DNA from: Chrysoperla carnea
Taxonomy: Eukaryota; Arthropoda; Insecta; Neuroptera; Chrysopidae
DNA length: 64,000 nt
Direction of reading: 5' to 3'
Assembly (NCBI RefSeq): GCF_905475395.1
Contig: NC_058342.1
Coordinates: forward strand, 14,356,640 to 14,420,639
Both the position numbers and the translations under genes were made by a program. Below are positions 1 through 64,000 of this stretch, in pieces. Positions within the stretch are counted from its first letter, which is position 1; every line of letters begins with the position of its first letter. The notes below the pieces were generated by a model. It was given only the letters and a program-made list of their open reading frames with translations, was not told where the DNA came from and did no database searches.

Positions 1-129
1 TCAGGACCGACAACAGGTCGATATGATCGTAGTAATATGGAAAGACGTTAATTATATTTACTTTTTAATAAAATAATGAAGCTTACCAATTCTGAAAGTT
101 ATGGACTAAGCAACTGTGATTCAGGAATT

Positions 130-950
130 TATTCATTTCATTATAAGTACAGTATGTGCGGAGCAAAATACCTCAGTTTTAAAAAAAAATTAACCCGTCC
201 AGATTTTCGATAAGAAAAATAGTAGTTTTTAAGAAAAAATCGAGTGTAGGCAATTATTTAAAAAAATCAGAATGATGCGAAAAAACGATTTTTTGCAAAA
301 AATAGAGACGGTAAAAGCATTTTAATAAAAAACTATGAAAACAAACAATTCACCCAGTTAATTGTTCAAATACACTGTATAGTAAGTATTAAATGTTTGC
401 AGTATAATTATGGCGGCCTTTCATGTGTCATTTGTTTTGATTTTTGTAAATTTTCAAGAGTATTTTCTAGAATTTTTCTTCGGTTCATTTCGAGAATCCT
501 TCACAAGACTACTAGTTTAAGCTACCTGCAAATTTTCACTTATCCTGTATAGCTTTGTAGAAAAGAAACACAAAAAATTTGTGCTTATTTGTCACCTCAC
601 GTGAAAACAACAATGTTAACGAAAAAATGTTTCTATAAAAAGTTGTTAATTTTTTTATAAGGAAGAAAATTTCAGCTTGATATCTCTTTTCGTTTTTTAG
701 TTATCGTGTTTACGAACGGAGGAACGGAAAAGTAATATAAAGTTTCCGCACAATTTTCGAAAATCGGTAAAGAAGCATCCTACAACTTCCTCATTTTTCT
801 TAGCAGTAAAAACCCATTTGTTTGTTTTTTTTATTAAAATGATTTTTCCGTTTCTTGCAACAAATCGATTTTCGTACCTTTCTGATTTTTTTAAAGTAAC
901 TTGAAATCCAGACGGGTCAATTTTTTAAAAATATAATACTTCTCAGCCTG
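130..950. repeat. Long inverted-repeat (fold-back) element
   Basis: Arms at about 175-340 and 800-935 are imperfect reverse complements; both carry a (G/A)ACCCGTC(C/T) motif at the outer side and an ATTTTAATAAAAAA tract at the inner side. The interior contains scrambled pieces of the INE-1-like family: a CAATTCACCCAGTTAATTG hairpin near 350, and the AACGAAAAAATGTTTC and TTTCAGCTTGATATC blocks near 620-680. No coding potential was seen. Confidence 0.55.
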
Positions 951-1925
951 TTCCATATATTCATTTAAGTGACATCTTTTGTCTTTATTGCCACTTTAAT
1001 TTTTTTACTATTGTCCAATTTGTTCTAGGGCGTCTTTGTTTTCGCTTTCCTTGTCGTATTATAACTAAGTATACCTTAAAATGGTCACTGGATGATAATT
1101 ATAAAGAAAAAACATAGCATCTTTATGTTTTTAGTAGTTTTTTAATAATTTGATTTATATAGAACGTAATTTATGAACATATGTTCACAACTTTAGGAAA
1201 AAAGGAATATATAAAATGATTCAATTTAATACATTCAAGCATAATGAATCAATTCCTGAATTAAGACTCACTCAGTTCAAAACTAATTGAATTTATGTAT
1301 TCTATAATTTGGATTAAGGAGTAACACCTACATATAGGATGAATTTTTTACATAATCCAGGACAGGAGCTACCTAGAAAGCTTGGACGTTATGGTAATGT
1401 CAGGGAACTTTCGCCTTGATCTGAGTTTTTTTTTTGAGATTGGATTATGAGATCTTAATTTTTTTTACCAATATCTTAGAATCCTGTACATTCAGGATCA
1501 ATTTCCAACCATAAAATTTTGATTATTGAATACGATTTAACTTAAATCATCAAATAATTTTTATCATAATCATAAAATAGTCAAAAGAAAGAAGTAAATC
1601 AAAAGTAAAAATCAAAACAGATAGTTTCGAATTTTTAAATTACAATAAAATCTTTTTAGGTATATTATGAAGTAAAGTCTCGCCATCTTGAGTGAAAAAC
1701 AAATTATCAGGAATCTGAGCGTTAATGTAGGTAAAAAGAAATGTTTATGAATAGTGTTGTAAATAAGCCGGAAAATACTGTAGTCTGAAAACTTGCTGAC
1801 AAGCACCAATTTCAAAAATTCTTGCTGGTACGTATTCTTAAGATCCCCTGGAACATTCATCCTTGCTAACTTATGCCTCAAGAAAAAAATGAATTAATGG
1901 GGGTGATTTTAAACACCCCAAAGCA
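951..1925. other. Gene-free AT-rich stretch
   Basis: No convincing exon, RNA gene or dated repeat is visible. Open frames here are short and have no coding character. Confidence 0.5.
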
Positions 1926-2345
1926 TTAAATCGTTTTAAAATTTAATAAATCGATATTTTGTCTTAAAAATGAGCTATGGTAGGTTTTTTGGGTCGCTGA
2001 TCGAATGCGACGTCCAAATGGAACAAATACGTCTGGTTTAACCCCCGCTACCCCGAAAACTAGATGATGTTCTAAAATTTAATAAATCGATATTTTGCCC
2101 TAAAAATGAGCTTCAAAAATCCGGCATCCAAATGGAGAAAATACGTATGGTTTAATCCCACTTCATTTTTAAGGCAAAATATTGATTTATTAAATTTTAG
2201 AACAACAGCTACTCTTTGGGGGGAGCGGGGGTTAAAATATACACATTTGCTCCATTTAGGTGTCGGATTCGTGATCAGCGAACCAAAAAACCTACTAGAG
2301 TACATTTTTAAGGCAAAATATTTATTAAATTTTAAAACAATTTAA
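1925..2345. repeat. Palindromic repeat, satellite-related
   Basis: A block reading GGTTTTTTGGGTCGCTGATC (1982-2001) recurs inverted as GATCAGCGAACCAAAAAACC (2272-2291). TTAAATTTTAGAAC-type joints and a gene-like 'TTTAACCCC' tract also recur. Two overlapping opposite-strand open frames here are by-products of the palindrome. The GGGTCGCTGATC words link it to the arrays at 13.9-14.7 kb and 20.1-20.8 kb. Confidence 0.55.
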
Positions 2346-3000
2346 TGCTTTTATGTATTTAAAATCATCCCTATTAATTAATTTTTTTTGAAATCTTGTC
2401 CGTTACTTTTCCAAACTTTCCGATTTATTTACTCGATTAGTATATATAGAAACATTTTTAGAGTCCTTTTTTACTTAAAATATTTTTAACTTTCAACTTA
2501 AATTTAAAAATTCACAATCGCGGGAGCTTGGTTTAAGTAGGATCCAAAAATTATTTTTTACAATAAGATAGTTTTTTTGTAAAAAGCTCATACTTTTGTC
2601 TTAAAAAAATAAAATAGGTTTGACTGTGAAAGTCAAAGTGACTGTGTCAAAATTATTCCCTACGGCTATGTTAGAGTAACAAGGACACAGCTATAATTTC
2701 CATATTCATTTGTAGGAAATTCAAATGCGAGAAAATTTTTTCCTTTTTAAAATGTGATGAAAATCTGATACAATTTATTTCGAATTTTAGACCAAAAATG
2801 GTAGGTGTTACGTCTTAATCATATTATTAAACGTTATATGAAAGTGAATGTACAATTTTTATATGTATAAAAAAAGTATGAATTTATGTAATTTTACTCA
2901 ACTTTTAAAGTAATTGTATATTATTTTTGTTTTCCGAAATAAAATTTTTTTAAAGGATTCTTTGTAATTATAATTCCACTGAAAATATAGACTAATTCCC
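2346..3000. other. Gene-free AT-rich stretch
   Basis: Homopolymer-rich sequence; I see no gene and no clear repeat boundary. Confidence 0.5.
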
Positions 3001-3600
3001 TGTAGCGAAAGTCAGCGGGGAAAGGGTGAGGGCGTACTATAAATTACGACTATCCGGCCACTTTCGTAATCGACGAATATTCGGCAAAGAGCATCGACTA
3101 TCCAGCTTCTTATCATTTGCCACTGCTTACACTTGACTTTACGGGAATAATTGTCCTATTGGTAAAAAAAGCCATACACAAGACTTTCTTTTTGACATGA
3201 GTAAATTGTAATTGAGCTCTTTCACTTTAATGAACAGTCTTTATTCTTTTATACAGAAACACCGCTCTGAGCCGTACAAAAGCAAAAATCAAGAAACAAT
3301 ACGAAGTACACAGGACAAGTTCCAACAAACTTGCCGGCAGCGATTACAACTTGTACGCGAATAAGCGAAGTGTCGCGAAAATTGTCGAATGCCCCTAAAA
3401 CCGTGATTGGATTGACCGATTAGTCGGCTTCTTTACAACAGAATAATCGGCTAGTAGGCCTCTTTAGTTCAAATGAGCTAGAATTCGATATGTAGTGTTG
3501 TTTACTAGACGGGTTCGATTCGTTGTAAACGGTTTTGGGTCGTTTTTGGGGGTATTCGGCAATTTTCGGGACGTTTTATTTATTCGAGCGAAATGCCAAT
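3000..3600. other. Locally GC-richer tract with an inverted repeat
   Basis: Base composition changes visibly here (CGACTATCCGGCC, CTTGCCGGCAGCG, TATTCGGCAA). The segment at 3373-3402 (GCGAAAATTGTCGAATGCCC) returns inverted near 3525-3572. This suggests a transposon fragment of unknown type; stops break all frames and no host gene was recognised. Confidence 0.35.
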
Positions 3601-4265
3601 TTTTAGCTTTGTACCTTTAGAATAAAAATTTACATGTGATTTCGGAAAACTAATTTACTCGAAAACTGTGCATTTTAGAGGAAACAATAGACCAATCCGA
3701 AGTTATATACGAAGCATACTTATATTTGTATAATATATTATGCGAGGTATACATACTTATGTTTGTTTTCTGCCCTCTTGTGGCGAAAATTATATGCCAG
3801 GAAAAAACTATATGTACATATCCATTAAAAATTTTACGCTCTACAACTTTGGATGAAAGGGTTTTTTCCCTAAAATTCATAGTTATTGAATAAATTCTAA
3901 AAAATTACGAAAAAACGTGGAAAATTTTATTTAAATATTGATTTCGAAATTGAGTAAAGGTTGTGAACAATCAAAATATACAGATTAATAGAAAATTTTA
4001 TAAATCATACGGAATCTTCAGTAAATCATATGAATTTTCATATAATTTGAGAATAGGTAGTAGGGTAGAATAGGTATTAATTAGATAAATCGATCATTGA
4101 CGTGGGATTATTAAAATCGGCCTATGCGAATGGTTTATAAAAATGAAAGTCGACGAATTTTAAAAATTCTAACTTAAAAGTGTAAAATATAAAAATAAAT
4201 TTTAACTCGACTGCTAAATAATTATGTGAAGTTGGACGAAGTTTAAATCAGTTCTGAAAAGTCTA
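3601..4265. other. Gene-free AT-rich stretch
   Basis: No exon or recognisable repeat is visible. The 76-codon frame on the minus strand has no coding character. Confidence 0.45.
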
Positions 4266-4269
4266 GGGC

Positions 4270-4800
4270 GTAGGAGTTGTTACCCGATTATTAAAATAAA
4301 TACATAAATGACTTCAAAAGTAAGCATTGCTTTTATGGTAAAACGGTAGATGGATGTTTTCATAGATTTCTCCAAAACTAGTCGTTTGAAATTAAAAAAA
4401 AAAAACTATTTAAATTAAATTTAAAACCTTAATAAATTATTAAAAAAAAAACCGTTGTGCCCGACTAATTAAGGATGCATGAGCACGGTAGTGCGGACAC
4501 GAATTAAAAAAATTTTTTTTTCCAATTTTGATGGTGAATTATGTTATAACTTGATAATATAAGACGAAAAGTAAGAATACAATTTTTCGATATCTGAAAT
4601 AATTTTGAAAATATTGAAAATTTTGTTTAATTATTTAGCTTTTTATATTTCGAAAACCAAGGCATATATCGAAAAATTTTAATCTTATTTTTCGTCTACA
4701 TTCATAAAGTTCATCCTAAAAGTTGAAAATATGATACAAATAATTTCAACCCTAAATCTAAAATTGCTCTGGTGCTCGTATTACCTTAACGCGGTCAGTT
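4270..4800 (-). mobile_element. Deletion copy of transposon family X (see 32516-35540)
   Basis: Segments GACTTCAAAAGTAAGC (4311) and CCGACTAATTAAGGATGCAT (4462) match, inverted, the block at 32575-32775. The terminal word GGTGCTCGTA (4771) corresponds to GGCGCTCGTA at 35529. A short palindrome (about 4560-4700, arms ending ACGAAAA..AATTTTTCGATAT) is embedded; related hairpins lie near 11.1 kb and 19.7 kb. Confidence 0.45.
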
Positions 4801-4990
4801 TAAAAAAAATGTTTTTTTCCCAATAAATCAATTTACTATAAACTTGTGGAAAAGAGCTAGCTGTGAAAAAACAGAATAATGTTTAATATCATAATTAACT
4901 TACTTCTGTGTACAATTAGTTAATTGAGTTTGATTTTTGGCTGAATAGTTATCTTAAAATTGTGAATATTCTTCGAGAAAATTTCAAGAA

Positions 4991-7900
4991 ATGGCTGAAA
5001 CTATTAGCAGAGCAGCTATACGATCAGAAATTAAAAGTAAGTAATTTCATTATTAGTTTAATCGTATTTCATGAAGTTTATAAAAACGCGTGGTCCATCG
5101 AATTCAAGTTTAACACCTTCGTGAATTATTATTTATGGCCAATCGCCTGAACCTCAGAGGCTGTACTTGAATTACGTAACGCTTTTAAAACGATTTTTCA
5201 ACCCCTATCCCCCATACGTAACAGATTGTAACAACTTACCGAAACCTCGTTTTGTACGTAATTTTCTTCTTCTTTGAAATTTAGAGTATTATTTTATTAT
5301 AAAACCTTTTTATGATTGAAAAAGGATTTTATGTGTTGAATAATCTCTTAATACCAAAAACGGCCAAGCACCACAAGCGCTCGAAGTTTAATTAAAATTT
5401 TTTTAAATCAATTTTTATACCATGTATGTATGAAATATACATAGTATATTAAGTTTAGTCCCAAGTTTGTAACGCTTAAAAATAATGATGCTAGGAAAAA
5501 AATTTTGTCATAGGTGTTCATAAAATCACCTAATTAGTCCATTTCCGGTTGTCCATCCGTCCGTCTGTGGACACGATAACTCAAAAACGAAAAAAGATAT
5601 CGAGCTGAAATTTTTACAGCGTACTCAGGACGTAAAAAGTGAGGTCAAGTTCGTAAATGAGCATCATAGGTCAATTGGGTCTTGGGTTCGTAGGACCCAT
5701 CTTGTAAACCGTTAGAGATAGAACAAAAGTTTAAATGTAAAAAATGTTCCTTATCAAAAATTAAACAACTTTTGTTTGAAACATTTTTTTCGTAAACATC
5801 ACTGCTTACGCGTGAAGGCGCCAATTAAGCGGAAATTTTATACTTGATTATAATATGTACTATACTTGATTATCAGTGATGTATGTGTCACATGTTTGTA
5901 TGTGTAATGTGATAAAGAAATCAACACTCACTATGCATGATATTTCAACAATTAACTCAGTCAATTGTTTGTTTTCACTTGTTTTAAATTAATTTTAATA
6001 ATTACGTACAAGCGTTGATGGACTCCCTCCCCCGTATCATAACAAATAGTAACATTATAATTTGACCCCCTCCTCCTCATAAATTTGTTACGTAATTTAA
6101 GTATAGCCCCTCACTCGATCAATATCATTGAATCAATATCGATATTAAAAGTTTGAGAAGAATATTGAAACAAGGAAATGTTGAGGGAAAAATTATTTAA
6201 GAAAATTAAAAGTTCATATCCTCTGTTCTTAGAATACGCTCTTAAGCTATGTCCATCGAGCCACGGGAACCCTGTACTTTTTATAAACAATTATTTAAAA
6301 AATTAAAAACAAAGTGATTTGAAATAAATTTTTGTATTTGTCAGCAAAAAAATTATTATTATGATTTCACAAAAATAACAAATTTTTCTGATATGGTCAC
6401 AATTTTCTAGCGACCATAGTTGATTTCAACTGGAGCAACTTGGTTGTTGGTGATTTGATTGTTATTGTTTGAGTATCCTACTGGCCCACCAATGTAAGCT
6501 GGTTGTTGAACAGCATATTGAGCAACTGGCAAGACTTGTTGAACACTTGGGTAGCTTACAAGTGGAGCTTGTGCAAAAGTGGGATATTGGATTGTTGATA
6601 AACCGTTTAATCCATTTACGTTATTAACGTTGTTTATGATATTGGAACCAAATCCATTGTTTCCAACTAGTCCAACATTGCCAATTACACCTGGATATGA
6701 ACCAATAGTTTGTACTTGAGAGCTACCAATGTTGTTGATATAGTTTACTGGTCCTGACTATAAAATTAAAACAAAAACAATGAGTATATTAATTCAGAAG
6801 AAATATAGCTCAGGAAATAATTAACACTAAAGTTTCTTCCTAAGTTGCGATCTTACGGATAAATAGATGTTTAGATGTTTACGAAAATGATTCAAATAAA
6901 AGTTGTTAATTTTTTTACAAGGAATAACTTTTACATTTAAACTTTTGTTCTATCTCTAACGGTTCACAAGATGGATATTTTTTCCTTTGATTGAATGAGC
7001 CAAAAAATTACATTTTAAAATTTCATATCTCGGATAATTTTGAGGCTAGAAAGTCGGAAAAAAACGAAAAGCTTTTTTTACAATTTGTATAAAAATGATT
7101 AAAATCCCCAACTACCTACCAGAAATGGGGGCTAGGGGCGCCCCTGAGAGGTCGACTCTCTTTTACGAAGTTTTTATAACCTTATAAAGAACTGTGGGAA
7201 ATTTCAAGGAAGCATTAATTTTTCCGTTTTAGATATTTAGTTTAATTGTAGTGCTATTGTAAAAATTAAAATGTAAACAAATTATTTACCTGTACTGGAT
7301 AAACGGCTGATACTTGGTCATTATCTCTCAAGTAAGTAAATGAGCCTTGATTTCCGAAAGGGAAACCATTTTGGTCGTTATCTCTTAAGTAACTGAGTGG
7401 TGTTGCCACTGATAAAACGCTGCAACAAGCTACTGTTACCAACAATGAAGTACAAACTTGTTTGAATGCCATTTTTAATAAATTTTTTTGTTTATTCTTA
7501 ATTATTGTTAAATAATTTAATTATTTTAATTTTGTATATAATTCGTATGTTTTGAAGTCTTTTTATACAAAAATATAAATATGATTAAATTTTAACCAAA
7601 ATTTGTACGTGATTATAAACTAAAATATTCTGATTAGGAATTGATAAAAGATTGTCATCTAAAAACCGACAAGAATTTTCTTATCTGTGACAGTAAAATT
7701 CGAACCTTATCTGTTCAATCTTTGTTTTTTATTGTTTTCAAAACTTTATATTGGGTATATGGGTGAAGTATCAAATATTTTTGTTAAAGGCTAATTTATT
7801 TAAAGCGAAATTTTAGCCTTATGTGCCACAACATCAATACAAAAGAAACAATTTCGATAGTTCGATATCCGCCGTCAAAAATTCAATACATGGTTGTGAT

Positions 7901-10900
7901 GGGATGAGTAGTGCATGGTTTATACATAAAGGAGGTGCACTCAGGCTTGCAAAACAATTGAAAAGCCGAAAAATAAATTTATCGGCGGAAATGGTGGTAA
8001 AACACATATATGGTATCACAATTGCCCTTATGGCCTATGTGTGTCCTTCGTGGATAATCAATATAACCTAACCTAATCTAACCTAGGTAAATTGACTAAA
8101 ATTTGGTATGTAAAACGAATTATTAGACTCAATAATAACCGAGCTATAGCCGATCAAAATCGGACAAAGTTTCTCGAAATGTAAAAAAGTAGCTGAAAAA
8201 TTAAGGTTTTTTCCTATTTACCACCTATTACTAACTATTTATTACCATGATTTCCATGTTAATTAGGTTAATCACACATCAATATCAACAGTTTAGTACA
8301 ACTATAACCTGAACCAAACCAACCCCAAGAATCATCTAATTACTTCATTTTCGGTTGTCCGTCCGTCCATCCGTCAGTGAACTCAAAAATGAAAAAAGAT
8401 ATCAAGCTGAAATTTACACAGAGCACTCAGGGCATAAAAAGTAAGGTCGAGTTCGTAAATGAGCAACATAAGTCAATTGGGTCTTAGGTTTTTTTTTTAT
8501 ACCATTATATATACCTACTATGTTTAGTCCTAAGTTTGTAACGCTTAAAAATGTTGATGCTACGCACAAAATTTTGGTATTGATACAAAAAAAAGTTTGT
8601 TGTTACGATCTGATGCCAATATTGAAACAAAAAAAAGGTTTATCTAATTATTGAAACGTAGCGATTGCTGCCAAAATTGATACAATGAGAAAATTGGTTT
8701 TAAGAATTGTAACGAAATTTATAGTTAATTGATATTGTAACGTTGTATTAGGGTGAAGTGAACTAGTACTAATAAGAATGGTTGTTAACCGAGATATTCT
8801 CTCGAACTAGATTATTCTAGCCACGAGTTAACCGTACTCAATCTCATATATGTAACAAGTTCAATTCATTCATAAATGTTTACGTGGAAGCGTGAAAATT
8901 AATTAATCTGAAATATAAATCTGAATTAAGAGAAAATAATGAAATCAGTATTTAAATTTTTAATAAATTCGAGTTTTATTCTTCACTAATAAAGAGATTA
9001 AATTCAATTTCGTAACCAATATTCTTTCACAATAATTCAAAAAAAATAGTCCATACAAAAGCAAATAACAGAATTATATATACAAGTGACTTGATTCGAC
9101 AAATTGTATACCGCATTCAACAAGTTCAAAAATAATGAAGTAGAAAAAAAAACAAAAAATATTACAATGAATGCATACCCCAATTTGTCAAATCAAGCGA
9201 CCGTTTTAGTTTATACAAAATGATATAGTCCCTATAAAGGAGAGTTAATCATATTTTAAAAGGATTAAAAATAATCCTAAGTTTACTTAATAAACTCTAT
9301 AAAATATTAAATATTAATGACATAGTCAAAAATACAAAATGATATCGTCTCTATAAAGAGAGTTAACCATATATTAAATGGATTAGAAGAATCCAAAAGT
9401 TTATTTAATAAACTTTAAAAAAAAATAAATACATATTAATGACATGGTCAAATAATATAAAATGATATCGTCTCTATAAAGAGAGTTAACCATATATTAA
9501 ATGGATTAGAAGAATCCAAAAGTTTACTTAATAAACTTTAAAAAAGTATAAATATATAAATGACATAGTCTAAAATAATGAGTTAGTCATATCTAAAAGA
9601 AACAAAATGTTTCAAAAAAAATTAGCAAGGATGATTTATGCAACAACAAAAAAAATAATTAGTTACAAATTTCTCATTTAGAAAAAATAATATAACAACA
9701 AAAGGTTCATGTTAAACTATGTTCTGGAGTGTTAAATTCATCACACACCAAGAACACATGAACTTCCCAAAAAAGTTACATAAATCATTCCAATACTATA
9801 TAAAATAACATTTTTATATCCTCTATCTAAGTTGCTTACAATTCAATAAAATAATCTTAATTGATTGTCATTTAGCACTTAGATTGATTTAAAAGAACAA
9901 ATATCAAATTTATTAAAGAAATAAGATAAAGTTCTAAAATGAAATTAAAATATTTAAAGTTTTTTATTTCTAATATCTCACCAGAACATTTTGAATTTGA
10001 ATGTTAAATTAAATGAAGTTTATTCATATCCTTGTTGTTCGAAGAAAGATGTATATATAGTTTCCTTTATTCCATGTTGTTGATTTTTTTTGGTACTGCT
10101 TACTACTCTGACTTGACTGTATATAGCGTCTAGCTTATATACATGAATTTAAATAGCTGTCTCTATAATTTATATGTTAGCTATGTATACATCTTTCCTT
10201 GTCCAACAATTATTTGTTTTTTTCCTTTTTATGAAAAATTCATACATATAAAAATATTGTAAGTATTATTAATATTTCAGAAATTAAAAAAGAAAATAGA
10301 AATTATTAATATTTTTCATAACGTATCATTATAAGGATTTTTTTAAGAAAATTAATTTAACTTATATATATTTATCTGACATCTGTGCATCGGTAAAGTA
10401 ATTATTCAACTAATGATTGGAGTCTTAGCTAAAAGTGTTTTTTATTGTGTTTCAGTATAAGTATTCATAAAATTACCTAATTAGTCCATTTCCGGTTGTC
10501 CGTTCGTCCGTCTGTGAACACGATAACTCAAAAACGAAAAAATATATCAACCTGAAATTTTTACAGCGTACTCAAGACGTAAAAAGTGAGATCGAGTTCG
10601 TAAATGAGCAACATAGTTCAATTTGGTCTTGTGTCCGTAGGACCCATCTTGTAAACCGTTAGAGATAGAACAAAAGTTTAAATGTTAAAGTTATTCTTTA
10701 TAAAAAAATTAATAGCTTTTATTTGAAGCATTCTTTCGTAAACAACGCTGTTTACCCGCGAGGGTGCAACTTAGGAAAAAAATTTGGTATCTATTTGATT
10801 GAATGAGCAAAAAAATTCCATTTTAAAATTAGCATATCTCGGTCAGCCTTGAAGCTAGAAAGTCGAAATGAAATACTTCAGCTAGATATTTTTTTTTTTT

Positions 10901-13900
10901 TTTTTTTTGATGAATATTTTTTTTTTTGTAATTTGTTAAAAAGAACTGATAAAAGTCCCTAATTACTTCTAAAAACACGGGGTTAGATACACCTCTGGGT
11001 GGTTCACAACTTAATAAACAAGAGTGAAAAATTTCAAAGGTCCATTAATTTTTTCCTTTTAAATTGTACTAATAACTGGCGTAATTTTCAAAATATTGGA
11101 ATTTTTTTAAAATTATTCAGCTTTCGATATTTCGAAAACAAAGATAAATAACGAAAAATTTTATTATTAGTTTTCGGCTACATTTACGAAGATATTAAAA
11201 TTCATTCATCATCAAAGTTGAAAGTAAATTTTTTCAATTTCTGAGTAATTCGGTTAGCTAACACAGCTCCTGCGCTACGAATTTTTTTTTCATTCGTTTC
11301 AAGTGAAAATTATCAAAAACTTTCAAAATAGATCGTTTTTTAAGATTTCTCCACAAGAGCAATGTATTTTATATGTATGTACAATGAACATGTTTTATAC
11401 CATATGAAATATACCAAGGTATACTAAGTTTAGTCCCAAGTTTGTAACGCTTAAAAATATTGATGCTATGAACAAAATTTTGGTACAGGTGTTTATAAAA
11501 TCACCTAATTAGTCCATTTCCGGTTGTCTGTCTGTCTGTCGTCTGCCCGTCTGTCATCACAATTACTCAAAAACGAAAAGAGATCTGATATTTTTATACC
11601 GTGCTTAGGACGTAAAAAGTGAGGTCGAGTTCGTAAATGAGCAAAAAAGGTCAATTACAGATCCAAAAAAATTTTGGTATAGATGTTCATAGAATCACCT
11701 TATTAGTGCATTTCCGATTGTCTGTCTGTAAGCACGATAAATCAAAAACGAAGAGAGATATCAAGCTGAAATTATAGCGTGCTTAGGACGTAAAAAGTGA
11801 GGCAAGTTCGTAAATGAGTAACATAAGTCAATTGGGTCTTGTAAACCGTTAGAGATAGAATAAAAGTTTAAACCTAAAAAATGTTCCTTATAAAGAGAGC
11901 GCATATGTTCCGTGATAGCGCATATTATGCGCAAATTGTAGTAATATATGGGAATATCAGTTATATATGTGTGACATATATGTATGTGTAATGTGACAGA
12001 TTAATCAACACTGTCTAGTGTCTATACATGATACTTCAACAATTAACTCAGTTAATTGTTTGTTTTCTTAAAAATTTGCATGAATACCTAAGCTGGCATT
12101 TTAACTACATATTCTTTGAGTAGAAGGTTACCTATAAACATTGTTGTCAAGCTTAAAAACTGAGCTTTATCAAATTCTAAAATAAAAATTATTATGTTTT
12201 AATGCTTATTTATTATGTTTTTCTATTTTTAATGTTTTTAGAAATTCTGAAACATGCGAATTTAATGAACACATCCATCGATGAAGTCGTAGAACAGCTT
12301 GAAATTATGTTTGGACCTTTAGATACACGTCGCCGTCAAGTACGACATTTAATTCTGAAGTATACTCGATCAAAATTTCGAGTAGATCAGCGAAATGTAA
12401 AACAATTTTTTGAGATGTTAGAACGTAAGTTTTTTTCTCATGATGATGAAAAATTATTATTTTTTGGTAAAATAAATCAATTTCGAGGGTCAAAACATAT
12501 AAAATTCCCAGCTATTTTTTACGATATTAAAAAATTCTCTCGACAGGACTGAAAAAAAAAATAGTTGGGAAAATAGAGAACTTAGACATTAATTATATCG
12601 TGTTTCAGGCGGTCAAAATTCCTGAAAATTCGTTAAAATCTGTTTAAAAGTGGGTTTTACCATAGTTTTAGCATAGGTACTGCGAATAATCTGGAAATAC
12701 CTTAAGTAAGATTAAAAATTTAATTTTAGCATTGTTTTCCGTTTTAAAAATGGCCTTTTTAGCAATTTTTATACCATGCATATATGTAATATGCAAGGTA
12801 TACTAAGTTTAGTCCCAAGCTTGTAACGCTTAAAAATATTTTTGCTACACACAAAATTTTGCTATAGGTGTTCATAGAATCACCTAATTAGTCCATTTTC
12901 GGTTGTCCGTACGTCCGTCCGTCTGTGGACACGGTAACTCAAAAACGAAAAAAAAATCGAGCTGAAATTTTTACAGCGTACTCAGGACGTAAAAAGTGAG
13001 GTCGAGTTCGTAAATGGGCATCATAGGTCAATTGGATATTGGGTTTGTAGGGCCTATCTTGTAAACCGTTAGAGATAGAACAAAAGTAAAAAATATTCCT
13101 TATAAAAAAATGAACAACTTTTGTTTGAAACATTTTTTCGTAAACATCACTGTTTACCCGTGAGGGCGCCAATTAGGCGGACATTTTCTAGTATGTAATA
13201 TACTTGAATATCAGTTATGTATGTGTCACATGTATGTATGTGTTATGTGATAAAGAAATCAACACAGATTATGGATGGTATTTCAACAATTAACTCAGTC
13301 AACTGTTTGTTTTCACTTGTTTCAAACATTAAATTGTTAATATCTGAAAAATGGCGAGCCTTATAAAGAAGCACAAGATAATTTTTTGTAAAATTACCCA
13401 AAAAACCAAGAATAGCTTTATTTGGTTCAAAAAATTGACAATTGACAGTCAAAAATAATATTGATTTAAAAAATATTGGGTCAGTTTTTCGTATGTAAAA
13501 CTCATTGATTATTGAAGAACCCGGGAAAAACTGGATTGTATATCTGGGTATCTCTGATGATTTCCTTTGATAAAAAAAAATGGTAAAGATGAGATCATAA
13601 TAGATCTAGTTTCTTGACTCTTGAAATTTCAAAATAATATACAATAAAATTAAATTTAGCAATAAATTCGGATTATCTTGGATAGCGGACTATTCTTGAT
13701 TCAAGCGAAAAACATGTGTCGATTTATCTAATTCTTATTAGACGAATCGTTTAGCATTTCAAAGAGAATTTTTTTTCTATCTCGACCAAAACGGCCAATT
13801 TTTAAAAATATGTTAAGGATGGTCCACATATCAAAATCTGCTTCCAACTTGGTATTGCTATAAAATTTGGCTATTGCTATGGGCCAAAATAGGCCAAATA

Positions 13901-15834
13901 TTAGAATCCATTTCTGAGTTGATTTTAGATAATTTTAAAACTTTGAAAATATTCAAGAAAATGGGCCAGAAATTTTTACTCAGGGGTTTTTGGATTCGCT
14001 GACCACGATAACGAAGTCCGAATTTCGATAGACTCCTGCCCTCCTGCGGGAAATACCCCCGCTGCTCCAAAATAGCATGGCCCATTTTATTGATTAGTTA
14101 CAGAATATTGCTATTCTGGGCTAGCGGGAGATGAATAACCCAAGGACGGGTAATATATCCACATTCTAACTACGGAATCATTATCAGCGACCACAAAAAA
14201 CCCCAAAGTGTACTTTTTTGGCCCATTTTATTGAATAGTTACAGAATATTGCTATTCTGGGCTAGCGGGAGATGAATAATCCAAGGAGGGGTGATATATC
14301 CACATTCTAGCTACGGAATCGTAATCAGCGACCCCAAAAAACCCCGAGTATACTTTTTAACCCCAAATGAAGGAGGGGAGTATATCCACAATCTAACTTT
14401 AGAATCTTGATCAGCGATCCAAAAAACCCCTGAGTATACTTTTTTGGTCCATTTTGTTGAATATTTACATAATATTACTCTGTTGGGCCAGAGGGGATAA
14501 CTTCCGAAGGGGGGCAGATTATATCCACATTCCAGCTCCCGAATCGTGATCAGTGAACTTAAAACCCCTGAGTATCTGTGCTTTTTTGGTCCATTTTGTT
14601 AAATATTTACAGAATATTGCTATTTTGGAAAAGCGAGTGAATTACCCCAGAAGGGGGAAAGTATATTGAATTATGACTTCGGAATAAAGATAAGGTATTC
14701 CGAAAACCCCCGTGAATACGTTTCTGACTCATTTTGTTGAATATTTTCAAAGTTTTAAAAATCACCTCGGAAAAGGATTCTAATAATTGGTCTATTTAGA
14801 TGTAGTTTTTGATATAAAGATTTTTCTAAACATTTAAAAAAAAAAATTAGCCCCATAGCTCGAGGTGCAAAAAAATTTTTCAATTTACACTTTTTTTGTC
14901 TAAAATGATTCGTCTACAGTTTTCCCTTTTTTTTATCAAAAGAAATCTTCGGAGATATTGTGATATATTCCAGTTTTTCCCGGGAACGTCTTTCAAATGA
15001 GAATATGCAACGAAATCAAATCTAAAATTTTTTCCTGACGTATGCCCGTATTTGTTCCTCTGTAATGAATTTTATGATTTTCAGTTTTAATCGAGTAATT
15101 TTTATACCATGCATATATGTAATATGCAAGGTATACTAAGTCCCAAGTCTGTAACGCTTAAAAATATTGATGCCACGCACAAAATTTTGCCATAGGTGTT
15201 CATAGAATCACCTAATTAGCCCATTTTCGGTTGTCCGTCCGTCCGTCGTAAAAAACGAAAAAAGATATCGAGCTTTACAGCGTACTCAGAACGTAAAAAG
15301 TGAGGTCGAGTTCGAAAATGAGCATCATAGGTCAATTGGGTCTTGGGTCCGTAGGATCCATCTTGTAAACCGTTAGATATAGAACAAAAGTTTAAATGTA
15401 AAAAATGTTCCTTATAAAAAAATAAACAACTTTTGCTTGAAACATTTTTTCGTAAACATCACTGTTTACCCGTCAGGGCGCTAATTAGGCGGAAATTTTA
15501 TAGTATGTACCATACTTGAATATCAGTTATATGTGTGTCACATGTATGTATGTGTTATGTGATAAAGAAATCAACACTGACTATGCATGGTATTTCAACA
15601 ATTAACTCAATTGTTTGTTTTCACTTGTTTTTTTTAGTTTTTTTGTGTCAGCTCAATCCAAATGCACCCAAAGACCAATTACAAAATATAAAAGCCAACA
15701 TTCGTGCTGAAATGGAGAAAAATGGTACAACAGAAGACTGGGCCATAATTCATTTACAATTAATAAAATTTTTTAATAGAGAATTCGGTGATCTTCCTAG
15801 GAATAATGTGCTAAGACGTGCTTTTTGCCGATAA
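4991..15834 (+). CDS. Small protein with DEK C-terminal-like domain, three exons
   Basis: Predicted exons are 4991-5036, 12242-12424 and 15638-15834, with GTAAGT donors at both exon ends, AG acceptors and matching phases (1/2 split codons at both joints), giving 141 residues. The start is ATG 4991, preceded by TTCAAGAA; no upstream in-frame ATG was used. Residues about 8-65 (IKKILKHANLMNTSIDEVVE, then a QLE-FG-PLD segment and a basic RRRQVRHLI helix) resemble the DEK C-terminal winged-helix-like domain, which binds DNA in chromatin proteins; that resemblance is by eye. The C-terminal half, from NPNAPKDQ to the end, is helical and charged and was not recognised. Gene A lies inside intron 1 on the other strand. 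An INE-1-like element ends 9 bp before the exon 3 acceptor. An ATTAAA lies at 15888. Exon 3 could instead start at 15652, but that breaks the frame. Confidence 0.5.
5414..5981 (+). mobile_element. INE-1-like Helitron-type element, near full length
   Basis: It starts with the hairpin TATACCATGTATG...ATACATAGTATA and holds CCAAGTTTGTAACGC and the GTCCATCCGTCCGTCTGT core. It ends CAATTGTTTGTTTTCACTTG with the 3' hairpin just inside. It sits in intron 1 of the DEK-like gene, between exon 1 and gene A. Confidence 0.8.
6407..7472 (-). CDS. Gene A: secreted Asn/Gly/Pro-rich protein, paralogue of B and C
   Basis: Exon 1 is 7472-7290 (61 codons) and exon 2 is 6757-6407 (116 codons plus TAG). They join in phase 0 (CAG|GTAAAT ... 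TTTTATAG|TCA), giving 177 residues. Residues 1-23 form a signal peptide (hydrophobic core, VLSVA|T cleavage), so the product is probably secreted. The mature chain starts with YLRDNDQ, repeated about 18 residues later. The middle is rich in N, G, V, Q and P (INNVNNVNGLNGL, Y-P-S-V-Q-Q-V). It ends NNNNQITNNQVAPVEIN then YGR. There are no cysteines after the signal peptide and no known domain. Genes B and C share the signal peptide/Y-L-x-D/APVE layout and the intron before S/I. Gene A lacks the intron that separates signal peptide from mature chain in B and C. The function is unknown; a cuticle, salivary or egg-coat structural role is only speculation. Confidence 0.8.
6860..7200 (-). repeat. INE-1-like fragment joined to a second repeat, in intron of gene A
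   Basis: The CTTTTGTTCTATCTCTAACG block of the INE-1-like family (6940) runs into a second repeat marked by TTGATTGAATGAGC, CATATCTCGG and a GGGGCGCCCCTGAGAGGTCG end (7134). The same composite occurs at 10780-11060 and 49954-50420. Confidence 0.6.
7560..7567 (-). promoter_or_regulatory. TATA box of gene A
   Basis: TATAAAAA lies 88 bp upstream of the ATG on the minus strand, leaving room for a 5' leader of about 60 nt. Genes B and C have the same kind of box in the same place. Confidence 0.6.
7600..8325. other. Gene-free stretch upstream of gene A
   Basis: Contains the presumed upstream regulatory region of gene A. An 82-codon frame (7823-8071) has no family resemblance, and its opposite strand is equally open; I do not call it a gene. 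TAACCTAACCTAATCTAACC (8064) is a short telomere-like run. Confidence 0.4.
8330..8585 (+). mobile_element. Two broken INE-1-like fragments
   Basis: The middle of the element (GGTTGTCCGTCCGTCCATCC to CAATTGGGTCTTAGG, 8340-8490) is followed directly by a separate left end (TATACC at 8499 to AATTTTGGTA). The order is reversed relative to an intact copy, so these are two insertions or a rearrangement. Confidence 0.65.
8731..9033 (+). mobile_element. Possible solo LTR (Ty3/gypsy-like)
   Basis: The segment starts TGTAACGTTG, has AATAAA-type signals (8960-9000) and ends TTCGTAACC...TTTCACA, as insect gypsy LTRs often do. No second LTR, primer-binding site or target duplication could be shown. Confidence 0.3.
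9215..9575 (+). repeat. Three tandem copies of a ~120-bp unit
   Basis: Units begin near 9215, 9333 and 9456 at ACAAAATGATAT. Each contains CTCTATAAAGAGAGTTAACC and TTTA(C/T)TTAATAAACT. Copies 2 and 3 are almost identical and copy 1 is more diverged. Confidence 0.8.
9580..10440. other. Gene-free stretch with an imperfect inverted repeat
   Basis: TTGTTG..GAAAGATGTATATATAG (about 10032-10062) returns inverted at about 10178-10210 as CTATGTATACATCTTTCC..CAACAA. No gene was seen. Confidence 0.4.
10455..11060 (+). mobile_element. INE-1-like element, right part replaced by a second repeat
   Basis: Internal blocks from TTCATAAAATTACC through GTCCGTTCGTCCGTCTGT to CGCTGTTTACCCGCGAGGG are present. 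From about 10780 the sequence changes to the TTGATTGAATGAGC/CATATCTCGG repeat also seen at 6.96 kb and 50.1 kb, which includes a T-rich run at 10891. Confidence 0.65.
11393..12070 (+). mobile_element. Two INE-1-like copies in tandem, both truncated
   Basis: The first copy begins with the left hairpin (TATACCATATGAAATATACC, 11397) and stops near 11655. A second starts within the GTATAGATGTTCATAGAATC block and runs to the right-end hairpin (CAATTAACTCAGTTAATTG, 12040), stopping at TTTGTTTTC. Confidence 0.7.
12768..13320 (+). mobile_element. INE-1-like Helitron-type element, full length
   Basis: Left hairpin TATACCATGCATATATG...GGTATAC, core GTCCGTACGTCCGTCCGTC, right hairpin and terminus TTTTCACTTGT. 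It lies in intron 2 of the DEK-like gene, in the same orientation as the copy at 15101. Confidence 0.85.
13520..14984. mobile_element. Fold-back element with internal ~140-bp tandem repeats
   Basis: The two ends are reverse complements: left CCCGGGAAAAACTGGA, right TCCAGTTTTTCCCGGG. Long imperfect arms follow (TTTGATAAAAAAAA; ACGAATC; CTTTGAAAATATTCAA at 13940 versus its complement at 14738). Between the arms lie about five tandem units, each with a CAGAATATTGCTATTCTGGG-type word (14101, 14242, 14466, 14611), period about 138-145. No target duplication is clear and there is no coding sequence. Confidence 0.75.
15101..15628 (+). mobile_element. INE-1-like element abutting the exon 3 acceptor
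   Basis: Left hairpin TATACCATGCATATATG, core GTCCGTCCGTCCGTCG, right end CAATTGTTTGTTTTCACTTG. The last bases plus adjoining Ts make the pyrimidine tract before AG at 15636-15637, the acceptor of exon 3 of the DEK-like gene. The ATG at 15535 lies inside the element and is not a real start. Confidence 0.85.
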
Positions 15835-15839
15835 GGAAA

Positions 15840-16120
15840 TTTTTGTATTTTTCTATTGAAACAAATGCTGTCCCGTATGATTTATGTATTAAAATTTAAT
15901 TATTTTTTATTTTACAATTGTTTCTTATTCTCATCTTGTAGAAAAGGGAATGATAAACTAAAAATTTGCAATACAAGAACGACGCCAAGTCGCCATTATT
16001 CCTCCTTAACACTCGAAAAAATTAACCAACAGTAATTTAATATCCAATTTGTAATTCCTTTCCGAAACTATTTTTTTTTTTAAATTTTATATTCCACATT
16101 TTTCACTAGAAATGGTCTTA
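15840..16120. other. 3' flank of the DEK-like gene
   Basis: Contains a possible ATTAAA polyadenylation signal at 15888. Nothing else was recognised. Confidence 0.4.
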
Positions 16121-16123
16121 AGC

Positions 16124-16440
16124 ATATGAAAACTGCACTCGCGTCTGATGAATGGTTCTTACCTTGTGTTTATTGATTTTCATCTAAAAAAGCCATAAAT
16201 ATAATCTCACACCCCTAACCCCAATAGAAAGGGAATAAAAGAGGTAATGACCTTAATCGTAAAAATTTTTTTTTCTCAGTAGCTATTGAAGATATTTTTA
16301 CGTCCAGGTTTGTTACCGCTAATATTCCCTTACTATAGGGGCTAGGGGTGTGAGATTAAGTGTATGGCTATTTTAGATGAAAAACAATAAAAACGAAGTA
16401 AGAACTCTTCATCGGTCGCGAGTGAAGTTTTCATATGTAC
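16124..16440. mobile_element. Hairpin MITE
   Basis: A near-complete palindrome. The left arm begins CATATGAAAACTGCACTCGC and the right arm ends GCGAGTGAAGTTTTCATATG. Inner arms read TAATCTCACACCCCTAACCCC versus its complement at 16335. It inserted a few tens of bases before the Kazal-like exon; the ATG at 16377 belongs to the MITE. Confidence 0.75.
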
Positions 16441-16463
16441 ATATGAAGTTTTCATATGTTCAG

Positions 16464-16592
16464 CTAGACCCTTTCATCTGTTATCCATCCTGCCCTGCTC
16501 CCTATCCACCTAACTGGCGACCTCCTTCTGATAATATGTATGTGAGGCATTTGGAATTCGATTTTTTTGTAAATTTTTGTATAGAAAACTAA
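16464..16592 (+). CDS. Partial gene: Kazal-like terminal exon
   Basis: The exon follows a plausible acceptor (CATATGTTCAG|CTA) and encodes 42 residues before TAA, with AATAAA at 16612. The residues LDPFICYPSCPAPYPPNW then RPPSDNMYVRHLEF, ending NFCIEN, follow the Kazal pattern C-P-x-x-Y-x-P-V-C..S-D-N-x-T-Y-x-N-x-C. Kazal domains are secreted protease-inhibitor folds. Two of the expected cysteines are replaced (the PVC cysteine by W, the YxNxC cysteine by L), so at most one or two disulfides could form and inhibitor activity is doubtful. No signal-peptide exon was found upstream; it may lie before the MITE or be lost, so this could be a pseudogene or the last exon of a longer gene. Confidence 0.4.
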   Translation, partial: LDPFICYPSCPAPYPPNWRPPSDNMYVRHLEFDFFVNFCIEN

Positions 16593-16619
16593 ATTCTAAT
16601 TTTGTACCTTAAATAAATA

Positions 16620-17115
16620 ATATTTTTCCCAAATTGCTATCTAATTTTTTTGTAATGGAAATTGAAGGCGAATGTAGTGGATATTGTTTTATAAACTAAT
16701 TTTCGGAGTCTTGGCTAAAAAATCATGAAAAATGTGATGGAAACTAATTTAATTCATACTATTTTTATCTATTTCTAGTTGTTCACTATAAAAATAATTT
16801 AGAATTTATTATCTTGGCGTAATTACCATTAAAAGTGCCAAATACTCAGGAACATAGGCGTCATTACGGGGAACACGTTGGGGGGGGGGCATTTTAATTA
16901 CTTCTTTACTATTCTGGACTTTTTTAATATATATCATAAAAAAACTTCTTAAAATATATCTAACACCACAAAAAAAATAGCATATAGGTATTCTAAAGAA
17001 TCATGCTCCTTCAACAAATTAAATGGATACAAAATATATAGAGCCTTTACAATTTCTAACGTTAGGTATTCTCAATACACCATCGAAAAACCGTCACTTT
17101 GCAAGCATGATGGTC
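16620..17115. other. Gene-free stretch
   Basis: No gene was recognised. A G-run (16881-16890) next to GCGTCATTACGGGG looks like a transposon end fragment, but no partner end was found. Confidence 0.4.
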
Positions 17116-17117
17116 TG

Positions 17118-17560
17118 TTTTTACACCATGCATATACGTAATATGCAAGGTATACTAAGTTTAGTCCCAAGTTTGTAACGCTTAAAAATATTGATGCTAT
17201 GAACAAAATTTTGATATAGGTGTTTATAAAATCGACTAATTAGTCCATTTTCGGTTGTGTATCCGTCTGTCCGTCTGTCTGCCAACAGGATAACTCAAAA
17301 ATGGAAAAAGATATCAAGCTGAAATTCGGACTCAACTTGTAAACCGTTAAAGATAACAAAATTTTAAGTATAAAAAATATTCCTTATCGAAAAATAAACA
17401 ACTTTTTTTTAAAACATTTTTTCGTAAACCTCACTGTTTATATGGGTATATCAGTTATATATGTGTGATATGTATGTATGTGTAATGTGATAGAGTAATC
17501 AACACTGTCTATGCATGGTATTTCAACAATTAACTCAGTCAATTGCTTGTTTTCACTTGT
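17118..17560 (+). mobile_element. INE-1-like element with internal deletion
   Basis: Left hairpin ACACCATGCATATACG...GGTATAC and right end CAATTGCTTGTTTTCACTTG are both present, but about 100 bp after TCAAGCTGAAATT is missing. Confidence 0.8.
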
Positions 17561-17614
17561 AAAAATATGATTTAAGTAAAACTCTTCCATGCACACTACA
17601 TTTTTAAGATAAGT

Positions 17615-17818
17615 CTTTACTGGCCAATTGCCACAGCAACGTCTGAGAGGTCATTTTCGTCACTCAGATGTCTGAAAACCTATCTAAGGAGTAAAATTGG
17701 AGAGGATAGACTAGTAGGATTGACTTTGATGGCCATTGAAAGGCAAAAGACAGCTGAGCTGATGTCAGATGTAGGACTCGATATGTTGGTCGAAAAATTG
17801 GCTATGCATGTTAAATGA
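17615..17818 (+). pseudogene. hAT transposase C-terminal dimerisation fragment
   Basis: The open frame contains ATATSERSFSSLRCLKTYLR and SKIGEDRLVGLTLMAIE and ends at TGA 17816. This is the signature of the hAT C-terminal dimerisation region (T-x-x-x-E-R-x-F-S..L..I/L-K..R-x-x-x-x-x-x-R-L). There is no catalytic core upstream; the frame is preceded directly by an INE-1-like element, which may have cut it off. Frame integrity over 67 codons suggests a fairly recent origin. Confidence 0.75.
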
Positions 17819-17819
17819 A

Positions 17820-18060
17820 TTGATTTACATTAAGATTGGTTTTTATTATTTTTATTGTTAAATTTTAAAAAAAGCTGTATTTTTATTCTTCTTATTAATA
17901 TTATAATTTTAAAGAAAAGACTTTTTATTTTAATTTTTGTTACAATTTTTAGAAAAAGTTGATGTTTTTTTTGTATTTATGTTAATTATTATGATTTTTA
18001 AGCATGGCAGATTTTTTTTGTAATTTTTATTATTATTATTTTCATTATAAATTTAAAATA
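17820..18060. other. AT-rich stretch after the hAT fragment
   Basis: Mostly T-rich; probably the 3' part of the same hAT element, but no terminal repeat was found. Confidence 0.35.
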
Positions 18061-18069
18061 TTGGCAATT

Positions 18070-18260
18070 TTTTTAACCCCCGAACTAAAGAATATGGGTG
18101 TTCTAAGTTTGACTGATATGTGTGTGTGTGTGGGTATCTGTTAGTGTGTGTATTCTTAGCGCCTAAACGGATGAACCGTCTTTGATTTTTTAGTTTTGAA
18201 TGAAAAGTAAATTAATGGGGAGTGTTCTTAGCTATGTTTGAAGTGTGGGTTTAGGGTTCT
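18070..18260 (+). repeat. Insect-wide dispersed repeat (TTAACCCCCGA type)
   Basis: The sequence TTTAACCCCCGAACTAAAGA, then GGGTGTTCTAAGTTTGAC, a TG-rich run and CCTAAACGGATGAACCG resemble a non-coding repeat I know from many insect genomes. Boundaries are uncertain. Confidence 0.5.
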
Positions 18261-18554
18261 GTACTCGAAAAAACCAAAAAATACTCAAAATTTAACTTGT
18301 TTTTATTGATGTCGTTTTACTTTTTTTTGATATCCATAAATAAATACTTTTACTATCCATTTTGTCTACTATTTTTTACGCCTATGCTGAGGAACTTGCA
18401 GTGTCCTGCGAGCAAAATTTAGACAAAAGTATATTGAGATTTACTTGCTACACTACAATACTTTATCTTAATTTTCCCAAAATTGTAAAACTAGGCAATA
18501 CTCAGTGTCCTGAACGTCGAGCGATGTTTTCGGTTTGCCACAGTTAGTTTACAA

Positions 18555-19081
18555 TAAATGTATATGAAATATACCAAGTTATACTAAGTTTAGTCCCAAG
18601 TTTGTAACGCTTGTATAAAAAATTGATGCTAAGAACAAAATTTTGGTATAGATGTTCATAAAATGACCTAACTAGTCCATTTCCAGTTGTCAAAAACGAA
18701 AAGAGATATCAAGCTGAACTATCAAATCATATTTTACAGCGTGCTTAGGACATAAAAAGTGAGGTCAAGTTCTTAAATGAGCAACATTGATCAATTGGGT
18801 CTTGGGTCCGTAGGATTCATCTTGTAAACGGTTAGAGATAGAAGAAAATTTTAAATGTAAAAAATGTTCCCTATAAAAAAATAAACAACTTTTGTTCGAA
18901 ACATTTTTTCGTAAACATCACTGTTTACCCGTGAGAGCGCAAATTTTGCGCAAATTGTATAGTATGTTTTATATGGCTATATCAGTTATATATGTGTGGC
19001 ATGTATATATGTGTAATGTGGCAGTGTAATCAACATTGTCTATACATATTTCAACAATTAACTCAGTCAGTTGTTTGTTTT
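18555..19081 (+). mobile_element. INE-1-like element, core GTCCGTC run lost
   Basis: Blocks CCAAGTTTGTAACGC, CCATTTCCAGTTGTC, GGTCTTGGGTCCGTAGG and the right hairpin are present; the GTCC core is deleted. The right end stops at TTGTTTGTTTT, where the next repeat begins. Confidence 0.75.
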
Positions 19082-19082
19082 A

Positions 19083-19460
19083 AAATTATCCCAAAAAAGT
19101 CTATATGGTTTAAAGCGGAACTTTTTAGTTTTAACCCCGCGCCATTGGGGTGAAGGGGGCTTATATCTTAAAGTAAATCAGATAACTTTTAAAAATTTTT
19201 AAAAAGGTCAAAATTCTAAAATAACTCGAAATTTAAGATATTTTTATTAATAAACTCCTTTATGGAACACCCACTCTCCTTCGAGGGTCTAAAAGACTCT
19301 CAAAATTAAAAAGACCAATTTTTTGCAAATTAAGACTTTTAATGCTTTTAATAACCAAGTTTTTCGGGTCGTTAATCTCGAATTTTCAATCAAAATGTTT
19401 AATTTGTATTACCCCCCCTCTTTTAGTGGACATAAGACCCTCGAAATAAACAATACCTTT
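19083..19460 (+). mobile_element. Truncated copy of the ~1-kb TIR element of 42077-43082
   Basis: AAAATTATCCCAAAAAAGTC, GCGGAACTTTTTAGTTTTAA, GCGCCATTGGGGTGAAGGGG and TTAAGATATTTTTATTAATA match the copy at 42.1 kb block by block. The left terminus is missing at the junction with the INE-1-like element. Confidence 0.65.
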
Positions 19461-19549
19461 TTTGAAAATTTTAACGTTTAGTATTTTAACATTTGGAACA
19501 AATTTAATATTTTAACTTAAAATTCGAGATGTAATTAAGTGGTTATAAG

Positions 19550-19653
19550 AACATCTGTAACAAAATTTTGTTCGTAGCATCAATATTTTTAAGCGTTACA
19601 AACTTGGGACTAAACTTAGTATACTATGATATATTTCATATATACATGGTATA
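19550..19653 (-). mobile_element. INE-1-like left-end fragment
   Basis: Inverted fragment: TTTTGTTCGTAGCATCAATA, GCGTTACAAACTTGGGACTA and the TATATTTCATATATACATGG hairpin end. A ~100-bp palindrome (TTTTTCGATATCTG arms, 19655-19765) follows. Confidence 0.7.
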
Positions 19654-19779
19654 ATAAAAATTAAATTTTTCGATATCTGCCTTGGTTTTCGAATTGCAAT
19701 TGGTTTTCAATATTTTTAAAATTCTACCAGATATCGAAAAATTTTATTATTACTTTTCGTTTTATTACAAGCTTTTATT

Positions 19780-19920
19780 TAGTTTCACCTGTTCCGTTGT
19801 CTGCCTGTAATCAAATCTTGCAAGTCAAATTTGATCCACTTCCCGGTTTCCGATTGAGATGAAATTTTGTACGCACATTTAGTTTGGATGACAATGCATG
19901 GTAAGGTTGTAGCGTCCTGC
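19780..19920 (+). repeat. Insect-wide dispersed repeat (CTGTTCCGTTGTCTG type)
   Basis: CACCTGTTCCGTTGTCTGCC, CACTTCCCGGTTTCCGATTG and TTTGGATGACAATGCATGG match, from memory, a repeat found in several insect orders. Confidence 0.45.
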
Positions 19921-20084
19921 TTTTCACATCGCTTTCACCATATTTGATATATATACATTTTTTTAGTCTTAAATTAAAAATTTTAATAAAAAATTCTTTT
20001 TAAGGGACAAGTTTTTATTGTACTAAAAAGTAGAAAATAATTTAATCTCGATGAACATTTGAGAAATTTTTCCAAAATTCCATC

Positions 20085-20865
20085 CTTTTTATAAGATGAT
20101 TTTCGAAAATTTTAAAACTTTGAAAATATTCTACAAAATGGACCAGACAAACATTCTCGGGGATTTTCGGGGTGGCTGATCACGGTTCCGTAATCAGAAT
20201 TCTGATATACTACCCCCTCCGTGGCTATTCATCTTCTACTGATCCACACCTGTAATATTATGTAAATATTCGACAAATGGATCATAAAGGTATGCTCGAG
20301 GGTTTTTGAGGTCGCTGAAATCGACGGCGAAGCTAGAAGTCGATATACAGCCCCATCTTAGGGTAGTTCACTCCCGCAGGTCCAAGACATCAATATTATG
20401 TAAAAATTTAACAAAATGGGCTTTAACAATGGGGATTTTGGAGGTCGCTGATCACGATTTCGAACTCAGAATTTCGATTCCTCTTCCTGGAGTAATATAC
20501 CCTTCTCTTGTCCAAAACAGCAAGGTTCTGTAAATATTCAACAAAATGATCCAAAAAAGTATACTCGGGGATTTTTGAGGCTGTTGATTACGTATCCGAA
20601 GTCAGAATTTCGATATACTCCCCTCTCCCCTCCTGGGATAATTCGCCCCTCTGTACCAAAACAACAACATTCTGTAAAAATTCTACAAAATTATGAATTA
20701 TGTCAGAGTCGAGTGGGAGTATATCGAAATTCTGACTTCCCAATCGTGATCAGCAACCTCCAAAACCGCTAGTATCATTTTTGGCCTATTTCATTGAATA
20801 TTTACAGAACATTGCCGTTTTGGACCAAGAGGCGGTGATTTATCCCAGGAGTATATTTTTTTAAA
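20085..20865. repeat. Tandem/palindromic array related to 13520-14984
   Basis: Units with a GAGG(T/C)(C/T)GCTGATCACG word recur at about 20165, 20309, 20443 and 20577. Near 20700 the orientation flips (CAATCGTGATCAGCAACCTC, 20742). The right part is cut by the INE-1-like element starting at about 20866, so only one arm is complete. Confidence 0.65.
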
Positions 20866-21480
20866 CATTCAGTGTTGATAACTCTGTCACATTTCACATA
20901 CGTACATATCTGACATATTTAACTGATATTCTCATATAATGCGCAAGTGTTGATGCGCAATCGTTTGTTTTTTTGACGTCACGTAAATAACAAAAGATAT
21001 TCACTTTGATATTCCTATATTAATACATACTATAAAATTTGCACCTAATTAACGCCCTCGTGGGTAAACAGTGATGTTTACAAAAAAATGTTTCAAACAA
21101 AAGTTTTATATTTTTTTATAAGCAACATTTTTTACATTTAAACTTTTGTTCTATCTCTAACGGCTTACAAGATGGGTCCTACGGACCCAAGACCCAATTG
21201 ACCTATGATGCTCATTTACGAACTTGACCTGACTTTTTACGTCCTGAGTACGCTGTAAAAATTTCATATCGATATCTTTTTTTCGTTTTTGAGTTATCGT
21301 GACCACAGACGGACGGACGGACGGCCGGACGGACGGACGGACAACCGGAAATGGATTAATTAGGTGATTCTATGAACACCTATACCAAAATTTTGTTCGT
21401 AGCATCAATATTTTTAACCGTTACAAACTTGGGATGAAACTTAATATACTATGTATATTTCATATATACATGGTATAAAA
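20866..21480 (-). mobile_element. INE-1-like element, subfamily with internal GCGCAA hairpin
   Basis: Inverted copy lacking the CAAGTG terminus. Its core reads ACGGACGGACGG, and it ends TATACATGGTATAAAA. It carries an extra segment with TGCGCAAGTGTTGATGCGCA and TTTTTTTGACGTCACG, shared only with the copy at 53654. Confidence 0.85.
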
Positions 21481-21985
21481 AGTCGAGGTAAAAAAAAGCT
21501 CCATTTAAAATACTAAAATGACAGCTCTATATAGTATTTAAATCCGTGTGTTTTTTGTGACATCGAAAAATCTAAAAAGAAAATAAAGACAATCAAATAG
21601 AATAGACAAATTTCTGTATTTTCACCGAAATCTTTACAGTTTAACAAACATGAACAAATTTTTTTAAATAAATAGCAACATAACAATTATTTTACAATTA
21701 AACAAAAATCAAAAATAACAATTTTTTTACATTTAAAGATAAAGAAAAAAAATGAAAAGATAAGCCAAAAATATTTTATTCTAATATTAAATTCAAATCA
21801 AAGCAAAAGGCGACACGTGATTATCAATAGATTTTTCCAAAGAACACAAGAAAACTCGATTAAACCATAGATTACCGAATGTTCGGTCACCCGTCTGTCA
21901 ATTTTTTACGTATTTTTCAAAAATTAAACTAATACGATCTGAGTCAAGTTATTTATTTTTTTTGGGAAATAATAAAATTATATTT
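21481..21985. other. Gene-free stretch downstream of gene B
   Basis: AT-rich; no gene or defined repeat was seen. Confidence 0.4.
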
Positions 21986-21989
21986 TTTG

Positions 21990-22360
21990 CTGTTGTTTAG
22001 TCAACTAGGCAATTTGTATGACGTAAATGTTATAAAATGCTGTAAAAGTGTTAAAAACCAAAGTTTTTTTATGTTTTCTTTTTGGAAAGCGCCGTAAATG
22101 TTTTTTCTTTGTATAAACAGAATCTGTGATAAATTTTCTTCATGATGAAAACATTTTGAAGCTGAATCACCGATTAATTTTTGTACAATTATTGTGAGTT
22201 CTTCACAATTCTTCAAAAGTCACAATTTTAAAATGAAATAATTCAAATTTTTTCCGCAAGTGGCCCCAAAACTTTGTTTATTGCGATCAAGGGACTTTGA
22301 ATCATTTACCGCAAAAAAAAAACATTCACCGTACTTGCTCGAACAGTCGGGCTACTTTAA
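21990..22360 (+). repeat. Dispersed repeat, inverted partner at 57610-57925
   Basis: GTCAACTAGGCAATTTGTAT, GAATCTGTGATAAATTTTC and CATTCACCGTACTTGCTCGA all return as complements at 57.6-57.9 kb in the same order. The copy lies just beyond the stop of gene B. Confidence 0.7.
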
Positions 22361-22517
22361 ATCTGGAGAATTTTTAACTTTGTTCAGAAAGCAAAGACAC
22401 GCCTTGAAAATAGGAGACTCCAGTCTGAAACCGAAGATTTTTTCAACCCTATGGTATTATGATTTTTGGACGGATCAATTCATTTTTTAAGTCTATAAAT
22501 TGAGTTTCTTTCTATTT

Positions 22518-25500
22518 TCAACAATTTGCTGGTAAGTTAATTTCTACTGGAGCTATTTGATTATTCGTTATCTGGTTTGTGTTGTATCCATTATTCGCTA
22601 TAATGGGTTGTTGGACGCCATATTGGATAACTGATGGGTAAGAACTTATGAGTGTGCTCTGCAAAAAATTTCAAGTAATTAAAAATTTTTGATAGTACAG
22701 GAAATGCATATTTTGAGTACAATAATTTTAGCAACTTGGTGAAAATTTGTTTATTTGTAAAAATAACATGCCATAGTTACTGTAAACAGCTTGAATGAAA
22801 GCTATACATTAGCTAAAAAAATGTAAAAGTTTTTTTTTTGTTATTTAACTTTTTAGCATTACATCAATCATTTTATTATTTAAGCTAATAATATGCGCTT
22901 AAGCCTCAAATTTTAACAGTTTTTCGCGAATAACTGGTGAATCATATGTTCAATCGAAAAATGTGAGATGTTACTAATCCAAAAATACTAAAAAATACTA
23001 TTAGATGTCACTAAAATCCAAAAATGTGAGGTGTCACCACAAAGGTCTTACACAAGAACATATATATATAAGTACGTGAAACATCCTATGCCGAGCTATA
23101 AGCGCCAGTGGATGAATTTGCAGCGCCGACCTAGGTAGGGTCTAGTCAACGGTCGTTGCGTACTTTGTACTGCGCATTAGGCTCTCTATGCGATTGAAAA
23201 CGATTGAAATTGTTTATAATCACTTTCAATTGATTGAAAACAAAAGACAAAAAATTGAAAGCAATAGACAGCCTGACGCGCAGTAGAAAGTACGCAACGA
23301 CCGAGAACTAAACTAGACTTCGCCCTGATAAGCGCCTTTTTTTCTGTTACCCTGTCCACTCAAATTTCACTCAATATATACATAGGTCCGTGAATTGTCT
23401 ATTACTGATTTGACTATTGCTCATTTTGAAGACCTTTTTACGAACTTTAAAATGATTCCACTTGAGTTGCCAACGAATAAAATTCGATATTCAAAGACCC
23501 ATATCTTTGAAACTATTGTGTTTGCATGAACGAAAAACATTCGAATCTCTTTGTTATTTTATCAGTTTTATCGTGATATCACACTTTTTTCGATTGAATG
23601 TACGGTTTTTGACTTATCCGTGCAAAACTGTTAAAATTCGGGTCTTCGCGAATATCAGCTTTATAAACATTATACCTTAATCCCTATCCCTATCCCTATA
23701 TATTATGAATGTGAAAGTAAGGATGTTTGTTTGTTTGTTACGCTTTCACGCAAAAACTAACGAATGGATTTTAATGAAACTGTACAGCAATATAGCTCAT
23801 ACATCATAATAACACATGAGCTATAAATTAAAAAGATATAGATACTATTTTTTTATTATAAATTTAATCTGACATTTACTGTTTTAAATTTTTACAGAAA
23901 TCTCTAATTTATGGTTTGAAATGATGATCCCAGATGGAACAGAGCTATGATCATCATTTTGAACCATAAATTTCTCTAAAAATTAAAAATAGTAAATGTG
24001 ACAATTCATAGCTACCTTTTCTGATATACTCAATGAATTATGACTACTTTACAATTTAACAAATTTAAAACTGTGCATATCTTTTAGATGTGTAAAACAA
24101 TCCCTTCAAGTGTTATGGAACGTTCATAATGTGAGATCAAAAGAGATGGAGGCTATGAAGCGGTGGTTTTTACTTTTAAGCCCAGTGAAGCGGGTGGGTA
24201 TTAAGCTAGTATATTTCATATTACTACAAAGTATAAAAATATTTTATAGCGTATAGGCAAAAGCGGAAACATAATTAAATACAATTTTGCCTATACATCA
24301 AATGTAAATTTTAAATTGAAATCATGAAATTTTAAAAATAAATAGTTATGCAAGTATCATTGTTTTACAAAAAAAAAAACTACCTACATATAAAAATATA
24401 TAGAAAATTGCTGTCAAATGAAGTTTTGGAAAATGAAAAATAGCTTTCTTCTAAAAACTTGAAAGCCGTACATTTACTTAAACGAAATTCTACAAATTTT
24501 CATTTTTAAGCATTATATAAGGTTTTTCAGTATGTTTAGTTAATATATATATTTTCAGTGAGTTTCTAAAATTTTTTAAGATTAAAGTTAATTAATTTTA
24601 TTGTTTATCCAAGATAATGAGTTTTCTTAGAAACATTATACTTACGGTTGCAACAGGATATTGTAGGACACTTGCTCCAGTTAAAACATTACTGTAGTAG
24701 CTTACTGGAATTGATGGTAGTAGGGGTTGGAATATTTGTGCTCCATTGTCTCGTAAGTATACAAAAGGTACAGCCTGGAAAATGAAACAACTTCAAAAGT
24801 CAGATATTTTCTTTCAATTTTTCTTCTTTCATTTAAGGAAGTACACAAAAGGTGGCAACTTTCAGTAAAAGGTTTAGATTTTATTTTGAATGTAATTTAA
24901 ATATGTTTAAATAAATGCTAAAAATATGAAGGGGGGAGGGAGTATTTTAGTAAATAATTTACTTCAAAAGTAGGCATATTTAATATTGCCGTTATTATAG
25001 AAAAACGGCTGATCGGTTATGGGATTTTTGCTAAGACGGAATATTTTGATAATTTTCACTTAGGTTTGACTGCAGAAAATGAAGAAAAAACTATTAAATT
25101 AAAGTTAAGACTTTAAGGACGATCCCAAAGAGTCACGTTTTTCTTAAAATCATCTTTTCTTTAAATCGTGTATATGCATCAAGCCCGTGCGCAGGAATTA
25201 TTCGAGGGAGGCATTTAATTAGGTCAAAATGTGATAATCAGTCACTATTTTTCAATGAGTTAATTCTGCCTCTTCTTTAAGGTACAGAAAAAAAACTTTC
25301 CCAAAACTCTGCATGCATCGACCTCTACACCGCAAAGTATATTGAGCGAGGACTAAACCGTTTAGCCGATCTTTAGGTATTGTCGATCTATGGTATGTTT
25401 TGAAACGGAGAAAGGTTTAAAAGGTGCGTTTAGTAGACATTCGGATGTCACGGGAATCATCGTGTAAAATTGAATCATCTAGTTCAAAAAGTAGGGCAAG

Positions 25501-28473
25501 TGTTTCCATTAAAATTTTTCATTTTTTAGAGAAAGATTATTGAGATGAAAAAAAGTATTGCAATGACTCAAAATTCGATATAAAATCTTCATCAGTCTGT
25601 ATATTCGAGCGTTGAGTCTGTTATGACGCGTACCTTGGCTTCCGCACATTCATCGCAGATATCACTCATAGTTCGATAACCTTACCAAGATCCACGTTTT
25701 CTGTTTGGAGTACTCGACTCAAAGGCAAAGTCAAATAATGTACTGTGAGCTCAAAAAATGTATGGATATCTGATTAGTCATGTAAGTGAGTGCATTTACA
25801 GCATTTTATTGTTAGTTCATATTTTATATGAAAACATTCTCGAAGGAAGGGGTTTCGACCCCGAAAACCCCTTCCTTGCGCACGGGCCTGATACGCATTC
25901 TCAATTCTCATTAATGGCCTTTAAAATCAGATAAATTCTTTAAATATCCCATATACGGTGTTAATTTTAGATATTTGGGCCGTTAAATTTTACATTTTTA
26001 ACATAAGTATTAGTACAATAAATGACCATAGAATTTTTTTAATCTTACGAAAAAATTATTTGCTAGGTGTATTCTCTTGCGATTTTTTTGCATTGATTTC
26101 AGAAAATTATTCTAAAAAAATCTATATTGTTTAAAGGGGAACTTTTTAGTTTTAACACCCGCGCCATTGGGATAGAGGGCGTTTATATCGTAAAGTAAAT
26201 CAGATCACTTTAAAAAGATTTTAAAAAGATAAAAATGCTTAAGTGACCTGAAATTTAAGATATTTTTATTAATAAACCCTTGAATACACCTTCATCTCTC
26301 TTTCGGGTGTCTGAAAGCCTCTGAAAAGGAAAAAGATTATTTTTTTGAAAATTAAGTATTTTAATGACGAATAAGAGGACTTTTGAGGTCGCTAATCTCT
26401 TTAAATTAGAATCCCACGGGATGATAACATTTTTCAGTGATAAAAAGTATCGTACATGTTAATCCAGGTAATAGATTTGTGTACCCAATGTAATTTAAAT
26501 TTGTTCAATCTTTTTTGCGCGCGTGAGTAACAAATGTTCAAACTTTCAAATCTATTATATTAGTAGCGCAAATGGGTAAAAATTCGAATGACGAATAACG
26601 AATATAACCAAATTATTCGTGAATTACGAATTAAATTATCGAATGGTTATTTTTATTTGAATAAATTGCCATCAATAAAATTATTTATTGGAATACCCAA
26701 TTCCCTTAATCTTTAAACATTCTTTAACGTTTACGTGTAAGAACGAAAAACGAATAATTATATTCTGTAGATATGAAATATACAGGGTAAGCCATCTTAA
26801 TCTATACACCTAAATATCTCGTTAAGTTAAGTAAACCAATCAAAAAATTACTTGCACAAAAGTTTGATGGGGGGCATCATATTCTGACATCAGGTTGGAC
26901 CCAGTTCTTCGAAAAGTTGTTTATGTTAAGGATCACTTTTATATTTTAAGTTTTGTTCTATTTCTAACGGTTTACAAGATGGGTCCTGCGGAACCAAGAC
27001 CCAATAGGTCTATGCTGCTCATTTACCAAATAAAACGAACTTTTCACGTCTTGAGCACGGTAATAAACGTTTTGTAGTTAACCAATCAAAAAATAACTTA
27101 AACAAGAGTTGCAGAGTTGATGGGAGACATCATGTTCTGACATCAGATTGAACCTAGTTTTTCGAATTTCTTTAATAGCCAATTTAGATCCAGAACCGTA
27201 AAAGATAGAATAACACTTTAAATTATAAAGTCGATCCTCATAAAAAAACTAACAATTTTTATTTAAAACATTTTCTCGAAAAACGTTAACTTTCGGAGTA
27301 CATCCGACTTAAAAATATGTCATTATTGCATTTAATCGTAAGAAAACACGCTAACTGCGGAAAAATGCTTTATCCAAAAGTTGTGTAGGGTAATAGAGAA
27401 CAATGGCCTGTGTCGATGACTTTGACCTTCAATATCGATAAAATTTAAGCATATTTTCTTTCAATTAAATGCAAGAATGACATACATATTTTTAAGTCGT
27501 ATTTCTTCCAAAAGATAACGTTTTTCGAACAAATGTTTTTAAGGTAGTACTATCGGCAATAGACTTTGAATTCAGAATTTAATGAAACTTGACATAGTTG
27601 TCCATTATTATATCATAATTAACCAGTTAAATTTTTAAGGGCTTTCAGAGAAATGAAAATCTGAACGTCCAGTTTTGTGAAATAAAATGAAATCTGTGAT
27701 TTTCTATAAGGATCAATGTTAAAATATCTTTAAAATATCTTTTTTCCAGTTCTCTGAAGGCCCCTAAAAATTTAACTGGTTAATTATGATAAAATAATGG
27801 ACAACTATGTCAAGTTACATTAAATTCTGAATGCAAAGTCTATTACCGATAGTACCTACTACCTTAAACAATTTTTTTTTTTTAATGATCAATTTTGTAT
27901 TTTAAAGTTTTATTCAATCTTTTACCGTTTAGGATCTAAATTGGTTACTAAAGAAACTCGAAGAACTAAGTCCAATCTGATGTCAGAATAAGATGCCTCC
28001 CATCAACTCTGCAACTCTTGTTTAAGTTATTTTATGATTGGTTAACTGCAAAAAGTTTATAAAATTAATTAATTAGTCCGTTTCTGTTTGTCTGTCTATG
28101 AACACGATAACTCAAAAACAAAAAGAGATATCAAGCTGAAATTTTTAAACCGTGTTCAAGACGTGAAAAATGAGTTTTATTTCGTAAATGAGCAACAAAG
28201 GTCAATTGGGTCTTGTAAACCGTTAGAACAAATAAAATCCGAATAAATCATTCACCATTTGAAAAATGGTCGAATAAAATTATTCGCGAATAAAAAATTT
28301 ATGAATGATTGTTTATTCGTATAATTAATTATTAATATAAAAAATTATTCGAATAATGCCAAATAATAACTCTGATTAGTAGATAGGATAATAGGTAATA
28401 AGATTATATTTAAGCTTACCTTAGCACAAACAATTACTGCAAGTAATACGACAATACTTTTTACGAAAGCCAT
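22518..28473 (-). CDS. Gene B: secreted Asn/Pro-rich protein, paralogue of A and C
   Basis: Exons are 28473-28420 (18 codons), 24774-24646 (43 codons) and 22658-22518 (46 codons plus TGA). All joints are phase 0, with donors AAG|GTAAGC and ACC|GTAAGT and acceptors TTCCAG and TTGCAG; the product is 107 residues. MAFVKSIVVLLAVIVCAKA is a classic signal peptide (cleavage after AKA), and the mature chain begins VPFVYLRDNG. The middle (P-L-L-P-S-I-P-V-S-Y-Y, then QYPVAT) is shorter than in gene A. The last exon has YPSVIQYGVQQP, matching YPSVQQ..QYAVQQP of gene A, and the tail NQITNNQIAPVEINLPANC with one cysteine. Introns of 3.6 and 2.0 kb hold a Helitron, a hAT element and fold-backs. No ATG-started frame reveals exons 2 and 3, so it is easy to miss. 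Function unknown. Confidence 0.75.
23130..23335. mobile_element. Hairpin MITE in intron 2 of gene B
   Basis: Arms: CGGTCGTTGCGTACTTTGTA (23151) and its complement ending CAACGACCG (23292), flanked by GGGTCTAGT / ACTAGACTTCGCCCT. The loop is AT-rich with GATTGAAA words. Confidence 0.65.
23681..24209 (+). mobile_element. Canonical non-autonomous Helitron
   Basis: It begins TCCCTATCCC and ends GGGTGGGTATTAAGCTAG (CTAG = CTRR), inserted between A and T, as expected for Helitrons. A hairpin (AGCCCAGTGAAGCGGGTGGG) precedes the 3' end. The left part, with GTTTGTTTGTTACGCTTTC, resembles a widespread arthropod Helitron. An internal palindrome spans about 23870-24000. Confidence 0.75.
24233..24400 (+). 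repeat. Segment duplicated at 62497-63290; empty Helitron-like site
   Basis: TATAGCGTATAGGCAAAAGC, TTTTGCCTATACATCAAATG and TAGTTATGCAAGTATCATTG match 62.5 kb and 63.24 kb. Here they are continuous, while there an INE-1-like element separates them. Confidence 0.7.
24960..25170. repeat. Dispersed repeat, related to 4270, 32575 and 56760
   Basis: CTTCAAAAGTAGGCATATTT, AAAACGGCTGATCGG and AGGTTTGACTGCAGAAAATG recur in modified form at 56.8 kb; the first block also matches 4.3 and 32.7 kb. Confidence 0.45.
25180..25890. mobile_element. hAT-type non-autonomous element with 8-bp duplication
   Basis: The ends are CAAGCCCGTGCGCAGGAA and TTCCTTGCGCACGGGCCTG (reverse complements with one difference). 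The flanks ATATGCAT (25172-25179) and ATACGCAT (25891-25898) fit a diverged 8-bp target duplication. There is no coding frame. Located in intron 1 of gene B. Confidence 0.7.
26030..26410 (+). mobile_element. Left part of the ~1-kb TIR element of 42077-43082
   Basis: The left terminus AATCTTACGAAAAAATTATT and the blocks GCGCCATTGGGATAGAGGGC and AAGATATTTTTATTAATAAA are present. The right terminus is missing. Confidence 0.6.
26930..28225. mobile_element. Fold-back composite with INE-1-like halves at its ends
   Basis: The left outer part (26936-27070) is an inverted INE-1-like fragment and the right outer part (28065-28225) is a direct one. Inside them, arms of about 190 bp (27085-27275 and 27870-28050) are reverse complements; TGCAGAGTTGATGGGAGACA is at 27110. 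A separate TTAA MITE sits in the middle. Confidence 0.65.
27543..27863. mobile_element. Palindromic TTAA MITE, copy 1
   Basis: A 321-bp near-palindrome starting GGTAGTACTATCGGCAATAG and ending CCGATAGTACCTACTACC, flanked by TTAA at 27539-27542 and 27864-27867. The TTAA duplication is typical of the piggyBac superfamily. Copy 2 is at 52600. Confidence 0.8.
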
Positions 28474-28564
28474 TTTTATGAAAGAAAAACTTTTTTTATT
28501 GAAAAGTGATACAATAATGTAATGATTGAAATTTGAAAACTGGTTACCGTTAAGTTTGCAGCGA

Positions 28565-28575
28565 TTTTTTATATA
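28565..28575 (-). promoter_or_regulatory. TATA box of gene B
   Basis: TATATAAAAAA lies 92 bp upstream of the ATG on the minus strand. It matches the TATATAAAAA of gene C, and its position is equivalent. Confidence 0.6.
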
Positions 28576-28579
28576 AAAA

Positions 28580-29325
28580 GAAATACGTGACCTTTGTTAA
28601 AAGAATTTATAAATTCGTGACATTTCATGCAAAAATTGTTGAAAATTTTTGTGCTGGATAAACAAAAAATTATCTTTCATAAAATTTTTTGAATATTTAA
28701 ATATTTTCTTATTTAGTACGATTTCATAGTTGAAATGGAATGATATACAAAAATTATTTAGTTAGATGTTTCGGCCAGTCGGTAATTTACGGTGGCTCTT
28801 TGCTTGTCAGCAAAAAATTTAGTTTCCATTAAGTTCAAATTGATGAAATATAGAAATACTGGTTGTAAAAATGCATGTGATAGCTGGTTGGATTTGAAAT
28901 GATGTCTAGAAAAATTTACTGGAAGCATTTTTCAGCACATAAAAAATTGCAAAAGTTATCAACAATTAAAGATGAAAAAAAGGTATTTCGTAAAATATTA
29001 ATATTTAATAAAAACAAATTAAAATTAAAATTAAAATTTTGTAAAATCTTTTGACATGATCTTGTTAATGTTTTCGATTTTAACGCTAAGATGTCAGCGC
29101 CACGAGTACAAAAACCATACTTTAAAGACTCAGGTGATTTTTTCATTGAATAAAAAGGCTAAAAATACCTACTTCATTGTACATCTAAATGTGCTGTGCC
29201 ATATTTGCTCCCCGAGTCTTTTATAATTGCGATAGTTTTCCTACTTTTTTTTGTATGTTTTTCTATATAAATTTCTTACAAATAATTTTTTCATACAAAT
29301 TAAGGAACTACATTAAGGCTACTTA
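28580..29325. other. Gene-free stretch upstream of gene B
   Basis: Presumed upstream regulatory region. A 76-codon minus-strand frame (28916-29146) has no coding character and is not called. Confidence 0.4.
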
Positions 29326-29329
29326 TTTA

Positions 29330-30623
29330 GGGGAGCGGAGGGTAATGCCGTACACCTAACTTTAAACGTGTATTTCTTCGAACCTACTTAATAGAATACA
29401 ATGCTTTATGTATCAAGCCATCATAAATTTAGTCTAGTTTTATATAAATAATCCATAATTGACAGTGTCCAATATGACAGTGTCAAAATCAAATTATTCT
29501 ATAAAGTTATTTGTACGGAATTACCCGAGACTTGCGTCTTTCCGTACTTTGTTCGTCTAATTTCGTACATAATTTTAAGACCCTAAAAAGTCTGAAAAAA
29601 GGTATTTGTTCACATATAAAAAAAAGAATTTTAATTAACTCTGGGTAATCTTTTATTTATTCACAAAGTACACAGATATAATCGTCCGCAGAATTTGCAC
29701 AAAACATGTGCCCATTTTCTTTATTCTTCTTACCATAATTCTTTATCCTTACCAAATTCATTACAAATTACACACAATTCGTTAACTCCTGATTGCCCTT
29801 CGTCATAAAATTGGCCATCGGTTTCTTCATCATCGTCACATAATAACTTTAAATCAACATCTTCAGACGATGAAGTTGAATAATTTTTAGTTGGATGGAA
29901 AGTGAGAATTATTGAGTGCTGCTTAGATCTTTTATCTTGCCATTTCTCTTGCTTTGTCTTACTGTCTGGTAATGGAGAAATAACCCCGAAAGATATTTGT
30001 GTAGAATATTTCCGCATTTGCTTTCTATCACACATAATATTTTGTTCGGTGAGCTTAGAAGTTAAAATAATCTCTTGTTCGGCATTTTCATCAAGCTGCA
30101 TTGAGTTATGAATGCCTGATGCCCTAAGTTGCAGGTTATCTGGATGAATCACTGCTTTTTCTGGAGACACGAGTTCTTGTGATATTTCTGATTCTAAATT
30201 TACGACTTCTACTGGTGGAATGACTTCATGTGATATCTCTGATTCTACATTTACTGCTTCTTATGGAGAAATAATTTCATGTAATGGTTTATTGCAGGTA
30301 ATACCGTACAGTGTACAGAAATTCCAGAAACCAAATTGAAATTTCAAGAATGAGTATTTACCTGAAAAAAAATCAATAAAAGAATTCTTTGATCATAATC
30401 TTATTATAAAGAAATTAAATTTAATATTAAAATCACATAACACCTATTTATACCAAAATTATTACCCTTAATAGCACAGTAACTTAAGAGGAGGCTACAC
30501 TATAACAATACTGCGCTAATGATGGAAACCAAGCAAACGCACGCAGCTCAATTCCTTCAGTATAAACCATTTAAACGGTGATGTACGGAATTAGCCGCTT
30601 TACGGTATTAGCCTCCGCTCCCC
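29330..30623 (-). mobile_element. pogo-like DNA transposon remnant, complete termini
   Basis: The ends are GGGGAGCGGAGGGTAATGCC and its inverted match (GGTATTAGCCTCCGCTCCCC), flanked by TA at 29328-29329 and 30624-30625, which fits Tc1/mariner/pogo insertion. Subterminal GTACGGAATTA words (29516, 30584) may be transposase-binding repeats. Only the C-terminal end of a transposase remains inside, so the element is non-autonomous. Confidence 0.75.
29657..30300 (-). pseudogene. pogo-family transposase C-terminal region, degenerate
   Basis: The reading frame (146 codons from 30170, continuing upstream past a TAA) carries short Glu/Ser/Pro repeats of the form HE-V-I-P-P..VVNLESEIS, a Ser/Asp/Glu-rich stretch, then GVNELCVICNEFGKDKELW. 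After a TAA and a one-base shift come W-A-H and NSADDYICVLCE before the final stop. This is the layout of the acidic tail and PHD-like Cys/His knuckle of insect pogo/Tigger-like transposases. Stop and frameshift make it non-functional; the DDE core and HTH are absent. Confidence 0.65.
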
Positions 30624-30779
30624 TATATGATTACCAACACATATTCAATATTAATTTTTGATTAAATTTGTGCGCCCCATTATAAATAACAGGGCTTTTC
30701 CAAAAATTACGACATTAATGAAAACTTGTATTTCATAGAAGTAAAACCAGAAGACGTCGAAAAAAATCGAATACACTTT

Positions 30780-31510
30780 ATGGTTTGATTCATTACTTAT
30801 TTATCCAAATGATTTCAACATACTGCCATTGAGAGTTTGTATACTAAAGATAATTTTTACTATTTAACTTAAATTAATTTGTATAATGTTAGAAAAACGT
30901 TCAGCAAAACTGTGGAAAATTAATTTTTGAATACAAATTCAATTCTAAATTTAATTAACAATCAAGTTTTCAATTAAAAAAAAAAAAATTTTAAACAAAC
31001 CTGAATATAAGACTATGCATTACTTATATGGAATATTTAAACCATTTTAACTTATATTTGCATTTTTTCAATAACAAAAAATATGAATAGAAGTTATAAG
31101 ATATTATTAAGAAGTTATAAAATTATAAATAGAAGTTAGAAATCGAATCTAGATCAAAATAGTTTTAACTTTTCCTCAAATTTTTACATTTTACGTGGTG
31201 TCAACATACTGCCGACGAGAGTTTGTATATAAAGGATAATTTATATGGATTAACTTAAATTAAATAGTATGATGTTAGAAAAACGTTCAACAAAACTGTG
31301 GAAAATTAATTTTTTAACTCAAATTCATTTCTAAATTTAACATACAAACAAATTTTCAATTTAAAAAAATTAATTTTTTAACAAACCTGAATATAAAACT
31401 ATGTATTACATGTATTTGTTTTTTTTTTTTTTTCAAAAAAAATAATAAATAGAAGTTAATGTAATCGAATCAAGATTAAAATAATAATAACTTCACAATC
31501 AATTTTCAGA
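30780..31510 (+). repeat. Direct duplication of a ~380-bp unit
   Basis: ACATACTGCC(A/G), GAGAGTTTGTATA, GTTAGAAAAACGTTCA and AACAAACCTGAATATAA occur at about 30818-31010 and again at 31204-31390 in the same order with moderate divergence. Confidence 0.7.
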
Positions 31511-32050
31511 TTTTACCTTTCAGAGTATATAGATTTCAAAAATGTAAACAAAATTGTCGGCCGCACTGTGTAGTAAGGTTTCCAGAGCTTTTCTCTGAAA
31601 CTATTAGAGATACAAAAAAATTGAATATTTATTATTAATTTATAGTGCCCTAAACGGAGTAAATAATAATACCTACTAATAAGAGCAGTACCACAAATGT
31701 TTCCGTAGGGGCTTAATCAAAGGATCCTCTGTGCCCAATATTAAGAGGATAAAAGATGTGTACGAAACTTTTTATAATCACACCCCCCCCCCTCCCGTTT
31801 ACCTCGATAACATTAACAGGAAAAATAAGAAATTAGGCACAATATACAAATAACTTGAACCTATCGATAACGCTTTATCTCTTAAAGTTAGGGAACAAAT
31901 TTTTGTACTTTAGAAATCACGTAACTTTAAATGAGCGCAAGTTGGGGTGTTAAATTGAGGCATTACTGTACAAAAGTTCAGCAGGCTGCTTTTCGTTCAT
32001 TAAAATTTGTTTTAGAAAAACTCTTGGTCTCAAAAGTCTAAGATAATATT
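31511..32050. other. Gene-free stretch
   Basis: No gene was recognised. A C-run (31785-31796) and a GCGCAAGTTGGGG tract are isolated features. Confidence 0.4.
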
Positions 32051-32053
32051 TAA

Positions 32054-32204
32054 ACAAGTGAAAACAAACAATTGACTAAGTTAATTGTTAAAATAACATG
32101 AATAGACAGTGTTGATTACACCGCCACGTTACACATACATACATGTCACACATACATAACTGATAAACCCATTTAATACCTACATACTATACAATATGCG
32201 GTAA
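32054..32204 (-). mobile_element. INE-1-like right-end fragment
   Basis: ACAAGTGAAAACAAACAATT at the left, hairpin CAATTGACTAAGTTAATTG, then the TACATACATGTCACACATAC block; cut off at about 32204. Confidence 0.75.
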
Positions 32205-32405
32205 AAGGTAAAATTAATATATGTTGACATCAGTATCGTAGCTGAAATTTGTACGGTTTTTATATGTATTGAAATCGGTCTAAAATGGAGGCAGCCAGAA
32301 CAAATTTTACGCGATATTAAAAGCAATGAAGCTCGGGCTTCATTAATCGATAATGGACTTTTTGCTAAAGCCCCTTCGAATAGAAATTCGCTTCACCTTT
32401 TGTAA
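32205..32405 (+). CDS. Possible 3' terminal exon of an unidentified gene
   Basis: An open frame without ATG from 32205 to TAA 32403. The C-terminal part (KWRQPEQILRDIKSNEARAS then LIDNGLFAKAPSNRNSLHLL) has protein-like composition and AATAAA follows at 32448. An acceptor could be ACATCAG (32232) or CGTAG (32240). No upstream exon was found; it is not recognised, and it could be part of a transposon, since family X starts about 110 bp downstream. Confidence 0.3.
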   Translation, partial: KVKLIYVDISIVAEICTVFICIEIGLKWRQPEQILRDIKSNEARASLIDNGLFAKAPSNRNSLHLL

Positions 32406-32939
32406 ATTAAATTAAATTCTTAAATAACAACTAATCGCATGTATTGAAGAATAAAAAAAGCCTAACATTATTGCCATTTTGATACTGGGTGGTAAATATT
32501 AACTGAGTTAGTTTATCACTTAGTTCGAGCGCCAAGGCAAGTGAAATTATTATTATACCTTATTTTAGCAGTTAGCTTATGTCTCCACTACCGTGCTCAT
32601 ACATCCTTAATTAGTCGGGCACAACGGGTTTTTTTTTTCAATAATTTATTAAGGTTTTTAACTTTTTTTAATTGTCACCGACCTAGTTTTGGAGAAATCT
32701 ATGAAAATATATCATCCATTTACCGTTTTACCAAAAGATCAATGTTAAATATGCCTACTTTTGAAGTTATGTAGTGACAAATCTAATAATAATTACGAAA
32801 GTGGTAAAAGCAGCTTGATGTTCCTATTTTGGATTTAGGATTGGATATCGTGAAAAGTCGCGGACATCTCAAATGTGTTGTATTTCTTGTTACATAGGAC
32901 TTTCGAAAGCCTCGAAGTGTATGAAATGTAAACAAATGA

Positions 32940-33370
32940 AAATGCTTTTTGCAGGTCCTATGTTGTGGCGAGAGCCTTCCGATCATGTAAATGATTGATA
33001 TGTTTATATGATAAGTGTCTCCGTATACTCGAGAAGATCAGTATAAACTAAAATATCCAAAGACATCAGGATCGCGACCGATATAATGTCTCTCAAAATC
33101 CATTTTGTACACTCTTATTTAGAATTTTTTCTTCATAATCTTGGTGCGGTTAGTGATGAACAATGGAGAGAGGATAATTCATCTAGATGTGCAAACAATA
33201 GAAATAAGATTCCAAGCGCGGTGGAATCCAGCTATGAGAGCATATTTATGTTGGTTCCTGAAAAACGAAGATTCAACGCACAAAAATCAAAAGAAAGTCA
33301 CTAATCAAATAAGACCTGTTTCTCTTAGTTCAAAATACTCTTTAATAGTGAAAGATTTAAAATTAATGCC
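32940..33370 (+). pseudogene. Transposon-associated ORF remnant (MSLKIHF type)
   Basis: GPMLWREPSDHVND (about 32955-32997), then after stops MSLKIHFVHSYLEFF (33086), with a frameshift to LDVQTIEIRFQARWNPAM and RAYLCWFLKNEDSTHKNQKK. This matches, from memory, a protein pattern repeated in many insect genomes (NMSLKIHFLHSHLDFFPENL type) and thought to be transposon-borne. Two overlapping frames are halves of one broken gene; at least one frameshift and several stops. Confidence 0.55.
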
Positions 33371-33439
33371 ATTATGTTAAAATTTGTTATACTTTTAAAT
33401 TATATAAATTATTAAATTTAGACCTGTTATAATAAATTT

Positions 33440-34000
33440 ATTTTCAGTTTCTAGTTATATCAGGCAATTGTAATCCAAAAGGAATAAAATTTTGTCAAGT
33501 AAGGGAAAAATTGTTCTCTTGTCTAATTCAAAAATTATTTTATTTATTTTAAATACTTAGACTGGATATTTGTTAGGATTGATCGATCACCGTGGACTCC
33601 AAAACCCACAGATACTATGTGTAATGATCATTTAATAGCAAAAAAAATCGGCAAATGAAAATGACAATTGGATTAACATTGTCTGCTTTGAGTGTCCTGT
33701 TTATTATTCACAGAACAATTGTGTCGAAAATTTTTCATAAAACATTACACATCGGGGATTAATCTTTTTTTATTTGAAGTTTGTGATAAAACATTTACAA
33801 ACAGAAACGAATTCATATAATGGAGAAAAACCATTTTCATGTGAATTTTTTTAAAAGGTATTTACTTTGAAACGATATTTAATTGAACATAATCGAACCC
33901 ATACTGGAGAATTCAAACGTTTTTACTGTGAAATTTGTGATAAAACATTTATCAATAAAATCATTTTTATTCGACATAAACCCTGGTGAAAAAAATATTT
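33440..34000 (+). pseudogene. Decayed THAP-like and C2H2 zinc-finger coding remnant
   Basis: RIDRSPWTPKPTDTMCNDH near 33575 resembles the end of a THAP zinc-binding domain (W-x-P..x-C-x-x-H). From 33772 come finger-like pieces: CDKTFTNRNEF, NGEKPFSCEF, a stop, LIEHNRTHTGEFKR, then FYCEICDKTFINKIIFIRHK. Linkers (TGE, GEKPF) and Cys/His spacing are C2H2-like, but stops and frame changes break the gene. Which transposon or host gene it came from is unclear. Confidence 0.5.
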
Positions 34001-34070
34001 GAAGAAAGAATAAGTCTTAGTAAGTCTTAAAAACTTTTAAAAAGTTTTAGAAACTTTAAATTTATAACCC
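33981..34070 (+). mobile_element. Partial MITE (CCCTGGTG.AAAAAATATTT type)
   Basis: CCCTGGTGAAAAAAATATTT and GAAGAAAGAATAAGTC match the left arm of the MITE at 34399. The right terminus is missing. Confidence 0.6.
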
Positions 34071-34074
34071 AAGA

Positions 34075-35190
34075 TTTTGATTTTTCTGGATTTTTTGAAT
34101 TCTTTATACTAAGTAAAATTAAGTTTACCAGTTGAAACCTTCCCTAAATGTTTTAATGTCCTCTGTATATGATATATTTATCAAGGTAAACTAATTTTAA
34201 TCCCAAGTTTGCAACGTCTAGAAATATTGATGATACGAATAAAATTTTGGTAAAGGTGTTCATAAAATCACCTAATTAGTCAATTTTCGGTTGACCGTCC
34301 GTCAACCGGAATTCAAAAACGAAAGGAGATATCAAGCTGAAATTATTATAGCGTGCTCAGGGCATAAAAAGTAAGTTTGAGTTCGTAAATTAGCAACACC
34401 CTGGTGGAAAAAATATTTGAAGAAAGAATAAGAAATTCTGAAAAAGTCTTAGGAACTTTGAATTTGTCAACGTTTTCGGACTAGTCTAATTCAGAGTTAT
34501 TCAGAGTTCTTAATACTTTTTAAAGTTTCTAAGACTTTTTCATAGTTTCCTAAGACTTATTAAGACTTATTCTTTTTTCAAATATTTTTTCCACCAGGGA
34601 AGCGCTTTAGCCAATTTGGTCATACGAGCTCTAGGCATAGAGTGTAAATAGGAAATAATTTTATTTTCTCGTGTCAAGCAGAAGTTGAATCAGAGTATTT
34701 AACATCTTTAACACCTCCTTAAGACAAGTATTTTTCTTAAACCCACCAAAAAAAATGTTTATTTTTTTATAAGGGTCATTTTTTCCATTTAAACTTTTGT
34801 TCTATTTCTAACAGTTTCAATTGACTCAATTGACCTACGTTGCTAATTTACGATCTCAAATTCACTTTTTACGTCCTGAGCAAGCTATAAAAATTTCAGC
34901 TTGATTTATCTTTCTCTTGAATTTTTTAAGTTATCGTGATCACCAACGAACAGACGGACGAACGGGCCACCGGAAATTGACTATCTAGGTGATTTTATGA
35001 ACACCTTTATCAAAATATTGTTCGTATTATCAATATTTCTAAGCGTTAAAACTTTGGGATTAGTATTAGTATACCTTAATAAATATATCATATACACAAG
35101 CTATGATAACATAAGCGGGAGGTTTCAATAGTTAAACTTTTTACTTATTAGTATAAGGAATTCAAAACATCCAGAAAATTCTGAATCCCT
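34075..35190. repeat. ~1.1-kb palindrome made of two INE-1-like halves
   Basis: A direct INE-1-like half (34195-34398: CCCAAGTTTGCAACG, GACCGTCCGTC) faces an inverted half (34760-35095: CTTTTGTTCTATTTCTAACA, ACGAACAGACGGACGAACGG). Identity continues outside into flanking sequence (TTTTTCTGGATTTTTTGAAT at 34081 versus ATTCAAAACATCCAGAAAAT at 35160). Confidence 0.7.
34399..34599. mobile_element. Hairpin MITE at the palindrome centre
   Basis: Ends CCCTGGTGGAAAAAATATTT and AAATATTTTTTCCACCAGGG are perfect reverse complements; inner arms GAATAAG..CTTATTC continue the hairpin. It interrupts an INE-1-like copy after TAAATTAGCAACA. No clear duplication. Confidence 0.8.
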
Positions 35191-35586
35191 TCACTTTAAC
35201 TGAGTTCCGTCATATTTTACTTTTAATGACTAATTGAATTCGACTATCGGCAGGTAATATTGAAATATTTCCATTAATTCCTTATAATTTTTCATCCTAA
35301 CATTGTCAACAATATTTTTCCTTTGAAATTTTGCCGCCCTAGTCGGTATGTTAAAAAAACCCAAACAAATCAAAACAAAAATATAAACAAGCTAAGTGTG
35401 TCATACGCGAATAAACTGGGGGTTCCGTTGTATGTGGGTACAACAAACGTAATTTGAATATTCAGTAATTTTTTATTCGCAAAATTTTAATTTAAACAAT
35501 AAGATAACTTCTAAGTCTGAACTTGCCTTGGCGCTCGTACTATCTTAAGTAGTTCTAGAACTGAAATAAATGTTTTTGCAAAAAAA

Positions 35587-35766
35587 GAACCGACGAACAA
35601 TGTATAAAATAACTTTAATAAAGTACCGACTCGAATCAATAATTTCCTTGTCAGTAAATTGATTCAAAATTAATTCATTCGCGTCGACTTCAAAAATTGT
35701 TCACCAGGAAATTATCGATTTGAGTCGGTACCTTACTAAAATTTCTTTAACATTTTTTGTCGGTTC
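35587..35766. mobile_element. Hairpin MITE
   Basis: GAACCGACGAACAATGT / ACATTTTTTGTCGGTTC ends, with inner arms GTACCGACTCGAATC and GATTTGAGTCGGTACC. Confidence 0.7.
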
Positions 35767-35769
35767 TAT

Positions 35770-36590
35770 TTTAAAATTTTTTTTTTTTTTCAATGATTAA
35801 ATTCTTAATAAAAATGCAAATGGACATTGGTTTTTTTCTATAAAACGGGCTTCCTTGGATAACTATATTCCTACGATAGCCTGTAGCCGGGAACACATTC
35901 GTCACTCGATACCCCAGCAACTTGTCTATAAATGTTTTTATAGAAATAGATTTTTGTCTTTTATCAAAAGTATGAAATGTCAAAAAAGCTGCTTTAAAAC
36001 ATGATTTTTTTTATTAACTAGGGGGTTGAGGGGCTGTAAAGTTGCTAACCCCAAAATGCACATCCTTGAAACTAATAAAAAATGTAAATCAATTTTCAAC
36101 CCTCTAGCTTAACATGGAGGAGTAGTAAAGGAGTGCAAAGCCTTAAAAACTGGAAAAAACATGACTTTGTGGTTTCAAAAAAATGGCAGATGGACTGAGA
36201 AGTTGACAACACCCAAAAATCATATACTTGACGATTAACCTAATCTGCAAACCCATTTTCAACTCCCATACTCAATTTAAAGAGATGGTACAGATGTTCG
36301 TAGCCATAAAAATCCAATTTCCACTAGCAATCCCCTCCACATCACTGAAATGAGCCCCCGATTTTACAATATCGTCTAGTAAGTAGCCCTCTATGGCGAA
36401 TTTCATTTGAACTAAAAGGAGCTCCTGATAATGCCTAAAATATGAACAGAACAGCCCTCAGAAAAGCTGATGGGCACAACACAGCACCCAAAAATCGGCC
36501 AAATATGAATCTCAGTATGAACTCGCTCATGATCGATACAGTGTATTTCTACAAAGGAAATTTTTATGAAATTTATGATGCCCTGATCAA
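35770..36590. other. Gene-free stretch, possibly part of a hAT remnant
   Basis: No intact gene. The region may be the unaligned 3' part of the hAT copy at 36600-37376. Frames here are short. Confidence 0.35.
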
Positions 36591-36599
36591 GATTTTGTA

Positions 36600-37376
36600 C
36601 AGTGTATTTGTAAATTAATGAACCTGTAAATGTTTGTTTCAAATTAAACTCCATCATACATTTGACATTAAATAATTGTATTTAGATTCTCTCTTTTCTT
36701 AAGTCAAGCTTTCGTTTTTGTCGCGAAAGCGTTAATAATATCATCAATTTCCAGATGTTTAGGAAAGCCATCCCTGTCCCCAATCTTTCCTGTCCTATTT
36801 GGGCACGTAACAAAGATACTACCCCGTAAAGTGTAGAAAACAATCTCCCTGTGGTATATACGCTGGCCAGAAGAATTGCGCTACAAATGTTTATTGCATG
36901 CTTCAATGAAATGAGCACCGACTCTGGTATGGCGGAATTATTTTCACATTCTGTTTTCCATTTAGACACACAAAGTCGATATTCATTTATTATAGTAGAT
37001 TTACTATCACTAATGAATCGCAGGTTCACCTGAACCACTTTTTTCACTGCCTGTATATCGATATTGAAGTACTTGACACCAACATTTGGTTCATTGATAA
37101 CGATATCTAATAGATTGGTAGTAAATTGATTTTCGAAGTACTCTTCTACCGATTTTGCTAGGATTTTTTCGATTTTTGGAAACTACACGCTTTGAAACGA
37201 ATTTTGAAAAAAAAAAAAAAAATATTACCCCCAAAAATTATCGGATGGTTTAGTATGAAATTAGGAACAATATACTAACTATTTAAAGCGATTCCTTGTT
37301 TTTTTTTTTAATTTTATTTTTTAATAAGTCTATTTAGGGGATGCCCATCATGCCCATATGAGTGGATTCGCCACTG
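36600..37376 (-). pseudogene. hAT-family remnant, copy 1
   Basis: The outer terminus, read on the minus strand, is CAGTGGCGAATCCACTC. The frame 37047-36682 has CVSKWKTECENNSAIPESVL, FSTLYGVVSLLRAQIGQERL and a final RQKRKLDL, the C-terminal dimerisation region of hAT/ZMYM-type transposases (FSTLxxxKxxLRxxMGQERLxxLAxLNI). The A/S-E-R motif before FSTL is damaged, and frames shift within LAFLNI. No N-terminal BED finger or catalytic part was seen. Homology to copy 2 (60845-61615) extends beyond the coding part. Confidence 0.7.
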
Positions 37377-37399
37377 TTCGGGGGCAATATCACTAAAAA

Positions 37400-37880
37400 A
37401 TAAAAGCATGACAAGTAAATAGAATATTAATTTCTAAAAAAATGCTCTTGAAAATTTCGTATTGCACCGTTCTGAATTTTTTTTTTTAATCCACCCTTTT
37501 AAAAGAACACTAAATAAAACGAGCTGAAAAAAAATTTTGAATTTACGAGGATTTAGTTATGTCATATGCGAACCGAACTCTCGGATGTTTGCTATTTTTT
37601 TTATTGCCCTAAAAAATTTTCTGAATCCGTGTTCGTGAAAGGTGTTCGAAAATGTTTACTTTCAAAAAATTGTGATATGATAAGGATTTGGTTTTTGTCA
37701 TATTGCAACAGTATCATAAAATTGTATTGTTGTCTCTGTCTTGTCTTCATGTTTAGTTATTGAGTATTGGAAGTGTTTGTGAGTTCTAGTCATTTTGATT
37801 TTCGTTAAGAAAGCGATCAGACATATTTCTATTATTGTTGAAGACCTGCAGTACTGTTAATAAATTTAAATTATATTCGT
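37400..37880. other. 5' flank of the FN3-domain gene
   Basis: No exon could be added with confidence. A 65-codon frame at 37566 is not coding-like. Confidence 0.4.
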
Positions 37881-37884
37881 AAGA

Positions 37885-38334
37885 ATGGAAGTTCAAGAAT
37901 ATCCACTTATTCCTGCTTTTCCAAGAGCACCGAGAATTTATCATTCAAGTAAAAAAAGAATTCCACACCCGCCCGTGTTGAAAATTCGAGTTGCAAGAGG
38001 AAAAATGTTGTTAAGATGGAAGATAATCCCCTACTGTCCGACACACCACCAAATAATATTTAGGTATGATATTTATATCATACGTACAGAGGGTGAAAAT
38101 TATCCCAACAACGAGTGGAAACAGATTGGATCAGTTCGCACAGATTCCCATTTTATGAAGTGCAAAATTACGACCGCATCCTACTTCGGAATGGTTTACG
38201 TTGCAATTGTTCCAGTCGACGTATGTGGACGTTGGGGTAAATTCAGCCGAGTAAAAGAAGTTTTTATACCCAACATTCAAGATGCAAGTTTTTCCCGGGA
38301 TCGGTGTACAAAGAGATTTCGACTTCTGTGTTAA
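37885..38334 (+). CDS. ATF7IP/Windei-like FN3-domain protein, single exon
   Basis: An intact 149-codon ORF from ATG 37885 to TAA 38332. Residues about 28-130 form one fibronectin type III domain: PPVLKIRVARGKMLLRWKI at the start, YDIYIIRTEGE in the middle, EWKQIGSV, and AIVPVDVCGRWGKFSR near the end. The order P-V-L-K-I-x-R..L-x-W..Y-x-[IL]-Y..W-K-x-[IV]-G-x-V..A-V-D-x-x-G-R-x-G-x-F-S is that of the C-terminal FN3 of ATF7IP and its fly homologue Windei, which partner the H3K9 methyltransferase SETDB1/Eggless. The family protein is usually much longer; only the C-terminal domain is present. There are no introns and no poly(A) remnant, so it may be a domain-only duplicate or retrocopy, or the last exon of a gene whose 5' part is outside view. 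The basic tail DRCTKRFRLLC is unlike the family. Confidence 0.65.
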   Translation: MEVQEYPLIPAFPRAPRIYHSSKKRIPHPPVLKIRVARGKMLLRWKIIPYCPTHHQIIFRYDIYIIRTEGENYPNNEWKQIGSVRTDSHFMKCKITTASYFGMVYVAIVPVDVCGRWGKFSRVKEVFIPNIQDASFSRDRCTKRFRLLC

Positions 38335-38339
38335 AATTT

Positions 38340-39335
38340 TCAAAAATTTTGTTCATGAAAATGATACATTTTCTTAATTTCGAAAATATACCGAAGTACA
38401 ACTTTGATTTTTTTAAATTCTCTATTCGTAAAATATTAAGAAAATGTATCATTTTCTAACTATTAAAATTTTGTGAAATTTGTCTTTGGCATTTTTTTGT
38501 TTTTGTGAAAATTAGTTTGCCATGAAAAAATTGGCTCTTTTAAAATATTTCAAATATTAGCGAAATTTGAAATCACTTCATCTCCGAGTAAAATGGACTA
38601 TTCGAGATTTGCAGGATTGAAAGAATGTGAAAAGCCATCTTATAATTTTCTTAAAGTTTTTGTTGTTTGTTTGAAATTTTATAAATACATATTTAAATTT
38701 TTTTCTAAAATGAGCGATTTGTTTTGATCGCAAGTTTATTTGATATGAGATAGTAGTGAACTTCCGATAGTTATCTTCAAAAAAAGAATGAATTTTTTTA
38801 TAAAAAAGTATGTTTCTGTATAAAAATTAAAAATGCATTCAGGATTTCAGGAATGGACTTTTGATTAAAAATCTTCACTGCTTATTTTTTTAAAATAATA
38901 TTTTCGTTTCGTTTTTACTAATAATTAAGATGTGATAATCTAGCCCTACTGTTCTTCAAAATAATATTTTCGTTATAGAATTTTTTTTATCTAGTTTTTT
39001 CGTTATAAAAAAGAATGTTTAATTTTTTATTTCATTTTTAAAAAATAATTAATATAATAATTTTTTATTTATGTTTGTATTTTTTTCATTAAAAGAATAA
39101 ATTTTTAATTTCTTTAATTAATATTCGTTTTACTTATTCCGATTTAGGAAAAAATAGACCGAATAAAATTTCTGCAATAGTGTCTCACTTTTGAACGCTA
39201 GAGCTAAAAACATCAGAACTCAACCAACTCCTCTATTGTCGACTAAATCAACCAAATCAACGAGTAATTACAACAATACTCCTGGTCTAATTTTGGGTCT
39301 ATTTTTTCCGGATCTATTTTTCCGATTACTACGTA
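38340..39335. other. Gene-free AT-rich stretch
   Basis: No gene. GAAAATGATACATTTTC (38357) and GAAAATGTATCATTTTC (38440) make a short inverted pair straight after the FN3 gene that could fold in the 3' UTR; AATAAA-like signals occur near 39098. Confidence 0.4.
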
Positions 39336-39339
39336 CTAC

Positions 39340-39792
39340 GCCAGTCAAATCCTACATTAAAATCGCAAAGCGCGATGAAAAGCTACTTTTTTGGTATGTT
39401 ATTTGGACCCTGTAGGGTAGTGTGAAACAGCCTTTGGCAAGCAAAAAAAGCTTCCTGCATTGTACATGAATAAAAAAAAACTTTTTACAAAAACATAACC
39501 GACTTCAAAAGAAAAACTTTTCCAAAACTTTTAATATGCACTAAAAAAAGTAAAAAAACAATTTGTAATATAATGTAGTTAAAATTATTATTATTTTTGG
39601 AGTCGGTGTCAGCCAAGCTAATGTAGCAAACTGTTCTGTCAAAGTTGTTTCCTTGGCTGACACCGACTCCAAAAATAACAATAAGTTTAACTACATTATA
39701 TGTATTATAAATTGTTTTTTTACTTTTTAGTAGTGCATATTAATTTGTTTTCGAAAAGCTTTTCTTTTGAAGTCGGTTATCTTTTTGTTAAA

Positions 39793-39826
<34 letters not shown>

Positions 39827-41930
39827 TGATTTTTAGTGAATCTGAAGTACACTAACTACTTTGTCACTAAAAAAAGAATCATCGAAATCGGTTGGCGTGA
39901 TATTGAGTTATTCATCTTCTTCTCGTGCATACTTAATGCAAATTTAAAGATTTTTGCGGTTTTCTCATGTATACCGTTGTCAGAACTGGACCGAAATAAA
40001 ATGGGACTCCACGGGAATCACGAGCTTTCAAATAGATAAAGAATCATCAAAATCGGTTCACTCAGTCGAAAGTTCTGAGGTAACAAACAAAAAAAAAAAA
40101 AAAACATACAGTCGAATTGATAACCTCCTCCGTTTTTGTTTGAAGTCGGTTAAAAATGAAAAATTTTCGGACTGTTTTAGTTTTTGCAGTTCAATTAAAA
40201 AACTATGAACTTTTGACATAAGATGCTAGTATCATTTTGAAAGTATACTAAATTTGAAACAATTGAAGCAGACCTACAGTTCTGTATGTCTTATAGTTTA
40301 TGAGCTATGATGCTTGAAAAAGTTCTGAAATGCTAAAATTTTGAGTTTTGCTTATGCTAAACCGTTAAAGATAGAACACAAGTATAAATGTAAAAAATGT
40401 TTCTTATACCAAAATGAACAATATTTGAAAAATTTTTTTGTAAACATTATTGTTTTCTCATGCAGGGGCAAATTAAGGCAAAACTTTGGGACAAATAAAG
40501 GTAAAGTTAAGGAAAATTGGTAGGTAGCTTCAACATGCGAAATTGCCTTTTGATAAAATTGCTTTTTGGAGTATTATTTGGGCATCTAAGGGAAGTGTGA
40601 AAGTACGCAAGTAAGTTGTTCTACCTGCGTAATACGTGAAAAACTAAAAAATTTTCGTACTTTTTTCAGTTTTGCAGATAGGTACATACAAAAACTATAA
40701 TTCATAATAACATGAAATTGTGGGTATTTTGTGAAAAAAAGCATACAAAATTGAGTCATTTGACATTTATAGGCACTCCCTTACAGAAAATAGTTATTAG
40801 AAAACAAAAAATTTTAATTTCCTCTTTTTTGAGGGTCTCGGCTGACGATAAGCTCCGTATTTCCGAAACGAGTTTCCAACGAACTGTTTCACTCCATGAG
40901 CCAATTATTTATTTTTTCTCACGTAATGTCCACAATTTCGTGTTAGATTTTTTGTTTTTTACGATTACAAGAAAAGTATGGTTTACAGACCCTGTTTTGC
41001 GCTTAAATGAAAGGTAATTACCTTTCTTATGAATTTTTCAAACACCATAACTCAAAAACTGTAAGACATACGGAGTTCTGGATTGACTTCAATTGTTTCA
41101 AATTTCTTATAATTTCAAAATGATAGTAGCAACTAATGTCAAAAGCCCATAGTTTTTGTAATAATCTGCGAAAATTTAAAAAAGTTCGAAAATGTTACAG
41201 CTTTTCACGTATTGCGGCAAGTAGCAATACTTTTTTTTTTCCTTGCAAAACGTACTTTCACACTCCCCTAAGATGTCCAAATAATATTCCAAAAAAACAG
41301 CTTTATAGTGCCTTTCGATCGCCACTTGTGCTTGTTGTCGAAAATTTTCAAAGTATTTTCTAGAAAACTTTTTTAATGTTTTTCATCAATTTTTCAAAAG
41401 GCTCGCATGTTGAAGCCAGATACAAATTTTCATCTCTATATCTTTTATATTTTTGGAGAAAATAGACACCAAAGTTTGTCCCTAATTTGCTCCTGCACGA
41501 GAAACAATAATGTTTACAAAAAAATTTTTTAAACAAAAGTTGTTCATTTTGGGATAAGAAACATATTTTACATTTATACTTTTATTCTATCTCTAACGGT
41601 TAAGCATAAGCAAAACTCAAAATTTTAACATTTCTGAAAAATTTTAAGCATCATATCTCAAAAACCATGGACATACAGAACTGTAGATCGGCTTGAATTG
41701 TTTCAAATTTAGTATACTTTACTGAATGATATCTTATGTCAAAAGTTCATAGTTTTTGAATTGAACTGCAAAAACTGAAAAAAGGCCGAAAATTTTTCAT
41801 TTTTTCACGTACAATGCAGGAAGCACAACTTTTTTTGCTTGCAAAAGGTGATTTCACACTCTCCTAAGGGGTCCAAATAACATACTTAAAAAGTAGCTTT
41901 ACATCGCTTTTTGTAATTTTAGCTGTTTTT
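39340..41930. mobile_element. Large fold-back element, interrupted by another fold-back
   Basis: The outer left end (39350-39470; AAAAGCTACTTTTTTGGTAT, GTTATTTGGACCC, GAAGC..TGCATTGTAC) is the reverse complement of 41800-41930. Arms continue at 40155-40660 against 41160-41790 (GTTTTGCTTATGCTAAACCG / CGGTTAAGCATAAGCAAAAC). The centre is near 40.9 kb. Frames at 40341, 40712 and 41136 are by-products. Arms contain an INE-1-like fragment in each half. Confidence 0.7.
39480..40155. mobile_element. Nested repeat with AACCGACTTCAAA ends and perfect hairpin
   Basis: GGAGTCGGTGTCAGCCAAG (39599) and its exact complement CTTGGCTGACACCGACTCC (39653) form a strong hairpin; arms extend to AACCGACTTCAAAAG / CTTTTGAAGTCGGTT. 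A T-run follows (39793-39824). A further TCGAATTGATAACCTCCTCC..GAAGTCGGTT piece (40112-40151) is a block I know as widespread in insects. Confidence 0.7.
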
Positions 41931-42076
41931 TTTAAGACTTTGCTGGCGTATACTTGTTCAGATGTGAGATTATCTTCGATCGACTATTTACGTACAACCA
42001 TGGGCCGTCTTAAAAATGTTGGGTGTCGAAGTGAGGTTTATTTTAATAAATAAAAACACAATTCCACTCGGATAGT

Positions 42077-43082
42077 TCAATAAATGAACCTAAAATTTTT
42101 TAATTCTTACGAAAAAATTGTTTGCTGGGTGTATTGACTTTCGGTTTTTTGCATTGGCTTCAGAAAATTATCCTAAAAATAATCGATATGGTTTAAAGAG
42201 GAACTTTTTAGTTTTAAGCCCCGCGCCCTTGGGGTGAAGGGGGTTTATATCGTAAAGTAATTCAGATAACTAAAATCAGATAAAAAAAGATTTTAAAAAG
42301 GTCGAAATGCTAAAGTAACCCGAAATTTAAGATATTTTTATTAATAAACTTCTTTATGCATCTCTGCCTCCCTTTCAGGGGTCTGAAAGACTCTCAAAAT
42401 GAACAAGACCGTTTTTTGCAAATTAAGACTTAATGACGTATACGGAGTTTTTTGGATCGTTAACCCCTAAATAAAATAATTTTTTTGAAAATTTAAGCCT
42501 TTTAAGGCATCTATCTTGAATTTATCCTCTCCATTTTAACTTACGTAAGTAAACTTACGTAAGTAGACCCCCGTAATAAAAAATACCATTATTTTGCAAA
42601 TTAAGATTTTTAATAACGTATAAGGGTGTTTTTTAAGTGGTTCATTAAATTTGTAGCCCCCCCCCCCCCTTTTATTTTTTAGCTCACATAAGTAGATCCC
42701 TGAAATAAAATATATCAGTTGTTTTGAAAATTTAAACCTCTGAAGCATGTAAGGGAGTTTTTCAATTTCGCCCTTTTTGAGGCATGTTAGTGATACAATT
42801 TATTTCGGGGGTCTACTTATGTAAGTTTAAAGAGAGGAGGGGTATAATAATGATAATAAATTCGTTATCAGCGACTTTAAAAACACTCTTTCATGCCTTA
42901 AAAAGGGTGAAGTACCCAAAAAATGAAATTTTTTACTTAGGGGGTCTACTTATATAGGCCAAAAAAGGAGTAGGGATAACAAATTAAAAATTTTGACTTT
43001 AAATCGTATTGGCTTTTTTTAGCATAATTTTCTGCAGCCAGCAAACAATTATTTCGTGGTAAAAATTATATTTATTCAATTA
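42077..43082. mobile_element. ~1-kb TIR element, most complete copy
   Basis: Left end TACGAAAAAATTGTTTGCTG, then GCATTGGCTTCAGAAAATTA. The right end, inverted, reads CCACGAAATAATTGTTTGCT, then GGCTGCAGAAAATTATGC. The outermost AATAAAT words may extend the TIR. The interior has three diverged ~110-bp units with ACTTA(C/T)GTAAGT or GGGGGTCTACTTA. Partial copies are at 19083 and 26030. No transposase. Confidence 0.7.
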
Positions 43083-43225
43083 TATTTATTTCAACAATTT
43101 AATGCCCATGTTTCCTAATGGTTCAACATCCTTACGAATATGTGTAACACGTTCTATAACAGTACCAGAAGGTGAAAGATTTTTATTTTTAATTCAAAAT
43201 AATTAACAACTATTTATGATCAACC

Positions 43226-45065
43226 ATGGCCCAAGATTTTCTAAATTTATTATTTGTATACTTCGCTTCCATTAAAAATGGGAATGAAGTTATTCTTTCA
43301 ACTTATAATAAATTTCAGAATATAGACTTTGAACCTAATAAAAATATAAAATCAATGAAATTTCGGAGATTTCACCGTGCTACATCGATTTTGCACTTTT
43401 CAAAGGACCTAATGTACGTTGTAGATCTTGATGAGTATATCATGAAAATGTGTTTCAAAATCTAACACCCCCGAATTTTCAAATTATTGTCGAAAAACCG
43501 TTTTTCATGTACTACGTGCATTTAAACAATTGTAATTTCGTCAATCTTTTGCCGATTTTTGATTGCTAAACGCTTTTGAAAACTAGACACATTTAACTTT
43601 CGGAATATACATATTTATCTATTCTTTCTACAAATAATTAAGACATTTTATAAAAGATATCTAAGATGTACCTATGACTATCTTTTTTTTAGTTTTTACA
43701 GTTTGACATCTTTTATATGTAACAAATCCTCAAGAACAATTACTTTCTTCCAGTTATTATCAAAATAAATTCTATCTCAAGTAATAAATGTTACGGGTTA
43801 TCACAATTCTATCAGCAACATTCTATCTCGATTCAAGCACATTCTATCTCGAGTAAAAAATACAACGAGTTATCAAAATCGGTTGAGAAATGTTCAAGTT
43901 ACAACGCTTTTTGTCAACAAGAAAATTTGATCTCATCATGATATCGATGTCGTGCTGTATCGTTTTTCCAATTTTCCGGAGGTTGCATTGTGGGTAATGA
44001 AATTATTCAAATTTTTCTGTTTATTTTACTTTATTTTGAGTTGACTGGTGAAAATCCCATCTTTCTAGTATCTATAGAACAGAAAATCATTATTTTTGAT
44101 GATTTTTCGCGCTCTCTCTTAACAAATAACAATCAAGCAATTATTTGATGGTGGACTGCACCAGCAAAGAGTAACATTCATAATAAGAGTAATCACGACT
44201 AACTGATCTAGGAAACACAAAAAACTGATCTAGGAAATTGGGGCAAAAATCGAAATTTATAAACAATCAAACACTTAAAATGCAATTAGGACAAAAATTT
44301 TAGCGGGACTTTTTGAGCAAGCTTTACACTACAAATAAGAATTTGATACATATTAAAAATCTGATTTTTTCGTAGCCTTTTGAGGGATGAATATCGTAAA
44401 AATCGTGTTTTTTCAAATTTTATTCGAAAACTGGAGGGTTTAGAGAAAAATGTCTAAGATCATTTTTTGTTACCTTTGACCCCAAATATATGATAAAATT
44501 TGGTCAATATTACTTATATTTAAAAAAAAAAATTAGTTTAAAAATAATCCTATGGTGTTACCCACCGACAAACTGCCCTTTTACTTTCTGGAGCATGTTA
44601 TAAACGAGGTTCTGCTAAAATTTTCCTTGCTAAATTTAATCATGCTCAGTGAAGGATTTTTCCGGGTTTATATGCACAATTCTGACATGGCACGACATTG
44701 ATATCATGATAAAATAATCCATTTTGATAACCCGTAGCATTTTTTACTCGCGATAAAATTTACTTTGATAATAACTGTAAGAAATTAATTGTTCTTGAGG
44801 ATTTGTTACATAAAAAAGACGTCAAACTGTAAAGAAACATGAAAAAATGGGTAAGTCTTACATAACTTTTATAAAATGTCCTTTTTTTGTAGAAAGTATA
44901 AATTAATATGTATATTCCAAAAGCTCAATGTTTCTATTTTTCAAAACCGTTATCAATCGAAAATCGATTAAAAATTGTTGCAATTGTTTAAGTGTGCGAA
45001 GTGCATGAAAAACGGTTTTTCCGCAATAACTTGAAAATTTGGGGGTGTTAAACAATTTTAAAACA
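43226..45065. mobile_element. ~1.8-kb fold-back element
   Basis: CATGAAAATGTGTTTCAAAA (43441) faces TTTTAAAACACATTTTCATG (45057). Other inverted pairs are CCTCAAGAACAATTA/TAATTGTTCTTGAGG (43730/44788) and GGGTTATCA/TGATAACCC (43796/44723). The centre is around 44.2 kb. The 79-codon frame at 43226 is shared in degraded form with 45286 and is judged to be repeat, not gene. Confidence 0.65.
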
Positions 45066-45084
45066 CATTTTCATGATGTACTCA

Positions 45085-45660
45085 ACAAAACCGGCCCAAA
45101 TTTTAACACACAATAATTTATTGTGATTTGCTAAATTTTGTATCTATGGATATTTAGGTAATAAAATTTAAGAAATAAAAAATGTGGCACCAATAGTTGT
45201 TTATAGCAAATTATTGTTAAAAACGATTCAATAATTTCGTATTTTCGGTTTTTCTAGTTAAATTTCGATTCAGCAAAAATATTTATTGGCTCCAAAGTTA
45301 TTGCGAAATAAAGGGAGGATTTTCTATAAATTTATTTTAAATAGTTATAGGTATACTTCGCTTTCATTAAAACTGGGATTGAAGTTATTCTTTAATCTTA
45401 TTATGATTTATGTCGAAATAATTTTGGACCTAATAGAAATGTTTAATGAAATTTCGGAAATTTCTAATGATTTTTAGTTTAATTATTTGGCGCTGATTTA
45501 ATTACAAGTGCTTTTTTCTGGTTAATCGTAAGAATAAGCATTTAAGCTAACAAAACCTTTACCTTTGTATAATATGCTCGAGATAGAGTAGACATTATCT
45601 GTTTCGCACAAAGAGCCATCGGCGGCTCTGCAAAAAGTATGTTGTGTACTATACAGTATA
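45085..45660 (+). repeat. Dispersed repeat R, inverted copy at 58860-59360
   Basis: GATTTGCTAAATTTTGTAT, AAAAATGTGGCACCAATAGT, TTGGCTCCAAAGTTATTG, TTTCGCACAAAGAGCC and GCAAAAAGTATG are all found as complements, in order, at 58.86-59.36 kb, just beyond the stop of gene C. Confidence 0.75.
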
Positions 45661-46205
45661 CAGATTCACCGACACCATTCACTTAAAATATAAACTAAGC
45701 GGAAATACAAAATAATAATTTTATTACTTATTAAGGGATTAGCCTTGTTGTAAAGTTGTAAAATGTAAACACTAAATAAAATGTAAATTATTTCTACTTG
45801 TACTGTCTTGTACTAACGTCGGCAAATATGACAAACATGTTACCAACTTGGACCTTTTACTATTTTCATATGTCTAATCTCGCCATTTTCGATATATAAT
45901 TTTATAATAATTTGAAAAAAACAGGTTTTTCCCAAAAATTTATTATTAACGTAAAATAAATATTTTTGTGTTTCTGGTCAAAAATTTGCAAACCGTATGA
46001 TATTATTTTTTTAAACCATTCTAAACACTTTTTGACTCATGACATTTTTTACTTTCCATCACCGTTTTCGATATATAAACGTTTGAAAAATAACGCGTAT
46101 ATTCTCGTAACCAATAGACAGTACGGCAAATCAGTACGGTTATTTAGGCAGAGCGCTGTCACCAGAGCATTTGTTCAAGGTACAAATTCGTAAACCTTAT
46201 ATTCG
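45661..46205. other. Gene-free stretch
   Basis: No gene recognised; the 75-codon frame at 45966 is not coding-like. Confidence 0.4.
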
Positions 46206-46209
46206 TAAA

Positions 46210-46815
46210 CCACAATTCAACTTATATTTAGTTAGCGGCCACCACTTTTCGAATTTCCCAATTTTTTTGTACTGGGCATTTGCCGTTTTTTATTCGTAAA
46301 TTATTCGTGAAATAGCCCCAGGAAAATGACACCCCCAAATACGAATTTTCATAAACTGCTGACTGGATTCGTTTGTCCATCATATGTCCACATTTGTCCA
46401 CCCTCAAATTGGCAGCTATGACCAAATTAAAAATTTTTACATCAGCACCCCCAAATGCAAGTTTTCATAAAATGCAGATGTCATCCGTTTGAAAATTATT
46501 TGTGCACGTTTGTCCACCCAAAATTTTTATTTGTCCACATTTCAATTTTTTGGGTATGAGGAAATACAAATTTTCATCAGTACCCCCAAATGCGAATTTT
46601 TGCAAAGTGAAAATGTCATTTGTTAGGCAACGGTTTGTCCACTCAATTTTTTTTTTCGCTACCCCTTTAATCTTAAATTTTGAGGGAAATTTAAATTTGA
46701 CATCAGCACCTACAAATGAGAATTTGTATTTGCTATATTTACAAAATAAAAAACAGAGGTTATTCGTTTGGCAACGATTTGTCCACCCAAAATTTTTGTT
46801 TGCCAACCCGTCAAA
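46210..46815 (+). repeat. Tandem array, ~115-145-bp units
   Basis: TTTGTCCAC(C/T)C recurs at about 46393, 46509, 46634 and 46778, with CATCAG(C/T)ACCCCCAAATGC between copies. Overlapping opposite-strand frames here come from the repeat. An inverted diverged relative is at 48590-48665 (ATGCGCATTTGGGGGTGCT). Confidence 0.75.
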
Positions 46816-46819
46816 ATAA

Positions 46820-47635
46820 AATTATGACAAAAATAAAATTTTACTCCATTTATAATAAACGGTAAGAAACATCGGACAAGACTTTATTATATTATAAAAT
46901 TGATATATTATTCTCGTAATATTTTTATTGAAAGCAGCCAATTGTAAGAATTATTTAAAAACAAGGAAAAGCTTCAGTTTCTTAATTTCACTTATTTGGC
47001 TTAATTAAGTTTTATTTATTTCTTTATTTGATTTATTTGATTATGTGAACAATTTGAATAATTATGCGATTTTTGCATGAAAGGTTTTATTGCAATGAGG
47101 AACAGGCTTAGGTGCAGTTTATTGGATTTAATTTAATATTTAGAAGGATGTAGTTTGGTAAGGATGAGGTTAAGCAAAGATCACCAAGTTACAAAAGTTA
47201 CTTAAAAAGAAATTTTAAATAATATATGATCAATTTTGGGTAGGGTTGATTTGAACACTTTTGACGATTTCATCCCCTCCAGCTCCAAGGCTCCAGGAGA
47301 GGGGTCCCTGAGGGAAGTTATATCAAACCTAGGAAGTTCTTGATATAAACCCTGATACGAAGTTTCACTGCTGCCCCCTCAGCCTCTCCCTAAAAAATCC
47401 CATTTTCCTGTTTTTGGAGATGGTTTTCCCTAGGGTGTTTACCTTCTCGAATTTTCCCGGTTATGCGGCTTATACCAATCCTAGGAACACCTTAAGGCTT
47501 AGCCTTGTGCCAAGTTTAATCGAGCCGTTTTTTGAGAAAATCCTGTTTTGGCCTACAGGTATCCTTGAAAAAAGGATCATGTGGTTTTCAAATCAAATTT
47601 TTGACAAGAATCACAAAATATTCTTTATAATCATC
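46820..47635. other. Gene-free stretch with a C-rich block
   Basis: AT-rich until 47250, then a locally GC-richer block (CCCCTCCAGCTCCAAGGCTC, CTGCCCCCTCAGCCTCTCC) of unknown origin, broken by stops; the 101-codon frame at 47414 is unrecognised and not called. Confidence 0.35.
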
Positions 47636-47639
47636 AAGG

Positions 47640-48260
47640 CCCGATCAAATTATTTAGCTAGATCGGGCACTTTTATACTCATACCATATACAGAGCTTTT
47701 TAAGTTGACATGTGCTTGAAACTCGATAAATAAACTTAATCGAAGAAAATTCTTCAACCGAAAAATAATAGTTTCAAAAGGAACACATCGTATACCGACA
47801 TCGAATTCGTCCTAAGTTTTCAGATTCAATCAAAACCTCAATCTGATTCATAATTGATTTTGACATACATTAGATGAACGGTTTAAATTACAAAGTTGTT
47901 CTCTATAAATACGCAAACATTTTTTGTTTGAAATATTTTTTTTAAACCGAATAGTTTAGATAGCAATTAAAAGCAAAAAATATAGCTTTTTAACCGTTTG
48001 TTCATTCGATTTGAACTAATATGGTCTCTATAGAAAAAAGAAACAACTTTTATTAGATTTATTCGAAATTTTTTTTCGAAAAGTGCCTAAATTTTGCTGA
48101 AACCATTATCCAAAATAACAATTTTGAGGCGAAAAACAATTTTGAGTAAAACTCTTTAGTCCGTTTTTGCTTAAACTGTACGGGTTTCGGAAAAATATTT
48201 CGAACAAAAAATGTTAATTTTTTTATCAATAACAACTTTCTAATTTAAAGTTCACACATT
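47640..48260 (+). mobile_element. Fold-back family Y, copy 1
   Basis: The left end GGCCCGATCAAATTATTTAG then CTAGATCGGGC is itself palindromic. CATGTGCTTGAAACTCGAT, ATACCGACATCGAATTCG and AACCGAATAGTTTAGATAGC return inverted at 55.25-55.97 kb. Confidence 0.6.
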
Positions 48261-48299
48261 TTCACCGCTCTGGTTGGTTGCCCGGCTGCTCCCTTTTGG

Positions 48300-48950
48300 A
48301 TTTGGATTTGGCTGCTCGAGAACGGCGAGGTTAGGTAAAAAATTTCAAGTACCAAAAAATGCTTAGAATTGCCCAAAACACAAAAGCCAATGATTTTATT
48401 AAATGGAAAATAAAGAGAATGTGGTATCCGGAAGTAGGGTACTTCTATCCCACCGTATGGGCGTTAATCCAAAAAGCATAAGTTCGCACGGATATGATTT
48501 TTTTGAGTACATTCAGACAAACTTTTTCCACTGGCTCCTATAAAAATCAACTGACGAGGAATCGAGTCAGTATTTTCGGTTTTATTTCCTCGATTAAAAA
48601 TTTTGAGTGAACAAACGAATCCAATTAGTATTTTATGAAAATGCGCATTTGGGGGTGCTACTTTCACGAAGCTCAAAATTCAATTCGATGTTTAAAAATA
48701 TATCTAACTTCATTTTAAAATAGATTATTAAATAAAAAAAAAAATTGAACTTAAAAATTAAATTTGGATTTTTTGTCTACAAAGGCAGGCTGATTTTCTC
48801 ACGCAATATAGTGCCTTGGAAGCAAATGTCAATAACCTAATATTGCTCTTCTTCACAAAATCCACTCACGTGACTGTTACTAAATTTTGAAAAAAAAAAT
48901 ACATTTTTTTTTAAATTTTGATAAAGTTTATTCAAGGTAGTCACGTACGA
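48300..48950. other. 5' flank of gene C
   Basis: Contains the inverted relative of the 46-kb tandem unit (about 48590-48665), then AT-rich sequence leading into the gene C promoter. Confidence 0.45.
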
Positions 48951-48955
48951 AGTTT

Positions 48956-48965
48956 TATATAAAAA
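48956..48965 (+). promoter_or_regulatory. TATA box of gene C
   Basis: TATATAAAAA lies 97 bp before the ATG, the same arrangement as in genes A and B. Confidence 0.6.
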
Positions 48966-49061
48966 TAAATTTCAAAATCATTTCTCGATCAATTGATCAT
49001 CTCTTAATCCAATTTATAATAATTAATCATTTAAAAAAATCAAAATCATAATTAATAAATT

Positions 49062-52000
49062 ATGGCTGTGAAAAGTGTTTCATTGTTTGCTGCAATAATA
49101 ATCGCTTATTTGAGTTTTACAACACAGGTTTGTTTATTTACAATTACAAAATTGACAATGTTGCAAATTTTTAAAAAACAATTTTATATTTTTTTAATAT
49201 AGGCATTTCCATTGCGATATTTACAAGATGTTGGATTTGGTTTTCCTTTTCCATATCAGGTACGAAAATTTTTACATTTAGACTTAGCACAATGAAACTA
49301 AATATCTAGTTGGAAAAAATTAATGCACCTTTGAAATTTTCCACAGTTGTTTATAAGGTTGTAAAAACTTTGCAAAAACAAGCGAAAACAAACAATTGAC
49401 TGGGTTAATTGTTGAAATACCATGTATAGACAGACAGTGTTGATTACTCTATCACATTACACAAATACCTATACATGTCACACATACATAACTGATAATC
49501 CCATATTAATACATACTATAAAATTTGCACCTAATGTGTGTCCTCGTGGTAAACAGTGATGTTTACAAAAAAAAAATGTTTCAAACAAAAGTTTTTTTAT
49601 AAGGAACATTTTTTACATTTGAAGTTTTGTTCTATCTCTAACGGTTTAAAAGATGAGTCCTACGGACCCCACGCAAGATTCAATTGACCTATGTTGCTCA
49701 TTTACGAACTCGACCTCACTTTTTACGTCCTGAGTGCGTTGTAAATTTCAGATTGATATCTTTTTTCGTTTTTGAATTATCGCGTTAACAGACGGGCAGA
49801 CGGACGGACGGACGGACAGCCGAAAATGGACTTATTAGATTCTATGAACACCTATACCAAAACTTTGTTTGTAGCATCAATATTTTAAAGCGTTATAAAA
49901 CTTGGGACTAAACTTAATATACTATGTATATTTCATATATACATGGTATAAAAAGTCGATCTCTCAGGGGCGTACCTAACCCCCTTTTCGGGGGGTGGTT
50001 TGGGATTTTAATCAGTTTTTTACAAATTACAAAAAAACTATGCATTAAATAAAATAAAAATTCAATTAAAAGCTCTAGCTGAAGTATTTGCGCAGAGAAA
50101 TAATTTTTATATTTAAACTTTAGTTTTATCTTTAACGGTTTACAAGATGAATCCATTTTATTTGATTGAATATGCAAAAAAATTCCATTTTAAAATTGAC
50201 ATATCTCGGTCAACTTTGAAGCTAGAAAGTGGAAAAAAAACAAAAATGTACACAAATACTTCAGTTAGAACTTTTAATTAACCCCCCTGGATAATAAACT
50301 ACCCCTGGATATTAAACCCCCCCCCACCCGTACCTACTACCGTTAGGTACGCCCCTGAGAGGTCGACGAAGTTTTTACAAACTAATAAACAATTATAGAA
50401 AATTTCAAAGATGCATTAATATTTTCCTTAAACATAGTATATATAATGGTATACAAAAAAATAGTATGGTATAAAAATAATTTTTTAATGATAAGCTATT
50501 ATTGTACTAAAAAGTAGAAAATCATTCTTATGAGTCACTGATATAAAACTTAAAACTTAAGGGGCTCCGAATCATTCTTGATATTTTAAAATGAGTGCTT
50601 CAAGCTGGTCCCTAAACAAATATTTTATATTAAAAATTTTGTTTGATTATACGTAATAAAAGATATACGGAAAATATTTTCTTTATGCGGTCCTGATTGC
50701 TTTATAAATTATCAATTCTTTAACTTTATCAAAATTTCCATTAATAATAAAATAAATAATAAATTGTTATTAATAAATAATATTTTACCTCATAAAATTA
50801 AAACTTATATTACATATTTGTTAAATAAGTATTTAATTACAAATTAATTTGTAATTTGAGAAATTTTTTTATACTTATTTATAAACAAATTCAATCCTAA
50901 TAAATAAAGTAAATTTTTCCCGGAATTTATTTGTTATCAATTTGCAATTTGAGAATTATTTTATAAATATTTTTAAACAAATGCAATCACAACATAGGTA
51001 AACTAGCTAGACCCGTGAGGAATTCCGTAGTGCAGTACTCGTGGCTAAAAAAAGGCTAGACATAAGTGATACAAAACATAGATAATAATTTACTTAATTT
51101 TTATTTATAGGCAATTTTATTACAGATATGATAAACAAATTACATAATGAACCAAATTTATTGTTTAAATTATTTGTTTAGCATATTTTTGCTAAGCAGT
51201 ACATTTTTAGACCGTGAGTCTACCTTTCGTCATTAGCGACTTAGCGAACACGATAAGCTTTAAAATGGTAGGTAAATCATGAATTTTGATAAAGAAATAA
51301 AAAAGAAACAGGCTAGAGAAATAAATTATCCTCGGGGTCAATTTTTTTTATACTCTGCGTTCATGTATGATGAGCACTTCAATTAAATTTAGTTTAAAAA
51401 TTTTAATGCTTAAAACTATTGATATTAGAAATTTTTTTATGAAAAATATTATCCAAATTTGGTAAAATTGGTCCATTAAAATTTGATAAAATTTTGCGTG
51501 TGATAAAGCAAAAAAGATAATCCTAAAAAAACACGATTTTAAAGAATTTTTCATTAAAGTTGTTGTCTCGCTATAGACATATAGTGTGAGAAAATTATCT
51601 ATTTTTTATACCATGTATATATGAAATATACATAGTATATTAAGTTCCAAGTTTGTAACGCTTAAAAGCATTGATGCTACGAGCAAAATTTTGGAAATAA
51701 AATCACCTAATTAGTAAATTTTCGGTTGTCTGTCCATCTGCCCGCATGTCTGTCAACAAGATAACTCAAAAACTCAAAAAGGAAAAATGATATCAAGCTG
51801 ATATTTTTACAGAGTGCTAAGGACATAAAAAGTGAGGTCGAGTTCGAAAATGAGTAACATAGATCAATTGGGTCTTGTGTCCGTAGAACCCATCCTACCC
51901 ATGTTTTAAACCCTTAGAGATAGAACAAAAGTTTAAAGGTAAATAATCTTCCTTATATAAAAATAAACAACTTTTGTTAGAAACATTTTTTTGTAAACAT

Positions 52001-55000
52001 TACTGTTTATCCATGAGGCCGCAAATTATGTGCAAATTTTATAGTATGTATTATATGGGAATATCAGTTGCATGTGTGTGGCTATCTAAGAGTGGATATC
52101 TTTCTTTACTTACGAGTCGTCAAAAAACAAACGATAGCGTAATCAACACTGTCTATACATGGTATTTCAACAATTAACTCAGTCAATTGTTTGTTTTCAC
52201 TTGTTTTGTACTTTTTATAATACAATTAACATAATAGGCTGGTTGTGTTGAAGTCAAAATTAGCCATTTCCGTCAGAAAATTTAGGCTAGTTTATTGACT
52301 ATTTAAATTTGTAAAATTTGTAAGACTTTATTGTTAAAAATTATGCTTTTGAGCGACAATTTCATTGTTTTGAGGTTTTTTGACTTTTTAAGGGAAACAG
52401 TACGTCGGGCAAAAATAACAAAAGACGTCATTTGGGACTAATTGCGACCTTTTATCTTTGATTTTTAAATTGTTATAGAAGAAATTATTTACACAAATAG
52501 ATTAAAAACATTTATTTGCATCGATAATTGTCTTGAAATAGAAAAATATATGAAAAACTAGAAAAATTAAAGCATGTTATATTAGATATGTTCACTTAAG
52601 GTAGTACTATCTGTAATAGATTTTGCATTCAGAATTTAATGAAACTTGGCATAGTAGTCCATTATTATATCATAATTAACCAGTTAAATTCTTAGGGGCC
52701 TTCAGGGAACTGAAAAAAAAATATATTTTAAAGATATTTTAACATTGATCCTTATGGGAAATCACATATTTTATTTTATTTCACGAAACTGGACGTTCAG
52801 ATTTTCAGTTCTCTAAAGGTCCCTAAAAATTTAACCGTTTAATTATGATATAATAATGGACAACTATGCCAATTTTCATTAAATTCTGAATGTAAAGTCT
52901 ATTACCGATAGTACTACTTTAATGTTTTTGAAAGATTTTTTGAAATAATTTAATTAATTAACAATTGAGACGGCCAAACGCAAAGTGGTCGACATCTCCG
53001 GTTCTTATTGGGTTGAGGTCAACTTAGATTTAAAATTAAAGCTTTTTTTCTTTCATTTGCCGCATGTTTAATCTTTATACGACTTTTCTGAGTCAAGATT
53101 TTCTATTTATATAGTAGTTGTTTATTTTCTGATTGACGGGAAGTAGCAAGATCTTTTTAAAAAGAACAGTTTTTATTTCTTACTAATGTTCATGCTCAAT
53201 CGGAGTGGAAGTATAAAAAATGTCACAGGCAGTCGCAAATCTCCTATAAACAAATTAATTAATTTGTTTAAACAATTGCAAAATAGGTGAGATATAATAA
53301 CAAAAAAACTATGTATTCTATGAATAAAACACCATATTTCTACCGAAATAAAATATCTATACGACCTTTTGTTGAGCAGAAATAAAATCAGAAAAAAATT
53401 GTTAATTTTTGACACTTAATTTGTTTGTAACAATTTAACGGTCAAAGATGAAAGATCGCAACTAACTCCAAACGTATTTTGTAAAAATCATAATTTTTTG
53501 GCTCCTAACTTTTTTTCGTCCGACTAACCGTTTTCCTTAAAAAGTCAAAACAATGAAAATTGGTGCTCAAAATCATAATTTTTTTTTGTCACCGTCGCGG
53601 TCGTATTCAACCTCTTCTGACGTAAAAAAAGTTTAAATTAAATGTAAACAACAACAAGTGAAAACAAACAATTGACTGAGTTAATTGTTGAAATACCATG
53701 TATAGGCAGTGTTGATAACTCTGTCACATTTCACATACATACATATCTGACATATTTAACTGATATTCTCATATAATGCGCAAGTGTTGATGCGCAATCG
53801 TTTGTTTTTTTTGACGTCATGTAAATAACAAAAGATAATCACTTTGATATTCCTATATTAATACATACTATAAAATTTGTACCTAATTAACGCCCTCGTG
53901 GGTAAACAGTGATGTTTACAAAAAAATGTTTCAAACAAAAGTTTTATATTTTTTTATAAGCAACATTTTTTACATTTAAACTTTTGTTCTATCTCTAACG
54001 GTTTACAAGATGGGACCTACGGACCCAAGACCCAATTGACCTATGATGCTCATTTACGAACTTGACCTCACTTTTTACGTCCTGAGTACGCTGTAAAAAT
54101 TTCAGATCGATATCTTTCTTCGTTTTTGAGTTATCGTGACCACAGACGGACGGACGGACGGACGGACGGACAACCGGAAATGGATTAATTAGGTGATTTT
54201 ATGAACACCTATACCAATTTTTTTTTTGTAGCATCAATATTTTTAGGCGTTACAAACTTGGGACTAAACTTATAATACTATGTATATTTCATATATACAT
54301 GGTATAACAATAAGTAATAATAATAAATAAGTGGATAAACAAATTAAAAAAATTCATTGAGTTGAAAAAATTGCATTCGTGTCTAGAACTCGAATAGCCT
54401 AATTGGTAGGGCGCTTGACATGAATCCAAGAAGTCCGGGTTCGAGTCCTGGTTCGAGTGTATTTTTTTCAATTCTCTTTAATTAAAAAAAGTTTACTCAT
54501 CTTAAAGTTTGGATCATTCACACGGTGAGCATAGAAGTAGTTGTGTTTTAACAATTATTTTAATTAAAAAAAAAAAAGAAATTAGCAATTTTCAAAAAAC
54601 TTATTGAACATTCATGTATTTGTTATGAAAAAAAAAGAAAAACCCAAATTATTGATCGTTTCATTGTTGAGATATAATAAAGCAAATTTAATAACTTTAT
54701 TGTTGAACAGAAAGTAGATTATTGTAGTTTGAAGAGAAACAGCTATATTAAAATAATTTTAAACTCGCGTACGTTGTATATTTTGTGTTGTTCACTATGG
54801 ATAAAAATTATACATTATTTCGCTAAAATCTTATATAACCTTACCGTGCATATAATCAAAAATTTGTTTACAATATTGTAAGTTGACAACAACTTTAATT
54901 TAAATAATAATTTTATTTTTCAAACTATGATTGATTTTCCAATTAACATTACCTATTTTTCTTATTTTTGTTTAGATGGGCCATTTCTTAAATCTTAAAA

Positions 55001-58000
55001 ATATACCTTATATTAAGAGAGTAGGGGCGAGTCGGAAAAATACCCGGAGCGGCAAAAATGTGGGGCATCGGTATAATCAGGACTCAATAAAACCAGGAGT
55101 ATTCCGAAAACTGGGATTGTATGAAAAAATTCAATATAATTTATAAATGAAATAAAACACTGAAAAAACACTAAGAGGAATCTCTATATTTAAGCGAAAA
55201 TTGAAGTTTAAATACACCAAATTTTACAGGGTGACATGCTTGAAACTCGACAAAGAACTTTTATCCATAAAAAGTTATCAAACGAAAAATGTTGGATGTG
55301 TAGACGCCCATTTTATGCAGACATTAAACTTAACCTAGGTTTTCAAGCTCAATGAAAAGCTTACTCTTATCCATAATTGGTAATCGATAGATTAGCACTT
55401 TCAGAAAGTTGTTATTGATTTTTAAAGTAACATTTTTTGTTCGAAACGTTATTCTGCAAACCGTACAGTTTAGACAAAAACAAACTGAAAAGTTTAACCC
55501 AAAATTATTTAAGTTTTTCTTATCAAAATTGTTATTTCGAATAATTGTTTTTGCGAAATCTAGGAACTCTTCGAAAAAAATTTTTCAATAAATCCAATAG
55601 ACCATTTTAGTTAAAATTGAATGAACAAACGCACAAAAAGCTAGATTTTTGCTATCAATTACTGTCTAAACTATTCGGTTTACAAAAAATTATTTGAGTT
55701 TTTATAACGAATTAGTTTCTAATTTAAAGCATTCATCTAATGTTTGTCTGTTATGAATCAGAGTGAGATTTTAATTGAATCTGAAAACTAAAATCGAATT
55801 CAATGTCGGTATAAAATGTGTGCCTTTGAAACTAATATTTTTCGATTTGAAGCATTTTCCTTCATTAAATTTATTTATTGAGTTTCAAGCATATGTCAAC
55901 TTACAAAAGTCCTTTATATGGTATGATTGTAAAGGGTGGCAAATATTATTTTTGTCTGTAGCGGCTAAATCAGTGGCGGATTTAGGCTTGCTGCCGCCCT
56001 AGGCCCCGTTCGATGCGCCGCCCTTTTTGATAGAATGAATTTCATTAATTTTGATCCAGTTTTTTATTTTAAAGTAACTTAAATATTGAAAATGGAAAGA
56101 CGGGATTTATTTTTCATGAAAAATTATTTTTATAAACAAAAAATGTTCTGGCACTTTTAAATGAAAATTATAACGATTTTCAATACCCCTGAATAAAAGA
56201 AAATATTGAGACAAAAAAAAAAAGTATTAAAAAGTATTAGATTGACTAGAAAATCAATACTATTTTCTTTGTCTCTCTTTTTTTTAAAATCAGGGACATA
56301 CAAATCTTCGGTATTTTTATTTCACACTAAAAACAAATTGAGAAGTCATTTCAAAATGCTTCATACACGTGAGATTAATCTCACTAAAGGAACAGAAAGT
56401 AAAGAACATTACTCGATAAAGAATATCATTGATCGATTAAAAAATTAACATCTTACCCACACAGATTGAGAAGTAGATTAATGAATTGGATTATAATATT
56501 TTCTATCGAAAATTTTTTATAAAAACTATTCTGAAACATTTTTTATAATTGATTGTCTTAACTTTTTTGTGACTCTAAAATTTTGGCATTTCAAAAATTT
56601 TGCCGCCCTTCAAATTCTGCCACCCTAGGCTCGGGCCTCACGGGGCTAGGCCTAAATCCATCACTGGGCTAAATAGCTAGATTGGGCCTGAAGTGAAAGG
56701 TTTAATTATTTGTATATGTAGTTTAAATACGTTTAAATGAATTCTGAAAATTTGAGACAGGGTTATCCGATTATTTAAATAAAAATATTTATTTAAAAAG
56801 TAAGCATATTTCACATTGGCATTATGGCAAAGCGGCTTATAGAAGGCAAAGGTTTATTTTGTAAATTTTCATCCAGATTTAATCGTAGAAAAACATAAAA
56901 AAACTATGTAATTAAAAGTTAAGAGAGAAATTAAAACAATTATAAACCGTGTTGAACACAAATTAAATGTAATCTGCATTTCGGTCAACGTTTTTCAGAA
57001 TTTGGCACATGATAGTTGAAGTCATTCTAAAGAAAAGTTCCAATGGTAACAAGTCATGAAAATGACAGGATTTTTATGTTATAACTAAATTAAAGTTGGA
57101 AAATGTACTTATTTGTATAATATATGCCTATGTGTGTATAGGCAAATACATATACAGATATGTATAACTACATGCATACGTATGTTTTTAAATGTAAGGT
57201 GTTGTTTTTTAATTCTTGTTTTTTTTGAAGAATATGTTACGAAATTCAAAGAAGAAGCAGTGTTAAATGTTCAGTGGAGCAGTAATATGAAGCGTTAAGA
57301 TCAATATTTGCAGCTACATATATTATATGATTTTTGACAATTAATTTACAATAATTTTTTTTATATAAATGCAATAACTTGAAGTTCTGCCATTTTTATG
57401 ACTTGTGACCATGGGAACTTTTATTCAGAATGACTTAAACTATCATTCCCCAAAATTTGAAAAAGTTTAGCCAAAATGCAGATTACATATAATTTGTGCG
57501 AGGTCCATTTGACGAAATAATAAAATTTGTAGATAGAATAATAAAATGTTAGTTTTGAAACATCGTTAGTATTTCGTATAATAAGTCAGATATCAAAAAA
57601 TTGTACTCTTACTTTATCTAAATTCGTTAAAGTAGTTCGGCTGTTTGAGCAAGTGCGGTGAATGTTCATTTTTTGCGGTAAATAAGAGATCACAATAACT
57701 TATGAAAGAACTCACAATAATGTTTATTGTATAAAACTTAATTGATGATTGAGCTTCAAAAAAGTTTTCAGCATAAAGAAAATTTATCACAGATTCTGTT
57801 TATTCAAAAAAAAAAAAAAAAAGTTACCCTATGGCGCTTTCCAAAAAGAAAACTTTGGTTTTGGCGATTTTACGATCTTTTTAGAGCATTTTATTACATT
57901 TACGTCATACAAATTGCCTAGTTGACTACACAACAGCCATACTACTTTAACTTATAACAAAGTTCATTATCAAAATCATGCTTCAATCTTCTTAATTCAA

Positions 58001-58671
58001 TCCTCAAAAAATTGCTTCAATCTCCTTAATTAAATCCTCAAAAATATTTAAAATTCGGTTAAATTGTCGATTTGAGTTTATAAAAGATGATAACTCTAAA
58101 TTCTAAATTTTCAAATCCGTTTAAGTTGAATATAATTTTTAGAATGATGTACCTAATGAATTAAGGGAATTATTTATCAATTCGTGCAATTATTAGTTGA
58201 AAATTTGATATGAAAATTAACCCTGAATCTAACCTGCTCCGATTTTAAGTAAATAGTCACCAAAATGCGAAAATAACATGTAGAAATGTTCAACTCACCT
58301 GTCTTGAATAAAACTTGCGTTAAAATTAACGATCGTGTTACCTTAATCTATTTTTGTTTTCAGATTAACACAGCTAGCAGTACCAATTTTATCAACAATA
58401 TTAATAACATAAACAGTTTTTTACCATACCCAGCTGTTCAAAATGTCCCTGGTCTGGGTTACCCCAACGGACAACCATCGATTTTTGCTAATGGTCCTCC
58501 GATTGGATACCCAAATCAAATTGTCAACTCTCAAAGTGCACCAGTTGAGGTAAAATTATATTTAAAAAAAGGATTGTGAGATGTCCAGTCTATTAATTAT
58601 AAAATTAATATTTATTTTTAACATTTTAGGTTAATTTCATTCCAAATCCTGGCTGTTATTCTGGTTGTTAA
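49062..58671 (+). CDS. Gene C: secreted Asn/Pro-rich protein, paralogue of A and B
   Basis: Exons are 49062-49127, 49203-49259, 58364-58549 and 58630-58671, all in phase 0 (CAG|GTTTGT, CAG|GTACGA, GAG|GTAAAA; acceptors AATATAG, TTTTCAG, ATTTTAG), giving 116 residues. MAVKSVSLFAAIIIAYLSFT is the bulk of the signal peptide. The mature start FPLRYLQDVG, with GFGFPFPYQ next, parallels YLRDN and the FPFG of gene A. Exon 3 has NFINNINNINSFLPYPAVQ, like IINNVNNVNGL and YPSVQQ of gene A, and ends YPNQIVNSQSAPVE. The last exon supplies VNFIPNPGCYSGC. Intron 1 separates the signal peptide (as in B), intron 2 is the shared one and intron 3 is unique. Intron 2 is 9.1 kb and filled with transposons, so an extra small exon inside it cannot be excluded. 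Function unknown. Confidence 0.75.
49378..49953 (-). mobile_element. INE-1-like element, full length, in intron 2 of gene C
   Basis: Starts ACAAGCGAAAACAAACAATT, has the hairpin, core GACGGACGGACGGACGG, and ends TATACATGGTATAAAAA. Confidence 0.85.
49954..50420. mobile_element. Palindromic element with CTCAGGGGCGTACC ends
   Basis: CTCTCAGGGGCGTACCTAAC (49963) and GTTAGGTACGCCCCTGAGAG (50343) are perfect reverse complements; GTCGA lies outside each. The interior holds the TTGATTGAATATGC/CATATCTCGG repeat seen at 6.96 and 10.8 kb, which therefore belongs to this family. Confidence 0.75.
50421..51600. other. Gene-free AT-rich part of gene C intron 2
   Basis: Degenerate AATAAATA-rich sequence; no exon or clear repeat. 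Confidence 0.45.
51605..52204 (+). mobile_element. INE-1-like element, full length
   Basis: Left hairpin TATACCATGTATATATG, core GTCTGTCCATCTGCCCGC, right end CAATTGTTTGTTTTCACTTG. A short insertion (TATCTTTCTTTACTTACGAG, 52097) interrupts the right half. Confidence 0.85.
52600..52918. mobile_element. Palindromic TTAA MITE, copy 2
   Basis: GGTAGTACTATCTGTAATAG start, CCGATAGTACTACT end, TTAA on both sides (52596-52599, 52919-52922). Very close to copy 1 throughout. Confidence 0.8.
52925..53650. other. Gene-free part of gene C intron 2
   Basis: No exon was recognised. TTTTTGACTTTTTAAGG (52380) and CCTTAAAAAGTCAAAA (53533), with GGTCGCAATT / AGATCGCAACTAA flanks, suggest the region 52.37-53.55 kb is the inside of another inverted-repeat element into which the TTAA MITE inserted. 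Confidence 0.4.
53654..54308 (-). mobile_element. INE-1-like element, full length, GCGCAA subfamily
   Basis: Starts ACAAGTGAAAACAAACAATT, has the internal TGCGCAAGTGTTGATGCGCA hairpin and the core (ACGG)n run, and ends TATACATGGTATAAC. Nearly identical to 20866-21480, so recently active. Confidence 0.9.
54388..54459 (+). tRNA. tRNA-like gene (anticodon position TGA), probably pseudo or SINE head
   Basis: The 72-nt segment folds as a cloverleaf: acceptor ACTCGAA/TTCGAGT (7 perfect pairs), D arm GCCT/GGGC, anticodon arm CTTGA/CCAAG with one mismatch, and T arm CCGGG/CCTGG with loop TTCGAGT. The B box GGTTCGAGTCC is perfect and the A box near consensus. TTTTTTT, a pol III stop, begins at 54462. 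Position 33 is A instead of the near-invariant T, so normal decoding (TGA would be serine, yet there is no long variable arm) is unlikely. It could be a decayed tRNA or a tRNA-derived SINE. Confidence 0.55.
54480..55195. other. Gene-free part of gene C intron 2
   Basis: AT-rich; no repeat or exon recognised apart from a small GC-richer block at 55020-55090. Confidence 0.4.
55200..56710 (-). mobile_element. Fold-back family Y, copy 2, split by a hAT element
   Basis: It matches 47640-48260 in inverted orientation (CATGCTTGAAACTCGACAAA, GAATTCAATGTCGGTATAAA, ACTATTCGGTTTACAA). The far end, GGCTAAATAGCTAGATTGGG, resumes after the hAT insertion at 55971-56666. Confidence 0.6.
55971..56666. mobile_element. 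hAT-type non-autonomous element, perfect 8-bp duplication
   Basis: The ends are CAGTGGCGGATTTAGGC and, inverted, CAGTGATGGATTTAGGC, flanked by GGCTAAAT (55963-55970 and 56667-56674). Subterminal GCCGCCCT blocks occur at both ends. The 80-codon frame inside (56206-56448) may be a scrap of transposase and is not called. Confidence 0.85.
56755..56930. repeat. Dispersed repeat related to 24960-25170
   Basis: Shares TTTAAAAAGTAAGCATATTT, AAGCGGCTTATAG and TTTAATCGTAGAAAA with the copy in intron 1 of gene B. Confidence 0.45.
56935..57520. mobile_element. Inverted-repeat element in intron 2 of gene C
   Basis: ATGTAATCTGCATTTCGG (56967) faces CCAAAATGCAGATTACAT (57472). AGTCATTCT, GTTCCAATGGTAACAAGTCA and ATGACTTGTGACCATGGGAA make the inner arms. 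Confidence 0.65.
57610..57925 (-). repeat. Inverted partner of 21990-22360
   Basis: GTTTGAGCAAGTGCGGTGAA, AATTTATCACAGATTCTG and ATACAAATTGCCTAGTTGAC are complements of the gene B flank. Confidence 0.7.
57930..58360. other. End of gene C intron 2
   Basis: Leads into the TTTTTGTTTTCAG acceptor at 58363. The ATG frame from 58286 runs across the acceptor and is not the real start. Confidence 0.5.
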
Positions 58672-58859
58672 CTTAAGGCCAAGGTCATACGGTCAATATT
58701 ATTGAACCAATATCGATATTGAGCAAGCTATTGATCGTCTGAGGAGTATATTTAAGAAATAATAGTGCTTGAAAAATATTGAAATCTATAAAACGTCCAG
58801 TTTACCTTCTTCTGATCTTCTGTTCTGCTAAATTTAAATACTAAATAAAAGATGCTGTT

Positions 58860-59360
58860 GCACAGCATACTTTTTGCAGAGGCTCTTTGTGCGAAACAGA
58901 TTATGTCTTCCCTATCTCTTGTATATTATACAAAGGTAAAGGTCTTTTAAACTTTGATGCTTATGCTACCGATTAGCCATAAAAAAGTACTTGTTACTAA
59001 AGCAGCGCCAAATAATTAATCTACGAATCATTAGAAATTTCCGAAATTTCTAATCATTTTAATAAGGTCCACAATTATTCTGAAATAAATCATGAATAAG
59101 TTTAATTTAAAATAAATTTAGAAAATCCGCCCTTTATTTCTCAATAACTTTGGAGCCAGTAAATACTTTTGCTGAATCGAAATTTAAATAAAAAAACCGG
59201 AAATACAAAATAATTTTTTTTCTTTTTTTTACAAAAAACTATTGGTGCCACATTTTTTATTTCTTAAATTTTATTACCTAACATTTTATTACCTTAAATT
59301 TTATTACCTATTCATGAATACAAAATTTAGCAAACCACATTAAATTATTTTGTGTTAAAA
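58860..59360 (-). repeat. Dispersed repeat R, inverted copy
   Basis: Complement of 45085-45660, starting CATACTTTTTGCAGAGGCTC and continuing through CAATAACTTTGGAGCCAGTA. The TTTTATTACCT(A/T) word is locally triplicated (59270-59310). Confidence 0.75.
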
Positions 59361-59491
59361 TTGTGGCTGGTTTTTTCCAAAAAATATTAGAATTAGTGCG
59401 GTAAAAATAAATGCAATCGATGCGATCAAGAGCCTTAGCATAGGACAAGGGCGCGCCATTATAATTATTATCATACATATTATACCTACTA

Positions 59492-59813
59492 CAGTAGAAT
59501 CTCGATAACTTAAACCTCGGTAACATAAAAACCTCTGTTACTTCAAAAAATACTATGTTCCCTTCCCATCAGAGCCCAGAACCTCTATAACTTAAAATAC
59601 GCAACCTCTATAACTTAAATAAATAATCTCTGTATAGGCCCTCAGTAACTACATAGAAACATGTACATACCTCTATATTAACTAGGGTACATAGAAACAT
59701 GTACATACCTCTATATTAACCTTTACCTAACATAGACCCTTGATAACTTAAAACCTCTATAACTTAAAATATTTTGTGTTTCCCTTGGACTTTAACTTAT
59801 CGAGGTTCTACTG
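59492..59813. mobile_element. pogo/Tigger-type MITE
   Basis: Ends CAGTAGAATCTCGATAACTT and TTATCGAGGTTCTACTG, with TA at 59490-59491 and 59814-59815. CTCTATAACTTAAAA repeats inside, and the 36-bp ACATAGAAACATGTACATAC unit is duplicated (59650 and 59692). Confidence 0.8.
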
Positions 59814-59849
59814 TATATACCTACAAATATAACATACAAGATGCTACAT

Positions 59850-60126
59850 CAGGCATGGGTAAACGTGGCTTAGAGAAGTCCCTCAGACTTCTGTATATAA
59901 AATACGAGTAAGACAGTGATAACCTAACCAGTGGCAACCCAAAATACGAGTAAGACAGAGAGACAACATTTTTTTTCTACCTATCTCAAGACTATAAGAG
60001 AAACTGAGATAGGTAGAAGACTCGTATACCCGTCTCGCTTCCATCTCTATGAGCAATGCGAACTTGGATAAAGAGACACACAATAAACAATGCTGACTTC
60101 GACGTAAAATAGCTCGCCCATGCCTG
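59850..60126. mobile_element. hAT-type MITE, perfect 8-bp duplication
   Basis: Ends CAGGCATGGGTAAACG and GCTCGCCCATGCCTG; TGCTACAT flanks both sides (59842-59849, 60127-60134). An internal hairpin pairs CTACCTATCTCA (59978) with TGAGATAGGTAG (60005), and AAAATACGAGTAAGACAG is repeated. Confidence 0.85.
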
Positions 60127-60134
60127 TGCTACAT

Positions 60135-60840
60135 TGACATTAATACAACAAATCATATACCAAAGTTTAGTGTCGGCTCAAAATGTAAGCTTTAATTTTG
60201 CTTATACGTTTATAATTTTATATTAAAAGTTATTTCAGAGTTCGGAGAATTCTCTATAGTATGCTTTTCTACAAATTATGACATTTATAATATTGTAACT
60301 TAATGAGCGCCTTTTACATGATTCTTTACTAACATTTTGTTTTACGTATAAAACATACTTTTTGTTTTGCGCCTCAATTTCTGTTACGCCGGTGGCGGGT
60401 GCCTCCTTTGCCACGCCCTAGTTACGGAACTGTTCAATATCAAAATCGATCAATATCGTTTGAGCTTTGAAGAGTACATTAAAACAATAACATATGGAAA
60501 AAATATTGAATAAAAGTGGAAGGATTTAATTTTTATTGGAAATCCTTCAATATATTTGGCGGATGTTTCATACTGTGGATGTTTCATACTGTTTTTTTAA
60601 CTATTAAAAAATATTAAAATTCTAATTAAAAATTAAAAATTCTAATTAAAAATATTATTCGTTAGTATCCGAAAGTATCCAATGTCACCATATTTTAAGT
60701 TAATAAAATAATATCGTTTCAATCAAAGAGTCTAAGTCAAACATAGAGAAGACGACTTCCATTACTGGAAATGTTAAAAAAGAGTGTACGAGTTTCAACG
60801 CCTTCTAGTGATTATGTTCAGTCATATACGCTCTTCACCT
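60135..60840. other. Gene-free stretch
   Basis: A GC-richer scrap (GCCGGTGGCGGGTGCCTCC, 60389) looks like a transposon end. ATTAAAAATTCTAATTAAAA is a short tandem near 60620. No gene. Confidence 0.4.
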
Positions 60841-60844
60841 CCAC

Positions 60845-61615
60845 CAATGGTGAATCCACCAATATGGCCATGATGGGCATGCCCATCACCTAAATAGACT
60901 TATGATTATGTAAAATTAAAAAAAAAAACAATGAATCACTTTAAATAGTTAGTCTATTGTTTCTAATTTCATACTGAACCAACCCCCATCTGGTAATTTT
61001 TGGAGGGAACATTTTTTGTTGTTGTTTAAAAACTCGTTTCAAAGCACGTAGAGTCCAAAAATCGAAAAAAAATTCTAGCGAAATCGAAAGAAGAGTACTT
61101 CTGGACATCAATTTACATACCAATATATTAAATTCCGTTATCAATGAACCAAATGTTGGTGTAGTACTTCAATATTGAAATCCAGGCACTGAAAAAAATG
61201 GTTCAGATGTACCGGCGATTCATTAATGATAGTGAATCTACTATTATGAATAAATACCAAATCTGGATATCCAAATGGAAAACAGAATATGAAAATAATT
61301 CCGCCATACCAGAGCCGGTAGCTCACCTCATTGAAGCTTGCGATCAAGATTTGTAGCGTAACTTTTCCAGCCAACGTAGCTATCGCAGAGAGTTTTCTAC
61401 ACTTCACGGGATAAAATCTTGGTTGCATGCCTCAATGGGACAAGAAAGATTATTCGGGCTTGCTTTTCTAATTATCTTTAAACCGATGATATTATCAACG
61501 CTTTCGCGAAAAAAAAACGAAAGCTTGAATTTTTTATTTAAGTAAAGAACCTAAATAAAATAATTTAATGTAAAATGTATACTGGCGTTAAATTTAATTT
61601 GAAGTTGTTAAAATT
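60845..61615 (+). pseudogene. hAT-family remnant, copy 2
   Basis: The terminus is CAATGGTGAATCCACC, a decayed CAGTGGCGAATCCACT. Coding scraps on the plus strand: IWISKWKTEYENNSAIPEPV, a TAG, then REFSTLHGIKSW and ASMGQERLFGLAF. It aligns to copy 1 (36600-37376) over its whole length, including GATGGGCATGCCCATC and the 3' tail TTTAATGTAAAATGTAT. Stops and frameshifts show it is dead. Confidence 0.7.
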
Positions 61616-61935
61616 TTATTAAAATTGGTACAGTAGTTTAGAGGCTAAATGTGACACTGTGACAATTTTGCTTTAATAATACTGTGAGGCTTGTTTGACT
61701 GATAAAAATTTTGAATATTTTCTAAATATCGACTGTAAAAATTGTTAATTTTGTTCCTATAAATTGCAAAATAATTATAATTCTATTACAATACATATTT
61801 TTTTTAATTGAAAACACCTATCCAATTTTTCCTTAACAAAACACGAAAAATTAAAAAATACATGTCCAATATTTAAAAAAACCAACTGAATTTTGTTTTT
61901 ACTTGACACCTTTATCTCGTTTCTAAATACATTCG
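61616..61935. other. Gene-free stretch
   Basis: Nothing recognised. Confidence 0.4.
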
Positions 61936-61937
61936 AA

Positions 61938-62495
61938 ACAAGTGAAAACAAACAATTGACTGAGTTAATTGTTGAAATACCATGCATAGTCAGCGTTGAT
62001 TTCTTTATCACATTACACATACAAACATGTGACACATACATAACTGATAATCCAGTATAGTACATATTATAAAATTTCCGCCTAATTGGCGCCCTCACGG
62101 GTAAACAGTGATGTTTACGAAAAAATGTTTCAAACCAAAGTTGTTTAATTTTTGATAAGGAACATTTTTCACACTTAAACTTTTGTTCTATCTCTAACGG
62201 TTTACAAGATGGGTCCTACGGACCCAAGACCCAATTGCCCTATGATGTTCATTTACGAACTTGACCTTACTTTTTACGTCCTGAGTACGCTGTAAAAATT
62301 TCAGCTCGATATCTTTTTTCGTTTTTGAGATATCGTGTCCACAGACGGACGGACGGGCAACCGGAAATGGACTAATTAGGTGATTTTATGAACTCCTATG
62401 AGAAAATTTTTTTCCTAGCATCTTTATTTTTAAGCGTTACAAACTTTGGACTAAACTTAATATACTATGTATATTTCATATATACATGGTATAAA
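61938..62495 (-). mobile_element. INE-1-like element, full length
   Basis: ACAAGTGAAAACAAACAATT start, hairpin, ACAGACGGACGGACGGGC core, TATACATGGTATAAAAA end. The flank to the right equals that at 24233. Confidence 0.9.
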
Positions 62496-62606
62496 AATAT
62501 CGGTATAGCGTATAGACAAGATTGGAAACATACTAAAATATAATTTTGCCTATACATAAATCAAAATGTATATTTTGAATTGAAATCTTTACAAATTTTA
62601 ATAACA

Positions 62607-63237
62607 AGCAAGTGAAAACAATCAATTGACTGAGTCAATTGTTGAAATACCATGTATAGATACAAAGCAAAAGTAGTTTATTTTTTTATAAGAAACATTT
62701 TTTACATTTAAACTTGTGTTCTATCTCTAACGGTTTACAATATTGATCCTACGAACCCAAGACCCAATTGACCTATGTTGCTCATTTACGAACTTGACCT
62801 CGTAAGTGAAATATTTTGGAGTTAAGGGGGGCTGTTATGACTAATTTGCAGTTCTTTACATGTTAATGTTATAGAAATGTCAAATTAAAATTATTGAAAA
62901 ACACGAATTAATTAAACTTAATGCATTAAAAATTGTGAAAATAAGAAATCAAATTGAACAAATATTATTTTTCAAATGTAAATTATCATAATTATTTATT
63001 TAAATTTGTGAGACAAGCATATAAAATTTTAAATGTAAGTCTTAAATGCAATCCATACAATTATATATGCATCCATACAATTCTATAATTAAAGTAGAGT
63101 ATCGTTACCATGGAAACAAAACTCACGCACGGAGCGAATACCAAAATTTAGTTCATAGCATCAATATTTTTAAGCGTTACAAACTTGGGACTACACTTAG
63201 TATTCTTTGGTAAATTTCATATACATGATATAATAAA
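62607..63237 (-). mobile_element. INE-1-like element with replaced centre, inserted in duplicated segment
   Basis: The right-end hairpin (CAATTGACTGAGTCAATTG, 62624) and the CTCTAACGG block are present up to 62808. The left-end part returns at 63140-63237 (AGCATCAATATTTTTAAGCG, TTCATATACATGATATAA). Between them is 330 bp of unrelated AT-rich sequence. The flanks join exactly as the uninterrupted segment at 24.3 kb. Confidence 0.75.
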
Positions 63238-63289
63238 CAGTTATGCAAGTATAATTGTTTTACAAAACAACAACTGGCTAAATATAAAG

Positions 63290-64000
63290 AAAAATTCACC
63301 TAGTAATCGATCTGTAATGAAGAGTTGATCTAGTTCAATTAATCCTTGCAAGTTGAGTATACAATAAAACTATTTAGGCTGAGTTTATTAATTTTTCTAG
63401 GCAACTTGTATTGCATGCTTGTTATTAATATAGTCTAGCTTTTATATTCATAAATAGTTTTCTGCAAATTTTGTAACATTTTTATCTCGCTCAACATACA
63501 CACCATGGAATTAATAAGCGAAATAATATAATATTTTTTAAATGATCGCCTAGGGTTTTCTTACAAGTTATTCTGTTAAAAAAAACTGTAATTTTTGAAT
63601 CTGACGTCAGTAGTCATTTTCGATAATTGCTTTTCATAAACAGTCAAATTTCAATTACTTATTCCAATTTTGTGTCACAGATCACAGATTTGTATCGCGA
63701 GCTACGATTTTCTAATTTTCGTTGCAATAAATCATTAAACAGGTTATGATTAAGAGATCATTTCAAGCTATTTTAAATGATGACTAATACTAATTTCTCA
63801 AATATCATCGACAATATGTAAATTTTGTATTCATAGGATCTTTAGCATAGAGATATGAAGATGTCAGTAAGTTCCCATGTATCCTTTTCTAATACATATA
63901 CTTAATACTTATACATATAGTACAGTCAATCTGGCATTTTGACTAGAAAAAATTTCAATGGTAAATCTAAGGTTATAGATCGTTAGGGGAGCATGTAAAT
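63290..64000. other. Gene-free stretch to window end
   Basis: No exon or repeat was recognised. A TGACGTCAG palindrome near 63602 is isolated. Confidence 0.4.

Follow-up and report, generated by a model that had tools for sequence, protein, structure and literature searches.

The 64,000-nucleotide stretch of DNA analysed here (the window) lies on a contig that is the X chromosome of the green lacewing Chrysoperla carnea. It carries three spliced gene models, W1, W2 and W3, each preceded by a TATA box and a TCACGTA element, as listed below in window positions.

6407..6757, minus strand: W1 exon 2 (gene model), NINN/YPSV middle and tail NQITNNQVAPVEIN
7290..7472, minus strand: W1 exon 1 (gene model), signal peptide and two YLRDNDQ modules
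7561..7567, minus strand: W1 TATA box, 95 bp before the ATG
7606..7612, minus strand: W1 TCACGTA element, 45 bp upstream of the TATA box
22518..22658, minus strand: W2 exon 3 (gene model), SYPSV and tail NQITNNQIAPVEIN
24646..24774, minus strand: W2 exon 2 (gene model), AVPFVYLRDNG module
28420..28473, minus strand: W2 exon 1 (gene model), signal peptide
28567..28573, minus strand: W2 TATA box, 100 bp before the ATG
28584..28590, minus strand: W2 TCACGTA element, 17 bp upstream of the TATA box
48941..48947, plus strand: W3 TCACGTA element, 17 bp upstream of the TATA box
48958..48964, plus strand: W3 TATA box, 104 bp before the ATG
49062..49127, plus strand: W3 exon 1 (gene model), signal peptide
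49203..49259, plus strand: W3 exon 2 (gene model), AFPLRYLQDVG module
58364..58549, plus strand: W3 exon 3 (gene model), INNINN middle and tail NQIVNSQSAPVE
58630..58671, plus strand: W3 exon 4 (gene model), end VNFIPNPGCYSGC

The models predict proteins of 177 (W1, two exons), 107 (W2, three exons) and 116 amino acids (W3, four exons), reproducing in coordinates and lengths the three spliced genes proposed by a first-pass annotation of the window. All of their introns are GT-AG and are placed on codon boundaries. The YL[RQ]D start and the NQI-x-N-x-Q-x-APVE-[IV]-N tail that had been taken to unite the products are found in all three, and local alignment of the mature parts gave z-scores of 13.3, 10.4 and 7.8 for the three pairs, with none of 1000 composition-preserving shuffles reaching the observed score for any pair. 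W1, W2 and W3 are thus related, as had been proposed.

Across 16 family models, the mature parts are rich in N, Q, G, V, P and Y, contain two Cys at most and are without Met, Trp and His; G+A+S accounts for 19–26% of mature residues, and disorder was judged from composition alone. Signal peptides and composition bear out a secreted family of structural type, while nothing was found in favour of an effector role. That no known domain would be recognised agrees with our searches: Pfam scans of W1–W3 and of nine of the 16 models (the latter up to E = 1) gave no family above cut-off, and neither did NCBIfam with W1–W3 or a PDB sequence search with W1. The nine models had no match to the chorion Pfam model (up to E = 1), to Vitelline_membr (PF10542) or to the R&R chitin-binding domain (PF00379). 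A genome search with the PF10542 profile gave no matches, but its controls also matched nowhere. Weak Pfam matches at E 0.15 and 0.17 were disregarded, and a literature search on words describing the family motifs found nothing relevant, judged by titles and the starts of abstracts.

The family is larger than the three-member cluster first described. At least 12 further genes (the D genes) lie on the same contig, 320–430 kb past W3; at least 15 family genes occur across 482 kb of X, in a cluster split into two segments, and one further member is on chromosome 5. In 200 kb of the gap, the three promoter-like sites inspected showed no clear secreted ORF by eye. The exact APVEIN pattern matched nine times in the genome, and the four matches on C1, C2, C3 and C5 were rejected as family genes, their context reading as chance.

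Pairwise dN/dS was below 1 in all 86 computable pairs (of 91 pairs). W1 has 96% exon identity with D1 and D5 and, judged by that identity, is a recent copy of genes located 458–467 kb away. Divergence is strong for W2, W3 and the chromosome 5 gene, whose dS to the others is ∼0.9 or more where computable. The proposed expansion by duplication therefore holds, but W1–W3 do not represent one recent local burst. Some copies are mosaic or identical; the identity of D6 and D7 could stem from the assembly or from a genuine palindrome. A tree of 15 rows, with D11 left out, gave poor resolution, with good support for one of its 11 inner branches; besides the identical D6/D7 only W1/D1, D2/D8, D3/D4 and D9/D10 paired at ≥87% bootstrap. 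Since W2, W3 and the chromosome 5 gene form long branches of unsure place, we refer to W1, W2, W3 and the chromosome 5 gene as the four most diverged lineages on the basis of distance, not of the tree.

Promoters were compared among the 15 genes whose first exon is known. A TATA box is located 86–104 bp before the ATG in every one of them, and TCACGNA lies upstream of it in 14 of the 15, as does TCACG. The exact hexamer TCACGT occurs in only six promoters, including those of all four most diverged lineages; TCACGC or TCACGA stands in eight others, and TCACAC in D3. TCACGTA is the sole 7-mer common to the 80 bp upstream of the TATA box in W1, W2, W3 and the chromosome 5 gene. When these four regions were subjected to Markov shuffling, 0 of 5000 shuffles shared any 7-mer with at least three G/C, and 251 of 5000 shared some AT-rich 7-mer. 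Within 264 kb containing 683 TATAWAA sites, TCACGTA was found ≤80 bp upstream of 10, and five of those 10 are located at the W1, W2 and W3 promoters.

TCACGT occurs in Drosophila chorion gene promoters. In the silkmoth, it has been described as specific to chorion genes and as essential for their expression (PMC4639761). TCACGTA was spotted first and this literature match was made afterwards; TCACGT upstream of TATA, a feature of insect chorion genes, is present family-wide, though not in each gene. The shared promoter element suggests, without proving it, an eggshell role, which the first-pass annotation had not proposed. A strict form of the promoter pattern matched 15 times genome-wide, against nine times for a reversed control, and three of the 15 are family genes. 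Because the other 12 had no clear secreted ORF downstream by eye, the element uncovered no other chorion genes, and the pattern failed as a genome-wide finder of them. Short hydrophobic ORFs are present at two of the strict-pattern matches, L047 and L051.

The best reading, to which we give a probability of about one half, is a chorion family for which no homology to those already known was detected. The genes would encode a secreted structural multigene family, produced by ovarian follicle cells and deposited in the chorion. The TATA promoter with its upstream TCACGTA would turn them on jointly, the signal peptide would export a nearly uncharged N/Q/G/V/P/Y-rich chain, and this chain would polymerise with those of the paralogous genes. 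Assembly or anchoring might be the task of the two conserved motifs, YL[RSNQ]D at the start and NQI..N.Q.APVE.N in the tail. Exons on codon boundaries would permit modules to be duplicated or lost.

Several likenesses to the silkmoth chorion A/B and Hc genes (PMC4639761) support the chorion reading: the TCACGT element, an arrangement in two genomic segments, many near-identical copies with signs of gene conversion, and, in some of the genes, a short exon 1. In the silkmoth genes, a minor exon 1 of ∼50 nt is followed by one major exon; in the lacewing, a signal-peptide exon 1 of 54–69 nt is present in five of 15 genes (W2, W3, D3, D4 and the chromosome 5 gene), and the other 10 have no intron setting it off. 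Drosophila has chorion clusters on X (7F) and chromosome 3 (66D), so that one of its two major clusters is X-linked, as is the lacewing cluster (PMC13409908 and PMC11641622). Support also comes from three R&R cuticle genes of the same genome, close tandem copies with inferred start codons and effectively one lineage, which have a TATA box without TCACG within 280 bp upstream. Against the chorion reading stand the exact hexamer in only six of 15 promoters, the genome-wide pattern that revealed no new chorion genes, the missing chorion Pfam domain in the nine models scanned, and the lack of silkmoth-like divergent pairs: the silkmoth pairs share a short promoter, whereas the start codons of divergent lacewing neighbours are 20.6 kb (W2/W3), 2.9 kb (D2/D3) and 3.2 kb (D5/D6) apart. 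The lacewing proteins further differ from those of the silkmoth: they are rich in N and Q, their mature parts hold no more than two Cys, and their genes have as many as four exons. In Drosophila, chorion genes are few and developmentally amplified, and no Pfam similarity to the lacewing family was seen; s36 is described as a lineage-restricted chorion protein (both from parts of PMC13409908 and PMC11641622).

Detailed knowledge of chorion proteins exists for moths and flies. The words 'Neuroptera', 'lacewing' and 'Chrysop' do not occur in the main text of a 2026 review of insect chorion biogenesis (PMC13409908), and a paper on the eggshell of a neuropteran notes a lack of molecular data on a question of patterning (PMC4947476). 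At somewhat under even odds, we tentatively propose that this is, within the sources searched, the first candidate chorion family of Neuroptera. It would be an eggshell polymer that is X-linked, modular in its exons and rich in N and Q, with a protein sequence unrelated to moth and fly chorions and a TCACGT–TATA code that has been kept across insect orders. If so, a regulatory code would have outlasted full replacement of the structural proteins under its control. Confirmation would make it possible to ask directly whether the chorion genes of holometabolous insects are marked by one promoter element while their proteins turn over, and would provide a molecular entry point to the eggs of a predator that matters to agriculture.

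Gland secretion appears unlikely, whether as larval venom, as a defence-gland product, or as silk or glue from the colleterial gland or the Malpighian tubules. It draws on a C. carnea venom study, which reports seven uncharacterised core-venom genes, several predicted to be disordered, and a further uncharacterised protein found only in the defence glands (PMC12758981), among which family members may occur; the available part of a second venom paper holds nothing bearing on the family (PMC11319779). The egg-stalk silks ChryC1–3 of the same species are likewise secreted and of low complexity, and are disordered in solution, but they are proteins of 30–78 kDa with a 16-residue periodicity, expressed in the colleterial gland (excerpts of PMC5485732). 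Egg-stalk silk identity was rejected on the low G+A+S content of the 16 models, and G/A/S-rich 16-residue repeats were absent, periodicity being judged by eye only. TCACGTA is not known to have a gland role. Read on the other strand as TACGTGA, it also resembles a bHLH-PAS site, which could mean action in salivary or tracheal cells and would suit a gland or a cuticular function.

It is also improbable that these are low-complexity cuticular proteins made by epidermis or tracheal cells and cross-linked in cuticle, even though the family is secreted, tandemly duplicated, TATA-driven and rich in G, P and Y. Excerpts of a review state that nearly every cuticle protein contains these three residues, and name low-complexity and unclassified low-complexity cuticular families; its CPLC proteins are similarly small and secreted, but their subfamily signatures (A-, P- and W-rich, invariant G domains) were not apparent by eye in the lacewing family (PMC12426002). 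The models scanned (W1–W3; nine of 16) contained no cuticle domain, whether R&R, Tweedle or another, and the family promoter differs from that of the three R&R genes above. In two of these three genes, the signal peptide is interrupted by the first intron after 4–5 codons, whereas in the present family the first intron, where it sets off the signal peptide, comes after it. Among the R&R matches listed from 150 scored candidates (at least 140 in the genome), none falls on C6; this is a weak argument, because C3 likewise has none among them. Very unlikely, finally, are reproductive-tract, peritrophic or haemolymph proteins, or a family without a single tissue; nothing specific favours them, function being read from promoter, composition and genomics only, and because the 15 tested genes have one promoter design, one programme is suggested.

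The first-pass annotation had proposed three spliced genes for small secreted proteins, and all three models were confirmed:

W1, minus strand, two exons, 177 aa
W2, minus strand, three exons, 107 aa
W3, plus strand, four exons, 116 aa

Their introns are GT-AG and placed at codon boundaries, and each product begins with a signal-peptide-like hydrophobic stretch (judged by hydrophobicity). As had also been claimed, YL[RQ]D follows this stretch shortly in all three and the tail NQI-x-N-x-Q-x-APVE-[IV]-N is present in each. The mature proteins resemble one another far above chance in all three pairs (z = 13.3, 10.4 and 7.8; 0 of 1000 shuffles each).

The genome (559,487,470 bases, 337 contigs; the window lies at C6:14356640-14420639) was searched with the last exon of W1, which gave at least 23 matches, the best 20 candidates having been scored, so that counts are lower bounds. 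At least 15 family genes (W1-W3 and D1-D12) occupy positions 14,363,046-14,845,502 of contig C6, which is taken to be the X chromosome, and one lies on C5 (35,734,170-35,735,758). A tblastn search over 200 kb of the gap between W3 and the D genes revealed no further member. Fifteen models are complete and open, D11 being partial with its first exon outside the DNA analysed. Exon ends were sought at codon boundaries across the models, and GT and AG were found at 30 of the 30 introns so placed. Such symmetric exons permit changes like those seen in D4, where exon 2 is present in two versions, and in D12, where an additional exon repeats parts of the middle region.

Across the 16 models (D11 partial, and the chromosome 5 model counted five residues short of its final version), the mature parts lack Met, Trp and His and contain 0-2 Cys, few charges and 11-20% Asn. 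Asn codon usage shows a mild codon preference, 180 of 372 codons ending in C compared with a C/(C+T) of 0.286 in introns, although the gene copies are not independent. Nothing above cut-off, and no chorion domain, was found with Pfam in the nine of 16 models scanned; W1-W3 had no match in NCBIfam, nor W1 by sequence in the PDB.

The promoters share a common design. TATA[AT]AA lies 86-104 bp before the ATG in all 15 genes with a first exon, and TCACGNA occurs 15-53 bp upstream of the TATA box in 14 of them, the exception being D3 (TCACACA at 49 bp). The exact sequence TCACGTA, carried by W1, W2, W3, D1, D5 and the chromosome 5 gene, is the sole 7-mer common to the four most diverged lineages (W1, W2, W3 and chromosome 5) in the 80 bp before TATA. 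Among 5000 Markov shuffles, none shared any 7-mer with at least three G/C, compared with 251 sharing an AT-rich one. TCACGTA lies within 80 bp upstream of 10 of 683 TATAWAA sites (264 kb). The promoters of W1, W2 and W3 account for five of these, and a single repeat, present in two copies, for two more. An interspersed repeat with TCACGTA then TATAAAA was seen at window position 20979 (+) and at 7578 (-) of genome stretch L019. A strict promoter pattern hit 15 sites genome-wide, compared with 9 for its control. Three of the 15 belong to the family, and the other 12 showed, by eye, no clear secreted ORF downstream. Short hydrophobic ORFs are present at the hits in stretches L047 and L051.

As a control, PF00379 was used to locate three R&R cuticle genes in this genome, whose start codons were inferred; being tandem copies, they represent one lineage. 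They have TATA at -101 to -104 and no TCACG within 280 bp upstream, and the first intron interrupts the signal peptide in both of those with the next exon analysed. At least 140 R&R matches, on C1, C2, C4 and C5 and none on C6 or C3, were among those listed (150 candidates scored), many in tight tandem clusters.

The TCACGT element is a feature of Drosophila chorion promoters. Together with the cuticle control, the comparison with chorion genes makes eggshell proteins a candidate identity, to which we assign a probability of roughly one half. In silkmoth, TCACGT is described as specific to chorion genes and essential for their expression; these genes have a first exon of ∼50 nt, are clustered, undergo gene conversion and occupy two genomic segments (PMC4639761). 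Each trait has a counterpart in the lacewing family, but the short exon 1 is found in only five of 15 genes. Against the eggshell reading stand the outcome of the strict genome-wide pattern, the lack of a chorion domain in the nine models scanned and the absence of tight divergent gene pairs. Alternatively, the family may comprise venom or defence-gland proteins: a venom study of C. carnea reports venom proteins that are uncharacterised and disordered, as well as one protein of the defence glands (PMC12758981). None of the open-access PubMed Central papers found seems, by title and abstract opening, to describe this family. On the eggshell reading, it would count as a multigene family of chorion-like type for which no homology to established chorion families was detected.

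Pairwise dN/dS could be computed for 86 of 91 pairs among 14 genes and was 0.10-0.62; D7 and D10, which nearly duplicate D6 and D9, were excluded. Exons are far more alike than introns in D3/D4 (95.8% versus 55.1%) and D5/D6 (91.7% versus 54.3%). W1 is a recent copy, as a block of ∼2.1 kb aligns at 91-95% with D1, which lies at a distance of 458 kb. Its upstream part is closer to D5 (149/150) than to D1 (140/150), whereas its 3' flank is closer to D1 (94.0%) than to D5 (63.6%). Such a mosaic pattern is suggestive of gene conversion. AATAAA or ATTAAA is present in all 15 other models (148-400 bp after the stop examined) but not within 400 bp after the W1 stop (window 6007-6406). Since homology to D1 ends ∼176 bp past that stop codon, the poly(A) signal may have been lost from W1. 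D6 and D7 lie in inverted orientation and show 100% identity across at least 1707 bp (C6:14833792-14835498 and 14838950-14840656; genome stretches L043+L034 and L035+L042). Recent formation of a palindrome, continuing conversion or an effect of the assembly could account for this.

The window also contains other features:

12181-12552, +, ORF with a DEK C-terminal domain (PF08766, E 4.7e-5, narrowly below the curated threshold)
17576-17818, +, remnant of a hAT transposase dimerisation region (PF05699, E 5.7e-7)
36682-37182, -, hAT-like stretch by eye, no Pfam match at E 0.01
37870-38334, +, ORF encoding an fn3_4 domain of the fibronectin-III type (PF16794, E 1.6e-13)
61165-61545, +, hAT-like stretch by eye, no Pfam match at E 0.01

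The fn3_4 ORF, which is ATF7IP-like, lies between W2 and W3 and is unrelated to the family, being a separate gene or an exon of one.
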